The position numbers were made by a program, and so were the translations under genes. Under the pieces are notes generated by a model. The model had not been told where the DNA came from and did no database searches. It saw only the letters and a program-made list of their open reading frames with translations. 64,000 nt of DNA from Kordiimonas pumila (GTDB lineage Bacteria > Pseudomonadota > Alphaproteobacteria > Sphingomonadales > Kordiimonadaceae): the NCBI RefSeq assembly GCF_015240255.1, contig NZ_CP061205.1, forward strand, positions 1,137,501 to 1,201,500, in the 5' to 3' direction. Position 1 is the stretch's first letter; every line of letters starts with the position of its first letter. Of the stretch, positions 1 to 64,000 are shown in pieces.

Positions 1-1630
<1,630 letters not shown>

Positions 1631-1720
1631 GAGCCTCTCCATAGACAGAGATAAAATATCTTTGAATATAAAGGTTAAACAGCATGCAGCAGCTGAAAAG
1701 CTGCAAAACAAAACGCAAAG

Positions 1721-1866
1721 AACACTCTTTTGTTGATCTGGTGGTTATAGCAAGGTTGTCCCACCCGGTCCCATCTCGAACCCGGAAGTGAAAAGCCTTT
1801 GCGCCGATGGTACTTCGTCTTAAGGCGCGGAAGAGTAGGTCATCGCCAGATCTACAAAAGAGTGTT
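1721..1866 (+). other. Processing stem enclosing the 5S rRNA
   Basis: AACACTCTTTTGT at 1721-1733 and ACAAAAGAGTGTT at 1854-1866 are perfect inverted repeats of 13 bases flanking the 5S gene. They extend the terminal helix of 5S into a long duplex. This is the usual form of a precursor stem cut during pre-rRNA maturation (RNase III or RNase E/G type). The enzyme is inferred; the pairing is seen directly. Confidence 0.8.
1735..1853 (+). rRNA. rrf: 5S ribosomal RNA
   Basis: About 119 bases with the usual 5S signatures: CCCACC..GTCCCATCTCGAACCC in loops B and C, GAAGTGAAA, GCGCCGATGGTACT, and a closing helix formed by GATCTGG and CCAGATC. It lies about 105 bases after the 23S gene, as in a standard bacterial rRNA operon. 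Confidence 0.97.
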
Positions 1867-1900
1867 CAAAAACATCATCACAGTTCCAAACAGTTTATGA

Positions 1901-1924
1901 AACCGGCTCATTGCCGGTTTTTTA
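1901..1924 (+). terminator. Rho-independent terminator after 5S
   Basis: AACCGGC and GCCGGTT form a 7-bp stem with a TCATT loop, followed by a run of T. It lies about 50 bases past the 5S gene. The tRNA that follows may therefore be read through or have its own promoter. Confidence 0.75.
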
Positions 1925-2060
1925 ATTTAAGGCTTTATGCCTGATCATACGCGCGGGACCGAGCAGCCCGCCTCTTCAAAAGCATCGCTTCTGAAGATAC
2001 TGTGTCGCCGTAAGGCATCAGAAAATCGCTACCGGCTTAAATACCGGATCACTTTCTTGA

Positions 2061-2137
<77 letters not shown>

Positions 2138-2141
2138 TTAA

Positions 2142-2177
2142 AAAGCCCACTAACTCAATGAGTTAGTGGGCTTTCTC
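2142..2177 (+). terminator. Strong terminator after tRNA-fMet
   Basis: AAAGCCCACTAACT and AGTTAGTGGGCTTT form a near-perfect 14-bp hairpin with a short CAATG loop. It ends in TTT plus mixed bases and ends the rRNA-tRNA transcript. Confidence 0.85.
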
Positions 2178-3062
2178 GTTCTGAAACGCAACGTGCTTAA
2201 ACCCAAAAAGGAGCACAAAAGGAGCACCAAAAACGCAAATAAGGCGTAATCAAAGAGAAAGTAAACACAATAGAGGTGCTCTGACGTGATCAGAATCGAT
2301 TAGAAGGCAGGGGTAGCCAGTTGCCGATATGTTCAGCTATGTGACGCGTGACAAGTGCGACAAGAGAGAGACGCGAGCAAGATTACGAGTTTATCCCCGA
2401 GTGTGCAGGAGAAGCATCGGGAGGGGCTTTGTAATCATCAGGCCGCGAGTTCACTTCTTACTGCGGCCACAATTTCTTACCGACACTTTTAATCACTTAG
2501 GCGCTTCGCTTCACCGTTAAACCTTACGGTATTTTCCACGGAAGGAATAAGATTGATGATTTGTAAGGTTATCTAACAATATCCATGTTATCCCATCATT
2601 AAGCGAACTAAAATTTCATTTCCTACAAGCGAAATGTATAGTCTAGTCCCTTCAACTGGGCCTTCTACGATTACACTAGTACAGAAGAAATTTAAAAAGA
2701 TGTATGAGCAAGACAACGATATAGTTGTCGTACTAACCCGTTTCAAATAATCTACTAGGCTGTGGATAAACTACATTTTTTGATTCAAGGCGTTAGTTAC
2801 ACCGAGCACCGGTGTATTTCTGTTCCATTTCAATTGATGAAGAGTTGCTGAACCCATGCCTTGCTTCAAATAGATCGTTAAGGTTCTACCATTTTCATAT
2901 TCGAGAGTAAGGGGTGGACTTGTATTGAGAGATTGGACAGGACGTTTGAAAAAGTTAATGGCTGATAAGGGGTTTGATCTTCTCTCTGTAGAACTTTCTT
3001 ATATGATGACGTAAGAGCATGGGAGGTTCTGAGCTCATGCCAGAGAGGCTGTTTCTTTACAG
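2178..3062. other. Intergenic region with no gene recognised
   Basis: About 885 bases without a convincing reading frame. One 63-codon frame at 2329-2520 has no ribosome binding site, no family resemblance and no conserved start context, and is judged spurious. The left end carries short GGAGCAC direct repeats. From about 2530 the sequence becomes clearly AT-rich, matching the base composition of the genes that follow. Confidence 0.6.
2205..2228 (+). repeat. Tandem GGAGCAC direct repeat beside tRNA
   Basis: AAAAAGGAGCAC (2205-2216) is followed at once by AAAAGGAGCACC (2217-2228), 30 bases past the tRNA terminator. Short tandem repeats like this beside a tRNA 3' end are often recombinase arm sites or remains of an attachment region. 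No integrase gene follows, so that role is only a suggestion. Confidence 0.45.
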
Positions 3063-3425
3063 TTAATTATCAAAATACCCCCACATTTCTTCTATTAGAC
3101 CATTGTCTGCGTGCTTAATGATATCAATACCTTCAATGACAACTTGTTGGCCTTCTCCTGTGATGCCGTTAGCAGTCCATTTACTGGCAGTATAATCGCC
3201 ACAAGGTGTCATAAAGTTTATATCGATAGTCAGCTTTTCAAAATTACTTAGTAATGCGCTGATATAAACGCGGCGCTGTTTATCTGTCTCCAGAGACGGC
3301 TTATTTGCAGGGTCATGAGCAATCGCTTCTTTTGTAAATAGCCTTGAGTAAGCGTCAATGTTGCGAGTGCGGATGCTATCCCAAAAAGCTTTTGCGATAG
3401 ACAAATTTTTCTCTACATTTGCCAT
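3063..3425 (-). CDS. SnoaL-like / NTF2-fold protein
   Basis: A 120-residue protein with the size and layout of SnoaL-like, ketosteroid-isomerase-fold domains. It has an N-terminal helix pair (AKAFWDSI, YSRLFT), then strands ending in the typical closing segment GIDIIKHADNGLIEEMW. This fold makes small barrel enzymes or ligand-binding proteins. The actual reaction cannot be read from sequence. The gene is downstream of, and co-directional with, the Rieske oxygenase gene and about 75 bases away, so the two are probably co-transcribed. A SnoaL-like partner beside an oxygenase fits an isomerase or cyclase step on a hydrophobic substrate, which is inference. A plausible ribosome binding site, AAAGGGA, precedes the ATG. 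Confidence 0.8.
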   Translation of the reverse strand: MANVEKNLSIAKAFWDSIRTRNIDAYSRLFTKEAIAHDPANKPSLETDKQRRVYISALLSNFEKLTIDINFMTPCGDYTASKWTANGITGEGQQVVIEGIDIIKHADNGLIEEMWGYFDN

Positions 3426-3501
3426 GTTTAGTAATCCCTTTATACCATAGAAAGATGGGGGCTGCCCTTCAAATCACATATGCTGAAGGGCAGGTGTTTA
3501 A

Positions 3502-4533
3502 TTAACGAATAAAGTCTGCAGAAGGGTGTGCCCGAGGGAACGCTCGCAAATAATCGAAAAAGCGAGATAAAGTGAGGTCACTTCTTGTCAAAGTTCCTGG
3601 CTTAAGATGTATTGTTTGCATATTCATCAGATCGTCGATTACAACACGCTTTTCTAATTCAACAATTTCTTCCAGATACTGATCGACTTCCTCAGGTGTT
3701 CCCATATCTTTGCGTGCGCACACAGTAATGAAAGCTGTTGAACGACCTGGACGATTTAGTGTGAAAGGAGAAACAAAACCAAACCATTTACCAGCAAACT
3801 CTGTACTCTGATAATACATACTGGTACCAACAATACCCAAACGGTGTTTGACAGGATCACCGGTGACATGTGTTCCCTCAAATTCATAAAACATTGAGTG
3901 GTCAGTCCATTCAACAATATCATGGGGGTTATCACCATTGATATTAATACCGTGTAAGTACCTAATATGTTGCATATCGGGTGTATTCGCACATAAAATC
4001 CAAGGATCAGTTGGGATTTCATTCCCAAATATTCTGGTTTTAAAAACAAGGTCTTCATCAGGGTAGGGGAAGTCGGGCAATTCATAATGAGGTTCAAGAC
4101 CATTATATGCCCATATTGTCCCGTATTTTTCACATACAGGAAACTTAAATAATCTTGCATTAGTAGGAATAGGATCTTTACTGGGCATTCCACTGCAACG
4201 TCCATCAGCACCATATTTCCAATGATGAAATACACAGCGCACGTTTCCGTCAACCATATCACCTATTGATAGATCTGCCCCCAAATGTGGGCAATATGCG
4301 CTCATGACATGCGCTTGCCCATCCTTGTCACGAAATACAATTACTCTGCCATCTAAAAAGTCAAACCCACGAACAAAGTCTGGTGTTGCGGCGCTTGATA
4401 AACATATAGGAAACCAGCTTTGCGTAAATGTACCGTTTTCTCCTTCAAATGGGACAGGCTTTCCTAAGGCCCTTTTAATTATTTCAGGTCCTGAAGTTCT
4501 GTTGGAAAATTGATGTTGTGTTTCGACCGACAT
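3502..4533 (-). CDS. Rieske [2Fe-2S] non-haem iron oxygenase
   Basis: A 343-residue terminal oxygenase. The Rieske cluster motifs are C81-P-H83 in AYCPHLGADL and C100-x2-H103 in CVFHHWKYG. The catalytic iron site follows as N183-x2-D186-x2-H189-x4-H194 in ANTPDMQHIRYLH. Such enzymes hydroxylate or demethylate aromatic, steroid or terpenoid substrates with electrons from a ferredoxin. The locus carries a [2Fe-2S] ferredoxin at 11405-11740, but no reductase is seen in the window. The gene is divergent from the DJ-1-like gene at 4762, and a shared upstream region of about 230 bases holds two GGATAG elements that recur before the TonB receptor gene. The substrate is not predictable from sequence alone. 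Confidence 0.92.
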   Translation of the reverse strand: MSVETQHQFSNRTSGPEIIKRALGKPVPFEGENGTFTQSWFPICLSSAATPDFVRGFDFLDGRVIVFRDKDGQAHVMSAYCPHLGADLSIGDMVDGNVRCVFHHWKYGADGRCSGMPSKDPIPTNARLFKFPVCEKYGTIWAYNGLEPHYELPDFPYPDEDLVFKTRIFGNEIPTDPWILCANTPDMQHIRYLHGININGDNPHDIVEWTDHSMFYEFEGTHVTGDPVKHRLGIVGTSMYYQSTEFAGKWFGFVSPFTLNRPGRSTAFITVCARKDMGTPEEVDQYLEEIVELEKRVVIDDLMNMQTIHLKPGTLTRSDLTLSRFFDYLRAFPRAHPSADFIR

Positions 4534-4761
4534 AGGGCCCTCCTGCTCATGTAGCTACGTCTCAAATGATTTGAAACTTATCGAAGTAATCAGGCAGGAA
4601 TACTACCCACTAATTAGGACAGTGATATGCAGCATTAGCTTAACAGGTTCGCTATAGTCCTATCCTAAAAGCTAGGCTTTCTATCCAATCGGACGAGTAG
4701 GCATACTGGATAAAAAAAGTAAAAATAGACACTTCAATTAATAAGATTATAGGAGTGTTTT

Positions 4762-5454
4762 ATGACGAAAAAAATATTGTTCGTTGTTTCGTCACATGCC
4801 GACCTCGGTAATAGTGGAGATAAAGCGGGTAGCTGGCTTGAAGAGTTGGCAAGCCCATATTGGCAACTTGAAGATGCGGGCTATCAAGTCATACTTGCGT
4901 CCCCTAAGGGCGGAAAAGCTCCACTGGATCCGATTAGTATACAGGACCAATGGCTTAGTGATGCAGGTCGACGTTTTCTTGATGATGATGAAGCTTCTGA
5001 AAAATTATCCAACACAATATTACTTGATGAAATTAATCCCAGTGATTTTATTGGTATTTACTTAGTAGGCGGGGCTGCTACTACATGGGATTTTCCAAAT
5101 AATGCAGCTATCAAGAAGATTGTTGAGGCATACTATAGTGATAGTAAAATAATCGGCGGAGTTTGTCACGGCGTAGTAGGGCTGGTTCAGGCCGTTGACA
5201 AAAGCGGTGAGCCAATTGTTAAAAATAAGCAGGTCACATCTGTTAGTATTGCAGAAGATGTAATGTTTGGGCTTGATCGCATTGTACCTGTTTTACCTGA
5301 AGAGATGTTGCGCAAACTCCGTGCGATATATTCATCAGCAGAACCTTTAGTCGAACATGTGGTTGTTGATCCACCGTTTTTTACCGGTCAAAACCCTGCA
5401 TCAGCAGAACCCCTAGGTAAAGCGATTGTTGACCACTTAAATCGCCATTCATAG
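4762..5454 (+). CDS. DJ-1/PfpI family protein, Hsp31-like
   Basis: A 230-residue class I glutamine-amidotransferase-fold protein. The nucleophile elbow is GGVCHG with Cys135-His136, and a conserved acidic residue lies in WLEELASPY (Glu28-Glu29). The insertion pattern and the GNSGDKAGSWLEE start match the Hsp31/glyoxalase III branch, whose members act as protein or sugar deglycases, glyoxalases or chaperones, usually in stress response. The start is supported by AGGAG seven bases upstream of the ATG. The gene is divergent from the Rieske gene and convergent with the LAL regulator gene, with a hairpin between. A protective role against reactive aldehydes made by the nearby oxidative pathway is an inference. 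Confidence 0.88.
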   Translation: MTKKILFVVSSHADLGNSGDKAGSWLEELASPYWQLEDAGYQVILASPKGGKAPLDPISIQDQWLSDAGRRFLDDDEASEKLSNTILLDEINPSDFIGIYLVGGAATTWDFPNNAAIKKIVEAYYSDSKIIGGVCHGVVGLVQAVDKSGEPIVKNKQVTSVSIAEDVMFGLDRIVPVLPEEMLRKLRAIYSSAEPLVEHVVVDPPFFTGQNPASAEPLGKAIVDHLNRHS

Positions 5455-5465
5455 ACTGTGCTAAT

Positions 5466-5496
5466 ATAATGGTGGGAGTTTAAGGCCCGCCATTAT
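5466..5496. terminator. Hairpin between convergent genes
   Basis: ATAATGGTGGG and CCCGCCATTAT form an 11-bp stem with one G-T pair and a 9-base loop, sitting between the convergent DJ-1-like and LAL genes. It could end both transcripts, but it lacks a strong T run on either side. Confidence 0.55.
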
Positions 5497-5516
5497 CAAA
5501 TCATGTATTAACTTCT

Positions 5517-8228
5517 TTAACTAACTGTTATTTTCCGGTAACGTGCTAAGGCTTGTGTTCGATTGTTAGCTTGTAGCTTACGATATATGTTCCGCAGGTG
5601 AAACTTAACTGTAGCTTCACTTAAACCTAGGTGGTACGCGGCGTTTTTATTTTGATGACCTTCGCCAATATAAAGAAGTATTTGGCGTTCTCTTGGTGTC
5701 AGAGGATCATCTGGATACTCCATATCTTCTGTATTTGCGTTAGCTAAGCCGCTAGCGTTGTTTTTAGTCTTAAATAACTTTATAGATGCTTGCCATTTCG
5801 CTACCTGACCGCCTTGAAACAACCATGCCGGTAACACGGATGGGCACATGCTCTTTGCTTCGTCATAATATTTTTCATGTTGATCTGGCTGATCTAATAA
5901 TTGGTATAATTTTGATTTTGCTACTTTTAGTTCTACCACAAAACGCGTGACTGTTGTTTGGTCTACTAGTTCTTGTGTTTGATTAATTAAGTTATTAGCG
6001 AGTTCTACCATATTCTTTTTTATGGCAAGACGGATAGCGACCAACATCCCACCAATACGTTCTTGCCATGTATGATACTCCGAAAAAGATTGCAAAAATT
6101 CACCATTAGTTATGGATAAGGCTTCAGCCTCTTGTGACGCGCGGTCAATTTCTCCCAAATTAAGTGAAGCATCGATATGTGCTAACCTCATATTCCATTC
6201 TAACCGTGGTGCATCCATCCGTTCAGCAACTTCCAAGCCAAAAGATAAAATGCCTCTTGCTTCATTCATTCGCCCATATAGCATTGCAGCTCGAGCACTC
6301 TGAAGGTGAGCCCATATTTGAACTTCAGTCCAGCTTTCTAAAGCGCCCAGCGTCCCGATTAGAGACATAAGGTCAGTAAGTGGATCACATCTCCCTGTCT
6401 CAAAAAACAATCCAGTACGCAGTATACTTACTAGAGCGCATAAACGCTGGTCATCAGGGAAAAAAACCTTTGTCATACGCTCTGCAATCACTGCGTCTTC
6501 AAGTGCGGATTTTAAGTCGTTGAGCCAAAAGCATGCTAGTGCTCTATGAATATGCATAAAAATACTACCATATACGGCTTCTGTTTCAGCGTATTCATCA
6601 GCAGCTTTATCTGCGAGTTCTTTAGCCGCCTTTACGTCCCCATGACAAAAGCTATCATATGATAAAAAAGTGTAGGCCTGAGCTCTATTTTCATATTCAG
6701 CTAAAGTATCGACATTCTCTAAGTAACGCCTTAGGGCTGGTGCCGTATCTTTATGAAGTGTTTTATCAGAAATTCCGGCAATAAGTGCCTCAGCTAATAC
6801 AAATTGGTCAGGCAGAGAAAGGTCAACTTCACCTTTTTGATCATCAATGCAACCACGTGCGCCCTCTAATCTTGCTAGGGCTAGTTCAGTATCACCTTCG
6901 TGAGCATGTATAATTGCTAAAGACAATAGGGTTTTAGCTGACGCTTCATCTGGTGTAACATCAATTTCATCCAATAACCGGTGTGCAGCTGTAATCCCTT
7001 GTTGAGCTAGGAGGTTTGCATATCCAACACTGTCTAATATTGCTAGGGCTTTTTCTCTGTCTTGCGCAGCTACAGCGTGTCGCAAAGCTTCCGCTGTGCG
7101 TCCTTTATTGATAAACCATGACACAGCTCTGCGATGCAAATCAACATATTCCGTATTTTCTAGCCAGACTAAGCGCTGCTCTAAAAAACGACGCAGCATC
7201 TCTGAAAAATAAAAGTCTTGTGTTCCTCTATGTCGAAGCAATAAGCCGTCTATATGGTATAATCTTTCAATCAAGGGAGCGGCATTACTGCCTATCAGTG
7301 CGCTTGCAAGTGATTTATCAAACCTCTCAACGATAACGAGTTGAGCAATTGCTTTTTTTAGCTCTTCGGGTAACGTATTTAAAACTTCAATGCGGTAGTA
7401 TTCGTGTAAATGTTCATGCCAGTTTTCAGTGGATACCATAGATCGCGAATGAATATCAGCAAAACGGCGTGCAAAACCGACGGCGACAGCCTCGCCACTG
7501 GTTTCATAATGTAGTCTCCTAGTATATAATTCGGGAACATTATCTTCAAAAATCTCATGTATTTCTTCATGACTTAGATTAAGGTCTGATGGGCCAATTT
7601 CAAATAGTTGGTCTCTAGCCATAATGTTTCCAAGAGGCATTGTAGGGCGAACGCGACTGCCCAAAACGATACGAATATGTATAGCATGCATGAGCAAACT
7701 ATTGAGCATTTCGCCAATTTCTTGACTATCCATATGCTCATATTGGTCTAGAATAAGAACAAAACGTTCCCCCAGGCTGTTGAATAAATTTGCCAGTGCC
7801 CTAGCCAAACCAATAGGTCTATCATTTTGATTTAATAATTTACGAACTCCGTAAGCTGCATCATTATGACCGGCATACTCCAAAGCGTCTGATAGCCCAT
7901 AAACAAAGTATGTGAGATTTATATCTGCTTGATCAATGGTTAGCCAAATCACAGGACAGTCCATTTCCCTACAAATCACTCTCCACTGGGATAATAGTGT
8001 AGTTTTCCCAGACCCTGCAGGTCCTCGAACGATTGATACCTTTTTAATGAGGCTTGCTTCTGTTAGATGCCTTAATAAATTATGTCGTGTAACGATATAG
8101 TCACTTTGAGGGTGAGGTGAAGCATATCGATATGGTAGGTTTGTTTTTTGCACGGAGTAATCTTCGCTGGACACTCTGCACGTACTCCTATTCTTCTCTT
8201 CAGATATATCTTGTGCTTTATCGATCAT
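5517..8228 (-). CDS. Large LuxR-family (LAL/MalT-type) transcription regulator
   Basis: A 903-residue protein with the MalT/LAL layout. An N-terminal AAA/STAND ATPase carries Walker A GPAGSGKTT at 69-77 and Walker B LILD ending at Asp161. A long helical repeat region of TPR type follows, and a LuxR helix-turn-helix occupies the last 60 residues (LTPRERQILLYIGEG, then SEATVKFHLRNIYRKL). Such proteins bind an inducer, hydrolyse ATP, oligomerise and activate nearby promoters. The gene is divergent from the TonB receptor gene at 8468, so it most likely controls that gene and the rest of the 3-12 kb locus. The ligand is unknown. The likely ligand is the transported or oxidised compound, which is inference. 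Confidence 0.92.
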   Translation of the reverse strand: MIDKAQDISEEKNRSTCRVSSEDYSVQKTNLPYRYASPHPQSDYIVTRHNLLRHLTEASLIKKVSIVRGPAGSGKTTLLSQWRVICREMDCPVIWLTIDQADINLTYFVYGLSDALEYAGHNDAAYGVRKLLNQNDRPIGLARALANLFNSLGERFVLILDQYEHMDSQEIGEMLNSLLMHAIHIRIVLGSRVRPTMPLGNIMARDQLFEIGPSDLNLSHEEIHEIFEDNVPELYTRRLHYETSGEAVAVGFARRFADIHSRSMVSTENWHEHLHEYYRIEVLNTLPEELKKAIAQLVIVERFDKSLASALIGSNAAPLIERLYHIDGLLLRHRGTQDFYFSEMLRRFLEQRLVWLENTEYVDLHRRAVSWFINKGRTAEALRHAVAAQDREKALAILDSVGYANLLAQQGITAAHRLLDEIDVTPDEASAKTLLSLAIIHAHEGDTELALARLEGARGCIDDQKGEVDLSLPDQFVLAEALIAGISDKTLHKDTAPALRRYLENVDTLAEYENRAQAYTFLSYDSFCHGDVKAAKELADKAADEYAETEAVYGSIFMHIHRALACFWLNDLKSALEDAVIAERMTKVFFPDDQRLCALVSILRTGLFFETGRCDPLTDLMSLIGTLGALESWTEVQIWAHLQSARAAMLYGRMNEARGILSFGLEVAERMDAPRLEWNMRLAHIDASLNLGEIDRASQEAEALSITNGEFLQSFSEYHTWQERIGGMLVAIRLAIKKNMVELANNLINQTQELVDQTTVTRFVVELKVAKSKLYQLLDQPDQHEKYYDEAKSMCPSVLPAWLFQGGQVAKWQASIKLFKTKNNASGLANANTEDMEYPDDPLTPRERQILLYIGEGHQNKNAAYHLGLSEATVKFHLRNIYRKLQANNRTQALARYRKITVS

Positions 8229-8348
8229 GACTAACTATGAGATATGGCAAACACTTTGAACGTTTAAATTATAGTCTATTTTACAGTCTAAGATATCCAC
8301 CCATTCTTTCGGATAGGTTAATTGGGTGAAATGCTTTTTGCCTGCACT

Positions 8349-8377
8349 TTATGCCTATACCAATTATCGGGTATAAT
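8349..8377 (+). promoter_or_regulatory. Candidate promoter of the TonB receptor gene
   Basis: A perfect -10 box TATAAT at 8372-8377 follows a poor -35 box TTATGC at 8349-8354 with a 17-base spacer. A weak -35 fits a promoter needing an activator such as the divergent LAL protein. A GGATAGG element lies upstream at 8311-8317. Confidence 0.45.
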
Positions 8378-8467
8378 TTAACGCCCCTTCTAAATACTGT
8401 TTATCATCTTTAGGTGTCTAAAAACTTAAAAACATGAAATATTTAAACATTAGGGAGGACGTGAATA

Positions 8468-10606
8468 ATGTCGTGGGGAAATCACCTATCAAGGTTATGC
8501 TTGTCAGTATCGTTGCTAGGACTAACTGTGCCTTATAATCCAGCTACAGCAGAAGGAAATGAAGATGCAGAGTCCGTAGGTGTCTTTGATGAAATTATTG
8601 TCACCGCACGGCGACGCAGTGAAAGTTTACAGGATGTACCAATTGCTGTTACGGCCTTGACAGAACGCGATATTGCTCGTGCTGGCCTCGAAGGCGTTAG
8701 CGATTTTGCTAATTTGGTTCCAAACGTTACCTTTAGTAATTCGTTGAATGCTGGAACTAACTACCTTACTATTCGGGGGCAAACGCAATCACAGTATGCA
8801 GCCCCTCCTGCAGCAATTGTAGTGGATGGGGTTTTAACGATTTCTCCGCTGCAGTTCAATGTTGATGAGTTTGATCTCCAGCAAATAGAAGTATTGAAAG
8901 GTCCGCAAGGGGCCATCTATGGCCGCAATGCAATTGCAGGAGCAATTAATCTTGCCACTCTGAAGCCAAGTGATGAATTTAATGCTCATTTTCTAGCTGG
9001 CTATGCTCGGGGTGATGAATGGAAAGGTAAAGCATCAATTAGTGGTGCGATTGTTCCAGGCTTGTTATATGCCCTTGGGGGGGTGTCTTACACTGATCGA
9101 CGAGGTCAAGTGCGTAATATAACAACGGGGACGTATTCTGATAAAGTTGAAGACCTAACGGCGCGACTGCGTTTTGTTGTTACGCCTTCAGATGATCTGG
9201 AACTTGATTTAAAATATACTTACTCGGACACGGATGGACGGGACCCAAGCTTTATTAGTAGTGCTTCTGGAGATCCAGCAATTAGTTCCGACCCCTTGGT
9301 GAGTAACAGAATAGGCTATAACCCACGAAAGCTTCATGATCTATCAGGAAAATTCAGTCTTGATACTAGTTTTGCAACAACAACACTTACTCTCGCATAT
9401 GTTGATATAGCAGAGGATATTGACGAAGACCTAGATTATACAACAGCGGACTTTCTTGCGGCAAGGCAGACACAAGATGTTGATGGCTTCTCTCAAGAAT
9501 TGCGTTTTGCATCAAATGGAGATGATAAATTGGATTGGCTTGTGGGGGGGTATCATGTTCGCTCCACAGAAATGCGTGCCACTGAAATATATATTGACCT
9601 GTTTTATCTAGGTTTGGCACCAGAACCAACGCAGGCTGACTTTGTATTAGGGTCAGCAAGTGATGAATATTACTATGAAACATGGTCCGGATTTGGCCAA
9701 GTCAACTATGAGTTCCTCCCAGAGCTAAGTGTTTCCTTTGAGTTGCGCTATGATGATGATAGCGTTCGTCAAGTTTCTCTTGCTGAAGGCGAAAAACAAG
9801 CCAGTTTTTCTAAATGGCAACCAAAAGGCACTATTACTTACAAACCGTCTTCTGGCGATTTAACACTCTATGCTTCCATTGGGAAAGGGTATCGTAGTGG
9901 TGATTTTAACTCAAGTGGGGCCAGTTATGGAAACCCTTTGATAAAAGCAGAATCTGCTACTAACTATGAAGTGGGCGCAAAATCGATACTATTCAATGGT
10001 AAAGTAATGCTGAATATGGCAGTCTTTCAAACTGATTTAGCCGATGGGCAATTCAAACTCTTTGACTCTATTGGAGCCACGAATGTGGGGGTGAATATTG
10101 ATAAAACTCGCATTCGAGGGTTCGAAGCAGAATCAGCAGTACAAGTTACTGAAAACGTTCGTTTAAATGCATCCATTGGTTATACAGACCCGAAAGTTAC
10201 TGCTTTCACGCCGCCCACAGGTTTTACAGGTATAGCATCGGATTATATTGGTAATCGACCACCTCGCACGGCTAAAGTTACATTCAACTTTGGATTGGAT
10301 ATTGATATACCAGTGACAGATAATACATACATTTTCTTTCGACCTGATTACCGTTACATAGGGGGATATTACTGGGATCCTGAAAATGATTATAAACGTC
10401 CGGCTGAAAATGTTTTAAATTTTCGGCTAGGTCTGCGCGATTTAGATGAACAATGGTCTATCACGGGCTACGTGCAAAATGCATTGAATGAGAAAATCAC
10501 TAGTGATTTTCAGCCTTTTAGCAATACAGGCTTACCAACAGGTGCAGATGTTTATTATCCCCCAGTCGGTGCGGTTTATGGCTTAGAACTGAGGTATCAG
10601 TTCTAA
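8468..10606 (+). CDS. TonB-dependent outer-membrane receptor
   Basis: A 712-residue protein with a signal peptide (cleavage likely after ATA at about 28) and a TonB box IIVTARRR at 43-50. The plug domain begins with DVPIAVTAL and contains RGQTQ and KGPQGAIYGRNAIAGAIN. It is followed by a 22-strand-type beta barrel ending in an aromatic Phe (LELRYQF), as outer-membrane porin-like proteins require. The plug and barrel resemble the alphaproteobacterial receptors that take up hydrophobic organic compounds as much as siderophores. AGGGAGGA lies eight bases before the ATG. Its place in a locus with oxygenase, ferredoxin and FMN protein suggests uptake of the compound degraded there, which is inference. 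Confidence 0.95.
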   Translation: MSWGNHLSRLCLSVSLLGLTVPYNPATAEGNEDAESVGVFDEIIVTARRRSESLQDVPIAVTALTERDIARAGLEGVSDFANLVPNVTFSNSLNAGTNYLTIRGQTQSQYAAPPAAIVVDGVLTISPLQFNVDEFDLQQIEVLKGPQGAIYGRNAIAGAINLATLKPSDEFNAHFLAGYARGDEWKGKASISGAIVPGLLYALGGVSYTDRRGQVRNITTGTYSDKVEDLTARLRFVVTPSDDLELDLKYTYSDTDGRDPSFISSASGDPAISSDPLVSNRIGYNPRKLHDLSGKFSLDTSFATTTLTLAYVDIAEDIDEDLDYTTADFLAARQTQDVDGFSQELRFASNGDDKLDWLVGGYHVRSTEMRATEIYIDLFYLGLAPEPTQADFVLGSASDEYYYETWSGFGQVNYEFLPELSVSFELRYDDDSVRQVSLAEGEKQASFSKWQPKGTITYKPSSGDLTLYASIGKGYRSGDFNSSGASYGNPLIKAESATNYEVGAKSILFNGKVMLNMAVFQTDLADGQFKLFDSIGATNVGVNIDKTRIRGFEAESAVQVTENVRLNASIGYTDPKVTAFTPPTGFTGIASDYIGNRPPRTAKVTFNFGLDIDIPVTDNTYIFFRPDYRYIGGYYWDPENDYKRPAENVLNFRLGLRDLDEQWSITGYVQNALNEKITSDFQPFSNTGLPTGADVYYPPVGAVYGLELRYQF

Positions 10607-10620
10607 TATAATCCTCCATT

Positions 10621-10645
10621 CCGGAAAGGTATTTTACCTTTCCGG
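10621..10645 (+). repeat. Perfect 11-bp inverted repeat between genes
   Basis: CCGGAAAGGTA and TACCTTTCCGG pair perfectly around a TTT loop just after the TonB receptor gene and before the PNPOx-like gene. There is no T run after it, so it is more likely an mRNA-stabilising or partial attenuating hairpin than a full terminator. It would let the receptor be made in larger amounts than the downstream enzymes. Confidence 0.6.
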
Positions 10646-10682
10646 TAAATGCAATCCACTCCAATATTCCGAGGTTCTTATA

Positions 10683-11312
10683 ATGAAAGATACTGACCCG
10701 TATAAGGTTGATACTCTTGAAAAATTACGTGATATTTATGATCAACCCAATCCTATAGTTGTCAAAACGAAACTGGATTTTCTTCATAACTACATGGTTG
10801 ACTACGTTGGTCGGTGTCCATTTGTTGCTATTTCTTCATATTCGGAAACCGGCTTGGATGTTTCACCAAGAGGAGGGCAGCCTGGGTTTGTTAAAGTATT
10901 TGATCGGAAGACGCTTCTTCTTGGTGATTGGCCCGGAAATAATAAACTGGAATCTATGACTAATATCATCCAGACAGGCCGGTGCGGAATGCTCTTCTTG
11001 ATCCCGACCATGGACCTTTTTTTTCGTATAAACGGCGCGGCCAGTATTACGCAGGATCCTGATGTTTTGAAGCTCTTAATAGAGCACAATAAAGAGCCTA
11101 AAACTGCAATAAAAGTAATCGTTAATGAAGCGTATTTCCACTGCGGAAAAGCTTTTAAACGCTCCTCCTTATGGAAGCCAGATAGCTGGCAAGAAGTAAC
11201 AGGTTTCCCTATGGTCGGGAAAGTTATTAGCGATCTTTCGAAAGTGGCAGAGTATACACCAGACCAACTGGAAGAATTATACCAGCATGCCCTGAAAGAA
11301 GAATTGTATTAA
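10683..11312 (+). CDS. PNPOx-like FMN-binding oxidoreductase
   Basis: A 209-residue protein of the pyridoxamine-5'-phosphate-oxidase-like split-barrel superfamily, close to the MSMEG_1061-type FMN-binding branch. It carries FVAISSYSETGLDVSPRGG at 48-66, the FMN-phosphate region, and the family motif GDWPGNNKLESM. Members of this branch reduce or oxidise small organic molecules or flavin-linked substrates and are not needed for vitamin B6 synthesis. The gene lies 76 bases after the receptor gene, in the same direction, separated by a hairpin, and is followed by the ferredoxin gene. Substrate unknown. Confidence 0.85.
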   Translation: MKDTDPYKVDTLEKLRDIYDQPNPIVVKTKLDFLHNYMVDYVGRCPFVAISSYSETGLDVSPRGGQPGFVKVFDRKTLLLGDWPGNNKLESMTNIIQTGRCGMLFLIPTMDLFFRINGAASITQDPDVLKLLIEHNKEPKTAIKVIVNEAYFHCGKAFKRSSLWKPDSWQEVTGFPMVGKVISDLSKVAEYTPDQLEELYQHALKEELY

Positions 11313-11404
11313 CTTGGTAGGGCCTAGCACTTATTAAAAACCATCTCCATGATTGGTTCCATAGTAATAACACGGTGGTTAACACAAAGGTTCAAAGAGT
11401 AGTT

Positions 11405-11740
11405 ATGATTAGTAATATTACCAATGCCATCTCACTTAATATTGTTGAGTCCGATATAGAAAAAACTGTCCTTGGTGAAAAGGATGAAAGTTTGTTGGAG
11501 GCTCTGCAACGCGCTAATGTTCCAGTTGCTGCTATATGTGGGGGGCAAATGAGTTGTGGTACATGCCATGTTTTACTTCAGCCTTATAATACAAAGGAGG
11601 AGTTTAAAAGCCCAGACGCTGAAGAGGAAATGCTCCTAGAAGATAGCTGTTATTATATGCAAGGACAGTCACGGCTAGCTTGTCAAATAAAAGTAGATAA
11701 GCAATTAAGTAAGTATAAGATAGTTATAGTGCAGGAATAA
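11405..11740 (+). CDS. [2Fe-2S] ferredoxin, adrenodoxin/putidaredoxin type
   Basis: With the ATG at 11405 the protein has 110 residues, the usual family size. A GTG at 11375 would add ten residues but has no better ribosome binding site. Cluster ligands are Cys45, Cys51, Cys54 (CGGQMSCGTC) and Cys93 (RLACQI), the C-x5-C-x2-C-xn-C pattern of adrenodoxin-type ferredoxins that feed P450s and Rieske oxygenases. It is the last gene of the receptor transcript. The likely client is the Rieske oxygenase at 3502-4533, though the P450 at 32800-34065 is also possible. No cognate reductase is seen. Confidence 0.92.
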   Translation: MISNITNAISLNIVESDIEKTVLGEKDESLLEALQRANVPVAAICGGQMSCGTCHVLLQPYNTKEEFKSPDAEEEMLLEDSCYYMQGQSRLACQIKVDKQLSKYKIVIVQE

Positions 11741-11884
11741 ATTGAGCTTACAAAGGGAATAGCCACTTTTATAATAATTGAGGCTGCATTTAATCTGGTA
11801 GATACTTTTGTGCTCCAAATTTTATGAATTGAAGCCATCATGCTAAGAAAGTGATATCACCTCAATCTAGAGCAGTGTTCCCTG

Positions 11885-12083
11885 TCAGGCCCTCTGGAAC
11901 CAAAGTTTAGCCGCTTGGTGTGTGAGCGGTATGGTGCGCGCCATAAAGCTGCCGCTCTCATCTACATCAGGGCTCAAAGCGTCTAACTTACAGATAAGCC
12001 GCTCTAAAAACCGGTCATCCGCACTGTGGACCGGTCTTTCCCGGTGGGCTGGCTGGGGGTAAAAATAGAGGAACTGAGAACTA
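11885..12083 (-). pseudogene. DUF3987 gene, C-terminal fragment beyond IS630
   Basis: Read on the minus strand, this piece encodes FLYFYPQPAHRERP, then DDRFLERLICKLDAL and ARTIPLTHQAAKLWFQRA, which matches the continuation expected after the GDDDGL motif of DUF3987 proteins. Joining it to the fragment at 13138-14768 through a single TA gives GDDDGLSSQFLYFYPQP with no frame change. It is therefore the downstream part of one gene split by the IS630-like insertion. It stops early at 11885, so the far C-terminus is also lost or frameshifted. Confidence 0.8.
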
Positions 12084-13137
12084 GAGCATACCAGTTTTGA
12101 TGTGAATCGATTTGGGATTCCCACAGTGATGTTTTTCTGATTCAGTATAGGCTGAAGATGCAGGACAGTATTGATGCGCAAAGGTAAAGCCTATCCAAAG
12201 GAATTAAGGGAGCGAGTTGTAGCAGCAGTTGGATCAGGGATGAGCCGGCGTGCAGCAGCGGCTCGATTTGATGTTGGGGTGTCGACGGCGATCAATTGGT
12301 GTGCCCGGTATCAGTCAGCGGGTCACTTTGAACCGAAACCCCGAGGTGGTAACCGCAAGCGTGCTCTTGAAGCGTACGATGACTGGATACGGTCTCAGCT
12401 TTAAGCCACACCGCACCTGACCATAGTAAAGTTACAGCAGGCGCTTGCCGAGCAGGATATTCAGGTAAGCCATGATACGGTTTGGCGTACTGTGCGCCAT
12501 CTTGGGCAAAGCTTCAAAAAAAAGCCTGTTCGCTCTTCAGCAACAACGCTTTGACGTTGCGGTCAGGCGGTTCTGGTGGCAAGCTTATCAGGGCCGGCTC
12601 GATCCCGAACGGCTTGTCTTTCTGGGCGAGGCATGGATTAAAACCAATATGGCCCCAACACGAGGCTGGTGCCAGAAGGGAAAGCGCCTTCGTTCCTATG
12701 CGCCACATGGACACTGGAAAACCATGACCTTTCTTGCAGCCCTTCGGCATGATGGCATTAAGGCCCCCTGTGTCTTTGACGGCCCAATTAATGGTGAGCG
12801 TTTCCAAGCATGGGTGAAACAGATGTTATGTCCAACCCTCAAACACGGAGATATCATTATCATGGATAACCTCAGCTCACACAAAAGCCCCGCTGTTCGG
12901 GACGCTATCAGAGCAACAGGCGCAAGGCTCCTGTTCCTGCCACCTTATAGCCCTGACCTCAACCCTATTGAACTGGCATTCTCTAAAATCAAACACTGGA
13001 TGCGTATGGCTCAGGAAAGATCGGTAGATGCCGTCAACAAAGCCCTTGCTCAGATCATCAACACCATAACTCCGTCAGAATGTGGTAACTATTTTAGAAA
13101 TGCTGGATATGATCACTCTTAAACCTGATAAGGTCTA
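12082..13137 (+). mobile_element. IS630-family insertion sequence, defective
   Basis: An element of about 1.05 kb bounded by TA at 12082-12083 and 13136-13137, the target duplication typical of IS630/Tc1-mariner elements. The ends are imperfect inverted repeats: GAGCATACCAGTTTTGA on the left and GACCTTATCAGGTTTAA on the right, reading inward. It interrupts a DUF3987 gene on the opposite strand. The transposase it carries is broken. Confidence 0.88.
12171..13122 (+). pseudogene. IS630-family transposase, decayed
   Basis: The first part (from 12171) encodes the helix-turn-helix half: GMSRRAAAARFDVGVSTAINW, then a TAA at 12402-12404. The same frame continues after it with LTIVKLQQALAEQDIQVSHD and LGQSFKKK. 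A frame change at an A8 run (12516-12523) leads to the DDE half: ERLVFLGEAWIKTNM, IIIMDNLSSHK, PYSPDLNPIEL. The A-run shift may be a natural frameshift site. The in-frame stop, and a Gly (GGC at 12625-12627) where the first catalytic Asp should be, show that this copy is dead. Confidence 0.88.
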
Positions 13138-14768
13138 AGGCCGTCATCATCGCCTTTAAGCAGGCAAGATTGCAGCCTATCTGGCTGAATGCCGCCAATC
13201 ACGGCGATCGCAAGGCTTGGTATATGGAAGGGCGTACCGCCATTCTTAACCCTATCAAGTGTATAAGGCCTGCCGCCATATGCCTCTAACCATAAAGCCC
13301 GGTCCCCGCCTTTGCTGCCTGAATAGCGGTCAAAACTTGCAAACCAGCCCGCGAGCTCGTCGCGTACCATGAGCAAGCCCTTTGGCTGGCCCTTAAGAGC
13401 TGCCAGCAAGGCCTCAATAGTAGCATCCCGCACTGTCAGTCGCTTTCTAACCGGCATATCGGGTGCTTTTGCCGCAACCGGTAATATTGGTGGACTTCCG
13501 CCTGCATCTACGGCGTCTTTTGCCTTCCGCTCCCATGCGGAGCGTACAAGGTCTGCTTCCATCTTGTTGGTTTCATAAAGGCGAAGCGCCTCGGCGTGGT
13601 CTGTAAGACTATCGCCTTCAATTGTGCATAGGACCGAGAGAACCGGGTCCATGGCCGGGCTTTTTCCTGCTGAAGGGCTGCCAACCAGCATGGACCATAA
13701 AATAATTGGCTCTTTCCAGCCCACCCAAGGGGAGACTCTGCGGCTACTGCCGATCAAAGAGGCGCACCCAGTTAGAACAGTTGCTGCCACATAATCAATA
13801 GGAGATGATTTTGACCGGGCGGTTTTGATAACCCAGTCAGCAAGGGCTGGCGGGAATATCTCAAGCGGGAACGCGGGCGGCGGTGCTTCCCTGTCAAGAA
13901 TGGTCATATCAGGGGCAGGCCAATTGTTATGATCGTTATCATTGGCGCTCACCGGTCCCGACCGGTTTTCATAAGCGGTTGCATACGATAAAAGCGTTTC
14001 TATATGCTTTTTTCCCCACCCTTCTACCACAGCATCAGCCGCATCCCAGCCTTTTGTTAGACCGGTATATACCGGTGATGAACGGTCTTCACCGGTCATC
14101 ACTGCTATAGGGGGGGCAGCATAACCTTCACCTAGGGCTCTTTTTATGGTGGCAGGGCTCAGATCAACAATGGCAAGGCTTGCGGCTCCCGCCTGCAAAC
14201 AAAGTTCAGCCACACTTGCCGCATACTTTTGGCCCGGTTCATCGTTATCAGGCCAGATAATAATATCTCTACCCCTTAAAGGGCTCCAGTCAGTAAAGTG
14301 GGCAGCATTTGAACCACCCATACTGGTGGTGGCAAGGAAGCCAAGCTTGCTTAAAGCATCAACACACTTTTCACCTTCCACCAGTATCACCGGTCGCGAC
14401 CGGTCGCTACTAATAGTCTCAAGGTCATATAATAACGGTTTTACCGGTCTAACCCAGTCATGAGCGATAAGGCAGTATGGCCTGATTTCTTTCTTACCGT
14501 TATTGTGGTTATGGGCACTAATACCCCCCTGAATACCGGTGTTGAACGGTGCATAACGGTCGAGAGCGTTATTACCAGTACCGGTCGCGACTGCTTTTAA
14601 CGGTGTATACCGTTCAACACCGTTATTAACGCTATTAACGCTATTAACGGTATTAACCGTATCGAACCGGTAAACCGCTGCCACCATGTCACCCTTCTCA
14701 TTCCGGTACGGGTATATCTTTGATGGCACCCCAAGGGTGGGGTGCCTCTCTGGTACATTACCGGTCAT
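13138..14768 (-). pseudogene. Toprim-like/DUF3987 replication protein, interrupted
   Basis: The long N-terminal part of an integrative-element replication protein. It has a Toprim-like segment VILVEGEKCVDAL followed by IIIWPDNDEPGQKYA, then the DUF3987 helicase-like domain with a P-loop-like LVGSPSAGKSP, GLLMVRDELAGWFASF and LKGDDDGL. After GDDDGL the frame runs into IS630 sequence and stops, while the rest of the gene lies beyond the IS at 11885-12083. The start is taken at ATG 14768 (MTGNVPERHP), overlapping the previous gene by 11 bases. Near 14590-14660 is an internal run of TVNTVNSVNSVNN repeats. Such proteins prime and unwind DNA for element replication. Confidence 0.85.
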
Positions 14769-15060
14769 TGGCCACCCCCGCAATTCGGCTTACATATAAA
14801 GCGGCTTCATATTGGCTCATGCCGTACAGGTAGCTTGCAAGGCTCACCAGATCACCGCCGTTATCGCCGGTGGCAAAGTCAGCCCATGCACCAGAGGTTA
14901 AGTTTATCCTAAAGGAACCAAGGGACCGGTCGGACCGTGTCGGGTTAAGGGCAACCCATTCACGCCCCATACGCCGCCCTTGCGGCAGGATGCTGGGCAC
15001 TATCTCGCTTAAGCGCATGCAGGTAGCGCGGCGTATATCTGAATATATATTCTTATGCAT
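14758..15060 (-). CDS. Primase-like N-terminal protein of the island
   Basis: A 100-residue protein when started at ATG 15060, which overlaps the stop of the AlpA-like gene and has GGAAGG upstream. It shows the conserved block VPSILPQGRRMGREW, then NPTRSDRSLGSFRIN, GAWADFATGDNGGDLVSLASYL, as found at the N-terminus of plasmid, phage and island primase-helicases. Here it is a separate gene, overlapping the Toprim/DUF3987 gene by 11 bases. This could be a natural two-gene arrangement or an old split. Function without the interrupted partner is doubtful. Confidence 0.75.
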   Translation of the reverse strand: MHKNIYSDIRRATCMRLSEIVPSILPQGRRMGREWVALNPTRSDRSLGSFRINLTSGAWADFATGDNGGDLVSLASYLYGMSQYEAALYVSRIAGVANDR

Positions 15061-15295
15061 CGTTCGCTGCCTTCCCGCATACATCGGAAGTGCTACGAAC
15101 CAGTTTAGCCTCAATCCATGCATTCAGGTCACAGCGGCGGTAGCGGATTGACCGGCCTGAGATTTTAACGAACAGGGGCCCGCCGCCCCGCACCCGCCAG
15201 TTCTGCAAGGCACGGACGCTGTGGCCTATATAGTCAGCCGCTTCATGCTCGTTGATGAGTTTAGTTTGGTAGTCTGCTTGTAGTTGCTGGTTCAC
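15053..15295 (-). CDS. AlpA/excisionase-like DNA-binding protein
   Basis: An 80-residue helix-turn-helix protein of the AlpA/MerR-like excisionase type, with INEHEAADYIGHSVRALQNWR, then GGGPLFVKISGRSIRYRRCDLNAWIE, the family signature. It starts at GTG 15295 with GGAG eight bases upstream. Such proteins control integrase genes and help excision of integrative elements. It lies between the hypothetical gene and the primase genes on the same strand, and its stop overlaps the next start, so the three replication genes form one operon. Confidence 0.88.
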   Translation of the reverse strand: MNQQLQADYQTKLINEHEAADYIGHSVRALQNWRVRGGGPLFVKISGRSIRYRRCDLNAWIEAKLVRSTSDVCGKAANDA

Positions 15296-15402
15296 CTTCG
15301 TGACTCCTTGTTAGCAATGCCAGCGCTTGATTGCGCTGTGCCAACAAGGATCACTCCTTTCAGCACACAAAATAGGTCACAGAATCACAAAATGATTTTG
15401 TG

Positions 15403-16176
15403 TTATTTTGTGCCGCGTATTATGCGCCTTATTGTCTCGTCGGAAAGCCCGGTTTCCCTGCGCTCTGGCTTGGGAACACCTTTTAAAATAAATTCTCTCA
15501 CTTCATGGCCTAAAATAGCTTTTGGAGTGTCCCGTGTAAGCACTCCTTGCGCTTTGAGGGTCTCATATGCCGTTAAAATTTCTTCTTTACGGGATTTTCT
15601 ACCGGCTTTCATCTGGGCAAAAGGTACCCGAAGAGCAACTTGGGATATATTCTGGATTGTCTCTTCAGGCTCAGGTTCCGGCAATGCCTCAAAATAAGAA
15701 GCTACTGATCTTTTAAGGGTGATGTGTACATCAATGATTTTTGTTGATCCTAATTGAAAGCTATTACCGCTCCATGGATCAGATTGATCCCACACATCAA
15801 GCGGAACCGGTTTTGGGGCATCACTCATGCCGCGCGGGTATTGATACCCCAGAACTATAAACACACCGTTTTTTATATCCTGAAGCATCTGGTCTTTTAA
15901 GTCGGTGTCATACGTCTCAAATTCTGTTTTTTCTATGGATGAATCGAGCAATGGCGGGCTGAATACAACACGGCTGTTCGTTGCGCTTTGTTCCTTAACT
16001 GATTTAAATATAGCTTTAGTTCTGAGCCGCTCGGCGGCACGCGCGGCATCCTTCAGAGCAGTATAACGTGCTTGGATGTCTGCATTGCAGTAATTTACAT
16101 AAGCATATTCTTTGGCAATGCCTTTGCTCCAGATTGCGTAGCGGTCAGCATCAGGTAGGGTGAGTATATCGAACAT
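15403..16176 (-). CDS. Hypothetical island protein
   Basis: A 257-residue soluble protein not recognised as a known family. The N-terminal part (LPDADRYAIWSKGIAKEYAY) is charged and helical. The C-terminal quarter carries a basic segment KAGRKSRKEEILTAYETLK and ends in ETGLSDETIRRIIRGTK, which looks like a helix-turn-helix of regulators. It lies between the integrase remnant and the AlpA-like gene, the usual position for an element's regulatory or replication accessory gene. The ATG has AAGAGAA upstream. Confidence 0.65.
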   Translation of the reverse strand: MFDILTLPDADRYAIWSKGIAKEYAYVNYCNADIQARYTALKDAARAAERLRTKAIFKSVKEQSATNSRVVFSPPLLDSSIEKTEFETYDTDLKDQMLQDIKNGVFIVLGYQYPRGMSDAPKPVPLDVWDQSDPWSGNSFQLGSTKIIDVHITLKRSVASYFEALPEPEPEETIQNISQVALRVPFAQMKAGRKSRKEEILTAYETLKAQGVLTRDTPKAILGHEVREFILKGVPKPERRETGLSDETIRRIIRGTK

Positions 16177-16221
16177 AAATAATTCTCTTGGATTAAAGCA
16201 GGTAATACGGGTTTTATCAGT

Positions 16222-16314
16222 TTAGATGCCTTTCAGAGCATTGCTGATTGCAAATGATACACGCTCTGCAGCTTCATGCATGGGCGCATCTGCCAAGTGG
16301 GCATAACGCTGTGT
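16222..16314 (-). pseudogene. Tyrosine integrase, C-terminal remnant
   Basis: The last 30 codons of a phage-type integrase, reading TQRYAHLADAPMHEAAERVS and closing with ISNALKGI before TAA at 16222-16224. RYAHL contains the catalytic Tyr typical of this family. The sequence is cut exactly at the left end of the IS3-family element at 16315. This marks 11885-16314 as a former integrative element whose integrase lay at its right end. Confidence 0.82.
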
Positions 16315-16374
16315 TGGACTTGCTTCGGTTTAGTGGAGAGCATTTGATATGATCCTAGACTTTGGAGTTATTAC

Positions 16375-16659
16375 ATGTCTTCACATCGAGTATTGTTTAC
16401 AAAAGAATTTAAGGAAGAAGCAGTTCGTCTTGCGTTAACGAGTGATCGTCAGCGACAGGATATTGCCTCAGATTTGGGCATAGGTAAATCCACTCTTTGC
16501 CGCTGGGTTAGCCAGCATCGTCATTCAGTCCAGCCGGATGCTGTTTCAGATGACAAGGATAAGGAGCTTGCCCTTCTGCGACGGGAAGTTCAACTTCTGA
16601 AGGCAGAACGCGATTTATTAAAAAAGGCTACAGCTCTTTTCGCCCGGGAAAGTCGGTGA
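16375..16659 (+). CDS. IS3-family transposase OrfA
   Basis: A 94-residue protein with an HTH (FTKEFKEEAVRLAL, then DIASDLGIGKSTLCRWV) and a C-terminal leucine-zipper-like coil (LALLRREVQLLKAERDLLKKA). This is the standard OrfA that binds the ends and is fused to OrfB by frameshifting. Its stop overlaps the OrfB start by four bases. Confidence 0.93.
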   Translation: MSSHRVLFTKEFKEEAVRLALTSDRQRQDIASDLGIGKSTLCRWVSQHRHSVQPDAVSDDKDKELALLRREVQLLKAERDLLKKATALFARESR

Positions 16660-17513
16660 GGTTTTCCCTTATTGATGCGAAGAGGGCCTGTCTGCCTGTT
16701 GAGCGTGCCTGTTTGTTGCTGAATGTCAGTATGAGTGGTTATTATGCCTGGAAGAAGAGGTCTGTCAGCAAGCGACAGCGCGATGATATGGTGTTGCTTG
16801 TCCATATACGCAGCTATTTTCGCCAGTCAAACGATACGTATGGCAGTCCCCGTATGGCAGCAGAGTTGCAAGCATGTGGGTTTTCTGTTGGCCGTCGGCG
16901 TGTTGCCCGTCTGATGAAAGAGACTGGCCTGCAAGCCAGACAAAAAAGGCGGTTCAAATGCACAACAGATAGCCATCATGATAATCCCGTGTTTCCTAAC
17001 TTGCTGGAGCAAGATTTTACAGCTTCTGCGCCAGACAGGAAATGGGGTGTTGATATCAGTTATATCTGGACAATGGAAGGTTGGCTCTATCTGGCAGTTG
17101 TCATTGACCTTTATGCCCGTCGTGTTGTTGGCTGGGCCACAAGCAACAGGCTAAAAAAGGAGCTGGCCCTTGAAGCTCTGGACAAGGCTTTCATCCTCAG
17201 ACAACCGCCTCCCGGCCTGATCCATCACAGCGACAGGGGCAGTCAATATTGCTCATACGAGTATCGCAAGCGTCTGAAAAAATACCGTATGACCGGCTCT
17301 ATGTCAGCCAAGGGAAATTGCTATGATAATGCCGTGGTGGAGACATTCTTTAAAACCATTAAAACTGAACTTGTCTGGCGCACAAGTTTTGCAACACGAA
17401 AGGAAGCTACAAATATGATTGCACACTATATCGATGACTTCTATAATCCCAGACGCCGTCACTCAACTTTGGGATACATAAGCCCCATACAGTTCGAAAG
17501 TATGACCGGCTAA
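16656..17513 (+). CDS. IS3-family transposase OrfB
   Basis: A 285-residue integrase-core transposase with an intact DDE triad: Asp in KWGVDISYIW, Asp in IHHSDRGSQY, Glu in NAVVETFFKTIKTE. The HTH_21-type segment DTYGSPRMAAEL precedes the core and HSTLGYISPIQFE ends it. It is expressed as an OrfAB fusion in this family. It appears functional. Confidence 0.94.
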   Translation: MRFSLIDAKRACLPVERACLLLNVSMSGYYAWKKRSVSKRQRDDMVLLVHIRSYFRQSNDTYGSPRMAAELQACGFSVGRRRVARLMKETGLQARQKRRFKCTTDSHHDNPVFPNLLEQDFTASAPDRKWGVDISYIWTMEGWLYLAVVIDLYARRVVGWATSNRLKKELALEALDKAFILRQPPPGLIHHSDRGSQYCSYEYRKRLKKYRMTGSMSAKGNCYDNAVVETFFKTIKTELVWRTSFATRKEATNMIAHYIDDFYNPRRRHSTLGYISPIQFESMTG

Positions 17514-17550
17514 AACTTAAACCGCTCTCCACTAAACCGAAGCAAGCCCA

Positions 17551-18205
17551 AAGTCTCGGATGCAACCATATCTCGCGTATTGAAGCGACACGGTGTCAAT
17601 CGATTACCGAACAATGTCGGACGCAGAAAGGCCCATACAAAGCGATACGAAAAACAGGTGCCGGGCCACCACATTCAGATGGATGTTAAGTTTCTGGTAT
17701 TCAAAGGGAAAGATGGCAACAAGATTAAACGATACCAATATACGGCTATTGATGATGCAACGCGTGTTCGAGCCTTGAAGGTCTATACGTGTCACACGCA
17801 GAAGAATGCTATCAACTTTGTTAATCACATCATCAACAAGTTTCCATTCAAAATACAGCAAATCAGGACGGATCGAGGGCATGTTCGCGAAGCAGACGTT
17901 TACGTCAATTTCAGGCGCAATTCCTGGCATGTTGAGGACCTAGGCATACGACATGTCTATATCAAAGCACGAACACCGCAACTCAACGGTAAAGTCGAGC
18001 GATCCCGTAGATCTGATCAGCAGGAGTTTTACCAGCTGATGACCTACAAGGATGATGTCGACCTGGAAGAAAAATTAGCTGAATGGGAAGCCTTTTATAA
18101 CTTTACAAGACCCCATGGGGCACATGGTGGAAAAACCCCTATGAATCCCTCAGAGAAAAGCTAATATGAAAACACGAGGTGTCCCGCGACTGAGCATATG
18201 TTACA
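17551..18205 (+). mobile_element. IS481-family element, left part missing
   Basis: The right-hand part of an IS481-type element, starting abruptly at the IS3 border. The right end is taken at 18205, where the sequence ends in TTACA; the inward reading begins TGTAACATATGCTCAGTC. The left half is absent from the window, so it was lost when the IS3 copy inserted or recombined. Confidence 0.7.
17553..18164 (+). pseudogene. IS481-family transposase, 5' truncated
   Basis: The frame is open from the IS3 border (VSDATISRVLKRHG) to 18164. It contains the core domain with Asp in HIQMDVKFLV, Asp in IRTDRGHVREA and Glu in LNGKVERSRRSDQQEFY, plus the C-terminal FTRPHGAHGGKTP typical of IS481 transposases. 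The N-terminal DNA-binding domains are missing, so the protein should be inactive even though the DDE residues are kept. Confidence 0.88.
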
Positions 18206-18309
18206 GTACTTTCCTACAATACGACAGAACAATAAAGGGTTGCGCTAGCAGGAAGCGTCTAACGGCATTTCTCCAGATACCCCAAACTTGGAATTCTAAG
18301 CTTGGCGTT

Positions 18310-19569
18310 TTAAGATAGAGCCGTACCCTCAAAGGCATAAGGGTTGAGAAACTGACGTTCCCAGAAATAGTCGCGGTCTACTTTTGTCAGGTTCGCCTCG
18401 TCACAAACTTCCCCCCAATAGTCCCGAATGGTCTGAACTTGGTGCTGGATGATCTCATGGGCATCTCGGTCTTCCACTAAGAAGCGAGGAGCAGCTTCAA
18501 TGCAGATGCTCAACTTGCTCAGGTTCTGACCCTCAAGAATGCTCATAGCCTGGGAAGCCTCTCCGCCTGCGCGACTTTGCGGGCAAATGTCATAGGCAGG
18601 TGTCAGAGACAGTTCCTTTCCGTCCCAGAAAGCAGCATGGTTTCGTGCATGATCATCTGTATTGCCACACAGAATATTGAAGACAAGCCTGCCAAACATT
18701 TCTCTGAGTGTTGGCTTTGGATCGGTAAAGCGTAGCCGGATGATCTCTGCCAGTTGATCATAGCTGGCATAGCGTGCCATCATTTCATCAAGCTCAAAAA
18801 GGGTAAGGGCAGAAATGATGGCACGGCGCCTCCAGCCCTCTCCTGTGTGAATGCGGTCAAACCGTTCGATGAGAAGCACGTCCTTGTCGGCAGCAGCCAC
18901 GAGCTTCACAGGTGCGACTGATAGGCCGGCTAGTGCCGCGAGGCGCATGGCAATATACTCGCCTTTGACCACACTGTAGGTGTCGTTGCTGGCGGAGAAT
19001 TTTGCGATACATTTGACAGGGTCATTATCAATTAGGGCCTTAGGCCTGGCGCCGCCAAGGGCAGTTCCATGAAACAGGGCCTGATCGAGCTCAGGTGTTA
19101 GAGGCACCCCTTCTTCCACCCTCTGGGCCGAGCTTATTAATTTTTCCAGAGTAGCTGCCTGCTTCTCTCGCGGGATATAGTCTTTCGGCGACAGCTGAAA
19201 ATCCAGTGCGCCAATCCTGTCTGATCCGGATTCGAGGAGATAGGTTAATTCGCTCAGATCAGCAGCGTCGGCTTTTGGCCCTTTAAGACCCATTTTCCTG
19301 TTGATGATCACACGGCGGCCCCACGCGTCAGGAGCCGCGTCTCGGATGCAGTTAGCCGCTTTTAACCCTGTCAGTAATGGTAGGGTGCCCGCCCTGAGGG
19401 GGAGCTCAGGTTCATAAATGGGGATGGCGTTGTCACGCGCCAAATAGCTTTTACCATATGCGAAGATCAAACGGTCGCCGTCTTGCTCCAGTTTGCCAGC
19501 AACAACGGGCTCGGTTGCTTCAGGCAGCCAGATCCAGACATACGCTTCTGTTGGTGCTTCAGAAGTCAT
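18310..19569 (-). CDS. hipA: HipA-family Ser/Thr kinase toxin
   Basis: A 419-residue HipA-type kinase. Visible elements are the N-terminal HipA domain, the phosphate-binding segment GGARPKALI, a catalytic loop in GNTDDHARNHA and a metal-binding motif in LTPAYDICPQ. In studied systems HipA phosphorylates glutamyl-tRNA synthetase or related targets and slows growth until bound by HipB. The start ATG at 19569 overlaps the end of hipB by 11 bases, indicating coupled translation. The pair sits just beyond the decayed mobile region, typical for such modules. Confidence 0.92.
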   Translation of the reverse strand: MTSEAPTEAYVWIWLPEATEPVVAGKLEQDGDRLIFAYGKSYLARDNAIPIYEPELPLRAGTLPLLTGLKAANCIRDAAPDAWGRRVIINRKMGLKGPKADAADLSELTYLLESGSDRIGALDFQLSPKDYIPREKQAATLEKLISSAQRVEEGVPLTPELDQALFHGTALGGARPKALIDNDPVKCIAKFSASNDTYSVVKGEYIAMRLAALAGLSVAPVKLVAAADKDVLLIERFDRIHTGEGWRRRAIISALTLFELDEMMARYASYDQLAEIIRLRFTDPKPTLREMFGRLVFNILCGNTDDHARNHAAFWDGKELSLTPAYDICPQSRAGGEASQAMSILEGQNLSKLSICIEAAPRFLVEDRDAHEIIQHQVQTIRDYWGEVCDEANLTKVDRDYFWERQFLNPYAFEGTALS

Positions 19570-19888
19570 CGTCGATCACCTTTGTTTTCTGACGAATGGC
19601 TTTAGGAAGTAAGGTCAGCTTTTCCTCTGTCCTTTGTAGTTCACTTGCAAGACGACTAGGCCCCATATCAAAAAGCTGTATACCGAGAACGTGAGCGGCC
19701 TCAAAGGCGGACCCTAGCGTGCAAGACATATCGCCTTTTTCCAGCCTCTTGATGAAACTACGGGAAACCCCAGTCCGATCAGCAAGCTCTTGCTCTGTCA
19801 TTTTTCGCTGTTTGCGTTCGGCACGAATGGTAGCGCCCAGCAGGCGCGTCGCGTCTTTTGTATAAGCTGAGTATGTTTTTTGAGCCAT
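19559..19888 (-). CDS. hipB: HipB-like XRE-family antitoxin
   Basis: Started at ATG 19888 (MAQKTYSAYTKD), with AGG six bases upstream, it gives 109 residues. A further-upstream start at 19942 is open but has no binding site. The XRE helix-turn-helix is MTEQELADRTGVSRSFIKRLEKG. It should bind HipA and repress its own promoter. It is upstream of, and overlaps, hipA. The C-terminus ends in an acidic tail VIDDDF. Confidence 0.9.
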   Translation of the reverse strand: MAQKTYSAYTKDATRLLGATIRAERKQRKMTEQELADRTGVSRSFIKRLEKGDMSCTLGSAFEAAHVLGIQLFDMGPSRLASELQRTEEKLTLLPKAIRQKTKVIDDDF

Positions 19889-20241
19889 TTTGCACCTGTT
19901 TATCGTAGGTACTCTTATGGCATGTCGTTTTCTATAAGTCAATAAAATGGATTATATATAGACCAAATGGCATCTTTATGGTTTATATATGATCTCTTTT
20001 TGTTTTTACTGCATTTACTCAGAGAGTGACGCAGGCGGGCCTAATCCCTCCATCTTTTGATTAAAGACCCCGGATTGGCGCCCGTCATGTGATCTCCGGT
20101 GTCAACCACCTAAATACTCGCTAGCCATGTTTTTATGAAGGAACGGCAGACGCTCAGGACGTAGGTATTTGTTTAGCAGAGCAGATCAAGGTGGCGTGAC
20201 AGAAGGCAGCTTCTTTTCCATTGCTGACAGGATCGTTATAG
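19889..20241. other. hipBA upstream region and unassigned sequence
   Basis: On the minus strand, a possible hipBA promoter has TTGACT and CATAAG with a 17-base spacer (about 19905-19945), in an AT-rich stretch where ATGCCAT(T/A) occurs more than once and could serve as operator. From about 20000 to 20241 nothing convincing was found. This stretch may be degraded sequence upstream of the pyruvate dehydrogenase remnant. Confidence 0.4.
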
Positions 20242-20421
20242 GGGCTGAGGGAACTGCTTCACGTGATCTTCCGCACCAGTGACCGTGAAGACACGGGAAC
20301 CAGCCCCCTTGGCACGGGCCGCTTTGGCCAGACAGGCAACTTGCCTGACCTTTACCGCACGTACCGGCTTGACGATACCGCCATTATTGATGCAGCTGCT
20401 GAACTGTTTTTGGAGAAGTAA
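20242..20421 (+). pseudogene. Pyruvate dehydrogenase E1 C-terminal remnant
   Basis: An open stretch of about 60 codons reads VIFRTSDREDTGTSPLG, then RFGQTGNLPDLYRTY, LDDTAIIDAAAELFLEK and a stop at 20419-20421. It resembles the C-terminal tail of homodimeric-type pyruvate dehydrogenase E1. It has no start and the frame closes just upstream at a TAG. It is followed two bases later by the start of an E2-like gene, the order of a pdh operon, so both are remains of one locus. Confidence 0.55.
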
Positions 20422-20423
20422 GA

Positions 20424-20525
20424 ATGGCTACCGAACTGATAATGCCGCTTTGTCGCCCACAATGGAAAAGGGTAATCTTGCTAAATGGCTGGTTGCTGTG
20501 GGCGATACCATCAAAATAAACCAGG
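20424..20525 (+). pseudogene. Lipoyl-domain (PDH E2) N-terminal remnant
   Basis: ATG GCT ACC GAA CTG ATA ATG CCG starts like a dihydrolipoyl acyltransferase (MATELIMP). One missing G then shifts the frame, and the next frame continues LSPTMEKGNLAKWLVAVGDTIK, the classic lipoyl-domain start. The match ends near 20525. Short, frameshifted and truncated, it cannot be functional. It is distinct from any active pdh genes, which must lie elsewhere. Confidence 0.75.
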
Positions 20526-20773
20526 CCTGTACGCCAGGATGTTGTTTTTTGAATTTGCATATTGGGTAACTTGGTGGCTTTTTTCTTTCCGAAAGAGCTT
20601 GAAGCAAAACAGTGGTGTCTGCACAAACTCCATAATGTAAAAATAATTTCTAACTTTGATTCTATAAGGCCTAACAGCTAGTATATAGGCTTTGTTATTT
20701 ACGATTGATGTTTTTTGGGAATCGTCATAGGGTTGGCTCCAAATTAACGTCTCATTATTAGAAGGAGTGTATA

Positions 20774-21322
20774 ATGGTTGATAAAGTGGATGATGCTGTA
20801 GAAGAAACTCTTTCTGAAGAGAGTGTTGATACCACTCCGATGGAAATTGTGAAAAAAAATATGTTGTGGTCTGGGGGCGCAGGACTTTTGCCTATTCCAC
20901 TCGTGGAGTTTGTAGCTGTTTCAGGACTTCAGATAAAGCTAATTAAAGAATTGTCTGACCATTACGGCGTGCCATTTCGTCAGGACTTGGCAAAGTCTAT
21001 TGTGTTCTCATTGGTTGGTTCCCTTGGTGGAATGAAGCTTGCGCAGGTTTTAGCGACGAGTTCTTTGCGCGCCATCCCTGTTGTAGGGCCTGTTATCTCT
21101 GCTCTTTCTTTGCCTGCAATGTCTGCTGGTGTTGCTTATGCGATTGGTAAAGTGTTCATCGCACACTATGAAACTGGCGGCACATTATTGACGTTTGATG
21201 CAGAAAAGATGAAAAGCCATTTTAAATCCTTTTATGAAGAAGGCGTGAAAAAAGCTGGGGCGCTTAAGGATAAAATGAAATCATCTAAAGCACAGCCTTC
21301 AAAAGCCGCTGCTGCCACATAA
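20774..21322 (+). CDS. DUF697-family membrane protein
   Basis: A 182-residue protein with a DUF697-type core: WSGGAGLLPIPLVEFVAV, SGLQIKLIKELSDHYGVPF, then two hydrophobic helices ending GVAYAIGKVF, and a Lys/Ala-rich tail. DUF697 domains occur alone or fused to GTPases and are thought to sit at the inner membrane. Their role is unknown. The gene has AGAAGGAG nine bases before the ATG and its own terminator, and stands just before the SPFH and ABC transporter genes, so a link to export or membrane stress is possible but not shown. Confidence 0.8.
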   Translation: MVDKVDDAVEETLSEESVDTTPMEIVKKNMLWSGGAGLLPIPLVEFVAVSGLQIKLIKELSDHYGVPFRQDLAKSIVFSLVGSLGGMKLAQVLATSSLRAIPVVGPVISALSLPAMSAGVAYAIGKVFIAHYETGGTLLTFDAEKMKSHFKSFYEEGVKKAGALKDKMKSSKAQPSKAAAAT

Positions 21323-21339
21323 GTGACAGCAGTTTTTTT
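21309..21339 (+). terminator. Terminator overlapping the DUF697 stop codon
   Basis: CTGCTGCCAC and GTGACAGCAG pair with one mismatch around an ATAA loop that includes the TAA stop, followed by seven T. A good intrinsic terminator that separates this gene from those downstream. Confidence 0.85.
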
Positions 21340-21378
21340 GTCAGAGTTTGTGTTTTATTCCATTAGGAACTTCACAAT

Positions 21379-21546
21379 ATGATATTTTATTTTCTTCTGC
21401 ATATTATTGCATCTGTTTTTGTTGCCTATTGGGGACGGGAAAGCCGCCTTGGCTTTTGGGGACTATTGGTCGCAAGCTTTCTTATTACACCGTTACTCGT
21501 CTTTATCATCCTTGTGTTATTCGGGCGCCGATTTGGTAGTGAATAA
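21379..21546 (+). CDS. Small hydrophobic membrane protein
   Basis: A 55-residue protein with two membrane segments: FYFLLHIIASVFVAYW and LLVASFLITPLLVFIILVLF, joined by a short loop GRESRLGFWG, ending FGRRFGSE. AGGA lies upstream of the ATG at a slightly long spacing. It is followed 41 bases later by the SPFH gene in the same direction, so the two may be co-expressed. No family recognised. The layout resembles small accessory subunits of membrane complexes. Confidence 0.6.
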   Translation: MIFYFLLHIIASVFVAYWGRESRLGFWGLLVASFLITPLLVFIILVLFGRRFGSE

Positions 21547-21587
21547 GAAAACGGCTACTTATTATATAATCAATAGGAAAAGTGATT

Positions 21588-22499
21588 ATGTCCAGTGAGG
21601 CTCCCGAAGACTTAGAAGGCCAAGATAAAGTTGATGGAGAAAATGCCGACTCTAAGGCTGTGATGAATGAAAAATCCAAGCCGCTGAATAAATTCTTTGA
21701 TAGGTTTCGTACAGGCCTCGTTTTATCAACATTGTTGATGCTTTTTGTGGTGACATTTTTCTGGCAAACAGTTGTTGTCTTTAATCACCCAGGACAGCAG
21801 GGGGTTTATTGGAGCCGGTTCTTTGGTGGTACATCGGACCGCTATCTTGGTGAAGGAGCTCACTTTAAATTTCCATGGGATGAAATTGCCCAATATGATA
21901 TGCGCCTTCAGGAGGCGGGTGGGGATTTGGTGCTGTTATCCAAAGATGGTATGGAAATGGATGTGAAATGGTCCATTCGTTTTCGCCCCGAACCCAATGA
22001 GTTGCCAGAGCTTCATAGAGCTTTGGGGCCTGATTATGCACACAGGGTTGTTATTCCAGAAGCGATTTCATCGCTTCGTCAGGTGCTGGGTAATTACCGC
22101 GCCGAGGAAATATTTGCGTATGATGAGGCATCGCTCGTAACGCAATTATCAAAAAATGCTGGCCATAAATTTGATAATTACCCTGTTTTTGTAAAAAATA
22201 TTCTTTTGCTACAGTTGCAGTTACCTAAAGATATGGCCGAAGGGATTGTGAATAAATTGCTGTTTGAGCAAGAGATGCTTGCTTATGATTACCGCTTACA
22301 GGCTGCTCAGCACGAGAAAGACCGCCTGAAAATTGAAGCGGAAGGTCTGAAACAGTTTGAAGAAATCAGTAATATTCCAATGTTGCAATGGAAAGGTATT
22401 GACGCGACTGTTGAATTAGCAAAATCGCCGAATTCAAAAATCATTGTCATTGGTACAGACTCCAAAGAACTGCCTTTGCTGTTAAATTCTGGCAAATAA
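21588..22499 (+). CDS. SPFH/prohibitin-like membrane protein
   Basis: About 303 residues from ATG 21588; a GTG two codons earlier is also possible. A basic stretch precedes one membrane helix (GLVLSTLLMLFVVTFFW, near 43-60). Next comes an SPFH-type domain with NHPGQQGVYWSRFFGG, DGMEMDVKWSIRFRP, and a helical region EQEMLAYDYRLQAAQHEKD. It ends IIVIGTDSKELPLLLNSG, much like prohibitins. Such proteins form large membrane rings that organise microdomains and protect or guide other membrane proteins. Immediately followed by two ABC exporters, it may help their assembly or protect the membrane, which is inference. Confidence 0.85.
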   Translation: MSSEAPEDLEGQDKVDGENADSKAVMNEKSKPLNKFFDRFRTGLVLSTLLMLFVVTFFWQTVVVFNHPGQQGVYWSRFFGGTSDRYLGEGAHFKFPWDEIAQYDMRLQEAGGDLVLLSKDGMEMDVKWSIRFRPEPNELPELHRALGPDYAHRVVIPEAISSLRQVLGNYRAEEIFAYDEASLVTQLSKNAGHKFDNYPVFVKNILLLQLQLPKDMAEGIVNKLLFEQEMLAYDYRLQAAQHEKDRLKIEAEGLKQFEEISNIPMLQWKGIDATVELAKSPNSKIIVIGTDSKELPLLLNSGK

Positions 22500-22576
22500 A
22501 GTGAGTGCGGCTTTTGGTGTATTGGTTTCCCATCACTTAATAACCGAACAGTTCCATATACCAAAGGGTAGGCTGA

Positions 22577-24238
22577 ATGCATATTCTTCGATTACTTCGA
22601 CTTAATAAAGTTCGTTTTACATGGAATATGCTCTATGTGACTGTTTTGGCGGGCTTGGCGAGTGCTGTTTTGCTGGCTTTGGTTAACACAGCTGCAGAGA
22701 GAACCCATTTGGGTGAACCTGTTAGCGCCCAGCTGGTTATTCTATACCTGATTACCTTTGGTATTTTTTATGTTTCAAATCAGGCATCTCTGTACCGGGC
22801 AAACCAGTTCGTGCAAAGTCGCTTGAACGTTCTCAGAAACCGAATTGCCAGTAAAATTCAAAAAGCAGACCTTCGTTCTCTTGAGCAGATTGAACATGGG
22901 AATATCTATTCAGTTCTTTCGCAGGAAATGAATCATTTCAGCCATCATTTTACTTTGTTGTCCAGCGCGGCACAAAGTGCGGTTTTATTAGTTCTATGCC
23001 TTGGCTACATAGCGTTACTGTCCTTTGCCGCTTTTGTAGTTGTGACGAGTGCCACTGTTTTTGCGTTATTTTATTTTTGGCGCCGCCGGGTTGTCCTGAA
23101 TGACGCTATGGTTTCAGTGAATATACGAGAAGCTGAAATGCTAGGGTCCCTGCAGCATTATACAGAAGGCTTTCAGGAAATTCGCCTTAACGCCGATAAA
23201 AGCGATGCGCTGCACGCACAATTTCAAAAAATCATTAATGAGCTGGAAGAGATTGTGGTTGGTGTTGGGGCTAAGTGGGTTGTGATGCTGTTATTCAGTA
23301 ACGCCTTCCTTTATGCGCTGGTTGGTGTCGTAATCTTTATTTTACCGCTCTTTTTTCAGGGGTATACCGATACAATCTATAAAATTGTGACAGCGTCTAT
23401 TTTTCTGGTTGGGCCTGTTTCTGCCATCACTTCGGCGGCGCCTATGTTTGTGAAAGCTAACATTGGATTGGGTCATGTTTTTGAATTGGAAGAAAGCTTG
23501 GAAAAGGGCCAAGAATTTGAAGATTACCACGCCGCCCAGTCGCTTCATTTCAATAAGTTTAAATCTATACGCTTGGAAGATATTAAGTTCCGGTACCACA
23601 AGGAGAAGGATGGATTTCAAACAGGCCCATGGACATTGGAGATTAATCGGGGCGATTGCATTTTCCTGATGGGAGGAAACGGTAGCGGTAAATCAACAGC
23701 CTTTAAGCTAATCTGCGGTTTGTACCAGGTCAGTGATGGTAAGATTTATGTTGATGATGTGGAAGTCATCAAAAAACTTCTGCCCGAATATCGCAGCTTA
23801 TTTTCGTGCATTTTTCCTGACTTTTATTTGTTTGATGAGCTTTACGGTCTAAGAGGTGTTTCCCCGGAAAAAGTCAACGAAATGATTAAATGGATGCAGC
23901 TAGAGGATAAGGTTACTTTCCAGAATAATCGGTTTTCAACACAGGACCTATCTAGCGGGCAGCGCAAGAGGCTTGCGCTTATCGTTAGCATGCTGGAAGA
24001 CCGCGAAATATATTTGCTGGATGAATGGGCTGCTGATCAGGATGCTCATTTCCGCGAACTGTTTTACGTTGAAATCCTGCCAAAATTAAAAGCGATGGGC
24101 AAAACGGTTTTGGTGATAACCCACGACGATAGATACTGGCATGTTGCAGATCGCAGTATTCATCTTGAAACTGGAAAAATGCGAGAAGGTGCGCCCAAAG
24201 GGTATTTCCTTGGCAATGGGGGCGACAATGGCAATTAG
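22577..24238 (+). CDS. PvdE/SyrD-type ABC exporter 1
   Basis: A 553-residue half-transporter with an N-terminal six-helix membrane domain, then an ATPase: Walker A GGNGSGKST near 364-372, signature LSSGQRKRLAL, Walker B IYLLDEWAADQD, H-loop VITHDD. The DEWAADQD form (in place of the common DEPTSALD) and the PvdE-like length identify the cyclic-peptide/siderophore exporter family, which moves peptides and polyketides across the inner membrane. The next gene is a homologue overlapping its stop, so the two probably form a heterodimer. The position at the head of the PKS cluster suggests export of the product or its precursor. Confidence 0.9.
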   Translation: MHILRLLRLNKVRFTWNMLYVTVLAGLASAVLLALVNTAAERTHLGEPVSAQLVILYLITFGIFYVSNQASLYRANQFVQSRLNVLRNRIASKIQKADLRSLEQIEHGNIYSVLSQEMNHFSHHFTLLSSAAQSAVLLVLCLGYIALLSFAAFVVVTSATVFALFYFWRRRVVLNDAMVSVNIREAEMLGSLQHYTEGFQEIRLNADKSDALHAQFQKIINELEEIVVGVGAKWVVMLLFSNAFLYALVGVVIFILPLFFQGYTDTIYKIVTASIFLVGPVSAITSAAPMFVKANIGLGHVFELEESLEKGQEFEDYHAAQSLHFNKFKSIRLEDIKFRYHKEKDGFQTGPWTLEINRGDCIFLMGGNGSGKSTAFKLICGLYQVSDGKIYVDDVEVIKKLLPEYRSLFSCIFPDFYLFDELYGLRGVSPEKVNEMIKWMQLEDKVTFQNNRFSTQDLSSGQRKRLALIVSMLEDREIYLLDEWAADQDAHFRELFYVEILPKLKAMGKTVLVITHDDRYWHVADRSIHLETGKMREGAPKGYFLGNGGDNGN

Positions 24239-25880
24239 GCGATTCCTGCAAGAGGCGAACCCCAAAGACATAAAGAAAATGCTCTGGCTTACACTGGTTG
24301 CCGGATGCGCGAATGCATTCCTTATTGTTGTTATTAACCAAGTTGCCGTTTTGATAGCGCAAGGTCAGCGCCCTACATGGTTTGAGGTTATCACGTTTCT
24401 GACAGCCTTTGTTTTGTATTATGTGTGCAATAAAAAGGCTCTATTGGACGCGAATAACATTATTGAAAATCTGCTTAAAAACTTGCGCATAAATATTGCT
24501 GATAAGTTACGGCAGTCTGAGTTGAGAACGGTTAATAAAGTGGGCAGGGGCAGGCTGTATTCTTTGCTTGCGTATGAGACAAACCACCTTTCCGTAACGT
24601 TTCCAATTCTAGTGGAAAATTTCCAACAGGCTGTGTTGCTCGCCGTTGCAATGATTTATTTGGGCTACTTATCTCTTGCGGCTTTGGCGGTTTTCTTCAT
24701 TGCGGTACTTTGCGGAATTTTGATCTATGCGTACATCAATGAAAATTACAGTGAAGTATTAGAAACTGTTGCGCGCCAGCAAGAGAAAGTCCTCGATTTA
24801 TACGGTGATCTTATTCATGGCAGTAAGGAAATCAGACTAAATCAAAAGCGCAGCAAAGACATCATGAATGTTTTTTTCAATGAGTCTGATAATACAGAGG
24901 AATTATTAACAAATTCAGGTAAACAGTGGACCATGATGGTGCTGTTAAGCGCCTTTGTAATGGACCTGATGCTTGGCATTGTGGCTTTTGTCTTCCCTCA
25001 CTATATTGAGGGGCATAGTGATATTATTTTCCAACTTATACCCACTTTGCTGTTCTGTTTTGCACCTCTGTCTAAAATGGTGGCGCATTCTCCTTTGTTT
25101 ATTCGTGCGGGTGTTGGGTTATCGAGCATTTACCAAATGGAAAAGGAAATTGAATCCGCGCGAGGCGTTTCTACAGCAGTAGCTAGAAACAAGGGTAAGA
25201 AGTTTCAGGACTTTAAGGAAATAAGATTTAAAGACGTTATCTACGAATATACGGACAAACAGGGTGCGGCTGTTTTTACCTCCGGCCCGTGGGACCTAGA
25301 AGTAAAACGCGGCGAGCTGACTTTTTTGGTTGGCGGTAATGGCAGTGGCAAATCCACAGCCCTACGGCTTATGTCTGGGCTTTATAACTGGGATGCGGGC
25401 CAATTATTTGTCGACGGCGATGAAGTTACTGTAAAGGATGTGGCGGGTTTCAGGGAATTGTTTACAACAATTTTCAGTGACTTCCATCTGTTTGACCGCT
25501 TATACGGCCTGGAGCATGTTGATCCTGAGGAAGTTGAAAAACTCTTGAAGATAATGGACCTTGCGGACAAAGTTCAATTTAAAAATGGACGGTTTAGTGA
25601 CACACACCTGTCAACGGGCCAGCGTAAACGGTTGGCGCTGATCACCGCTATTCTTGAAGACCGTCCAATATATTTGTTAGATGAATGGTCAGCCGAGCAG
25701 GATGTTCATTTTAGAGAGTATTTTTATACTTCAATACTAACTGACCTTAGAGCCAGAGGGAAAACGGTTATTGTTGTCACGCATGATGAGCGGTTTTGGC
25801 ATTTGGCTGATAGGGTTGTGAAATTCGACTTGGGTCAAATTGAATGGGACAGTAAAGGTGACAAGAGTTCATATAATTAA
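24228..25880 (+). CDS. PvdE/SyrD-type ABC exporter 2
   Basis: A 550-residue paralogue of the preceding gene. ATG 24228 (MAIRRFLQEANP) aligns with the first exporter's start, lies seven bases after GGGGG and overlaps the previous stop by 11 bases. Longer starts are open but unlikely. The ATPase has Walker A GGNGSGKST, signature LSTGQRKRLAL, Walker B IYLLDEWSAEQD and H-loop VVTHDERFW. Both ATP sites of the presumed heterodimer appear intact. It is followed 24 bases later by the acyltransferase gene. Confidence 0.9.
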   Translation: MAIRRFLQEANPKDIKKMLWLTLVAGCANAFLIVVINQVAVLIAQGQRPTWFEVITFLTAFVLYYVCNKKALLDANNIIENLLKNLRINIADKLRQSELRTVNKVGRGRLYSLLAYETNHLSVTFPILVENFQQAVLLAVAMIYLGYLSLAALAVFFIAVLCGILIYAYINENYSEVLETVARQQEKVLDLYGDLIHGSKEIRLNQKRSKDIMNVFFNESDNTEELLTNSGKQWTMMVLLSAFVMDLMLGIVAFVFPHYIEGHSDIIFQLIPTLLFCFAPLSKMVAHSPLFIRAGVGLSSIYQMEKEIESARGVSTAVARNKGKKFQDFKEIRFKDVIYEYTDKQGAAVFTSGPWDLEVKRGELTFLVGGNGSGKSTALRLMSGLYNWDAGQLFVDGDEVTVKDVAGFRELFTTIFSDFHLFDRLYGLEHVDPEEVEKLLKIMDLADKVQFKNGRFSDTHLSTGQRKRLALITAILEDRPIYLLDEWSAEQDVHFREYFYTSILTDLRARGKTVIVVTHDERFWHLADRVVKFDLGQIEWDSKGDKSSYN

Positions 25881-25903
25881 TAAATCTGCTCATAGTTTAG
25901 TCG

Positions 25904-26920
25904 ATGAATGCTAATTTAGTAAAAGAAGCTCAGTCTATAGATATTCATTCAGATAATAGCGTATGTTTGCTTTTTTCCGGGCAGGGTTCCCAGTACCGGC
26001 AAATGGGGCGTGAGCTATATGACCATATCCCTTCATTCCAAAATACTATGCAATTGCTCGATAGTGTTTTTCAGGAAGAAGTCGGTATGTCGGCCCTTGC
26101 TGATTTATACGACGACCACCACCTGAAAAGTGATCGGTATGACAAAACACTGCTAACACATCCGGCAATATTCATGGTGCAAGTATCTATTGCCAAAACC
26201 TTGATGGCCAACGGTATCAATGTGACAGCCGTTTTGGGGTCAAGTTTGGGGGAATATATCGGTGCAGTTGTGGCTGGTGCCGTAGAGGCAGAAGACATGA
26301 TGCGTGCTATCGTGCGATCTGCCATGATAATTGAAGAAAATTGTGAAAAAGGTGGGATGCTATCAGTTTTGGGTCCAGCTGGGCTTTATTATGACGATGC
26401 TTTCATTAGAGAGCAGACCACATTTGCTGGCAAATATATGGATGCGTTGATAGTGCTTGCGGGGCAGCCGCAGGCACTCAAGGACGTTCAAGGGTATCTT
26501 GCCAAGAAAGAGGTGATTTCCGTAATGTTGCCCGTGTCACATGCGTTCCATAGTGCAGCACTTGATGTTTGCAGGGAATCTTTGGCACAGGTGTTTTCAG
26601 ATTTTGAGGTTCATCCCCTGAAAATGAAATTTTATTCCTCCCTTAAAGGGGGCGAAGTACACAGCCTGTCTGCTTCACATTTTGGCAAAGTTGGGCGAAA
26701 CCCCATTAACTGTGCTAGTGCTCTCTCAAGTCTTTTATTGGCAAATAATTATGATACGCTTGTTGATGTTGGTCCGTTTGGCTCTTTAGCGGGCATAATT
26801 AAAAAAATGCCTGAGGCTAAAAGTAAGGCATGCCATGTGATTTTGTCTCCCTTTAACAGTTCATTTGAGACGACTAAAGGTGTCCTGACTGCTCTTACCG
26901 GCGCTCAGAAAATCATTTAA
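25904..26920 (+). CDS. Trans-acting acyltransferase-like protein
   Basis: A 338-residue FabD-fold protein. It starts with LLFSGQGSQYRQMG, has the nucleophile motif GSSLGEY (Ser114, instead of the usual GHSLGE), the carboxylate-binding Arg in IVRSAM (Arg138) and the downstream catalytic His in SHAFHS, the malonyl-type AFHS motif. Together with the AT domain at 38242 it gives the cluster two AT-type proteins. In many trans-AT clusters one loads malonyl units and the other is a proofreading acyl hydrolase (PedC type). The altered elbow makes this one the candidate for the second role, or for loading the amidotransferase ACP at 27022. That cannot be decided from sequence. Confidence 0.85.
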   Translation: MNANLVKEAQSIDIHSDNSVCLLFSGQGSQYRQMGRELYDHIPSFQNTMQLLDSVFQEEVGMSALADLYDDHHLKSDRYDKTLLTHPAIFMVQVSIAKTLMANGINVTAVLGSSLGEYIGAVVAGAVEAEDMMRAIVRSAMIIEENCEKGGMLSVLGPAGLYYDDAFIREQTTFAGKYMDALIVLAGQPQALKDVQGYLAKKEVISVMLPVSHAFHSAALDVCRESLAQVFSDFEVHPLKMKFYSSLKGGEVHSLSASHFGKVGRNPINCASALSSLLLANNYDTLVDVGPFGSLAGIIKKMPEAKSKACHVILSPFNSSFETTKGVLTALTGAQKII

Positions 26921-27021
26921 CCCGGCCTATGGGACAGCGGTTGACTTGCAGGGCATAAATAATTGTTATAATTATAAAATTTATTGCATGGATAGCAGGA
27001 AGCATTGGGGTTTTGTTTATT

Positions 27022-27291
27022 ATGGATAATAAAATTCGCACTTTTATGGAAGAACAATTCCTGATTGAGTTTGATGAAACGTTTCCTGAAAACAGTAACC
27101 TGTTTATGGAAGGTGTCCTGGATAGTTTTGGATATGTTGAATTGTGCCATTTTTTAGAGCGTGAATATGACATTAAATTCTCCGAACGCGAAATGACCAG
27201 CAATGTTCTTGTGAGCTTAACCCAAATACAGGAGGCGGTTGCGCTGAAGGTTAAGGAAAAAGATAACGCGTCTGCTGTGGAGGGGCGTTAA
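27022..27291 (+). CDS. Free acyl carrier protein
   Basis: An 89-residue carrier protein with the pantetheine site in GVLDSFGYVEL (Ser35), followed by the helix FLEREYDIKFSEREM. ATG 27022 is chosen; a TTG three codons earlier is open. Its stop overlaps the start of the AsnB-like gene by one base (TAATG), so the two are translated together. In glutarimide pathways a free ACP of this kind carries the malonyl group amidated by the AsnB-like enzyme. Same role proposed here. Confidence 0.88.
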   Translation: MDNKIRTFMEEQFLIEFDETFPENSNLFMEGVLDSFGYVELCHFLEREYDIKFSEREMTSNVLVSLTQIQEAVALKVKEKDNASAVEGR

Positions 27292-29261
27292 TGTGCGGTA
27301 TTGTGGGGCTTGTAAGTGCTGACTTCCCTGCTGGTGAATTGCCGCAAATAATCTCTAATGCCTTATCTGCTATTGGCCATAGGGGGCCTGACGGTTCTGG
27401 TTATGTTGTGGCGGATGATTTTGTTATGGGAACCGTTCGGCTTGCTATTCTGGACCAGAAAGCTGGGATACAGCCCATATCAGATGAAGAGGGCCGGTAC
27501 TGGCTGTGTTATAACGGTGAAGTTTATAATTACCGTGAATTGAAGGCAGAGCTGGAAGAAAAAGGCCACATTTTTAAAACCCAGTGTGATACCGAGGTTG
27601 TACTGCGGGCTTGGATTGAATGGGGAGAAGGCTGTCTGTCTCGTTTTAATGGGGGCTATGCTTTTGCGCTTTATGATCGCCGTACCAAACGAATGGTTTT
27701 GGCGCGGGACAGGTTTGGTAAACGACCGCTATTCTATCACGTTAGGGGGAATGCTCTCTATTTCGCATCCGAAATGAAAGCCTTTTTGGCCATTCCGGGC
27801 TTTGCTTTTGAACAGGATCCGGCACAGCTTGGGTCTATTGTTGCGCAGTGGACGCCCTTGCCAGATCAAACAGGTTTTAAGCATGTTCACAGTTTGCCAA
27901 TGGGTCAGTTTCTATCGTTCCTGAACGGTGAAATAGCATGTCATACATACTATCAGCTTACTTTTGATAGCTCGAGACAAGTTACAAATGAAAAAGACGC
28001 GGTTGAACAAATAAGGGCGGAACTTGATAAGAGTGTTTCCCTGCGCCTTAGAAGTGATGTTGAGGTGGGTGTTTATCTCAGCGGTGGCATCGATTCTGCC
28101 ATTGTTGCGCATTTAGCAAGGCAATATAATAATCATGACCTCTACACGTTTTCTGTAACATTTGAGGACAGTCAGTTTGATGAATCGCTAGAGCAAAACT
28201 TGGTCTCTCAGCACATTGGAACCAAACATCTAGCAAAGCATATCACGTATAAAGATATTGTGGATGCGTTTCCGGATGCTGTTTATCACGCTGAAATTCC
28301 AGCATTCAGAAGTGCCTTTGTGCCCATGTATTTATTGTCTGAATTAACCGCAGAAAATAATATAAAAGTAATTCTAAGCGGTGAGGGGGCAGATGAAGCA
28401 TTTTTAGGATATGACCTGTTTAAAGAAACTATCCTGCGAAGTGAATGGGATGATTTATCCGAGGACTTGCGTAGTGAGCGGCTTAGCAGTTTTTACCCGC
28501 ACCTCGCGCATTACGCAGGCGGCAGTAATGCTGCAGTTGCAGGCCTTTATCAGCAATTTTCCAAAGAAAATATGCCGGGCTTATTTTCACATGAAATTCG
28601 CTTCCAAAATGGCCGCTTTTCTGCACGTCTTATGATGCCAGATGGCGCGCAAGATCCTTTTGCAGACATTATGGGCTTAACACAGTCGAGCGGGGAATTC
28701 GCTTCTATGTCGGCTGTACAAAAAGCGCAGTGGCTTGAATATAAAACATTACTGTCAGGGTATTTGCTATCGACCCAAGGGGAGCGTATGAGCTTATCAC
28801 ACGGCGTTGAAAACCGGTGCCCTTTTCTTGATCTTGCCGTTATTGACGTAGCGGCTGCAACCAACCTGAAGTTTGATAATGGCTTTCGGGAAAAGCGTTT
28901 ACTGAGAGAGGCGTTTCGGGCTGATCTGCCAGCTGAGGTGGTGGATAAAAGGAAGTTTCCTTACCGTGCGCCCGATACCGAGGCCTTTATCGCTGAAAAG
29001 CCAGATTACCTGGACCTTGTTTTGTCAGATTCTGAACTTTCAAAACTACCGTTTATCAACAAGAAGTTCGCAGGCCTTTTGACGAAAAAATTGATAAATA
29101 CTGCGCCGGAAAAAATTTCAACAAAAGAACACCAAACTTTCATGTTCTTGTTGGGTATTGCAATGACAAACCACTTTTTTGTGGAGCGCAGTGGGCGCGG
29201 TGCATCGGGTAAACTTGGTAATCTGCCGCCCTTGCAGAAGGTCGTTGATCTGCGGACTTAG
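27291..29261 (+). CDS. AsnB-like amidotransferase
   Basis: A 656-residue asparagine-synthetase-type protein. The glutaminase domain starts at the nucleophile Cys2 (MCGIVGLV), with HRGPDGSG and CYNGEVYNYREL. The synthetase domain has the PP-loop SGGIDSA near 265 and GEGADEAFLGY. In trans-AT PKS clusters such enzymes convert a carboxylate on an ACP to an amide; in cycloheximide, migrastatin and lactimidomycin-class clusters this makes malonamyl-ACP, the starter of the glutarimide ring. The overlap with the ACP gene and the KS-DH-KR / KS-DH-like modules downstream support that use. It converges with the ECH gene, whose stop overlaps its own. Confidence 0.93.
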   Translation: MCGIVGLVSADFPAGELPQIISNALSAIGHRGPDGSGYVVADDFVMGTVRLAILDQKAGIQPISDEEGRYWLCYNGEVYNYRELKAELEEKGHIFKTQCDTEVVLRAWIEWGEGCLSRFNGGYAFALYDRRTKRMVLARDRFGKRPLFYHVRGNALYFASEMKAFLAIPGFAFEQDPAQLGSIVAQWTPLPDQTGFKHVHSLPMGQFLSFLNGEIACHTYYQLTFDSSRQVTNEKDAVEQIRAELDKSVSLRLRSDVEVGVYLSGGIDSAIVAHLARQYNNHDLYTFSVTFEDSQFDESLEQNLVSQHIGTKHLAKHITYKDIVDAFPDAVYHAEIPAFRSAFVPMYLLSELTAENNIKVILSGEGADEAFLGYDLFKETILRSEWDDLSEDLRSERLSSFYPHLAHYAGGSNAAVAGLYQQFSKENMPGLFSHEIRFQNGRFSARLMMPDGAQDPFADIMGLTQSSGEFASMSAVQKAQWLEYKTLLSGYLLSTQGERMSLSHGVENRCPFLDLAVIDVAAATNLKFDNGFREKRLLREAFRADLPAEVVDKRKFPYRAPDTEAFIAEKPDYLDLVLSDSELSKLPFINKKFAGLLTKKLINTAPEKISTKEHQTFMFLLGIAMTNHFFVERSGRGASGKLGNLPPLQKVVDLRT

Positions 29262-30034
29262 GCTTCCCAAGGGAATTTCAGTTCATCCACATAGCGTTTA
29301 ATATTGGCTTGAATTTTGGCGTCTGAGAACATGCTTTGGTTGGCATCTGTGGCAGGCTTTCTTGTTGCCAGCAAGTCATTGCCGTGAATGCCGTTCATGT
29401 AGCTTTTGTAGGTAGTGATAGCTTGCTTATCCAGCCGTTGAAGTCGGGTAAGGTGTTGGCGAAGCATAAGCGCGGTATTGTCAGATGTTTGATCAACAAG
29501 GTGCCATGAAAGCGCCTCCTGCACATCAATAGTCTTGGTCATTAACGTCATATAATGCGCTTTCTGGCGGCCAACACGGCGTATAAGAAAAGGCAGTACA
29601 CATGCTGGAAAAAGCCCAAACAACATTTCAGAAAGACCAAAGGTTGCCGATGGCCCGGCAAGCACGACATCTGATGCTGCAATAAAGCCAATCCCACCTG
29701 CATTGACCCGGCCTTCAACTAGTGAAATGGAAACAAAAGGGCCAGAAGTCATACGGTGCCATATATCATATAACTGGCCTGCGTCTGGCGCCGCACTACC
29801 GCTGGCCGCGGCATTAAAGTCACCACCTGATGAAAAAGCCTCGCTATTCCCTTCTAGAAGCAGGATAGAAATGCCGTTTTGCGCATCTGCGCAGTAACGG
29901 GTAACGGCATCAAATTCTTCTACAAGCTGCGCATTTATACTGTTTCCGGCCTCTGGCCTGTTGAACTGAATGCTGCAGATTTTTTCATTCACTGTCACAG
30001 CAAGGGTTTCGAAGTTTTGGTGGTCTAACGTCAT
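29258..30034 (-). CDS. Enoyl-CoA hydratase-like ECH1 (beta-branching)
   Basis: A 258-residue crotonase of the PksH type, the dehydratase of HMGS cassettes. Oxyanion-hole segments are AFSSGGDF and NAGGIGFIAASDVVLA. The diagnostic FGLSEMLFGLFPACVLPFLIRR and LVDQTSDNTALMLRQHL match PksH-like ECH1 proteins. It removes water from the HMG-like intermediate formed by HMGS. The last gene of the minus-strand cassette, it has no free ECH2 partner nearby. That role probably falls to the second ECH domain inside PKS module 5. Confidence 0.92.
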   Translation of the reverse strand: MTLDHQNFETLAVTVNEKICSIQFNRPEAGNSINAQLVEEFDAVTRYCADAQNGISILLLEGNSEAFSSGGDFNAAASGSAAPDAGQLYDIWHRMTSGPFVSISLVEGRVNAGGIGFIAASDVVLAGPSATFGLSEMLFGLFPACVLPFLIRRVGRQKAHYMTLMTKTIDVQEALSWHLVDQTSDNTALMLRQHLTRLQRLDKQAITTYKSYMNGIHGNDLLATRKPATDANQSMFSDAKIQANIKRYVDELKFPWEA

Positions 30035-30049
30035 GGGGTGAACCCTTTA

Positions 30050-31279
30050 TTATTGTGCTGCTGTTAAGACGAGTGCTGTATTAATACCGCCGAACCCAAA
30101 GGAAAATTTCAAGGCATTTTTGATAGCATGCTGTTCGGGAACTGTTGAAGTAAACTTTAACCCTGGATCAACGGGTTGATCAAGGTTACGGCACGGGTGA
30201 AGTTTGCCGTACTTCATTTGCAGGAACACGGCTGCGGTCTCTATTGCCCCTGCAGCACTCAAGCTATGACCAATAAGAGATTTAGTCGTATTGATCCACG
30301 CGTGGTCAAGGCCTAATGCCTGATATGTACTCGCTTCGGTTTTATCACCGAGTGGTGTGCCGGTTGCGTGTCCGTTCACATAGTCGATATCTTTATTTGT
30401 CAGGCCCGCTTGCTTTAGGGCAATTTGGGCGGCCTTTTGTTGGCCCATGCTATCAGGCTCCGGCCCGCGGCTGCCATCAGGGACGGCAGCGCCGCCAGCG
30501 ATAAACCCGTAAGGGCTATGAGTGCCATTGCACCGTTCTATAACAAGTGCCGCGCAAGATTCGCCGTATATAAAACCATCACTGTTCTGAGACATTGGAC
30601 GACAAGCCTTTTCGGGGCAGTCTGTATTACTTGCGCCTCCCATCGCCCCCATTGAACGCATTGTATAAAGGTTCATGAGGGAAATATCTTGCAGTGCCCC
30701 AACCGCAATACACACATCAACACGGTCCTCTTGTATGGCCCGCATGGCTTGCAAGATAGCAGCGGCCCCACTTGCTGAGGCAGCGTTGGTGGTTTCACAA
30801 ACACCGCGAATAGGGAAGGTTGATGCCAAAACTGCCGCAATTTCGGTGTCGAGGAATATATGCCCCATTCGAGGGGGGATAAAGGAAGTACGGTCTTGAT
30901 AGGCAGCTATTGCAAGTTCCTGCTCGCGCGCCATTAGGGCCGTGCCGCCAACAACAACACCTATTCTCTCAGGGTCATATTTATCAAGCCCGGCTTCAAG
31001 CCATGCTTCCTGTACAACAGACACGGCAACACGGGCAGATAGGGATAATGTGCGCTCAAGCCTAGCCGGTAAATGAGTTTTTTGTATCTCTGGTATTTCA
31101 ACGCCGATGAAAGGGCTGTGGCCTTCTTGTGTCTCTCTGCCTTCGCGGGATAGATATGAAAAAAGATTGGGAGCTGTATAGAGGGCATCACTAAACGCTT
31201 CTTTGCCAAAGCCTGCACCACAAGCAACACCAATACCGATTACTGCCAGCGGGCTTTTATCCTTCGGATTTTTTAGCAT
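30050..31279 (-). CDS. Decarboxylating ketosynthase of HMGS cassette (Ser-type)
   Basis: A 409-residue FabF-like ketosynthase from ATG 31279, overlapping the ACP gene. The nucleophile Cys is replaced by Ser168 in TNAASASGAA, while both His residues are kept (NGHATGTPLGD, IGHSLSAAG). This change turns a KS into a malonyl-ACP decarboxylase. In beta-branching cassettes it makes acetyl-ACP for HMGS to use. The gene order ACP-KS-ECH after HMGS matches other trans-AT clusters. Confidence 0.93.
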   Translation of the reverse strand: MLKNPKDKSPLAVIGIGVACGAGFGKEAFSDALYTAPNLFSYLSREGRETQEGHSPFIGVEIPEIQKTHLPARLERTLSLSARVAVSVVQEAWLEAGLDKYDPERIGVVVGGTALMAREQELAIAAYQDRTSFIPPRMGHIFLDTEIAAVLASTFPIRGVCETTNAASASGAAAILQAMRAIQEDRVDVCIAVGALQDISLMNLYTMRSMGAMGGASNTDCPEKACRPMSQNSDGFIYGESCAALVIERCNGTHSPYGFIAGGAAVPDGSRGPEPDSMGQQKAAQIALKQAGLTNKDIDYVNGHATGTPLGDKTEASTYQALGLDHAWINTTKSLIGHSLSAAGAIETAAVFLQMKYGKLHPCRNLDQPVDPGLKFTSTVPEQHAIKNALKFSFGFGGINTALVLTAAQ

Positions 31280-31505
31280 GCAATAACTCGGAAAGCTCAC
31301 CAAGGTTTTTAGGCCCGTGAAGGGATGTCATGGGAACAGTAAGGTCCATAGCCTCCAGCGTTGCTATAAGTATCTCTGCTCGCTCCATTGAGTTGATTCC
31401 AATCTCGGTCATGGATGTCTCTGCCGTGATTGGCTGGTCAATCAGTTCTGGAACACATTCATGAATTTCAGAGATTAGAATATTTAAAATGTCTGTTGTG
31501 CTCAC
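31257..31505 (-). CDS. Donor acyl carrier protein of HMGS cassette
   Basis: An 82-residue ACP with the pantetheine Ser39 in EIGINSMERAEIL, a form typical of the donor ACP that carries malonyl then acetyl for HMGS. It sits between HMGS and the decarboxylating KS, overlapping the KS start by 23 bases. It differs from the PKS-bound ACPs, which have G-(L/M/F)-D-S motifs. Confidence 0.92.
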   Translation of the reverse strand: MSTTDILNILISEIHECVPELIDQPITAETSMTEIGINSMERAEILIATLEAMDLTVPMTSLHGPKNLGELSELLHAKKSEG

Positions 31506-31543
31506 TGATTTTCCTTTTGGGTGATGTGGTAGATGACGGGCCG

Positions 31544-32800
31544 TTATACCCAGCGATATTCGCGATGATAGTCTGACACGCCCTCTAATACGAGCCAGTT
31601 TTTACCTGTGCCGTTTGATGATACCCCCGGAATGTTATCAAGACTAATATTGGCGTCTTTGGTGCCAAACCGTAAAGTCTGTTCACCACTAAGCAACCAT
31701 TCATATTCGTCCATGGACAATAGATGACGCTTTTTTAATGCCTGATCAATGTTCATTTTAGCTAAGACTTTTTGGCCATCTGGCGTTACCGTGCCGCTAA
31801 AGAACTCTGAGCAACACCCTGAGCCGTATGAAAAAATCCCGATCCTGAGGGGGGCACTGATAGGCGCGTTATCAATAACACCTGTTAAAGCAACAAAAAT
31901 ACCGCCCCCTGCCGTATTGCCAACTCTGCGACCATACGCGAGGCTGGGCATTAGCCGCTCATTAAAATCGCTTTCAATTTCAGGAGAGGGTGTTTTGTAT
32001 AGTTTGCGCATCAAATGGCGGTGCGCCCCTTTTACCATGCCACCAAAGGGTGTGTGGAAACAGAGGTATTGGAAACTTTTCTTAAAGTCGGCTCCTTCAA
32101 CACGGCGCGCGTAATCAGTATAGGCACCGTTGCAGCAGTCAAGATAGGCCATCAGTGACAAGTCTGCATCTCCGGCTTCTGTGTCTGGGCCGGGTCTGCA
32201 TGTGTCCATAACTTCAAAGGCATGATTACCGTATGCCCCGGGGTCAATCCGGAATATATCGGGCTTGTCAGAAACCAGCATGGCAACAGCCCCCGCGCCA
32301 GATGTCGGCTCTGAATACGCCCATTCTTGCACTGCATTTTTATCGTCTAGGGCAAATCTTGAAATATCAGTGGTAATAACAAGTGCTTTGGCACCCGGCG
32401 ATGTTCCCGACAAAAGAAAATTAAGGGCCATTTGCAGGCCAGCAGCCCCTGAGTAACAAGCTTGCTTGATTTCAAACAACCGGCAATTGGATGGCAGATT
32501 TAAGAGGTTGTGGATATAAGTGCTGATAGACTTGCCAAAATCGATCCCTGATTCAGTACAGGTGACAACCATTTCTATGCGGCTTTTTTCCTCTTCACTT
32601 AAGGCATCAATGATCGGTTTAGCGGCATTAACCGCGAAGCTCACAGGGTCTTCACAGGGAAGGGCAACGGTTTTTTCGTCAATCAACAGATTTTCAAATC
32701 TATTGATTTCAAGGTTTCTGTATTCAGCTAACTTATGAACATCCAGCGAAGCACGCCCGCCGTACAGGTTCATGGCTTCAATGCCAACATTTTGGTGCAT
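31544..32800 (-). CDS. HMG-CoA synthase-like enzyme (HMGS)
   Basis: A 418-residue HMGS from ATG 32800, whose start overlaps the P450 stop (TAATG). The nucleophile is Cys115 in IKQACYSGAAGL. Further signatures are YCNGAY-like CCNGAYTDY, FHTPFGGMVKGAHR and GNTAGGGIF. It adds an acetyl unit from the donor ACP to the beta-keto group of a PKS-bound chain, the first step of beta-branching. The acceptor ACPs should be those with the Trp flag in modules 4 and 5. Confidence 0.95.
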   Translation of the reverse strand: MHQNVGIEAMNLYGGRASLDVHKLAEYRNLEINRFENLLIDEKTVALPCEDPVSFAVNAAKPIIDALSEEEKSRIEMVVTCTESGIDFGKSISTYIHNLLNLPSNCRLFEIKQACYSGAAGLQMALNFLLSGTSPGAKALVITTDISRFALDDKNAVQEWAYSEPTSGAGAVAMLVSDKPDIFRIDPGAYGNHAFEVMDTCRPGPDTEAGDADLSLMAYLDCCNGAYTDYARRVEGADFKKSFQYLCFHTPFGGMVKGAHRHLMRKLYKTPSPEIESDFNERLMPSLAYGRRVGNTAGGGIFVALTGVIDNAPISAPLRIGIFSYGSGCCSEFFSGTVTPDGQKVLAKMNIDQALKKRHLLSMDEYEWLLSGEQTLRFGTKDANISLDNIPGVSSNGTGKNWLVLEGVSDYHREYRWV

Positions 32801-34065
32801 TAGTTCGCCTCTACTTGAATAGGCAGCGAGGCAAGGCCCCGCGCGTTTAATCTGTCCAGCCGCCATTCTGGTTTACCTGCGAACTCAATTTTTGAAAACT
32901 TGTCGAGAATAGAAGAAAAAACGATAGAGGCCTCAAGTCGTGAAAGCGGCGCACCAATACATACATGGGGGCCGCCGCCAAAGGTCTGATGCGGGTTTGG
33001 TGTACGGGTAATATCAAAAACAAAGGGATTTTCATAGCGCCGTGGGTCATAATTTGTGGCGCTAATCATCCCCATGACCATAGCTCCTTCAGGGATTTTT
33101 GTGCCGCCTATCTCACACTCTTTTGCGGCAATACGCAGGATCATGGTGCCGCTTGGTTCAACCCTTAGCATTTCTTCTATCGCTTTATGCATCAGGCTAC
33201 GATCAGCATGTAGTTTTTGCCTTTGATCAGGGTTTTTAAGCAGTAGATACATACCACTCCCAAGGAGGGATACGGTGGTTTCATGGCCTGCAAGCACCAT
33301 TGACATAAGGTTTATCAGCGTTTCTTCTTCTGTCATTGTGCCATTATCTAGTGCTTTAATGGCCATATCCATCAGGCTGTTGCCGTCTTTGTGGCGGCGG
33401 ATAGCTATTTCTTCTTTTAAATATGCTTTGAAATTATTCTGTGCGTCCAGTGCCTCTTCTTTTTGGGCGTCTGTTAGCAGTATGTCGGCTAACCGGATAA
33501 TAGCGGCACTCCAGCGGCCAATTTCCTCGTCAAGAGTGGATGGGATATCAAAGAGGTTACACATAACCCGTAAGGGCAGTGGCCCCGCCACCGCTTTGAC
33601 AAAATCCACAGGTTCACTGACAGGTAGTTGGTTGAGCAACTGGCCACATTCGGCCTCTATCATCGGTGACAGGTTTTTCATCATTTGGGCACGAAAAGCG
33701 GGGGTGTAAACATCGCGCATTCTTTTATGATCAGCGCCGTCATTATTGATTATTTGGGGCTGGTTTCCACTTAGAAGCTCAAAGCCCACAGGGTCTTTTG
33801 CCCGGTACTCTTCTGTGTTCCAGCCGTCTTTCCATAGCCTTGTATCGCGCCGCATATCAGGAGATTTCATGATCTGCTGAAATTCAGCGTGGCCTAGTAT
33901 GAAATATATATCCGAATAGGTGTCATGATGTATGGGCCCCTCTTTCAGTAATTCATGTAATGTTGGAAAAGGGGTTGTAATAAAGGCATGATCAGTGATG
34001 GTGCCCCACCAATCAGTTGTACTGTTCGTGGGGCTATTGCTTGTTTTAATATTTGAAACACTCAT
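32800..34065 (-). CDS. Cytochrome P450
   Basis: A 421-residue bacterial P450. The I-helix is LAGHETTVSLL, the ExxR pair is EEMLRVEP, and the haem loop is FGGGPHVCIGAPL. It resembles P450s that oxidise polyketide or terpenoid products. In this operon it probably tailors the product, for example by hydroxylation; the site is unknown. Electrons could come from the ferredoxin at 11405 or an unlinked partner. It is 14 bases after the TauD-like gene and overlaps HMGS. Confidence 0.95.
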   Translation of the reverse strand: MSVSNIKTSNSPTNSTTDWWGTITDHAFITTPFPTLHELLKEGPIHHDTYSDIYFILGHAEFQQIMKSPDMRRDTRLWKDGWNTEEYRAKDPVGFELLSGNQPQIINNDGADHKRMRDVYTPAFRAQMMKNLSPMIEAECGQLLNQLPVSEPVDFVKAVAGPLPLRVMCNLFDIPSTLDEEIGRWSAAIIRLADILLTDAQKEEALDAQNNFKAYLKEEIAIRRHKDGNSLMDMAIKALDNGTMTEEETLINLMSMVLAGHETTVSLLGSGMYLLLKNPDQRQKLHADRSLMHKAIEEMLRVEPSGTMILRIAAKECEIGGTKIPEGAMVMGMISATNYDPRRYENPFVFDITRTPNPHQTFGGGPHVCIGAPLSRLEASIVFSSILDKFSKIEFAGKPEWRLDRLNARGLASLPIQVEAN

Positions 34066-34079
34066 TGCTCTTTTGTCGC

Positions 34080-35126
34080 CTATTCATCGTCTTTCAAAGG
34101 AAATGGGTGCCAATATTCGCCGTTATGTTCCCCCGGTGCGGCTTCGCGTGTTTTATCCCACTCGCGTGTACTTTGAAGGATAGATATTTCCACTTGTGTA
34201 CGGCGCAAGGCACGCTTGGTTGTTGGGTCAACTAGGCCTCTGCGGTGCATGGTGCCATTGCAGTTCCATATAACCAAATCGCCTTCTTTCCACTCGTGTG
34301 AATAAAGGAAAGGTTCGCGGATGGTTTTGCTGAAAACATCTTTAATGAGGGCATCACTTTTAGCACGCTCGTATCCCACTACGCGGTCCATATCATGGAA
34401 ATTCAGGTACAGGAATTTTTCACCCGTATGAGAGTTTTGTTTCACCAAAGGCTGGCTAACAGGGGCTGTGTTTTCTGGCATGTCGACAAAATCAATTTCA
34501 GGAAAAACCATACAGTGCAGCACCCGCAGGCTTTCATATTTTTCCTGTGCCGCTTTATCAAGTGCAGCAAAGGCCGCTGTTGTATTGGCAAACTGTGTGT
34601 GGCCTTCACGTTCTGGTACAATGACAGGGCTTAGAATGTTGATAACCTCTACATTCATTTTCTCTGTGTCGCCCGTGTGCCAGCAGGATGTGCCGTGCAT
34701 TTTATACTGATCTTTCATGTCCAGTATTACGTTTGGATCATGGTCTGTGTCGCACAGTTCTGGCCCATTTATGAAAAACAGTTGGTTGCCCTTATTCAGA
34801 ATTGGCAATTGGCCAAGCTTGCCCACTCTGCCCACTTGCGCATCTGCTTCTGCGGGCGGTGCCCACGTGTGCAGAGTTTGGTCGCGCTGTTTGCCCAGTG
34901 CTGCTGTAATGGCATCCTGCTGTTCGCCGTCGATATGTTGGTCGCGGATTACAAGTACCAAGTGATGGGCGAGCAGTTCTTGCAAGGTATCAATAACAGC
35001 GTCACTGATAGTACCTGTGAGGTCCAGCCCCCGAATTTCTAGTACAAATGTTTCACTTAATTTCGCGAGTGTTACATTGGCAAACTCGGCGGGCATTCCC
35101 ATTGTACTTGTTTCAGTTTGCAACAT
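34080..35126 (-). CDS. TauD-family Fe(II)/2-oxoglutarate enzyme, H-x-G type
   Basis: A 348-residue TauD/TfdA-like protein from ATG 35126 (a GTG three codons earlier is open); it has GGGG eight bases upstream. The metal motif, usually WHTDxT, reads WHTGDT here: His150 then Gly152 (codon at 34671-34673) in the place of the Asp ligand. The distal His (GTMHRRG) and the 2-oxoglutarate Arg (RALRRTQV) are kept. In SyrB2, WelO5 and BesD the Asp is replaced by Ala or Gly so that chloride can bind, so a halogenase is a real option. A register shift using Asp153, or an unusual hydroxylase, must be excluded. It lies in the tailoring operon beside the P450. Confidence 0.85.
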   Translation of the reverse strand: MLQTETSTMGMPAEFANVTLAKLSETFVLEIRGLDLTGTISDAVIDTLQELLAHHLVLVIRDQHIDGEQQDAITAALGKQRDQTLHTWAPPAEADAQVGRVGKLGQLPILNKGNQLFFINGPELCDTDHDPNVILDMKDQYKMHGTSCWHTGDTEKMNVEVINILSPVIVPEREGHTQFANTTAAFAALDKAAQEKYESLRVLHCMVFPEIDFVDMPENTAPVSQPLVKQNSHTGEKFLYLNFHDMDRVVGYERAKSDALIKDVFSKTIREPFLYSHEWKEGDLVIWNCNGTMHRRGLVDPTTKRALRRTQVEISILQSTREWDKTREAAPGEHNGEYWHPFPLKDDE

Positions 35127-36216
35127 TTTGGGCACCCCTTTTTGTGCTAATGGAATCTTGGCGTTGAATTTTTAATTCGGATAAAGGCTTGAAGTCAGTA
35201 TTTACTATACCGAATAGTTTTTGGTTGCGCGGGTCAAGCCAGCGTATCCCGGAGCCTTTTTCAAAATCAATCGTCGTAACATCTATTTGTATCAGGTTTG
35301 GCGCTTCCACAGCCGTGAAAAAATACTGCAGGTTTGTCAGGTCTGACAGGGAAATCCACCAAGTCGGGTAGCTAGCACCAGAGGTGTACGGCGCACCAAA
35401 AGGCGATGCTGCTGTACGCATTACGGATAAAAGGTGTGACTGGGGAAAGGTGGAAAAGTTGGTTTCAGGTAAAAATTTTGAATAGTAGCTGAGCCTTACA
35501 AAACGATCTTCTGAGGATACGTTTCCGGGTAAAGGTTTGTTGCCCCCGAACGTTTCGTAGTTTTTCAGGTTTTCCACTTGTTCGGTGTAGGGTGGATTAT
35601 TTGTAAGCACAGTATACTGTGCGCCATGTTTAATGGTTTTAATGCCATTCACAAATTCAATGATGGCAGAATCACCGGAGCTATCTTCCATGGCCATATG
35701 GAAACTCATTGGATTGCCGTCTAATATACCGGGCGCAATATGGATATGTTGCATTGCAGCCAAGGCTTCATCAACAGACGCAAAATTATCAAGAATATAC
35801 CTAACCCATCGCAGCGTGTTGATAGCCGGTAAATCTTTTTCATCGTGTACAAAAACTGATCCCTGTAAGTAAAGGGCATGTGCCGCCAGGCCTTTTTCGT
35901 TGATGCCGTCTGTAGCGCCGTCCTCCCAGCTAAAATCCCCTTGCTGCATCAGGTATGTGGAGATGGCGGTTGTGACGCTGCCGTATTTGGATGTCCACGA
36001 ATAGGGATTTTTTTTCTCGCCGCCGTCCATTTTTGTGCCACGTGGGTTAATATAAATCAAGCTACCGAGGGAATGGTACCAGTCAAAAGTGCGCCCAGAC
36101 ATAACGCGCGTATCGTTGATGTTCCATAGTAGGCGGGAACAGGCCTCAACTGTTGGAATTGATAGGCTAATAACGGTAATAAGCGTCAGTATTATTGTTG
36201 AGCGATTGTATTTCAT
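35113..36216 (-). CDS. Periplasmic Ntn-hydrolase, choloylglycine-hydrolase type
   Basis: A 367-residue protein whose signal peptide (MKYNRSTIILTLITVISLSI then PTVEA) would be cut just before Cys26-Ser-Arg, exposing the Cys as the N-terminal nucleophile, as in penicillin V acylase and bile-salt hydrolase. Further family elements are GRTFDWY, GINEKGLAAHAL, VLTNNPPY. It cleaves linear amide bonds outside the cytoplasm. As first gene of the P450/TauD/HMGS operon it may remove an acyl group from a precursor after export, or inactivate the product for self-protection; both are inference. Its stop overlaps the TauD-like gene. Confidence 0.9.
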   Translation of the reverse strand: MKYNRSTIILTLITVISLSIPTVEACSRLLWNINDTRVMSGRTFDWYHSLGSLIYINPRGTKMDGGEKKNPYSWTSKYGSVTTAISTYLMQQGDFSWEDGATDGINEKGLAAHALYLQGSVFVHDEKDLPAINTLRWVRYILDNFASVDEALAAMQHIHIAPGILDGNPMSFHMAMEDSSGDSAIIEFVNGIKTIKHGAQYTVLTNNPPYTEQVENLKNYETFGGNKPLPGNVSSEDRFVRLSYYSKFLPETNFSTFPQSHLLSVMRTAASPFGAPYTSGASYPTWWISLSDLTNLQYFFTAVEAPNLIQIDVTTIDFEKGSGIRWLDPRNQKLFGIVNTDFKPLSELKIQRQDSISTKRGAQNVAN

Positions 36217-36329
36217 AACAAACCTGAGCGTGATAATGGATCGACAATGTTGGGTGGAGAAAGTTCCTTATTCCTTTCCGGCAGTGGAGCATAAAGCCAA
36301 AATGACTTCAATATTTAGTTGTAGTTTTG

Positions 36330-36360
36330 TTTACAGCGAAAGGGATATGTGGATTATAAT
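36330..36360 (+). promoter_or_regulatory. Possible promoter of the metallophosphoesterase gene
   Basis: TTTACA at 36330-36335 and TATAAT at 36355-36360 are separated by 19 bases, longer than ideal. The pair lies 30 bases before the GTG start at 36390 in the divergent interval shared with the Ntn-hydrolase gene. Confidence 0.35.
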
Positions 36361-36389
36361 AACTGTCTTTTTAGTATAAGGCTTGTTTT

Positions 36390-37229
36390 GTGAAATTATT
36401 TGCTATCAGCGATCTCCACTTATCGAATCCGTCTAACCTTGAGGCTTTTCTCGCTTTGAAAGAGCACGCAGAAGACTGGCTTATTCTTGGGGGTGATATT
36501 GCTGAGCGGCCTGAAACTCTGGAAATTGCTTTTCGTCATGCCGTAAAATCTTTTGCCTGTGTGATTTGGGTTCCTGGAAATCATGAGTTATGGGCGCTGC
36601 CTGATGAAAACGGAGAACAGATATGCGGAGTCGCGAGATACGAGCATTTGGTTGAATTGGCACGTGCGTACGGTGTGCTGACTCCTGAAGATCCCTTTAT
36701 TGCATGGCCCGGATCATTAGGGGATCACGGCGCACCGCTTGTCCTTGCGCCACTCTTTTTACTCTATGACTACAGTTTTGGCCCTGAGGGTATGTCTCAC
36801 GCTGAAATTGTTGCGTGGGCAAGGGAAATGAAATGTGTAGCAGCAGATGAACACTTGTTGGCCTCAGAACCTTATGTGCGGGTAGAAGACTGGTGTGCCG
36901 ACCGTATTAAAATCAGTGAACAACGCCTCTCGGAAATTGAGGTAGGCAGCCGAACCGTGTTGATTAACCATTTCCCCATGCGCAAAGATTTGATCCACAT
37001 CCCCAGAGTGCCCCGCTTCATTCCTTGGTGTGGCACCGCCAAGACAGAAAACTGGCACAACAAGTATAATGCCGAAGTGGTTGTGACGGGCCATTTGCAC
37101 GTTAGGCGCACAGATTGGCGCGACCAAACACGTTTCGAAGAAGTGTCGCTTGGGTACCCAAAGCAGTGGGATCAGGCAAAAGGCGTTGCGCCTTACTTAA
37201 GGCAAATATTGCCGTACAGTCAGGAGTAA
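36390..37229 (+). CDS. PptH-like metallophosphoesterase
   Basis: A 279-residue calcineurin-like phosphoesterase starting at GTG. Metal ligands are seen in ISDLHLSN (Asp8, His10), GGDIAE (Asp36), GNHELW (Asn64, His65), NHFP and VTGHLHVRR. The segments KSFACVIWVPGNHELW, LAPLFLLYDYSFGPEG and RFEEVSLGYPKQW are those of the actinobacterial enzymes near PptT, including mycobacterial PptH, which removes 4'-phosphopantetheine from carrier proteins. Here it is convergent with an Sfp-type transferase (12 bases apart), the same pairing. The assignment as an ACP hydrolase is inference from family and neighbour. Confidence 0.85.
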   Translation: MKLFAISDLHLSNPSNLEAFLALKEHAEDWLILGGDIAERPETLEIAFRHAVKSFACVIWVPGNHELWALPDENGEQICGVARYEHLVELARAYGVLTPEDPFIAWPGSLGDHGAPLVLAPLFLLYDYSFGPEGMSHAEIVAWAREMKCVAADEHLLASEPYVRVEDWCADRIKISEQRLSEIEVGSRTVLINHFPMRKDLIHIPRVPRFIPWCGTAKTENWHNKYNAEVVVTGHLHVRRTDWRDQTRFEEVSLGYPKQWDQAKGVAPYLRQILPYSQE

Positions 37230-37241
37230 TTTGGTGAAGCG

Positions 37242-38006
37242 TTACGGGCTGGCCCTAAATTTTTCAATAATAGCCTGCAGCGGTGCTGCTTCGATTTTAC
37301 AGTCCAGTTTATGTTTGTCTACGCCTTGGGCGGCGATGGCGGCAACATGATCAGGCCCTGGCCTGTAATGCTTCAGGTACCAGCTTTCAGGATCATCAAT
37401 GTTTTGTCGCTCGTGCTGCTGTTTAAAATGAATTGCCAGTGGGTCAAGGTTGAAATGAAAGTCTGTTAAAGGCAGGGATAGCCCTTTGCCGATCGCTTTT
37501 ATATAAGCTTCCTTCAAAGTCCAGAAGGTTAGAAAGATTTCTTTTTGCCGATTCGCAGGAGTATTGCCCAAAATAGCCTGTTCTTCATGTGTAAAGACCG
37601 TGGGGGCGAGGTCTAGGCAACTATCCTTTCTGCCCAGCCATTCAATATCAATGCCGATGTCATTTTCCTCAGTTAGAGCGACAGCGACCATGTGGCGGGT
37701 GTGGGATAAGTTTACCCGCAATCTGGCGGCATGATGCCGGATGATGACCTCTGGTTTGCCAAAATCGCTGGCAGAAAACTCTATTTTGTTTGGTTGAATA
37801 TCGCTGTAGAAGGCCAGCACTGCGCGGGTTATAGCGTGGGCGGCTATGTAAGATTGACGGTCATGGTCAAAGTAAAACTTATCCGCCCTTTCTTGTTCGC
37901 TGAGGCTTAACAAACCGAGTAGTTGAGGCCATTGCAGGCTATCAATGCTTCTGCAATCGAGATGCCAAGCAATCACTTTATGGCGTAATGGTATGCTAAT
38001 TTCCAT
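37242..38006 (-). CDS. Sfp-type 4'-phosphopantetheinyl transferase
   Basis: A 254-residue Sfp-type enzyme with the motifs NLSHTRHMVAVAL, IGIDIEWLG (Asp120, Glu122) and FWTLKEAYIKAIGKGL (Lys165, Glu166). It should activate the many ACPs of this cluster by attaching the phosphopantetheine arm from coenzyme A. It is divergent from the AT-ER gene and convergent with the PptH-like gene. Confidence 0.94.
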   Translation of the reverse strand: MEISIPLRHKVIAWHLDCRSIDSLQWPQLLGLLSLSEQERADKFYFDHDRQSYIAAHAITRAVLAFYSDIQPNKIEFSASDFGKPEVIIRHHAARLRVNLSHTRHMVAVALTEENDIGIDIEWLGRKDSCLDLAPTVFTHEEQAILGNTPANRQKEIFLTFWTLKEAYIKAIGKGLSLPLTDFHFNLDPLAIHFKQQHERQNIDDPESWYLKHYRPGPDHVAAIAAQGVDKHKLDCKIEAAPLQAIIEKFRASP

Positions 38007-38241
38007 GTATTTCAGTGCCTTACGGGAAAACTGCTTGCATTGTAATATTGTTTTACCAATAATCCTTTTATAAGCTACAGATATTTAATTAATAATTGGG
38101 GCTAACTGGAATAATGCCAACTGAATCGTTCTAAGAACGCTGATGATAAAAAATACCTGAATTATTATACTCAAAATTAAATGCCCCTGAAAACAGGGCT
38201 AGGGACGGGTGGTCACTCCAGACTACCCATTGGAGGACTAG

Positions 38242-40620
38242 ATGCTGGCGGCTATGTTTCCCGGTCAAGGGGCGCAGCGGTTATCGATGGGCAATGGCCT
38301 GTTTGAACGATTTCCGCAGCTGTGCAGGGAAGCGGATGACATTCTTGGCTACTCTTTGCGCAGCTTGTGCATGGACGGCCCCATAGAACGACTAACAGAA
38401 ACGCAGTATACGCAGCCCGCCCTCTATGTTGTTAATGCTCTTGAGTATTTAGCTTTCATGGAAGACGGCGGCGAAAAGCCAGATTACCTGCTTGGTCATA
38501 GCGTTTCAGAGTATGTCGCGCTTTTTGCGGCGGGTGTACTTGATTTTGCGAGCGGCTTAAGGCTGGTGCAAAAACGCGGGGCGCTGATGGCTGAGGCCAA
38601 AGGCGGCGGCATGGCTGCTGTTCTGGGCCTAACTGCAGAACAGGTAGAAGATATAATTGCCCGCGAAGGCTTAACGGATATCTTTGCCGCCAATTATAAT
38701 ACGCCTAAGCAGATTGTTATCTCCGGTAAAAAAGAGACTATTCTTGCGGCAGAGCTCTTGTTTCAAAACGCAGGGGCCATGCTCTATAAAGTTCTTGCTG
38801 TAAGCGGCGCGTTCCATTCGCCGTTCATGAAAGAATCGCAGCAGGCTTTTGCTGAGTTGGCAAAGGGGCTTGAATTTAAGACCCCTCAAACCCCCGTGAT
38901 TTCGAATGTAACCGCAAGGCCGCATCTGCCAGCTGATATCCGGGCAAAAATGATAGAGCAGATAACAGCGCCTGTGAAATGGAGCGAAAGCATAAGGTAT
39001 TTGCTGGCCAAGGGGCTTGAGGTTAGTGATTTTAAAGAGATCGGGCCAAAAGGGCCGCCTATCTTGCAGCCTATGGTTAAAAGAACGCAGCTAGAGGCTG
39101 GCCCACTTGATGCAGAGACACTGAAACAGGAAGAAGAGGCAAAACGCGCTGGTGCGCAGGCAAAGTCAGCGCCTGCTGATAAAAAAGAAACTGTCACTTC
39201 TGCGTCTGTAAAGGCGGCCTCTCCTTTGGTGAACGGTAAATTAAACGGCGTACATAAGCCCGCCACTAAGCCTTCTGTTCGGCTTGGGTCCCAAGAATTT
39301 TGTAATAAGTTTGGCCTTAAGTACCCCTATGTTAGTGGCGCCATGTACCGGGGCATTGCATCTGCTGATATGGTTATCAAAATGGCAAATGCTGGCATGC
39401 TGGGTTTCTTGGGGGCAGGGGGCATGCCCATTAAGGATGTTGAGGAAAACCTCGCAAAAATACAGGCTTCTGTTGCTGTGGGTCAGCCATACGGGGTGAA
39501 TTTTATTTCCCACTTCAATAGGCCGCATGCAGAAGAGGCCTTAACAGATGTTTTGTTGAAATATGCTGTACCGGTGATTGAAGCATCGGCCTTTATGGAA
39601 GTGTCGCCAGCACTGGTGCGCTACCGCGCCAAAGGGTTATCCCGTACAGGCGACAATATTCATGTGAAAAACAGAATTATTGCCAAAGTATCGCGTCCTG
39701 ACATTGCGGCAAACTTTTTGTCACCGCCGCCAGATAAAATGCTTGATAAAATGGTGTCTGAGCGCGCACTGACCGCTGAGGAAGCTAGCATGCTTCGCTT
39801 GGTGCCCATGGCAGACGCCGTAACGGTTGAGTCTGATTCTGGTGGGCACACGGATCAAGGCAACCCGTTTAACCTTATTCCCGCAGTGCTGTCAGTTCGC
39901 AAGAAAGCACAAGAGAGATTTCCCGGTTTTGGACCGATATTTGTTGGTGCAGGTGGCGGTATTGGTACGCCAGAAGCAGCGGCTGCGGTCTTTATGCTGG
40001 GGGCTGATTATATTGTCTCTGGGTCCATTAACCAGTGCACCGTTGAAGCGGGCACCAGTGATGCTGTGAAAGATTTACTGGCTGCCGCCAATGTGTACGA
40101 CACAGGGTATGCGCCGTCTGGTGCCATGTTTGAACTGGGTTCAAAAATTCAGGTTTTGAAAAAGGGCCTCTTTTTTCCGTCGCGGGCAGAAAAGCTTGTG
40201 TCTCTCTATAATCAATCTGGAAGTATTGATGAGATCGATACAAAACTCGCTCAGCAGATTCAGGAGCGTTACTTTAAGCGCAGTTTTAACGAGGTTTTAA
40301 GTGAGATCAGAGAGCGCAGTAGTGCGGATGATTGGCGCAAAGTTGAAACAAATCCACGCTATAAAATGAGCCAAATTATTCGCTGTTATTACAGTGATAC
40401 GACGATGTGGGCATTGAGCGGTAATATGGATCATAAAGTGGACTTTCAAATTCACTGTGGGCCCGCAATGGGGGCTGTGAACCAGTGGCTCAAAGACACT
40501 GAGCTGGAAGATTGGCGTAAACGCAGTGTTGATGCGCTGGGTAAAAAACTATTAAGCGAAACTGCCGAGCTTTATGGTCGCAGGTTAACGGCTGCGATGC
40601 AGGGGGGCGCTATTGGCTAA
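38242..40620 (+). CDS. Trans-acyltransferase / enoylreductase fusion (AT-ER)
   Basis: A 792-residue fusion. Residues 1-290 are a malonyl transferase: FPGQGAQRLSMG, GHSVSEY (Ser87, with Ser where the usual Gly of GHSxGE lies), LVQKRGALM (Arg112) and SGAFHS. A charged linker of about 55 residues follows. Residues 345-790 are a PfaD-like FMN enoylreductase or oxidase with YPYVSGAMYRGIAS, ESDSGGHTDQGN and GAGGGIGTPEAAAA. This arrangement is common in trans-AT clusters: the AT loads the PKS ACPs and the ER reduces double bonds in trans or acts otherwise. GGAGGA precedes the ATG. The PKS start overlaps its stop. Confidence 0.94.
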   Translation: MLAAMFPGQGAQRLSMGNGLFERFPQLCREADDILGYSLRSLCMDGPIERLTETQYTQPALYVVNALEYLAFMEDGGEKPDYLLGHSVSEYVALFAAGVLDFASGLRLVQKRGALMAEAKGGGMAAVLGLTAEQVEDIIAREGLTDIFAANYNTPKQIVISGKKETILAAELLFQNAGAMLYKVLAVSGAFHSPFMKESQQAFAELAKGLEFKTPQTPVISNVTARPHLPADIRAKMIEQITAPVKWSESIRYLLAKGLEVSDFKEIGPKGPPILQPMVKRTQLEAGPLDAETLKQEEEAKRAGAQAKSAPADKKETVTSASVKAASPLVNGKLNGVHKPATKPSVRLGSQEFCNKFGLKYPYVSGAMYRGIASADMVIKMANAGMLGFLGAGGMPIKDVEENLAKIQASVAVGQPYGVNFISHFNRPHAEEALTDVLLKYAVPVIEASAFMEVSPALVRYRAKGLSRTGDNIHVKNRIIAKVSRPDIAANFLSPPPDKMLDKMVSERALTAEEASMLRLVPMADAVTVESDSGGHTDQGNPFNLIPAVLSVRKKAQERFPGFGPIFVGAGGGIGTPEAAAAVFMLGADYIVSGSINQCTVEAGTSDAVKDLLAAANVYDTGYAPSGAMFELGSKIQVLKKGLFFPSRAEKLVSLYNQSGSIDEIDTKLAQQIQERYFKRSFNEVLSEIRERSSADDWRKVETNPRYKMSQIIRCYYSDTTMWALSGNMDHKVDFQIHCGPAMGAVNQWLKDTELEDWRKRSVDALGKKLLSETAELYGRRLTAAMQGGAIG
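40601..40615 (+). promoter_or_regulatory. Ribosome binding site fixing the PKS TTG start
   Basis: AGGGGGG lies six bases before TTG at 40613, which overlaps the AT-ER stop codon TAA (40618-40620). No better ATG exists nearby before the first KS motif (VAIIGTG), so the giant gene starts with TTG and depends on translational coupling. Confidence 0.65.
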
Positions 40621-43600
40621 AGCCCGGAAATATCCGTCCGAACCTGTTGCTATTATTGGCACTGGCGTGCGGCTACCGCAGGCTGATAGCTTGGATGATT
40701 TCTGGCAGCATCTTGATGCAGGCCGGTCTTTGATCAGGGAGTTGCCTTCAGGGCGGTTTGACCTTAATGCGTTCCTCAGTGACCCAGCACAGGGTAATAA
40801 CGCCAAAAATGTTTGGGGTGGCTTCGTTGAAGACGCGGATTGTTTTGATGCGGCCTTTTTCGGGATTTCGCCTAAAGAAGCCTCCTTTATGGACCCGCAG
40901 CAACGCTTTGCGCTTGAGATGGCGTGGCATGCCCTTGAAGATGCGGGGCTGAAGGCCAGCGATGTAGCAGGCAGTAATACCGGTGTGTACATGGGGGTGT
41001 GTCACTGGGATTATGCGGAGCTTTTAGAAAAGCATTATGCCCATACGGATGCTTACATGCCAACGGGCATTGCGTACTCTATTCTGGCCAACCGGGTTTC
41101 GCACTTTTTTGATTTTCACGGCCCTAGCATTACGAACGATACGGCCTGCGCAGCGTCGATGACCTCAATTTATGAGGCTGTGCGCGCTATTCAAAACGGC
41201 GAGTGCGACATGGCGCTTGCGGGCGGCGTGAACCTGATATGGTCGCCAAATCACTTCTCAGCTTTTTCAAAAGCAGGCATGCTCTCAAAAGTGGGGAAAA
41301 GCCAAGCCTTTGATGCAGGTGCTGATGGTTATGTGCGCGGCGAAGGCGGTGCTGTTTTGCTGTTGAAACCGCTTGCCCAAGCAGAGGCGGACGGTGACAA
41401 TATTCAAGGGATCATTCGGGGGATTGGGGTGAACCACGGTGGCCGCACCAATTCCCTTACTGTGACGAGCCCCGACGCGCAGGCAGCACTTATTCAGTCC
41501 GTCTACAAGGCCGCGGATGTTGAAATTGATAGTATTAATTATATTGAAGCGCACGGCCCTGGCACGCCGCTTGGGGACCCCATTGAAATAACAGGCTTAA
41601 AGCAGGCATTCTCAACGCTTTATGCAGAACGGGGCGCTGAAATTGAGCCTGACACATGCGGCATTGGGTCCGTAAAGACCAATATCGGCCACCTTGAAGG
41701 GGCGGCGGGTGTAGCTGGTATTATCAAGGTTCTCGCCGCGCTCAAAAATGAAAAAATCCCCGCGAATGTTGGTTTCAAGTCTCTTAATCGTATGGTTGAT
41801 CTTGAAGGTACGCCGTTTCATGTGCTGGGGGAACCGCGCCTTTGGAAAAGGTCAGATAAACCGCGCCGGGCAGGGGTTAGTTCCTTTGGTTTTGGGGGCA
41901 GCAATGCTCATGCACTTATTGAGGGGTATGACCAGGGCGGGGCAGCAACTGGCAGTGATGGTTATGAAGGTCTGCACTATATTCCGCTTTCAGCCAAAAG
42001 TAAGGAAAGACTGCATTCATATGCTTCTGCGCTTTTGAAGCATTTGGACAGAGATCACTCAGAATCGCGCAATATTGCCAATATTGCCTATACATACCAA
42101 ACGGGCCGTGAAGATTTTGAGGAGCGGGTTGTGTTTGCGGTCAAAACGCCTCAAGCCCTGCAAGTTGCCCTTAGGGATTTTATCTCAGGTCAAGAGAATG
42201 CAGATATTCTGCTTGCGGGCAGCGAGGGTGTCGAAGACGGCACTGTACGTGACTGGCTCAGTGGTAAATCAATAACATGGGCCTTTCATGCGGACGGCGG
42301 TGTAAGGCGCATATCTGTACCAGTGTATCCTTTTGCGCGGGACGTTCACTGGATGGATGTGTTTGCGGCGCGTAAGGATACAGCCGCTGTGCCACATCCT
42401 CTTTTGCACCGTAATATATCGACCTTTGATCATATTGCCTTTGAAACGGTGCTGACGGGCGATGAACCCATTTGGTCTGATCATCATGTTGGTGGTGTCC
42501 AGATTTTACCGGGCACTGTGTACGCTGAAATGATACATTCCAGTGTTTCCCTGATGATACAGGCTGAGGGCAAGCAGTTAACCCTTCATGATATGGTGAT
42601 CCTGCGGCCAGTAAGGGCAGAGGGTGAGACAGTCAAGCTGGAGACACGGCTGAAACAGGCTGGTGATAATACGTTTGATGTCAAGATCATCCGCCGCGAC
42701 AAAACAGGTGGGGAAACATTACTTGTGCAAGCACAAGTGCGGCTTTCTGCCATTCAGGACATAGCACCTGTTGATTTAGGCCAAATGGCTGAACAGATGC
42801 CGCGCACTATTGCCGCGGAGGATTGTTATGACATTCTGTTAAAGTCAGGTGTTGACCACGGGCCACTTTTCAGGGTTTTGAAGCAGGTTAAAAGTGACGG
42901 GCAGCAGGTTCTGGCACAGTTGAAGCTGTCGCGCCGGATGGCGGCCTCGCATACTAGCCTGCCCTTGCATCCGCATTTGCTTGACGGGGCTATACAGGCT
43001 TGGGTTGGCCTTGATGTTGACCTTAACGGGCAGGCCGCCGTGCCGTTTGCTTGCGATGCAGTGGAGGTTTATCACCCTTGTGCCCCTGAAATGTGGGTGC
43101 TGGTGCGCTCAAGCGCCGGGCAGCAAAGCGGGGGATCATCCCTACATCTGGATATCACGCTATTTGATAAAAAAGGGGTGGTCTGCGTTCAGCTAAAAAA
43201 CTTGGTGCTACGGGCCATGTCTGAAAAGGTTGATACGGCTAATCCATTACAGGATACGCTCCTGTCGAAGCTAACGTGGCAAGAGGTGTCGCTGCCTTCT
43301 GTGAGCCAGCCCGCTAATACGCATATTAGGCTTTATGCGGCAGGCCAAGTTGCAGACGCTGCTAAGGCAAGTGCGCCTAGGTTAAATGCAACTTACACAG
43401 CATTTCCAGCGCCGGGCGCGCAGGAAATTAGCGAAACATCATCACAGTATTTTAGCCTTATGCACCGCGAGATTGCATCTTGGATGCGGGACGGTGCAAC
43501 GACTGACGCTGATTTTGTTTTAGTGCTGGAAGACGGTTTCGCAGAAGTATTGACGGCACCCGTTACAGCGCTTTTGAAAACAGCGACACTTGAAAACCCT

Positions 43601-46600
43601 AAACTGCGGGCCTTAGTTATTCGCTGTGCTAAAACGACAGCGTCGGATACTCTGGCGGATATCATCAAGGCGGAAGCTGCCATAGGCGGCGGTTTTCGTG
43701 AAGTTCGTTACGGCGAAAGCGGCACGCGGTTTTTACGCAAGTTTGTCCCGAGTGAAAGCTTGCCGAGCCCTAAGGGTTTAAAGCTTGATCCTGAAGCTGT
43801 TTACTGGGTAACTGGCGGCGCGGGCGGCCTTGGCCAACATTTTACAGAATGGCTGGTTGCAAACGGTGCGCGCAATATTTTGCTAACAGGCCGTAGTCCA
43901 AAAATATCCGAAAAAGCACAGGCATGGCTTGATGAATATACTCAAGCAGGCCTTAACTTGATGTACCGCCCGTGCGATATGACGGGCATCAGTGACCTGC
44001 AGGCGACAGTAGAATGGTGCACTAAGAAAGTTGGTGTGCTTAAAGGCATTATCCACGCGGCAGGTGTGCTTGGCGATGGTTATATTTTCAATCAAGATGT
44101 TGCCGACATTGAAACTGTTTTTGCCCCAAAAGTGGACGGCCTCGTTCATTTGGATAGGGCAACGTCGGGCTGTGCTCTTGAGTTTATGGTTTTGTGTTCT
44201 TCCGTTGCGGCAAGCTTTGGGAATAGCGGTCAAGCCCTATATGCGGGTGCTAACGCCTTTATGGATGCTTTTGTTCATGACCGTAATCAGATGGTCGGCG
44301 CTGGTACACGTGCGGGTAAAACCGTTTCTATTGCGTGGCCACTGTGGGCTGACGGCGGCATGCAGGTGGACGGTGCAACACTAACGGCAATGCAAAAACG
44401 CTGGGGTATAAAGCCCTTGCCGAAGGAAATCGCAAAGGCAGCATTAAGCACTGTTATTGCTCAAGAAACTGCTGAAAACCATACCGTTATGTACGGCGAT
44501 ATGGGGGATATTACTAAATTTCTTTCAGGCTTTGGTGCAGATCAGCTTCCGAGTAGTGTGGCTGCAACTGTGGACAGCTCGAAAAAAGTTAGCACGGTTG
44601 CGGGCACGGCAGATTTAAAGAAAATTGCGATAGAGCATTTGCGTGATGTGTTTGCAGATGTGCTGCAGTTTGAACCTGAAGAGCTTCGGGTAAACCGTAA
44701 GCTGGAAGAGTATGGGCTAGAGTCCATCTCTATTGTTGAGGCGACGAACAAACTTGAGGAAAATTTTGGTCCTCTCTCAAAAACACTACTATTTGAGTTT
44801 GTTGATATTCAGGGCTTAGCAGCTTATTTCGTAGAAAATCACGCGGACGCGCTCATGCAGCAGTCTTCTGCACCGGAAGCGGATACGGCATCACAAACCA
44901 CTGAACAGGCGGCGCAAGCACTTAAGGTGGTTGAGGATGCCCCGGTCAAAATCTCTTCAATGGCTAAAGACGCAGACGATAGCCATGATATAGCGATTGT
45001 CGGGATGTCCCTGAAAGTTTCCAAGGCGGATGACCAAGACACCTTCTGGCAGATGCTCAAGGACGGCATAGATGGTTTTGAAACGTGGCCGAAATCTCGC
45101 TGGGACCATGATGCTATTTTGCATCCAGAACGAGATGTGCTTGGTAAAACCGTGGTGAAAACCGGCGCGTTCCTTGATGATATTGACAAGTTTGACCCGC
45201 GTTATTTCCGCATTTCCCAAGCCGAAGCTGAAATTATGTCGCCTGAGGTGCGTTTGTTTTTAGAGGCCAGCGTGCATGCCTTTGAAGATGCGGGCTATTC
45301 ACGCGAATATATACAGCAGGCATACGGCGGGGATGTTGCGGTGATCATGGGGTCCATGACCAACGAATATCACTTGTACGGTTTCCAAAATATGTTGATG
45401 CGCGGGGCGCGGGCCAGCGGTAGTTACACGGGCACGGTTCCAAATATGGTGTCCTATTATTACGGCTTTACCGGGCCGTCATACTTTCTCGATACCATGT
45501 GCTCGGCGTCTTCCACATGTGTGCACGAAGCGGTGCATATGCTGCGGGCTGGCCGGTGCAAGATGGCGCTTGCGGGCGGTGTTAGCTTGCTTTTGCACCC
45601 ACAAAAGTTAATTGCGACCTCGCAGGAACATTTCACCACAAAAACAGCGGATGTTATTCGCGGCTACGGCGTTGGCGCAGATGGCACAATTCTGGGTGAA
45701 GGGGTTGGGGCTTTGGTGCTCAAAACCTTAGCTGATGCCGAACGTGACGGTGACCATATTTACGGTGTGATCAAGGGCACTGGTATTTCAAACGCTGGTG
45801 TGCGGAATGGTTTTACTGTACCAAGCCCTGCGCAGCAGGCGCGAGCTATCGAAGAAGCCCTTGATGATGCTAAGATAGAGGCTTCATCGATCGGATATAT
45901 AGAAGGGCATGGTTCAGGTACGGCTCTTGGTGACCCAATTGAGGTTAGGGCGCTGACGCAGGTTTACGGCAAAGCAGGGCTCGCCTTGCAGTCTTGCCCA
46001 GTAGGCACAGTAAAAAGTAATGTCGCGCATTTGCTTGCAGCGTCTGGCCTAGCAGGGCTCGCAAAAGTATTGATGCAGTTCAAGTACGGCGCTATTGCAC
46101 CGTCACTGCATTCCGCTGAATTAAACCCAGATATTCCTTTTGAGAAAACGCCCTTTTATGTGCCTCAAACGCTGTTGCCGTGGAAACCCCAAATAAATCA
46201 ACACGGGCAGCCTTTACCACGCCGTGCCGGGGTTACTTCAATCGGTGCCGGGGGTATGAACTCTCATATTATTCTGGAAGAATATATTGACGAGAGGCCT
46301 GCTACACCCCGCAGGCAAGAGGATGTTCTTCTTGTTCTATCTGCCATGAATGAAGATGCTTTGAGCAGAGTGACTGAGCAATTCTGTGCATATTTGGTGA
46401 AAGCGGCTGACGTTCCTTTATCTGATATTGCTTACACCCTTCAGGTAGGTAAAAATGAGCTCCCCTGTCGTTTGGCTGTTACTGCGCGCTCGCATGAAGA
46501 AGCCATTCAAAAAATATGGTCGTATCAATCAGGGGCGGATAGGGTTTGGTATGTACGCTCTATCCTTGATCAGGACCCACCCGAGGACGCGGATTACATT

Positions 46601-49600
46601 GAGCGTGCTGTAGCCGGCAGGCAGCTTGAAACTGTCGCTGATATATGGACTAAAGGTGTCCCCGTTAATTGGCGGCACTATAATGAAGGCCACAGTCTGC
46701 GCCGGGTGTCGCTACCCAATTATCCGTTTGAGCGTGTTCACTGTTGGTATCAGGATTATCCTGATGCGCCTTCTGTTATCAATCCGTTGGGGTCAAAATC
46801 GAAGCTTCATCCATTTGTTGGCCAGAATGTGTCTGACCTTTCGGGGCTAGCATACGAAACGGCTCTCTATCTTGAAGAGATGCAGGATTATGTGTGCCGC
46901 GCGGGCAGGGATATGTATATTAACCCTGTTGTTGCAGCAGACGTGGCGGCAGCACTGGGGCGTGTGGCTGGCCTATCTGGGGATATCGCCCTTGAAGCTT
47001 TAAATGTACATAACCCGGCTGATTGGCAGAGTGTTACGGCGCTTAAATATAACCTAGAAACAGATGGGGCTGGTCGTCTGCATATTTCGGCGCTTGTTGT
47101 TGCGGGCGATAAGGAAGCAGTCTGGTTTGAAGCGGAAATTAAAGGGCAGGCGGTGCCTTTGCACCAGCCACTTGACCTTAAATCGCTCATTGCTTCTTCT
47201 TTTGAAAAAATAGAACATGCTTCCCTTTATTCTGAGTTCTCAAAACGACGGCTTGGGTATGGTCCGTACCTTGAAACGATTGAGAGCGTGTATAAGTTAC
47301 AGGATGGGCGCTATTTGGCGCAGATTCGCAATAACCCGCCCCAGCAAGATAGCTTTAAAAAGAACATGCAACTGGATGCGGTGGCTTTGGCGGCTGCAAA
47401 CCAGCTTTTTGAGTATGTATCACCGGGTTGGGGTGCAGGGTTGCAGTGGTCATTAAGCCGTGCGTATGTTGCCGCAAATGATATTACTTATGTGCTTCTC
47501 AGCCCGAACGTGCAGTCGAGCTATGATGTTGCCTTCCTGACCGAGACTGGTTTGATTTGCGCCTCCTTTGAAGGTGTGTGCGAGGGGCAGAATATTTTGA
47601 GGACGGCGAGCGGCGTAGAGCACAGCCTTTCAACAGAAACCACAACGGAACTGGTGGCCCAAAGCCTGAAGGAAATTGCAGGGGGTATTCTTAAGTTTCC
47701 AACCGCTGATATCCCTGACAGAGAGCGTTTCCATGACTTAGGGTTCGATTCCATTACCCTAACCCAATACGCAGAAGAAATTAACAAGGCGCTTGCGGTT
47801 GATATTTCACCCGCTATTTTTTTTGACTGTGCTGACATTAAGGCCTTGAGCCAGCATTTAGTGACCCGCTTTAACCCTGTTGTTGGTGAAACCGTTAAGC
47901 ATCAGCCTGCCCCAGCCCCAAAGGTAGTGCAGGAGAAAACTCAACCTTTAGCCAACAAGGTGCACACTGTTGCAGAAAAGCGGAGAGCTGATGATAGCGG
48001 TGATGATGAGATCGCTATTATTGGTATGGCAGGGCGTTTCCCTGGCGCTGATACAGTGGATGCGCTGTTTGCTAGGCTTGTCGCTGGGGAAGATTTAATA
48101 AGTGACCTGCCGCTGGAGCGTTACGAGGGGCAGTTACTGAGCCACATAACAGAAGCTGATTTTGTCAAGCGTGGCGGGTTTATTGGCGGTGTTGACTTGT
48201 TTGACGCCAGCTACTTTAAGATTTCGCCGTTTGAAGCACAGCGACTTGACCCGCAGCAACGCTTGATGCTGGAAACTGTTATTCATAGCCTTGATGATGC
48301 TGGCTATGACAAAACTGAATTGCCGAAAGACACCGGTGTTTTTATCGGCGTAAGCGCCCTAGATTATGAGGCCTTGTTAAAGGCTTCTGGTAACAAAGCT
48401 GATGGTTATAGTGCCACTGGTAATTCCCTTGCGATGGTCGCGAACCGGGTGTCGCACTTTCTTGATATTTACGGCCCGAGCATGTCTATCGATACGGCGT
48501 GTTCCAGTTCCCTTGTGGCTTTGCATCAGGCAGCAAGCGCCATCAAGCAGGGTTCCTGCCCAGTGGCGATTGTTGGCGGCGTTAACCTTTGCTTGTCCAA
48601 AGACGGTTTTGAAGGCCCGCTAGACGCTGGCATGCTCAGCCCCACAGGCTATTGTCACAGTTTCGGCGACAGTGCTGACGGCTATGTGCGCGGCGAAGGT
48701 GTGGCAGCGGTTATTTTGAAGAAATACTCTGAAGCCGTGCGTGACGGCGATAATATTTACGGTAAAATCATCGGGACAGCCCAAAACCACGGCGGGCATG
48801 CGGGGTCATTAACGGCCCCCAATGTGCAGGCCCAGTCGCAGCTTGTGCAAACGGCTATGCAAGGCATAGACCCTGCGACTATTTCCTATATTGAAGCGCA
48901 CGGGACGGGCACACAGCTTGGGGACGCTGTTGAGGTTAGTGCCTTGAAACAGGCCTTTGAAACGCAGCTCGGTTCGCAGAAATATGACGCGCCTTTTGTT
49001 CACTTGGGTTCGATTAAATCAAATATCGGGCACCTAGAGGCAGCGGCAGGCTTGGCTGGCGTTGTTAAAGTTCTTTTGGCAATGCAGCATAAGACACTGC
49101 CGAAAAGTCTGCACTGTGAAACGGTGAACCCGCATTTAGGCTTAGGGGGCTCACCTTTCAAACTTGTGACTGAAACCCGCGCATGGGAGAGCAGTGCTGA
49201 TGCACCGCGCAGGGCTGGGGTTAGCAGTTTTGGTTTTGGTGGTGGTAACGCTCATGTTGTGCTTGAGCAGGCACCTGACAGCTATGTCGCAACGCGAGCA
49301 AAACGCCAAGCCACCGTCTTCAATCGGAAAAGCTACTGGTTACCTGATGCTGATGGCGTTACTCAAAGGCCAACCATTTTAACACCAGAGTGGGTAGAAA
49401 AGCCCCTCAGTATTGGCGCTCTGCCACAAGACATGCGGCGAGTTGTGCTGCCGGTTAATATGGAAGTGGCTTTTACCCAAAATGCAGTGCAGCACCCATT
49501 CCAGAGCCACAATTCGGATGTGGCGGAAAAATATGCTGGGGCCGTGAAGCATGTGTGGCGGCACTTGAAGGCCCTGATTGAGGACCAATCAGAGACGCAG

Positions 49601-52600
49601 ACACTTGTGCAGCTTTTGGTGCCGGATATGTCGGAGGCTGATGGGTATTTGGCGGGGCTGTCAGCGATGCTTGAAACTGCGGCAATTGAGGCCCCGAAAC
49701 TTCAAGTACAATATATCCAGTCTGACCGGCGGTATGCACCGCAGGCTTTGGCAGACCTTTTAGAAAACGAGTTTGCCTCAAGCGATAAATCCATCAGGTA
49801 CCATGCTGGCAGGCGGTATGCGCAAGCGTGGACACAAACAAGCCTTAACGTTAGCCATAGCCAAACCTTATCGGGTGTAACGCTTATTACTGGCGGACTG
49901 GGCGGTGTTGGACAAGGTGTTGCGGCGCATATTGCTGAGCAAACTTCAGCTTCAGCCCTTATTTTGACAGGTCGCTCAGAGCTCACCCATGATGATGAGG
50001 CTTTTCTCGCGGCATTGCAGGCTCAGGGTGTGCAGGTTGACTATGTCAGAACTGATATTGCGGATGAACATGCCGTTCAGGAATTGGTAACACATATTAT
50101 CCGTAAATATGGTCAATTAAACCATATAATGCACTGCGCTGGTGTGCTGAGGGATGGTTATATTATCCAAAAACCTGAAACTGACCTTGATATTACCCTA
50201 AGTGCAAAAGTTGTGGGAACGGTTGCTCTTGCTAATGCAACGAAAGCCATGAATTTGGATAGTTTTGTGCTGTTCTCGTCGCTTGCTGGTATCACTGGGA
50301 ACGAGGGCCAGATCGATTATGCCGCAGCGAACGGGTTTATGGACGCTTTTGCCGCCAGTAGTGACGGGCGCATCCTCTCTGTAAACTGGCCGTATTGGCT
50401 AAGCGGCGGCATGGTTATGGATCAGCTTTCGCAAGACAGGCTGTATGAGCAAATGGGGCAACGCCCCATGTCCACCAAGCAAGGGTTGGATGCGTTAAAA
50501 GTGCTGGCATGCTTTGGGCAGTCACGCGCCGCTGTAATCGCAGGTGAGCCGGATAAGATTAAGCATTATTTCGCGGGTCTTATGCAGCGTAATAAGGTCG
50601 CTCTATCCAGTGATGTGAAAGTAACGGCGCACAGTAATGCCCACCAGAAAACAGCATTAATCCCTGCTGTTCGCAAGCATTTGACCAGTTTGTTCGCTAA
50701 AGTGAGCGGTGTGGATGCTTATGATATCGACGGTGATGTTCTACTTGAAGAATACGGTATTGATTCCCTGATGATCACCCGGTTAAACCGTGAGCTAGCT
50801 GACATCTTCGGGGCGTTATCTAAAACACTGTTTTTCCAGTATAAAACCTTAAATGCGGTTGCTGATTATTTGGTGCAGGGTAAAGCCAGTGAATGTGAAA
50901 AATGGGTTGGTTATGTGCTAGATTCTGCCAGTGCCATACCTCAGGCAGATATGGCGCCCCAAACCGCACAAAACCCAAGCCGTTTTGCGCCCAAGGACGC
51001 TGACGCCGGTGATGCCGTGGCAATTATCGGGATTTCAGGGCAGTACGCGGGCGGGGACGGTCTGAAAGGTTTTTGGGAAACGTTGGTCAGTGACAGGAAT
51101 GTCATCAGCGAAATTCCAGAAGACCGCTGGCCGCTTGCAGGCTTCTTTGAAAGTGATCCAGACAAAGCGATTGAGGCAGGGAAAAGCTATGCTAAATGGG
51201 GGTCTTTCCTCACTGGTTTTGCTGACTTTGACCCGCTTTTCTTTAAAATTTCACCGCGTGATGCCGCCGCGATGGACCCGCAGGAAAGGCTGTTCTTGGC
51301 GTCCAGCTGGCATGCGATGGAAAACGCGGGTTACAGCCCAGAGAGGCTAAAAGACCAGACACAAGGTCAAGTGGGTGTGTTCGCGGGTGTTTGCAAAACC
51401 GGCTATGCCCTGCACGGTCCTTATGAAAGTGAAGACGGCGCTATTGTGCGCCCTGCGACATCCTTTGCTAGTGTCGCAAACCGTGTGTCTCATGTGCTGG
51501 ATCTCTCCGGCCCTAGCATGCCGGTTGATACAATGTGTTCATCTTCCCTAACAGCTATCCATGAGGCTTGTGCTTACTTGCAGAAAAACCCACATGCTAT
51601 GGCGTTTGCTGGCGGCGTTAATCTTTACCTGCACCCTTCGAATTATACGGAACTGTGTGCGGCGGGTATGCTGTCGCCAGACGGCCTCTGTAAAAGTTTC
51701 GGCGCGGGGGCCAATGGGTTTGTGCCGGGTGAGGGTGTTGGGTGCATTTTACTGAAGCCACTTTCAAAAGCCCTTGCGGACGGGGATTATATCCATGCGG
51801 TCATTCGCGGTAGTGCAGTGAACCACGGTGGGCACACAAACGGATATACGGTGCCAAACCCGCAGGCACAGCGCGATGTTGTGCGTATGGCCTTGGATGC
51901 AGCAGGGGTTAGGGCCGAGCAGCTCAGTTATATTGAAGCACACGGAACTGGCACCTCGCTTGGTGATCCGATTGAAGTGGAGGGTCTAACGCAAGCTTTT
52001 GACCGGGATACGGATAGCAAAGGTTTCTGCGCGCTTGGCTCTGTTAAATCTGTGTTTGGTCATTTGGAGGCTGCGGCGGGCATCGCGGGGCTTACGAAAG
52101 TTGTGTTGCAGATGCAGCAGGGCCAGTTAGTGCCCACGCGCCATGTTGACAAGGTTAACCCCAATATTGAATTTGATATGACGCCCTTCAAATTGCAGCG
52201 CACGCTGGAACCTTGGGGGAATGATACGCCGAAGATTGCGGGTATATCTTCCTTTGGTGCCGGGGGCGCAAACGCCCATATTATTATCGAGGAGGCCCCG
52301 AAAAGTGCCTTTACACGGCCTTCCCATAAGACTGACTTTGAAGAAGTTATTATCCTGTCTGCTAAAAGCCGAACCGGCCTTGCAGCGCAAGCAAAACAGC
52401 TTTTAGACTTTCTGGGCGACCAGAGTACAGGCAGCGCAGCGGTTGATAAAGTAGCTATTATCGAGGCACTACTCAGTGAGCTTTCTAATATTTTGAAAGT
52501 CGATAAAAGCGACCTTCAGGTTGATGATCCGCTTGATACACTGGGCATGGAACCGCATCACTGGATTATGCTGGAGCGGTGGTTAAATCATACCTATGAC

Positions 52601-55600
52601 CACAGCATTCAGGAAACCAGCCTTTCTGCTCAGTCAAGCTTATTGGATATTGCGGCATCTATGGGCGCAAGCGATATACCGGCGGATAAGCGCACTAATG
52701 CTTCGCTTGCAGACATAGCTTACACCTTGCAGGTGGGGCGGCAGGATATGGAGTGTCGTTTAGCTTTCACTGCCAGAACGATTGGCGAATTGACAGACAA
52801 GTTAGGGCGCTGGCTGAGCGGGGACCGCACAGACAGTCAGATATTCGAATCAGAAGATAAGCCTGTTGCGGCCGCAATGAAAAAGCTACTGGGCGGTGAC
52901 GCGCTGGATTCCATTGTGTCAGGTTACTGGCAGCAAAAGGATTATGATAAGCTATTACCAATATGGGTTGCGGGCATTTCTGTAGACTGGTTGGCTTTGC
53001 CAAGGGCCTGCAAGGCGAAAACAGTGCCGTTGCCGACATATCCCTTTGATCTGCAGAAATACTGGTTGCCAAGATTAGCAGGTTCAAGTGCATACAAAGG
53101 GCTGGTAACTGAAATTGCGGCAGCTTCGGGGGACACGGTCCTGCAAGACGCAGATGACAGGCTGGAAGCCCGTATTGCTGTGCTTCTCAAGGCTATTTTG
53201 GCAGATATACGCCCCGATGCCATCACGGATGGTTATAAAGCTTGGTATAAGGCGGCCCTTCAGCTAGTTGCAGATGATAGCGATACAAAGCCGTTTGAAA
53301 AGGCATGGAATGACTGGAACACTTACATGCCTGTAAGTGCTGTAAACCTGTCTCGCATAGAACTTGCTGAAATTGCCTTTAGGCATTTGCCTGCGGTCTT
53401 AACAGGACAGAAAAAAGCAACCGATGTGTTGTTCCCGGATGGGTCATTGAAAGCAGTTGAAGCGGTCTATAAGGAAAACCCGATTGCAGCCCGGTTTAGC
53501 AAACATACTGCAAATGGGGTGGCGGCCTTTGTGCGGGATAGGGTAAAAACTGCACCTCAGCAAAAAATCAAAATACTGGAAATTGGTGCAGGAACGGGTG
53601 GCACCAGCAAGCTCATTTTTGAAGAATTAATGCCTTACGCGGATCATATCGATAGCTATTGCTACACAGACGTATCTCGCGCTTTTTTAATTCATGCGGA
53701 ACAGCAGTATTTAAGCGATGTGTCCTATTTAAAAACGGCTATCCTTGATATTGAGAAGCCTACCATCAGTGATGAAGTTGGTGCTGCTGACTATGATCTG
53801 GTTGTGGCGGCGAATGTACTGCATGCGACAGCTGATATTGTCAGCACGCTGAAAAACGTTAGGAAGATGCTAAAGCCGGATGGTGTTTTGCTTTTGAATG
53901 AAACCAGTAAGGCCACTCTCTTTACGCATCTTACCTTCGGGCTTTTGGATGGGTGGTGGCGCTTCACGGACGCTGAAAGGCGTATTGCTGGCACGCCGTC
54001 CCTTACATCTGCGAGCTGGGATGCGGCGCTGCAAGAGGCAGGCTTCGAGGGTATTTCATATTCGGGCACCAAAGAACAGGCGTTAGGCCAGCAAATTATT
54101 GCGGCCCGTGCGGTGGGTGAGGTCGTGAACCTGCCTATAAGTACTGCTGTTCAAACGGTGGAAAAGCCTGCACCCAAGCCAGAGGCGCCATCTTATGGCA
54201 GCTCGGTTGAAAGTGTTTTGAAGGTGAGCTTAGCGCGCACCTTAAATATGCCTGTGGCGAAAATTACGGCGGGGCAGGCATTTGCGGACTTAGGCCTTGA
54301 TTCAATTCTGGGTGCTGAATGGGTGCGGCGTATCCGCAGTGATTTGGGCATAAAGCTTGATCAGACTGCCTTATATGACTTTACGAACCTCAAAGAACTG
54401 ACAATCTTTGTTGAAGAAACTTGGCCCGAAGCATGCCAGAAAACGGACGTTCAACAACCTTCCCAGTCTATTGCAGAGGCAACAGAAACGGGGCCTAAGA
54501 AAACTGAGCGAGTAGAAAAGGAAGCTTTTTCCACAATTGGTATGCCCTCAAAAGCACAGCAACAAAGAGAGCCAATTGCCATTGTTGGGATGAGCGGGCG
54601 GTTTGCCGGGTCTGAGACAATTGCGGAGCTTTGGGACCACCTGTTTGCAGGGGATGACCTTGTTCAGCCAGTGTCACGTTTTGACCTCAGCGCATATTAT
54701 AAGGATGCGCCAAAGGGCACTTACGGTGACAAAGGCAGTTTCCTAAGTCGGATTGATACGTTTGATTCTGTCTTTTTTGGGATTTCGGGTGTTGAAGCCA
54801 CCTATATGGACCCGCAGCAACGGCTGTTCCTTGAAGAAGCGTGGAAAACCCTTGAGCATGCAGGGCACGCCGGCGGTGATATTATCGGCAGCGAGTGCGG
54901 TGTGTTTGTTGGGTGCAGCCACGGCGATTATCATGAACTTTTCGGGGGGGATGCACCGGGGCAGGCATTTTGGGGAAACACCAGTTCCTTAATACCAGCA
55001 CGCATTTCATACTGGCTTGACCTCAAGGGGCCAGCCGTTGCCATTGATACAGCTTGCTCTAGCTCCCTTGTTGCAGTGCACACAGCCTGCCGCAGCATAT
55101 GGGACGGCGAGTGTAATATGGCCTTGGCAGGCGGTGTTTTTGTCCAGAGCGGACCGCGTTTCTACCGGTCAGCCAATCAGGCGCAGATGCTGTCCCCTAG
55201 CGGTAATTGTGCGGCATTCGGTGAGATGGCAGACGGCATTGTACCCGGCGAAGCGGTTGCCTCTGTACTATTGAGGCCGCTATCAGAAGCCCTAGCTGAC
55301 GGTGACACAGTTTACGGCGTGATTATTGGTTCTGGCACCAATCAGGACGGTGCCACCAACGGCATTACTGCGCCAAGTGCTAAATCGCAAGAAAAGCTGA
55401 TCCGCAAGGTGCAGACGGAGTATAACATTGATCCTGCCTCTATTGGTATGGTTGAAGCACATGGTACGGGAACGCCGCTTGGTGACCCGATTGAATTTAA
55501 CGCGTTAAACCGTGTATTTGGTCATAGAGCATCAAATGGTAAATCAATATACCTTGGATCGGTTAAATCAAACATAGGCCATGCAACAACAGCCGCGGGG

Positions 55601-58600
55601 ATATGCGGCCTTATTCGAGGTGTTATGAGCTTGCACCATAAAATGGTGCCGCCAACATTGCATGCCGCAAAGCCCAATCCGTCCATCGCGATTGAGGATA
55701 GCCCGTTTGTCTTAAATGATAAGCCAGAAGCTTGGACTGTAGAGAACGGCCAAAAGCGGCGGTTTGCGATTAACTCGTTTGGGTTCAGTGGTACCAACGC
55801 CCATTTGGTTGTGGAAGAGCCGCCTGTTGATGACAGCGTGAGCACGGACGAACTGGGGCCATATTTGTTTGTTTTTTCGGCTAGAACACCAGATCAATTA
55901 CGCTTGCAGGTGGAAAATTGTGTGCGGTGTTTTGAGGCGGATACGGCGCTGAAAGCCAAAGATGTTGCTTATACGCTTATGGCCGGGCGCCGGCACTTCA
56001 ACCACCGTCTGGCTGTGGTGGCAGGCACCATAGATATATTGGTTCAAAAGCTGTCAGCATGGCTGCAAGATAGCTTGGATGACCATGTGCTTTCATCTGT
56101 TTATGACCCGCAGGAAAATCAGAGCAAAGCGGATGACAGCCTGACCGCTCAGCACTTGATTGAAGGTGTGAGAACGTCTGTAGAACAGGCAGAAGATAGC
56201 TTGAAGCAATTGGCAGGCCTTTACCTTCGCGGGGCGAATATGCCCATTAAAGACCTGTTTTTGTCTGGGTTTAAGCGCGTTGCTTTGCCTACATATCCGC
56301 TGGTCTCCAAGAGCTTCTGGGCGGGGGAATTACCGTTTGAGATCACGGCGTCTGAAGTGGACGTGCCTGCCTTGCCGACAATGAAATCTGCTGATGGTAA
56401 AGTCACCTTAATTGATCCAGCAAAGGTAAGGTCAGCACGATCATACGGGGTGCCTGTTAAAGTGTCCCTCGCACCGCTGCGCACAACAGCGCCCTCTGAT
56501 AACGCAGGCTCTATCATGCCGCTTGCCACTGAAAAGTATGACGGCATTTTTGTTGCCCGCTTTGGTGTCGGGAATTGTATCGACCTGACTGCATTTGAGC
56601 GCGCTATTGCTGAGGCTGAAAGCCAACAAGATATTTCTGCAGTTGTGGTTCAGGGGCTTGAGCACTGTCAGTCGGTTCTTGGGCCTAAACAGAAAACCGC
56701 TTTGTTGGGCATTTGCAAGCTGCCAGTCGTTGTGGTGATTGAAGAGGATGCCGTTACGGCAGGTTTATCGCTTGCCCTGAACGCAGATTTCCTTGTCATA
56801 GCGGACGGCGTTTCCATCAGTTTTGATTCTGAAAACGCACAGGTTGATGCGGGGGTACTGTCGCGCCGATTCTCAAAGGCTGCTTTGCAGATGTTATCAC
56901 ACAGTAAAGACGCTGTTTCTTTACAGAAACTGACCGAAGCCGGGGCCGGTTTTATCACAGCTTCGGCCAGTGATGTGGTGGACCGTGCCATGTCCTTAGC
57001 AAAGCAGATAACAGAAGCGCCGCGCATTTCTATTGAGGCATTAAAGCACCATATGCGCCGCACACTGCCAGCGCTTTCCTATGAGGATAGCCAATCCCGC
57101 GAGGGGTTGCTGCGCGGCATGCTGGAACAATCCGGGCAGCAAGCTGAAGCTTTCCCTATCAAGGACGAGACAATCCTGCTGAAAACAGACCTGATGTATC
57201 TGACAAAATCTTCTGATGGAGTCCTGACGCTTCAGATGAAAGATGCAGAAAGCTCCAACAGTTTTACAAGTAGCTTTATGGACGGTTTTGAGGAAGCCTT
57301 TGATACGGTTGCGCGCCAGAGTGATGCCAAGGTGTTGGTATTGACTGGCTTTGACAGTTACTTTGCTGTTGGCGGCACGGCGGACGGCTTGCAAAAATTA
57401 CAGGAAGGCGCAACCAGCTTTACAGACCGTAAGGTGTATAGCTTGCCGCTTGAGTGTGAACTGCCTGTTATTGCGGCGATGCAAGGGCATGCCGTTGGTG
57501 CTGGTTGGTCCATGGGGATGACAGCGGACCTTGTGCTTTTCGCGAATGAGCGGGTTTATCACAGCAATTATATGTGGTTTGGGTTCACGCCGGGTGCGGG
57601 TGCCACGCTTGCCTTGCCGCTGCGCTTGGGGGATGATCTTGCCCGTGAAGTTTTGTTTAGTGCGCGTGAATACCGGGGTGCTGACCTGAAGGCGCGCGCG
57701 CCTTGGCTTAAGGTGCTGCCCGCAAAAGATGTGTATAATGAAGCGAAAAGAATGGCGCATGCTCTGGTGCACTTTACGCGAGCTGAGCTGATAGCCGCAA
57801 AGAAACAGCAATCGCAGTATCACAGGAATGCAATTAGCCGAGTTTTCGAACAAGAACTGGCAATGCACCAGACCACCTTTATCGGTAATAAAAGGGTGGA
57901 AGAACGTATTGCCGAGAAGTTTGCGGAGAGTGCGGGGGAAACATTGGAACCTAGCCAGAAACTTACTGGGTCTATGAGCGTTGATGTGCGCCGCCATGTT
58001 TTGGAAAGCTTAGCCAAAGAGCTGATGATTTCAGCAGATGAAGTGCGCGAAGACATGAGCTTCCTTGATCTCGGTATGGATTCTATTCTGGCTGTGACAT
58101 GGATTAGAAGCCTGAATGAAGCCCTTAACACCGACTTGCCAGCCACCACAGTATATTCATCCCCAACGGTTGGGGTGATGATCCAGAAACTGGAAGGGCT
58201 CCTTCCTGAAGTTTCTGTTGCTGAGGTGGGAGAAGAATCTTCGCAGCATAGGAATAAAGCCGAGAAGCCTGCACAGCAGAGCACTGGCCTTGATGTTGAT
58301 TTACGGCAAACCATTGTTTCCAGCCTATCTGAAGAATTGATGATAGATGAAAGCGAAATTCGCGGTGATGTAAGTTTCCTTGAGCTGGGGCTGGATTCTA
58401 TTCTCGCTGTTACATGGATACGGCGCTTGAATGCGTTGTTGGGCATAGATTTGCCCGCAACTGTTGTCTATTCTTGTCCTAATATTGAGAAGGTGTTGGA
58501 AACAGTAGCCAAGGCGATGCCAGAAAAGGTGGTGGCTGAGCCTGTCGCGGTTAAGTCTGTATGTGTACCGGAAGTGACTGAGCCTGCGCAAACAGCGCCA

Positions 58601-61273
58601 AAAGTGCAGGCGGTGCAAACAGTGCCAGCTCCTGTGTCCAAAAAAGATGTAAGTGCTTCAGGTATAGCAATTATTGGGGCGTCTGGTGCTTTTCCCAAAT
58701 CCACAACACTGGATGAGTTCTGGCAAAACCTAAGGGACGGCGTGAACTGTATCACCACTGTCCAGCCTGATAGGTTCGACGTTGAAACATATTATCACCC
58801 TGATCAGGCTCACCCCGGCACAACCTATTGTAAATGGGTTGGGCGTTTGGATCATGTGGACGAGTTTGATCCAGCCTTCTTTAACATAACGCCGCGTGAA
58901 GCAACATTGATGGACCCGCAGCAGCGGTTGTTCTTAAAGCATGCGTGGCATGCTATTGAGAATGCCGCGATAGACCCTCTGTCTATGGCCGGGCAAAAGT
59001 GCGGGGTTTATGCCTCTGCCGGGGATAGTGGTTATGGCAATCTTATTCAGGAGAAGAATGCCTATAGCCTCTCTGGTAATTCAGGGTCGATCCTTGCTTC
59101 GCGGATATCATACTTTTTAGATTTACGGGGCCCCAGCTTGGCGATTGATACGGCGTGTTCAAGCTCGCTCGTGGGTATTATTGAGGCGTGTGATGCCTTG
59201 GCAACCCGCCGGTGCGATACGGCGCTTGTGGGCGGTGTTAGTGTGATGATCGGCCCTGATATGTTTATCGATACAAGTAAGGTCAGCATGCTGTCGAAAA
59301 CCGGGCAGTGTTATACATTTGATCAGCGGGCAGATGGGTTTGTACCTGGCGAAGGTGTCGGTGTTGTTATGCTCAAACGCTTAGACGACGCCGTTCGTGA
59401 CGGCGATCCCATTCGTGCGGTTATCAAAGGCTGGGGGACCAATCAAGATGGGCGCACCAATGGAATAACGGCCCCTAACCCTGATGCGCAAGCGGCGTTG
59501 ATGCGAGATGTTTATGACCGCTTTGATATTGATCCGGCCACTATTGGGCTTGTGGAATGCCACGGCACCGGCACGCCCCTTGGTGACCCCATTGAGGTGG
59601 AAGGGCTGACAGAGGCTTTCGCGTCAGTGAAGAAGCACGAAAAAAGCTGCCAATTGGGTTCAGTAAAAAGCAATGTTGGTCATTTGTTGGCGGCAGCGGG
59701 TGTTGCCGGGGCGCTAAAAGGCATGCTGGCACTAGAGCATAAGCAAAAACCACCGCTCATTCATTTCAAAAACTGCAATGAGCATATCGACTTCAGCAAA
59801 ACACCGTTTGATGTGAACACAGATCTTATCGACTGGACAGCCCAGCCTGATGTGCCGCGCCGTGTGGCGGTTAGTTCGTTTGGTTTTAGCGGCACGAATG
59901 CACATATCGTTATGGAGGAAGCACCCGTAAAACAGTCATCTGGTGCTGTGGCCCAACCATTCTTGTTTACCTTGTCTGCAAAGACACCTGACCAGTTGCA
60001 GGTGGCAATAGACGACATAAGCCGTTTTGTTGAGCGTGAAAGTGGCCTGGGTTTGGCCTCTTTTGCTTATAGCTTACAGGTGGGGCGTAGTGACTTTAAG
60101 CACCGTCTTGCGTTTGTCTATCAGAGCCGGGATGACCTTTTGGACAGCCTGTCACGCGCTATGGGGGGCAAGCAGCACGATGATATTTACCGCACAGGTG
60201 CGGGCGGCGATAATAAAGCCTTATTCGACAGCGACAGCGGTATGGCTGCTCTCGCTGAAACTTGGCTGAAATCTGACGATGCAAGTGACTTGCACAAGCT
60301 GGGGAAAATGTGGGTAGAAGGCTTACAAGTGAACTGGCGGGCGGCACCCAAAACGGCGCGCATGGCAACACCGGGCTACCCATTTGAGCGCAAGCGTTAT
60401 TGGGTTAAGGCTCGGGAAAAAGCGGCTGTAGTTTCTTCTGTGAAGGAAAAGCCTGCGCAGATGCCCGCACACCGAGACAGCATAGAAAACCTGAGTGTGC
60501 CTGTGTTTCTAAACGGTCATAGCTCAACAATCATGAGTTTCCCAGAGGTACAGGCAGATTATATGCCGCCGCTTTTGTTGTCGGAGCTTGCAAGAGAAGC
60601 ACTGCAACAGACATCCGGTACTCGTGTTGCTGGCCTGAAGCATTTGATGTGGGGTAACCCGGTTCCGTTTAAAGACCATGAAAGTGCGCTGAATATTGTG
60701 ATATCAGAGGACGATGCGGGACGCTTGTTCCGTGTTGTCTCCGGCGGTGATCAGGCAAGCCCGTACCATCTTGCTGAGGAAATGGCAGATCATGAATTGC
60801 CCGCGCACCCGACTGAGATTACTAAAAACAAAGCTGGTGAGGACATAAGGACGGAACTTCTGGACTTTATGGCACCAGATGCTTGGTCGTCTCGCGGTCT
60901 GGCGGTTATCTCGGCCCGCAAACATGAAAAGTCTATAAGTCTTCATTTGAAGCGGGCACCGCATACGGCGTCGGCAGGGCTGTTCGACGTGCAGTTTTTA
61001 TCCATTGTTACCGCGGTGGGTGCGTTTGTGGAAACTGTGGTGAACGGCGAAGACCTGCAGGCGCAGTCTCTGTCTCTTTTCTCGCTTGAGAACCTTGTTA
61101 GCTACGGCTTGCTGGATGATGAGATGTGGCTCGAGGTTACGCCCGGTTCACTCAGTGAAGGGTATCCAGCCAGCATGGTTTTTTACGGCACTGACCGAAA
61201 AGCGCGGTTACTTTTGAAAAATTTGCACATGGTTCCGGCTGGGGCCAGCACCCCCATAATGTTAAATAGTTAG
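40613..61273 (+). CDS. Trans-AT polyketide synthase, six KS, 6886 residues
   Basis: A giant modular PKS with no AT domains. Order by residue: KS1 10-430, DH 595-870, KR 1060-1310, ACP 1335-1406; KS2 1458-1893, DH-like B 2057-2333, ACP 2340-2420; KS3 2465-2888, KR 3089-3326, ACP 3345-3420; KS4 3469-3900, serine-less ACP-like 3943-4020, C-methyltransferase 4243-4500, ACP 4525-4600; KS5 4654-5073, ECH-a 5273-5506, ECH-b 5516-5779, tandem ACPs with Ser5824 and Ser5929; KS6 6016-6440, DH-like 6605-6886. All six KS keep the Cys and both His. It ends without an ACP, which is supplied by the next PKS. The gene starts with TTG, coupled to AT-ER, and is followed 12 bases later by the flavin monooxygenase gene. 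See the module entries. Confidence 0.96.
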   Translation: MAKARKYPSEPVAIIGTGVRLPQADSLDDFWQHLDAGRSLIRELPSGRFDLNAFLSDPAQGNNAKNVWGGFVEDADCFDAAFFGISPKEASFMDPQQRFALEMAWHALEDAGLKASDVAGSNTGVYMGVCHWDYAELLEKHYAHTDAYMPTGIAYSILANRVSHFFDFHGPSITNDTACAASMTSIYEAVRAIQNGECDMALAGGVNLIWSPNHFSAFSKAGMLSKVGKSQAFDAGADGYVRGEGGAVLLLKPLAQAEADGDNIQGIIRGIGVNHGGRTNSLTVTSPDAQAALIQSVYKAADVEIDSINYIEAHGPGTPLGDPIEITGLKQAFSTLYAERGAEIEPDTCGIGSVKTNIGHLEGAAGVAGIIKVLAALKNEKIPANVGFKSLNRMVDLEGTPFHVLGEPRLWKRSDKPRRAGVSSFGFGGSNAHALIEGYDQGGAATGSDGYEGLHYIPLSAKSKERLHSYASALLKHLDRDHSESRNIANIAYTYQTGREDFEERVVFAVKTPQALQVALRDFISGQENADILLAGSEGVEDGTVRDWLSGKSITWAFHADGGVRRISVPVYPFARDVHWMDVFAARKDTAAVPHPLLHRNISTFDHIAFETVLTGDEPIWSDHHVGGVQILPGTVYAEMIHSSVSLMIQAEGKQLTLHDMVILRPVRAEGETVKLETRLKQAGDNTFDVKIIRRDKTGGETLLVQAQVRLSAIQDIAPVDLGQMAEQMPRTIAAEDCYDILLKSGVDHGPLFRVLKQVKSDGQQVLAQLKLSRRMAASHTSLPLHPHLLDGAIQAWVGLDVDLNGQAAVPFACDAVEVYHPCAPEMWVLVRSSAGQQSGGSSLHLDITLFDKKGVVCVQLKNLVLRAMSEKVDTANPLQDTLLSKLTWQEVSLPSVSQPANTHIRLYAAGQVADAAKASAPRLNATYTAFPAPGAQEISETSSQYFSLMHREIASWMRDGATTDADFVLVLEDGFAEVLTAPVTALLKTATLENPKLRALVIRCAKTTASDTLADIIKAEAAIGGGFREVRYGESGTRFLRKFVPSESLPSPKGLKLDPEAVYWVTGGAGGLGQHFTEWLVANGARNILLTGRSPKISEKAQAWLDEYTQAGLNLMYRPCDMTGISDLQATVEWCTKKVGVLKGIIHAAGVLGDGYIFNQDVADIETVFAPKVDGLVHLDRATSGCALEFMVLCSSVAASFGNSGQALYAGANAFMDAFVHDRNQMVGAGTRAGKTVSIAWPLWADGGMQVDGATLTAMQKRWGIKPLPKEIAKAALSTVIAQETAENHTVMYGDMGDITKFLSGFGADQLPSSVAATVDSSKKVSTVAGTADLKKIAIEHLRDVFADVLQFEPEELRVNRKLEEYGLESISIVEATNKLEENFGPLSKTLLFEFVDIQGLAAYFVENHADALMQQSSAPEADTASQTTEQAAQALKVVEDAPVKISSMAKDADDSHDIAIVGMSLKVSKADDQDTFWQMLKDGIDGFETWPKSRWDHDAILHPERDVLGKTVVKTGAFLDDIDKFDPRYFRISQAEAEIMSPEVRLFLEASVHAFEDAGYSREYIQQAYGGDVAVIMGSMTNEYHLYGFQNMLMRGARASGSYTGTVPNMVSYYYGFTGPSYFLDTMCSASSTCVHEAVHMLRAGRCKMALAGGVSLLLHPQKLIATSQEHFTTKTADVIRGYGVGADGTILGEGVGALVLKTLADAERDGDHIYGVIKGTGISNAGVRNGFTVPSPAQQARAIEEALDDAKIEASSIGYIEGHGSGTALGDPIEVRALTQVYGKAGLALQSCPVGTVKSNVAHLLAASGLAGLAKVLMQFKYGAIAPSLHSAELNPDIPFEKTPFYVPQTLLPWKPQINQHGQPLPRRAGVTSIGAGGMNSHIILEEYIDERPATPRRQEDVLLVLSAMNEDALSRVTEQFCAYLVKAADVPLSDIAYTLQVGKNELPCRLAVTARSHEEAIQKIWSYQSGADRVWYVRSILDQDPPEDADYIERAVAGRQLETVADIWTKGVPVNWRHYNEGHSLRRVSLPNYPFERVHCWYQDYPDAPSVINPLGSKSKLHPFVGQNVSDLSGLAYETALYLEEMQDYVCRAGRDMYINPVVAADVAAALGRVAGLSGDIALEALNVHNPADWQSVTALKYNLETDGAGRLHISALVVAGDKEAVWFEAEIKGQAVPLHQPLDLKSLIASSFEKIEHASLYSEFSKRRLGYGPYLETIESVYKLQDGRYLAQIRNNPPQQDSFKKNMQLDAVALAAANQLFEYVSPGWGAGLQWSLSRAYVAANDITYVLLSPNVQSSYDVAFLTETGLICASFEGVCEGQNILRTASGVEHSLSTETTTELVAQSLKEIAGGILKFPTADIPDRERFHDLGFDSITLTQYAEEINKALAVDISPAIFFDCADIKALSQHLVTRFNPVVGETVKHQPAPAPKVVQEKTQPLANKVHTVAEKRRADDSGDDEIAIIGMAGRFPGADTVDALFARLVAGEDLISDLPLERYEGQLLSHITEADFVKRGGFIGGVDLFDASYFKISPFEAQRLDPQQRLMLETVIHSLDDAGYDKTELPKDTGVFIGVSALDYEALLKASGNKADGYSATGNSLAMVANRVSHFLDIYGPSMSIDTACSSSLVALHQAASAIKQGSCPVAIVGGVNLCLSKDGFEGPLDAGMLSPTGYCHSFGDSADGYVRGEGVAAVILKKYSEAVRDGDNIYGKIIGTAQNHGGHAGSLTAPNVQAQSQLVQTAMQGIDPATISYIEAHGTGTQLGDAVEVSALKQAFETQLGSQKYDAPFVHLGSIKSNIGHLEAAAGLAGVVKVLLAMQHKTLPKSLHCETVNPHLGLGGSPFKLVTETRAWESSADAPRRAGVSSFGFGGGNAHVVLEQAPDSYVATRAKRQATVFNRKSYWLPDADGVTQRPTILTPEWVEKPLSIGALPQDMRRVVLPVNMEVAFTQNAVQHPFQSHNSDVAEKYAGAVKHVWRHLKALIEDQSETQTLVQLLVPDMSEADGYLAGLSAMLETAAIEAPKLQVQYIQSDRRYAPQALADLLENEFASSDKSIRYHAGRRYAQAWTQTSLNVSHSQTLSGVTLITGGLGGVGQGVAAHIAEQTSASALILTGRSELTHDDEAFLAALQAQGVQVDYVRTDIADEHAVQELVTHIIRKYGQLNHIMHCAGVLRDGYIIQKPETDLDITLSAKVVGTVALANATKAMNLDSFVLFSSLAGITGNEGQIDYAAANGFMDAFAASSDGRILSVNWPYWLSGGMVMDQLSQDRLYEQMGQRPMSTKQGLDALKVLACFGQSRAAVIAGEPDKIKHYFAGLMQRNKVALSSDVKVTAHSNAHQKTALIPAVRKHLTSLFAKVSGVDAYDIDGDVLLEEYGIDSLMITRLNRELADIFGALSKTLFFQYKTLNAVADYLVQGKASECEKWVGYVLDSASAIPQADMAPQTAQNPSRFAPKDADAGDAVAIIGISGQYAGGDGLKGFWETLVSDRNVISEIPEDRWPLAGFFESDPDKAIEAGKSYAKWGSFLTGFADFDPLFFKISPRDAAAMDPQERLFLASSWHAMENAGYSPERLKDQTQGQVGVFAGVCKTGYALHGPYESEDGAIVRPATSFASVANRVSHVLDLSGPSMPVDTMCSSSLTAIHEACAYLQKNPHAMAFAGGVNLYLHPSNYTELCAAGMLSPDGLCKSFGAGANGFVPGEGVGCILLKPLSKALADGDYIHAVIRGSAVNHGGHTNGYTVPNPQAQRDVVRMALDAAGVRAEQLSYIEAHGTGTSLGDPIEVEGLTQAFDRDTDSKGFCALGSVKSVFGHLEAAAGIAGLTKVVLQMQQGQLVPTRHVDKVNPNIEFDMTPFKLQRTLEPWGNDTPKIAGISSFGAGGANAHIIIEEAPKSAFTRPSHKTDFEEVIILSAKSRTGLAAQAKQLLDFLGDQSTGSAAVDKVAIIEALLSELSNILKVDKSDLQVDDPLDTLGMEPHHWIMLERWLNHTYDHSIQETSLSAQSSLLDIAASMGASDIPADKRTNASLADIAYTLQVGRQDMECRLAFTARTIGELTDKLGRWLSGDRTDSQIFESEDKPVAAAMKKLLGGDALDSIVSGYWQQKDYDKLLPIWVAGISVDWLALPRACKAKTVPLPTYPFDLQKYWLPRLAGSSAYKGLVTEIAAASGDTVLQDADDRLEARIAVLLKAILADIRPDAITDGYKAWYKAALQLVADDSDTKPFEKAWNDWNTYMPVSAVNLSRIELAEIAFRHLPAVLTGQKKATDVLFPDGSLKAVEAVYKENPIAARFSKHTANGVAAFVRDRVKTAPQQKIKILEIGAGTGGTSKLIFEELMPYADHIDSYCYTDVSRAFLIHAEQQYLSDVSYLKTAILDIEKPTISDEVGAADYDLVVAANVLHATADIVSTLKNVRKMLKPDGVLLLNETSKATLFTHLTFGLLDGWWRFTDAERRIAGTPSLTSASWDAALQEAGFEGISYSGTKEQALGQQIIAARAVGEVVNLPISTAVQTVEKPAPKPEAPSYGSSVESVLKVSLARTLNMPVAKITAGQAFADLGLDSILGAEWVRRIRSDLGIKLDQTALYDFTNLKELTIFVEETWPEACQKTDVQQPSQSIAEATETGPKKTERVEKEAFSTIGMPSKAQQQREPIAIVGMSGRFAGSETIAELWDHLFAGDDLVQPVSRFDLSAYYKDAPKGTYGDKGSFLSRIDTFDSVFFGISGVEATYMDPQQRLFLEEAWKTLEHAGHAGGDIIGSECGVFVGCSHGDYHELFGGDAPGQAFWGNTSSLIPARISYWLDLKGPAVAIDTACSSSLVAVHTACRSIWDGECNMALAGGVFVQSGPRFYRSANQAQMLSPSGNCAAFGEMADGIVPGEAVASVLLRPLSEALADGDTVYGVIIGSGTNQDGATNGITAPSAKSQEKLIRKVQTEYNIDPASIGMVEAHGTGTPLGDPIEFNALNRVFGHRASNGKSIYLGSVKSNIGHATTAAGICGLIRGVMSLHHKMVPPTLHAAKPNPSIAIEDSPFVLNDKPEAWTVENGQKRRFAINSFGFSGTNAHLVVEEPPVDDSVSTDELGPYLFVFSARTPDQLRLQVENCVRCFEADTALKAKDVAYTLMAGRRHFNHRLAVVAGTIDILVQKLSAWLQDSLDDHVLSSVYDPQENQSKADDSLTAQHLIEGVRTSVEQAEDSLKQLAGLYLRGANMPIKDLFLSGFKRVALPTYPLVSKSFWAGELPFEITASEVDVPALPTMKSADGKVTLIDPAKVRSARSYGVPVKVSLAPLRTTAPSDNAGSIMPLATEKYDGIFVARFGVGNCIDLTAFERAIAEAESQQDISAVVVQGLEHCQSVLGPKQKTALLGICKLPVVVVIEEDAVTAGLSLALNADFLVIADGVSISFDSENAQVDAGVLSRRFSKAALQMLSHSKDAVSLQKLTEAGAGFITASASDVVDRAMSLAKQITEAPRISIEALKHHMRRTLPALSYEDSQSREGLLRGMLEQSGQQAEAFPIKDETILLKTDLMYLTKSSDGVLTLQMKDAESSNSFTSSFMDGFEEAFDTVARQSDAKVLVLTGFDSYFAVGGTADGLQKLQEGATSFTDRKVYSLPLECELPVIAAMQGHAVGAGWSMGMTADLVLFANERVYHSNYMWFGFTPGAGATLALPLRLGDDLAREVLFSAREYRGADLKARAPWLKVLPAKDVYNEAKRMAHALVHFTRAELIAAKKQQSQYHRNAISRVFEQELAMHQTTFIGNKRVEERIAEKFAESAGETLEPSQKLTGSMSVDVRRHVLESLAKELMISADEVREDMSFLDLGMDSILAVTWIRSLNEALNTDLPATTVYSSPTVGVMIQKLEGLLPEVSVAEVGEESSQHRNKAEKPAQQSTGLDVDLRQTIVSSLSEELMIDESEIRGDVSFLELGLDSILAVTWIRRLNALLGIDLPATVVYSCPNIEKVLETVAKAMPEKVVAEPVAVKSVCVPEVTEPAQTAPKVQAVQTVPAPVSKKDVSASGIAIIGASGAFPKSTTLDEFWQNLRDGVNCITTVQPDRFDVETYYHPDQAHPGTTYCKWVGRLDHVDEFDPAFFNITPREATLMDPQQRLFLKHAWHAIENAAIDPLSMAGQKCGVYASAGDSGYGNLIQEKNAYSLSGNSGSILASRISYFLDLRGPSLAIDTACSSSLVGIIEACDALATRRCDTALVGGVSVMIGPDMFIDTSKVSMLSKTGQCYTFDQRADGFVPGEGVGVVMLKRLDDAVRDGDPIRAVIKGWGTNQDGRTNGITAPNPDAQAALMRDVYDRFDIDPATIGLVECHGTGTPLGDPIEVEGLTEAFASVKKHEKSCQLGSVKSNVGHLLAAAGVAGALKGMLALEHKQKPPLIHFKNCNEHIDFSKTPFDVNTDLIDWTAQPDVPRRVAVSSFGFSGTNAHIVMEEAPVKQSSGAVAQPFLFTLSAKTPDQLQVAIDDISRFVERESGLGLASFAYSLQVGRSDFKHRLAFVYQSRDDLLDSLSRAMGGKQHDDIYRTGAGGDNKALFDSDSGMAALAETWLKSDDASDLHKLGKMWVEGLQVNWRAAPKTARMATPGYPFERKRYWVKAREKAAVVSSVKEKPAQMPAHRDSIENLSVPVFLNGHSSTIMSFPEVQADYMPPLLLSELAREALQQTSGTRVAGLKHLMWGNPVPFKDHESALNIVISEDDAGRLFRVVSGGDQASPYHLAEEMADHELPAHPTEITKNKAGEDIRTELLDFMAPDAWSSRGLAVISARKHEKSISLHLKRAPHTASAGLFDVQFLSIVTAVGAFVETVVNGEDLQAQSLSLFSLENLVSYGLLDDEMWLEVTPGSLSEGYPASMVFYGTDRKARLLLKNLHMVPAGASTPIMLNS
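40640..44835 (+). other. PKS module 1: KS-DH-KR-ACP
   Basis: KS1 has Cys179 in TACAASM, HGPGTP and NIGHLE. The DH is intact: His624 in DHHVGGVQILP and Asp in LDGAIQAW. The KR has GGAGGLG, Ser in LCSSVAAS and Tyr in QALYAGAN, and carries the Asp (VLGDG) linked to B-type D-alcohol formation. The ACP has Ser1371 in YGLESIS. The module should yield an alpha,beta-unsaturated thioester. It is the first module and lacks a loading domain, so the starter must come from a separate carrier, most simply the ACP at 27022. Confidence 0.9.
44985..47875 (+). other. PKS module 2: KS-B-ACP (branching type)
   Basis: KS2 has Cys1630 in DTMCSASS. The following double-hotdog-like domain (HPFVGQNVSD, YGPYLETIESVY) aligns with DH domains, but the HxxxGxxxxP motif is lost: CRAGRDMYINP stands in its place. 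No KR is present. ACP Ser2380 lies in LGFDSITL. KS plus DH-like plus ACP after an enoyl-forming module is the architecture of branching modules (RhiE-type Michael addition, and glutarimide ring formation). An inactive DH that leaves a ketone is the alternative. Confidence 0.75.
48000..50885 (+). other. PKS module 3: KS-KR-ACP
   Basis: KS3 has canonical DTACSSS (Cys2630). The KR has LITGGLGGVG, FSSLAGITGN and DYAAANGF, with the B-type Asp in VLRDG. ACP Ser3385 lies in YGIDSLM. It should give a beta-hydroxy group, probably of D configuration. Confidence 0.9.
51010..54430 (+). other. PKS module 4: KS-(ACP-like)-cMT-ACP
   Basis: KS4 has Cys3642 in DTMCSSS. In the post-KS region is an ACP-like insert reading LGMEPHHW, with Pro3981 where the pantetheine Ser should be, so it cannot be primed. 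Next is a C-methyltransferase with the SAM motif LEIGAGTGGTS. The ACP has Ser4564 in LGLDSILGAEW, with Trp six residues after the Ser, the flag of beta-branching acceptor ACPs. There is no KR, so an alpha-methyl beta-ketone is expected. Confidence 0.88.
54565..58510 (+). other. PKS module 5: KS-ECH-ECH-ACP-ACP
   Basis: KS5 has DTACSSS (Cys4815). ECH-a (about 56430-57120) is a degenerate crotonase fold lacking clear oxyanion-hole glycines. ECH-b (about 57160-57950) has YFAVGGTADG, QGHAVGAGWSM and FGFTPGAGATLALP, the pattern of PksI-like ECH2 decarboxylases. Two nearly identical ACPs follow, Ser5824 (LGMDSILAVTW) and Ser5929 (LGLDSILAVTW), both with the Trp flag at +6. This is the most likely site of beta-branching. 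Confidence 0.9.
58655..61270 (+). other. PKS module 6, first half: KS-DH-like, split module
   Basis: KS6 has DTACSSS (Cys6182), HGTGTPLGD and NVGHLL. After it lies a diverged DH-like region (FLNGHSSTIMSFPEVQAD to the end) without HxxxGxxxxP. The protein then ends. The matching ACP is at the N-terminus of the next PKS gene, so the module is split across two proteins with the monooxygenase gene between them. Confidence 0.82.
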
Positions 61274-61284
61274 TTGATAAACTT

Positions 61285-62589
61285 ATGACCGATACCTTAA
61301 AAATTGCGATTATTGGTGGTGGCCCAACGGGTCTGGGTGTTAGCCGCGAACTAAAGCAGGCCGGCTTTGATTTTACTATTTATGAAGCTGAATCAGACTT
61401 TGGCGGCGTATGGAATGTGGGCGCCACATCAAGCCGCGCTTACCGGTCACTGCATTTGATTTCGCCGAAATTCAACACGCAGGTGCCGGATTTCCCGATG
61501 CCTGACGATTACCCCGATTATCCAAACCACAAGCAAATGCTGGCGTACATTCGTTCGTTTGCCCGTGAGTTTGGCCTCTATGACCATGCGCGCTTCGGTG
61601 CTGCGGTCACAGAGTTAAAACCAGCCGGGAACCAGTGGTCAGTGTCTACAGTGGGTGGTGAAACAGCGCTGTATGACTTGGTTGTGATCTGTAACGGGCT
61701 TCAACGGGTGCCGCTGTACGCAGAATATCCCGGTACTTATGAGGGTGAGGTGCTGCATGCGAGAGATTATAAATCCTCGCAGCAGGTAATGGATAAGCGT
61801 GTTCTTGTGATTGGCGGCGGTAATTCCGGCTGTGATTTGGCAGTGGACGCATCGCACACTGCTGACTGTGTGTATCACAGCACCCGCCGGGGGTATTATT
61901 ATCAGCCTAAGTTTATCGACGGCAAACCAACGCCGCAGTGGATGATGGAACTGGGTAGTAAGTTTGCTACCAAAGAAGAAACACTCGCCTACATTCAGGA
62001 AGTGTTCCGTATGGCAGGCTTTGATGGAACCGACTACGGCTTGCCGCAGCCAGACTACCCGCTCGATGGTGCCCATCCGGTTATGAACTCGCAGATTTTA
62101 TTCCATATTGCGCACCATGATGTCATCCCCAAGGGGGATGTTAAATCTTACAGTGGCAAAACCGTTACCTTTACTGATGACAGCACTGTCGAGGTTGACC
62201 TTATTCTTCATGCCACCGGATATAAGCGCGATTTCCCGTTCCTAGAAAGTGATCTTCTTGAGTGGAAGGATAATATCCCTGACTTGTTCCTGCATGCAGT
62301 GCCGCGCAATCATGATAATCTCTTATTTATGGGCTATATCAACACGGCAGCTGGGCTGGGTGACGGCATTAAGACCCAAGGAATGTTTGTGAAAAACTAT
62401 GCCCTAGCATACGCGAAAAAATTACCGGGGCTTGAGAAGTTTTTAGAAGCCAAGAAAACGGATCAGCCTGATTTGGGGCAAACCTATTATATCGACTCTT
62501 ACCGTCACAAGTGGGAGGCTGACCTCTGGAAGCTGTTGGGGCATTCACGCCGTTACCGTGAAATGCTGGTTGAGGGCTATAATGACTGA
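61285..62589 (+). CDS. Class B flavin monooxygenase, candidate Baeyer-Villiger enzyme
   Basis: A 434-residue class B FMO. It has the FAD Rossmann motif IIGGGPTGLG near 10, FGGVWNVG, the FMO fingerprint GEVLHARDYK near 154-163, the NADPH motif IGGGNSGCD near 178 and LHATGYKRDFPF. In oocydin and pederin clusters such enzymes are encoded between PKS genes and act on ACP-bound chains, inserting oxygen or cutting the chain. Here it lies exactly at the split module: 12 bases after the giant PKS and overlapping the next PKS by 8 bases. Its partner is probably the ACP at 62740-62960. Confidence 0.9.
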   Translation: MTDTLKIAIIGGGPTGLGVSRELKQAGFDFTIYEAESDFGGVWNVGATSSRAYRSLHLISPKFNTQVPDFPMPDDYPDYPNHKQMLAYIRSFAREFGLYDHARFGAAVTELKPAGNQWSVSTVGGETALYDLVVICNGLQRVPLYAEYPGTYEGEVLHARDYKSSQQVMDKRVLVIGGGNSGCDLAVDASHTADCVYHSTRRGYYYQPKFIDGKPTPQWMMELGSKFATKEETLAYIQEVFRMAGFDGTDYGLPQPDYPLDGAHPVMNSQILFHIAHHDVIPKGDVKSYSGKTVTFTDDSTVEVDLILHATGYKRDFPFLESDLLEWKDNIPDLFLHAVPRNHDNLLFMGYINTAAGLGDGIKTQGMFVKNYALAYAKKLPGLEKFLEAKKTDQPDLGQTYYIDSYRHKWEADLWKLLGHSRRYREMLVEGYND

Positions 62590-64000
62590 GCGCGGACCAA
62601 AGGACATAAGGCAGAAAATGGCTGCACTGTTAGACGCAGAGCTGGTCGCGCGTGGCCGTGCGCGTTACGCCGCCGAGCGTGCTACACAGGCCCCAGATGC
62701 GCATGAGGCTCAGTCTAATTCAGGCACGATTGCAGATACGCCCGATATGACAAGCCTTTTGCGCAGGGATGTGACGCGGCTTGCTTGTCAGGCGCTGGAA
62801 ATGCAAGAAGACCAACTGGACCCCACGGAAAATCTGGCTAATTTTGGTGTGGACTCAATCGCTATTACCGAAGTTATGGTTCAGATTTCGCGATTTTACG
62901 GCGTTTCTATTGCGCCGACGACCTTCTTTGAAGCGAAGCATTTGAAGCATCTCAGTGATATTTTGGCTGATCGTTATGCCAAACAAATTACGGCGCATTA
63001 TCAGGCACAAGTATCTGATAAGGCTACTGAGAAAGCAGAGCAACCCAAGGCGGCTAAAACACCAGTTATGCCCGCCGCGTGGCTGGAGCGGCATAAAAAA
63101 CTGGGCAGCACGCTGACCAATATCAAACCTGTAAAGGTTGAGGCAAAAGCACCAGGCCGGGTTAAGGCTGAAAGGCCAGTACAGCCACAACCTGCTTCTC
63201 AAAAAGGTGATGCAGCAGTTGAACCCATCGCCATTATCTCGATGGAAGGCATGTTTCCTAACAGCCCGGATATAGAGAGCCTGCTTGAAAACTTACTGAA
63301 GGGTACGGACTGTATTGAAGAGGTGCCAACCAGCCGGTGGGATTGGCGCAAGGTAGAGGGTGACCCGAAAAAAGGGGCGTTTACACAGGTGAAACATGGG
63401 GGCTTTGTGCCGGATCATGACCTGTTCGATGCTTCTTTCTTTAACATTTCCCCACGTGAAGCAGAATTGATCGACCCGCAGCACAGATTGTTTATGCTGT
63501 CTGTCTGGCGGTTAATTGAAAAGGCAGGATATGCTTCAAGCTCTTTGGCGGGTAAAAAAATCAGCATTTTCCTTGGCATCAATTTGCTGGATCATGTGGA
63601 CCGTGTAAACAGTGCGGGCCTTATGGAGGCGCAGCAAATGACAGGCCTTGGGCATGCGTTCTGCCCCAACCGCCTTTCATTTATGCTGGATATTCACGGC
63701 CCAAGTGAAGTTGTGGATACAGCGTGCTCAAGCTCCCTTGTTGCTCTCCACCGTGCTGTCATGAGCATCCGCCATGAGGGCTGCGAAATGGCGATTGCGG
63801 GCGGGTCTAACCTGATGCTTGGCCCCAAGCAGCATATATTGTTTTCCAAAACCGGCATGTTGGCGGCTGATGGACGTTCAAAAACATTCTCCAAGAATGC
63901 AGACGGCTATGGCCGCGCTGACGGTGTTGGGGTTGTTCTATTAAAACCGCTCTCAAAGGCTGAGGCGGACGGCGACCAGATTTTAGGACTGATTAAGGGC
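62582..64000 (+). CDS. Second trans-AT PKS, N-terminal part (runs off the window)
   Basis: The frame is open from ATG 62582 to the last base (473 codons). Residues 1-55 are a charged helical stretch (IRQKMAALLDAEL), perhaps a docking element. Residues 60-130 are an ACP with Ser92 in FGVDSIAITEV, lacking the beta-branch Trp. After a Lys/Ala/Pro linker KS7 begins at about 214: EPIAIISMEG, then DTACSSS with Cys382 and ADGYGRADGVG. The ACP completes module 6 of the previous protein. Start overlap with the FMO gene (ATGACTGA) implies coupled translation. The remaining modules and the release domain lie to the right. Confidence 0.93.
   Translation, partial: MTERGPKDIRQKMAALLDAELVARGRARYAAERATQAPDAHEAQSNSGTIADTPDMTSLLRRDVTRLACQALEMQEDQLDPTENLANFGVDSIAITEVMVQISRFYGVSIAPTTFFEAKHLKHLSDILADRYAKQITAHYQAQVSDKATEKAEQPKAAKTPVMPAAWLERHKKLGSTLTNIKPVKVEAKAPGRVKAERPVQPQPASQKGDAAVEPIAIISMEGMFPNSPDIESLLENLLKGTDCIEEVPTSRWDWRKVEGDPKKGAFTQVKHGGFVPDHDLFDASFFNISPREAELIDPQHRLFMLSVWRLIEKAGYASSSLAGKKISIFLGINLLDHVDRVNSAGLMEAQQMTGLGHAFCPNRLSFMLDIHGPSEVVDTACSSSLVALHRAVMSIRHEGCEMAIAGGSNLMLGPKQHILFSKTGMLAADGRSKTFSKNADGYGRADGVGVVLLKPLSKAEADGDQILGLIKG

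Follow-up and report, generated by a model that had tools for sequence, protein, structure and literature searches.

A predicted sesbanimide-type glutarimide trans-AT PKS/NRPS cluster in Kordiimonas pumila with TauD and choloylglycine-hydrolase-family genes

The window analysed here is a stretch of 64,000 nucleotides of Kordiimonas pumila contig NZ_CP061205.1, and all positions are given in its numbering. The biosynthetic cluster as read spans from about 20774 to 80377, which is 16 kb past the window end. The preliminary description had placed it between 25904 and 54430; the four modules that it listed do lie inside 40613-54571, but the cluster is larger, the end given is near that of module 4, and a row of minus-strand genes (29258-36216), counted here as part of the cluster, had been omitted. 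At the upstream edge, on the plus strand, are a DUF697 protein (20774-21322) and an SPFH/Band_7 protein (21582-22499; both identified with Pfam), a pair that recurs beside several other sbn-type clusters. Two plus-strand ABC exporters follow (22577-25880; frames 22577-24238 and 24141-25880), with scores of 309.5 and 314.6 bits against TIGR01194 (cut-off 286.2) that assign the predicted pair to the cyclic-peptide export family; we take them to be of the PvdE/SyrD type. At least one of the two is found in 16 of the 19 sbn-type loci defined below.

Three plus-strand genes are predicted to supply a malonamyl-ACP starter. These encode a divergent, SbnA-like free acyltransferase/acyl hydrolase (25904-26920; Acyl_transf_1, 121.7 bits), a free ACP (27013-27291) with a weak PP-binding match (17.4 bits, under the cut-off of 20.8) and an AsnB-like amidotransferase corresponding to SbnJ (27291-29261; Asn_synthase/GATase_7 match). 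All three are open frames with Pfam matches, as had been proposed, although the 'one overlapping run' applies only to the ACP and AsnB genes, which share one base; 92 bases separate the AT and ACP genes. The AT is 48-51% identical to those of two Kordiimonadales loci and 25-30% identical to the others where one was found.

Related loci were found by an AsnB scan with six short peptide patterns, from which 80 loci were kept; a scan of this kind misses clusters, and the locus of Magnetospirillum gryphiswaldense MSR-1 was not returned. Synteny was mapped for 30 of the 80 (L003-L030, L039 and L056), and sorting by gene content classed 19 of these as sbn-type (L003-L020 and L056). A Phaeospirillum MAG locus at the end of a contig (L039; AsnB 66% identical over 213 residues) is not included in this count. 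The length of DNA available differs between loci, so that a gene called absent is one not found in the DNA searched. The AsnB of K. pumila is 71-72% identical to those of two Kordiimonadales MAGs, 57-65% to those of the other 17 sbn-type loci and 50-51% to those of six actinomycete loci.

The minus-strand row begins with a beta-branching cassette (29258-32866) comprising an ECH (29258-30034), a decarboxylating KS (30050-31303), an ACP (31257-31505) and an HMG synthase (31544-32866). It continues with an SbnE-like cytochrome P450 (32800-34065; PF00067, 121.1 bits; 47-65% identity in related clusters), a TauD-family Fe(II)/2-oxoglutarate dioxygenase (34080-35135; PF02668, 120.8 bits) and an enzyme of the choloylglycine-hydrolase (linear amide C-N hydrolase) family (35113-36216; PF02275, 155.5 bits). 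Beyond the row lie genes for a metallophosphoesterase (36390-37229, plus strand), a 4'-phosphopantetheinyl transferase (37242-38006, minus strand; both Pfam) and an SbnN-like trans-AT fused to a PfaD-type enoyl reductase (38242-40620, plus strand; fabD 296.5 and pfaD_fam 561 bits, both above cut-off). A promoter scan of 36000-36600 gave a chance-level result.

The first megasynthase is an SbnO-type PKS of 6886 residues (40613-61273, plus strand). Its Pfam domain order and KS motifs read KS-DH-KR-ACP / KS-B-ACP / KS-KR-ACP / KS-cMT-ACP / KS-ECH-ECH-ACP-ACP / KS plus a weak DH-like remnant. Modules 1-4 were thus recovered in the order described previously, with the DH-like domain of module 2 now named B; the seven-domain start KS-DH-KR-ACP-KS-B-ACP of the glutarimide class is present, as are the ECH and tandem ACPs of module 5 expected of sbn clusters. 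Modules 1 and 2 would extend the malonamyl starter and close the glutarimide. An alcohol would result from module 3 and an alpha-methyl ketone from module 4, and module 5 would act with the HMG-synthase cassette to form an exomethylene.

Ring closure is predicted to depend on the branching, RhiE-type B domain of module 2 (46781-47611, plus strand; residues 2057-2333), which would be the site of Michael addition. The catalytic His was correctly reported to be lacking: the domain has no HxxxGxxxxP motif, which is present in DH1 of the same PKS. A phmmer search of the domain against the PDB (E <= 0.01) returned two distinct sequences, both RhiE, and a ten-sequence profile of the domain reached RhiE at 2.6e-21, with the best other chain, 5hqw, at 1.1e-8. 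These scores are too strong for a chance match. That the domain is instead an ordinary inactive DH and that no glutarimide forms is extremely improbable. The profile does reach DH chains, and Pfam PS-DH also matches the domain weakly (20.6 bits, cut-off 23.7), as does RhiE_B (21.4 bits, under its cut-off of 27); yet RhiE is 12 orders of magnitude ahead of the best other chain in the profile search, and the DH1 control behaves in the opposite way, matching 30 distinct PDB sequences at E <= 0.001, of which none is RhiE. DH1 also matches 5hqw. The AsnB starter genes likewise argue against an inactive DH. Across the searches and the control, the domain therefore sides with RhiE, with ordinary DHs far lower. 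It is divergent, with 25-40% identity to nine others, and a B domain was present in ten of the 12 genomes searched, the two in which it was not found being those of L011 and L018.

Module 6 is split. Between its parts lies the gene for an SbnP-type flavin monooxygenase (61285-62589, plus strand; PF00743, 178.3 bits; 65-79% identity in seven related clusters), a predicted Baeyer-Villiger enzyme that would insert an ester oxygen. The second megasynthase, an SbnQ-type PKS-NRPS of 5939 residues, starts at 62558 on the plus strand, runs through the window end at 64000 and continues to 80377. The domain scan gave the order ACP-KS-DH-KR-ACP-KS-ACP-KS-DH-ACP-KS-KR-ACP-C-A-PCP-TE, and the sbn arrangement of SbnO, the monooxygenase SbnP and SbnQ around a split module 6 is thereby present. 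SbnQ would build the second chain, to which the NRPS module would add a basic amino acid before thioesterase release. This amino acid is most likely arginine: the domain scan and A-domain code indicate a terminal module of predicted arginine specificity with a TE. The code reads DTEDLGAIT here; of six relatives, three have DTEDIGAIT and the remaining three have DAEDIGAIT, DTEDIGAVT and DAEDIGAVT, respectively. Its positions are those that we presume to form the code, and the tenth, Lys, is assumed and not read.

The SbnQ of K. pumila lacks the final KS-ACP before the C domain, which is there in all seven other SbnQ proteins examined; SbnQ also varies in Stappia and Roseibium, where it has one DH more. 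The KS concerned, KS11, has no catalytic His in Kord2, Stappia, Nitricoxidireducens and CTSoil_122. The statement covers these four because the motif was readable in four of seven rows, with Azorhizobium, Breoghania and Roseibium giving none. As the KS lost here has no catalytic His in four relatives, no extension step should be lost with it. There is a small chance that the absence is an assembly error and not a true deletion, and published text warns that assembly-line differences of this kind may be misassemblies (PMC7930024). Against this, the genome assembly consists of one 4.04 Mb contig, and the reading frame runs uninterrupted through the junction, where a linker is followed by an ACP that best matches ACP10 of the relatives.

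The positions of the KS domains were compared in a tree of 134 sequences (FastTree with SH-like support, a single tree method), in which actinomycete reference loci had been picked as glutarimide-type by architecture and not as named producers. All ten KS of K. pumila sit in the same-position clade of other sbn-type lines (clade support 0.93-1.00), and KS1-KS3 group with their positional counterparts in other glutarimide-type lines; the joint clades of KS2 and of KS3 each have a support of 1.00. The starter genes, the four modules, the RhiE-type domain and the KS1-KS3 grouping all agree with the glutarimide-type trans-AT PKS proposed in the preliminary description. Neither of the two outcomes that it had named as refuting was seen: KS2 and KS3 do not lie in unrelated clades, and the DH-like domain sides with RhiE. 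The SbnO module order and the monooxygenase gene match those of seven other fetched clusters; in the eighth, Kord1, the contig breaks off in module 4. This comparison and the tree led us to reject a later pathway of unfamiliar type. That a glutarimide line here makes an unrelated new backbone is very unlikely: the lost KS-ACP and the divergence of the B domain would fit it, but each of the ten KS has its positional orthologue among sesbanimide-type KS, and the lost KS, lacking its His in the four readable relatives, should cost no extension.

Because ECH-ECH-ACP-ACP, the split module, the monooxygenase gene and a second megasynthase with C-A-PCP-TE at its end reproduce the published sbnO-sbnP-sbnQ plan, the locus is very probably a sesbanimide-type (sbn) glutarimide trans-AT PKS/NRPS cluster. 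The ECH-ECH module and split monooxygenase module had been taken as signs of a new congener; both are part of sesbanimide assembly as published (PMC8262917) and are shared by related clusters, and so do not by themselves indicate one. What is read directly from the sequence is the set of genes, the order of the domains, the motifs and the assignment of each of the ten KS to its positional orthologues; the pathway chemistry is inferred by analogy with the published sesbanimide route.

The MSR-1 sbn cluster for sesbanimide R, compared here by its published text (PMC8262917), has the same SbnO-SbnP-SbnQ series, AsnB and ACP starter, beta-branching cassette, P450, split BVMO module and terminal arginine-type NRPS module. 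It differs in the nonelongating KS5 reported in its SbnQ, with no non-elongating KS here, and in the TauD and hydrolase genes present here, where FkbM was not found. Stappia indica SBBC 49 (L005) and Roseibium aggregatum PHM038 (L014) share the core genes and the order of the SbnO modules, with AsnB identities of 65% and 63%, respectively, and KS identities to Stappia of 62-78%. In both, the AT lies elsewhere in the cluster (25-28% identical), SbnQ has an extra DH and the final KS-ACP, and TauD and the hydrolase were not found in the DNA searched; L005 has FkbM, as do three of four Stappia loci. Closest by AsnB (71-72%) are the Kordiimonadales MAG clusters L003 (WFTS01000017.1) and L004 (JAESQS010000163.1), in which the gene order is as here, including TauD and the hydrolase; the L003 contig stops in module 4 and that of L004 in the SbnQ C domain, and L004 keeps the KS-ACP absent here. 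The Streptomyces glutarimide and gladiostatin/gladiofungin lines, as described in PMC7756379 and PMC10574677, share the AT/ACP/AsnB starter and the seven-domain start, and modules 2-4 (in the paper's numbering) have one architecture among glutarimide lines; the later modules and chain release are unlike those here.

The tailoring genes set the Kordiimonadales clusters apart. In MSR-1 a P450 and an FkbM methyltransferase account for the C6 methoxy group (PMC8262917). FkbM occurs in eight of 20 sbn-type clusters; here the P450 is present without it. An FkbM methyltransferase near the cluster was rejected, since none was found in 97.5 kb around it and the three FkbM-family genes of the genome are far away. 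The C6 oxygen, which the P450 would set, should consequently stay unmethylated unless TauD alters it. All three Kordiimonadales clusters (that of K. pumila, L003 and L004) have TauD and a choloylglycine-hydrolase-family gene and no FkbM in the DNA searched. Among sbn-type loci TauD was found in these alone; it is 71% identical in L003 and L004, and a close form occurs in three of 19 genomes of the genus. The hydrolase, 53-61% identical to the L003 and L004 copies, occupies the same position adjoining TauD in all three clusters, and its family occurs in three of the 19 genomes, the same three that have the cluster. The co-occurrence may reflect one inherited block and not three independent events. 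Plasmid searches gave distant relatives only, the best among the matches listed being 29% identical for TauD and 39% for the hydrolase.

The choloylglycine-hydrolase family cleaves the amide bond of conjugated bile acids, and acyl-homoserine lactones are also among its substrates. The K. pumila enzyme matches PDB entry 3hbc (E = 4.7e-55), and its closest relatives of known structure bear the name choloylglycine hydrolase. By eye, its N-terminus resembles a signal peptide that ends before the predicted catalytic Cys26, as seen in both sequences that include this part (its own and that of L003); Cys26, Arg42, Asp45 and Asn207 are among the residues invariant in the three clusters. The leading reading of these features, though short of probable, is that the enzyme would remove the terminal arginine by cleaving its acyl amide bond in the periplasm, after the product has been exported by the ABC pair. 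Somewhat more tentatively, it could be a dedicated exported maturation enzyme of Kordiimonadales that removes the NRPS-added arginine, which would serve as a temporary export or handling tag, with TauD taking the tailoring position of FkbM. Pyoverdine synthesis offers an analogue, as the acyl chain of ferribactin is a temporary tag there. A PvdE/PvdQ-like scheme, taken as a likeness of working only, would pair a cyclic-peptide-type ABC exporter with an exported Ntn amide hydrolase; here there are TIGR01194 exporters and a hydrolase whose N-terminus resembles a signal peptide, with transport and hydrolysis as putative roles. This hydrolase and PvdQ presumably belong to different Ntn families.

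A serious possibility, if again one that we would not call probable, is that both enzymes leave the arginine amide alone. TauD would then add a second hydroxyl to the chain, and the hydrolase would cut the internal ester, giving short alcohols like sesbanimides A and C, or an unrelated amide such as that of a quorum signal. TauD-type enzymes are mostly hydroxylases, and the hydrolase family is broad, with other substrates in the PDB search. A Stappia is reported to show features that fit sesbanimides A and C, the short forms (PMC12997852). The naming of the nearest solved relatives as amide-cutting choloylglycine hydrolases speaks against this reading, as does the place of the gene within the tailoring row beside TauD and the P450 in three of three clusters. 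Glutarimides as a class act on eukaryotic translation, which also counts against arginine as a self-protecting prodrug group. We rejected that role because sesbanimides R and F are reported to be about equally cytotoxic (PMC8262917). The same source gives 20-39 nM for sesbanimide R in four lines tested and describes arginine as without effect on cytotoxicity; an activation step would thus have no obvious purpose, which counts against arginine trimming. It also names PHM038 among strains whose products lack arginine. No hydrolase gene was found in the DNA searched of the PHM038 cluster, and trimming would therefore explain the Kordiimonadales branch at most. Among the matches listed, no title linked a choloylglycine hydrolase or penicillin V acylase to PKS tailoring, and none on Kordiimonadales and polyketides concerned such a cluster.

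Taken together, the predicted assembly line is of a known, sesbanimide-like kind, and what is new is a Kordiimonadales variant with TauD and the hydrolase, here minus one KS-ACP. A new congener is plausible on these grounds, namely TauD and the hydrolase with FkbM not found, and the missing KS-ACP. As L004, the nearest relative sequenced there, keeps the KS-ACP, the two clusters offer a clean comparison on the need for a non-elongating KS before an NRPS module. Elsewhere, clusters with an arginine module yield products that contain no arginine, for a reason left open in the published account (PMC8262917). If the trimming proposal is true, the hydrolase would be a candidate enzyme for this puzzle in this branch only, and a cluster with its own candidate amide hydrolase would make the puzzle testable by one enzyme assay.

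The window (G000:C1:1137501-1201500) belongs to a 4.04 Mb genome in one contig, and the DNA was read for a further 33.5 kb past the window end; positions 1-2137 of the window carry the tail of a 23S rRNA gene, a 5S rRNA gene and a tRNA-Met gene. The starter trio named in the preliminary description is present as real genes for AT (25904-26920), ACP (27013-27291; a weak match) and AsnB (27291-29261). The SbnO frame (40613-61273; 6886 residues) encodes KS-DH-KR-ACP, KS-B-ACP, KS-KR-ACP, KS-cMT-ACP, KS-ECH-ECH-ACP-ACP and a KS with a weak DH-like remnant, a domain content that bears out the description of modules 1-4. It is followed by a flavin monooxygenase (61285-62589) and by the 5939-residue megasynthase SbnQ, read partly from the DNA past the window (62558-80377; ACP-KS-DH-KR-ACP-KS-ACP-KS-DH-ACP-KS-KR-ACP-C-A-PCP-TE). 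The Cys-His-His motifs are kept in all ten modular KS domains of the cluster. On the minus strand at 29258-36216 lies a tailoring and β-branching row comprising, in order, a choloylglycine-hydrolase-family enzyme (35113-36216), the dioxygenase TauD (34080-35135), a P450, an HMG synthase, an ACP, a decarboxylating KS and an ECH.

This is the sbn arrangement of the sesbanimide R cluster (PMC8262917), except for TauD and the hydrolase. Because the arrangement follows that plan, the ECH-ECH pair and the split FMO module are known steps, giving the exomethylene and the ester oxygen, respectively. The preliminary description had regarded this continuation as unusual, whereas both elements are already part of the sesbanimide R plan (PMC8262917). 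The gene at 38242-40620 joins an AT to a PfaD-type enoyl reductase. In MSR-1, enoyl reduction was assigned to a separate acyl-CoA dehydrogenase, SbnX (PMC8262917); the PfaD-type domain could be the source of this reduction here. The row from 36390 resembles the adjoining PPTase, metallophosphoesterase and fabD genes of a plasmid-borne trans-AT PKS in Agrobacterium vitis (L122, 35520-41935), and trans-AT clusters of Alphaproteobacteria may commonly share this small set.

A peptide-pattern scan for AsnB across the species-genome collection matched 247 stretches, 244 of which encode a relative; 80 were kept. Among these 80 loci the nearest AsnB proteins are those of two Kordiimonadales MAGs (71-72%), followed by 17 loci from Stappia, Roseibium, Aurantimonas, Rhodobium, Burkholderia and others (57-65%) and by six actinomycete loci (50-51%). 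By our sorting on gene content, 19 of the 30 mapped loci are sbn-type. The SbnO module order is identical in the seven other clusters with a whole SbnO, some weak domain calls apart, and SbnQ is variable, the Stappia and Roseibium proteins having one DH more. In a tree of 134 KS domains, each of the ten KS domains groups with its positional counterparts from the other sbn-type lines (clade support 0.93-1.00). In this tree KS1-KS3 also join actinomycete KS1-KS3 (support 1.00), and the KS domains of thiomarinol, A. vitis and Methylosinus lie outside the joint clades. The A-domain code, at positions that we take to be the right ones in this and the related sequences, differs from three of six relatives by a single change, Leu for Ile, and from the remaining three at one or two more positions.

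The DH-like domain of module 2, previously proposed to be a B domain, lacks HxxxGxxxxP and is of the RhiE type. Searched alone against the PDB, it matched two distinct sequences at E ≤ 0.01, both RhiE, and a profile from ten such domains ranked RhiE top (2.6e-21), with chain 5hqw next (1.1e-8). DH1 from this protein, used as the control, gave the opposite result, with 30 distinct sequences matched and RhiE not among them. Two results weigh against the assignment: the Pfam scores are below threshold (RhiE_B 21.4 bits, cut-off 27; PS-DH 20.6 bits, cut-off 23.7), and a B domain was detected in ten, not all, of 12 genomes of related loci. In the plasmid collection, four of 1214 matching records covered at least 80% of the KS-B-ACP module, three being Streptomyces (44-47%). 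Across the order (396 genomes), the B domain was found in three genomes, all of the genus of the present strain, and there was one further borderline match (2.6e-4) in a 464-residue frame.

The observations concern genes, domains, motifs and orthology, and the chemistry is modelled on the published route. A malonamyl starter would be extended and closed to the glutarimide through B-domain Michael addition; the α-methyl ketone, exomethylene, ester oxygen insertion, second chain, arginine and release would follow. We infer that, without FkbM, the C6 oxygen would be left free or altered by TauD.

The last KS-ACP is absent from SbnQ but present in all seven other SbnQ proteins examined; the MAG locus L003 lies outside this comparison, as its contig ends earlier. 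Alignment with the second MAG locus, L004, gives a net loss of ~680 residues, and the remaining ACP best matches ACP10 of the relatives. That last KS lacks the catalytic His in the four relatives with a readable motif and, judged by this motif, should be non-elongating, so no extension should have been lost here.

The hydrolase has a signal-peptide-like N-terminus (by eye, here and in L003) ending before Cys26, and among solved structures it is closest to 3hbc (E 4.7e-55). Cys26, Arg42, Asp45 and Asn207, presumably the catalytic residues, are invariant across this cluster, L003 and L004. The two exporters of the cluster belong to the cyclic-peptide export family. In pyoverdine biosynthesis, acylated ferribactin is exported by an ABC transporter, most likely PvdE, and trimmed in the periplasm by the Ntn hydrolase PvdQ (PMC6206403). 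By analogy, the hydrolase might cut the terminal arginine amide, a role that we put forward tentatively and find somewhat doubtful, because arginine leaves cytotoxicity unchanged (PMC8262917) and because no such gene was found in the DNA searched of the Roseibium PHM038 cluster, the products of which are said to be without arginine (PMC8262917).

At the left edge of the cluster are a DUF697 protein and an SPFH/Band_7 protein (20774-22499), which may act in export or membrane handling. The pair also lies beside L003, L011, L019 and L020; more divergent versions (31-34%) occur close to Stappia L005 and Breoghania L010, and at L018 DUF697 alone was found. Neither protein is named in the cluster and biosynthesis sections of the sesbanimide R paper (PMC8262917). 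Just further left (12472-19569) are a Toprim/DUF3987 protein and a HipA-like protein. The transposase/integrase genes there (DDE_3, 12472-13122; rve, 16656-17513 and 17580-18164), together with the occurrence of the cluster in three of 19 genus members, suggest horizontal gain.

The class and scaffold are already known, and predicted glutarimide PKSs beyond Streptomyces, Magnetospirillum among them, have been published (PMC7930024). In the open-licence literature, judged mostly by titles, we found neither a Kordiimonadales sesbanimide cluster nor a choloylglycine-hydrolase-family enzyme in a sesbanimide-type cluster. TauD and the hydrolase occur at the same place here and in L003 and L004, and were not found in the DNA searched around each of the other 17 sbn-type loci. 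The hydrolase family is present in three of 19 genus genomes (completeness is ≥90% for 15 of the 19), and these three are also the ones with the B domain and the close TauD. Counting this cluster with the 19 loci, FkbM is present in eight of 20 sbn-type clusters (L005, L006, L009, L013, L017, L018, L019 and L020) and was not found in the DNA searched of the three Kordiimonadales clusters or nine others; the three FkbM-family genes of this genome sit elsewhere. Two extra P450 genes occur in the Aurantimonas, Breoghania and Roseibium/Labrenzia loci L008, L010, L015, L016 and L056 (19500-21945), some cut by the locus end. FkbM was not found in the DNA searched of these same loci; on both counts, tailoring differs considerably among the branches.
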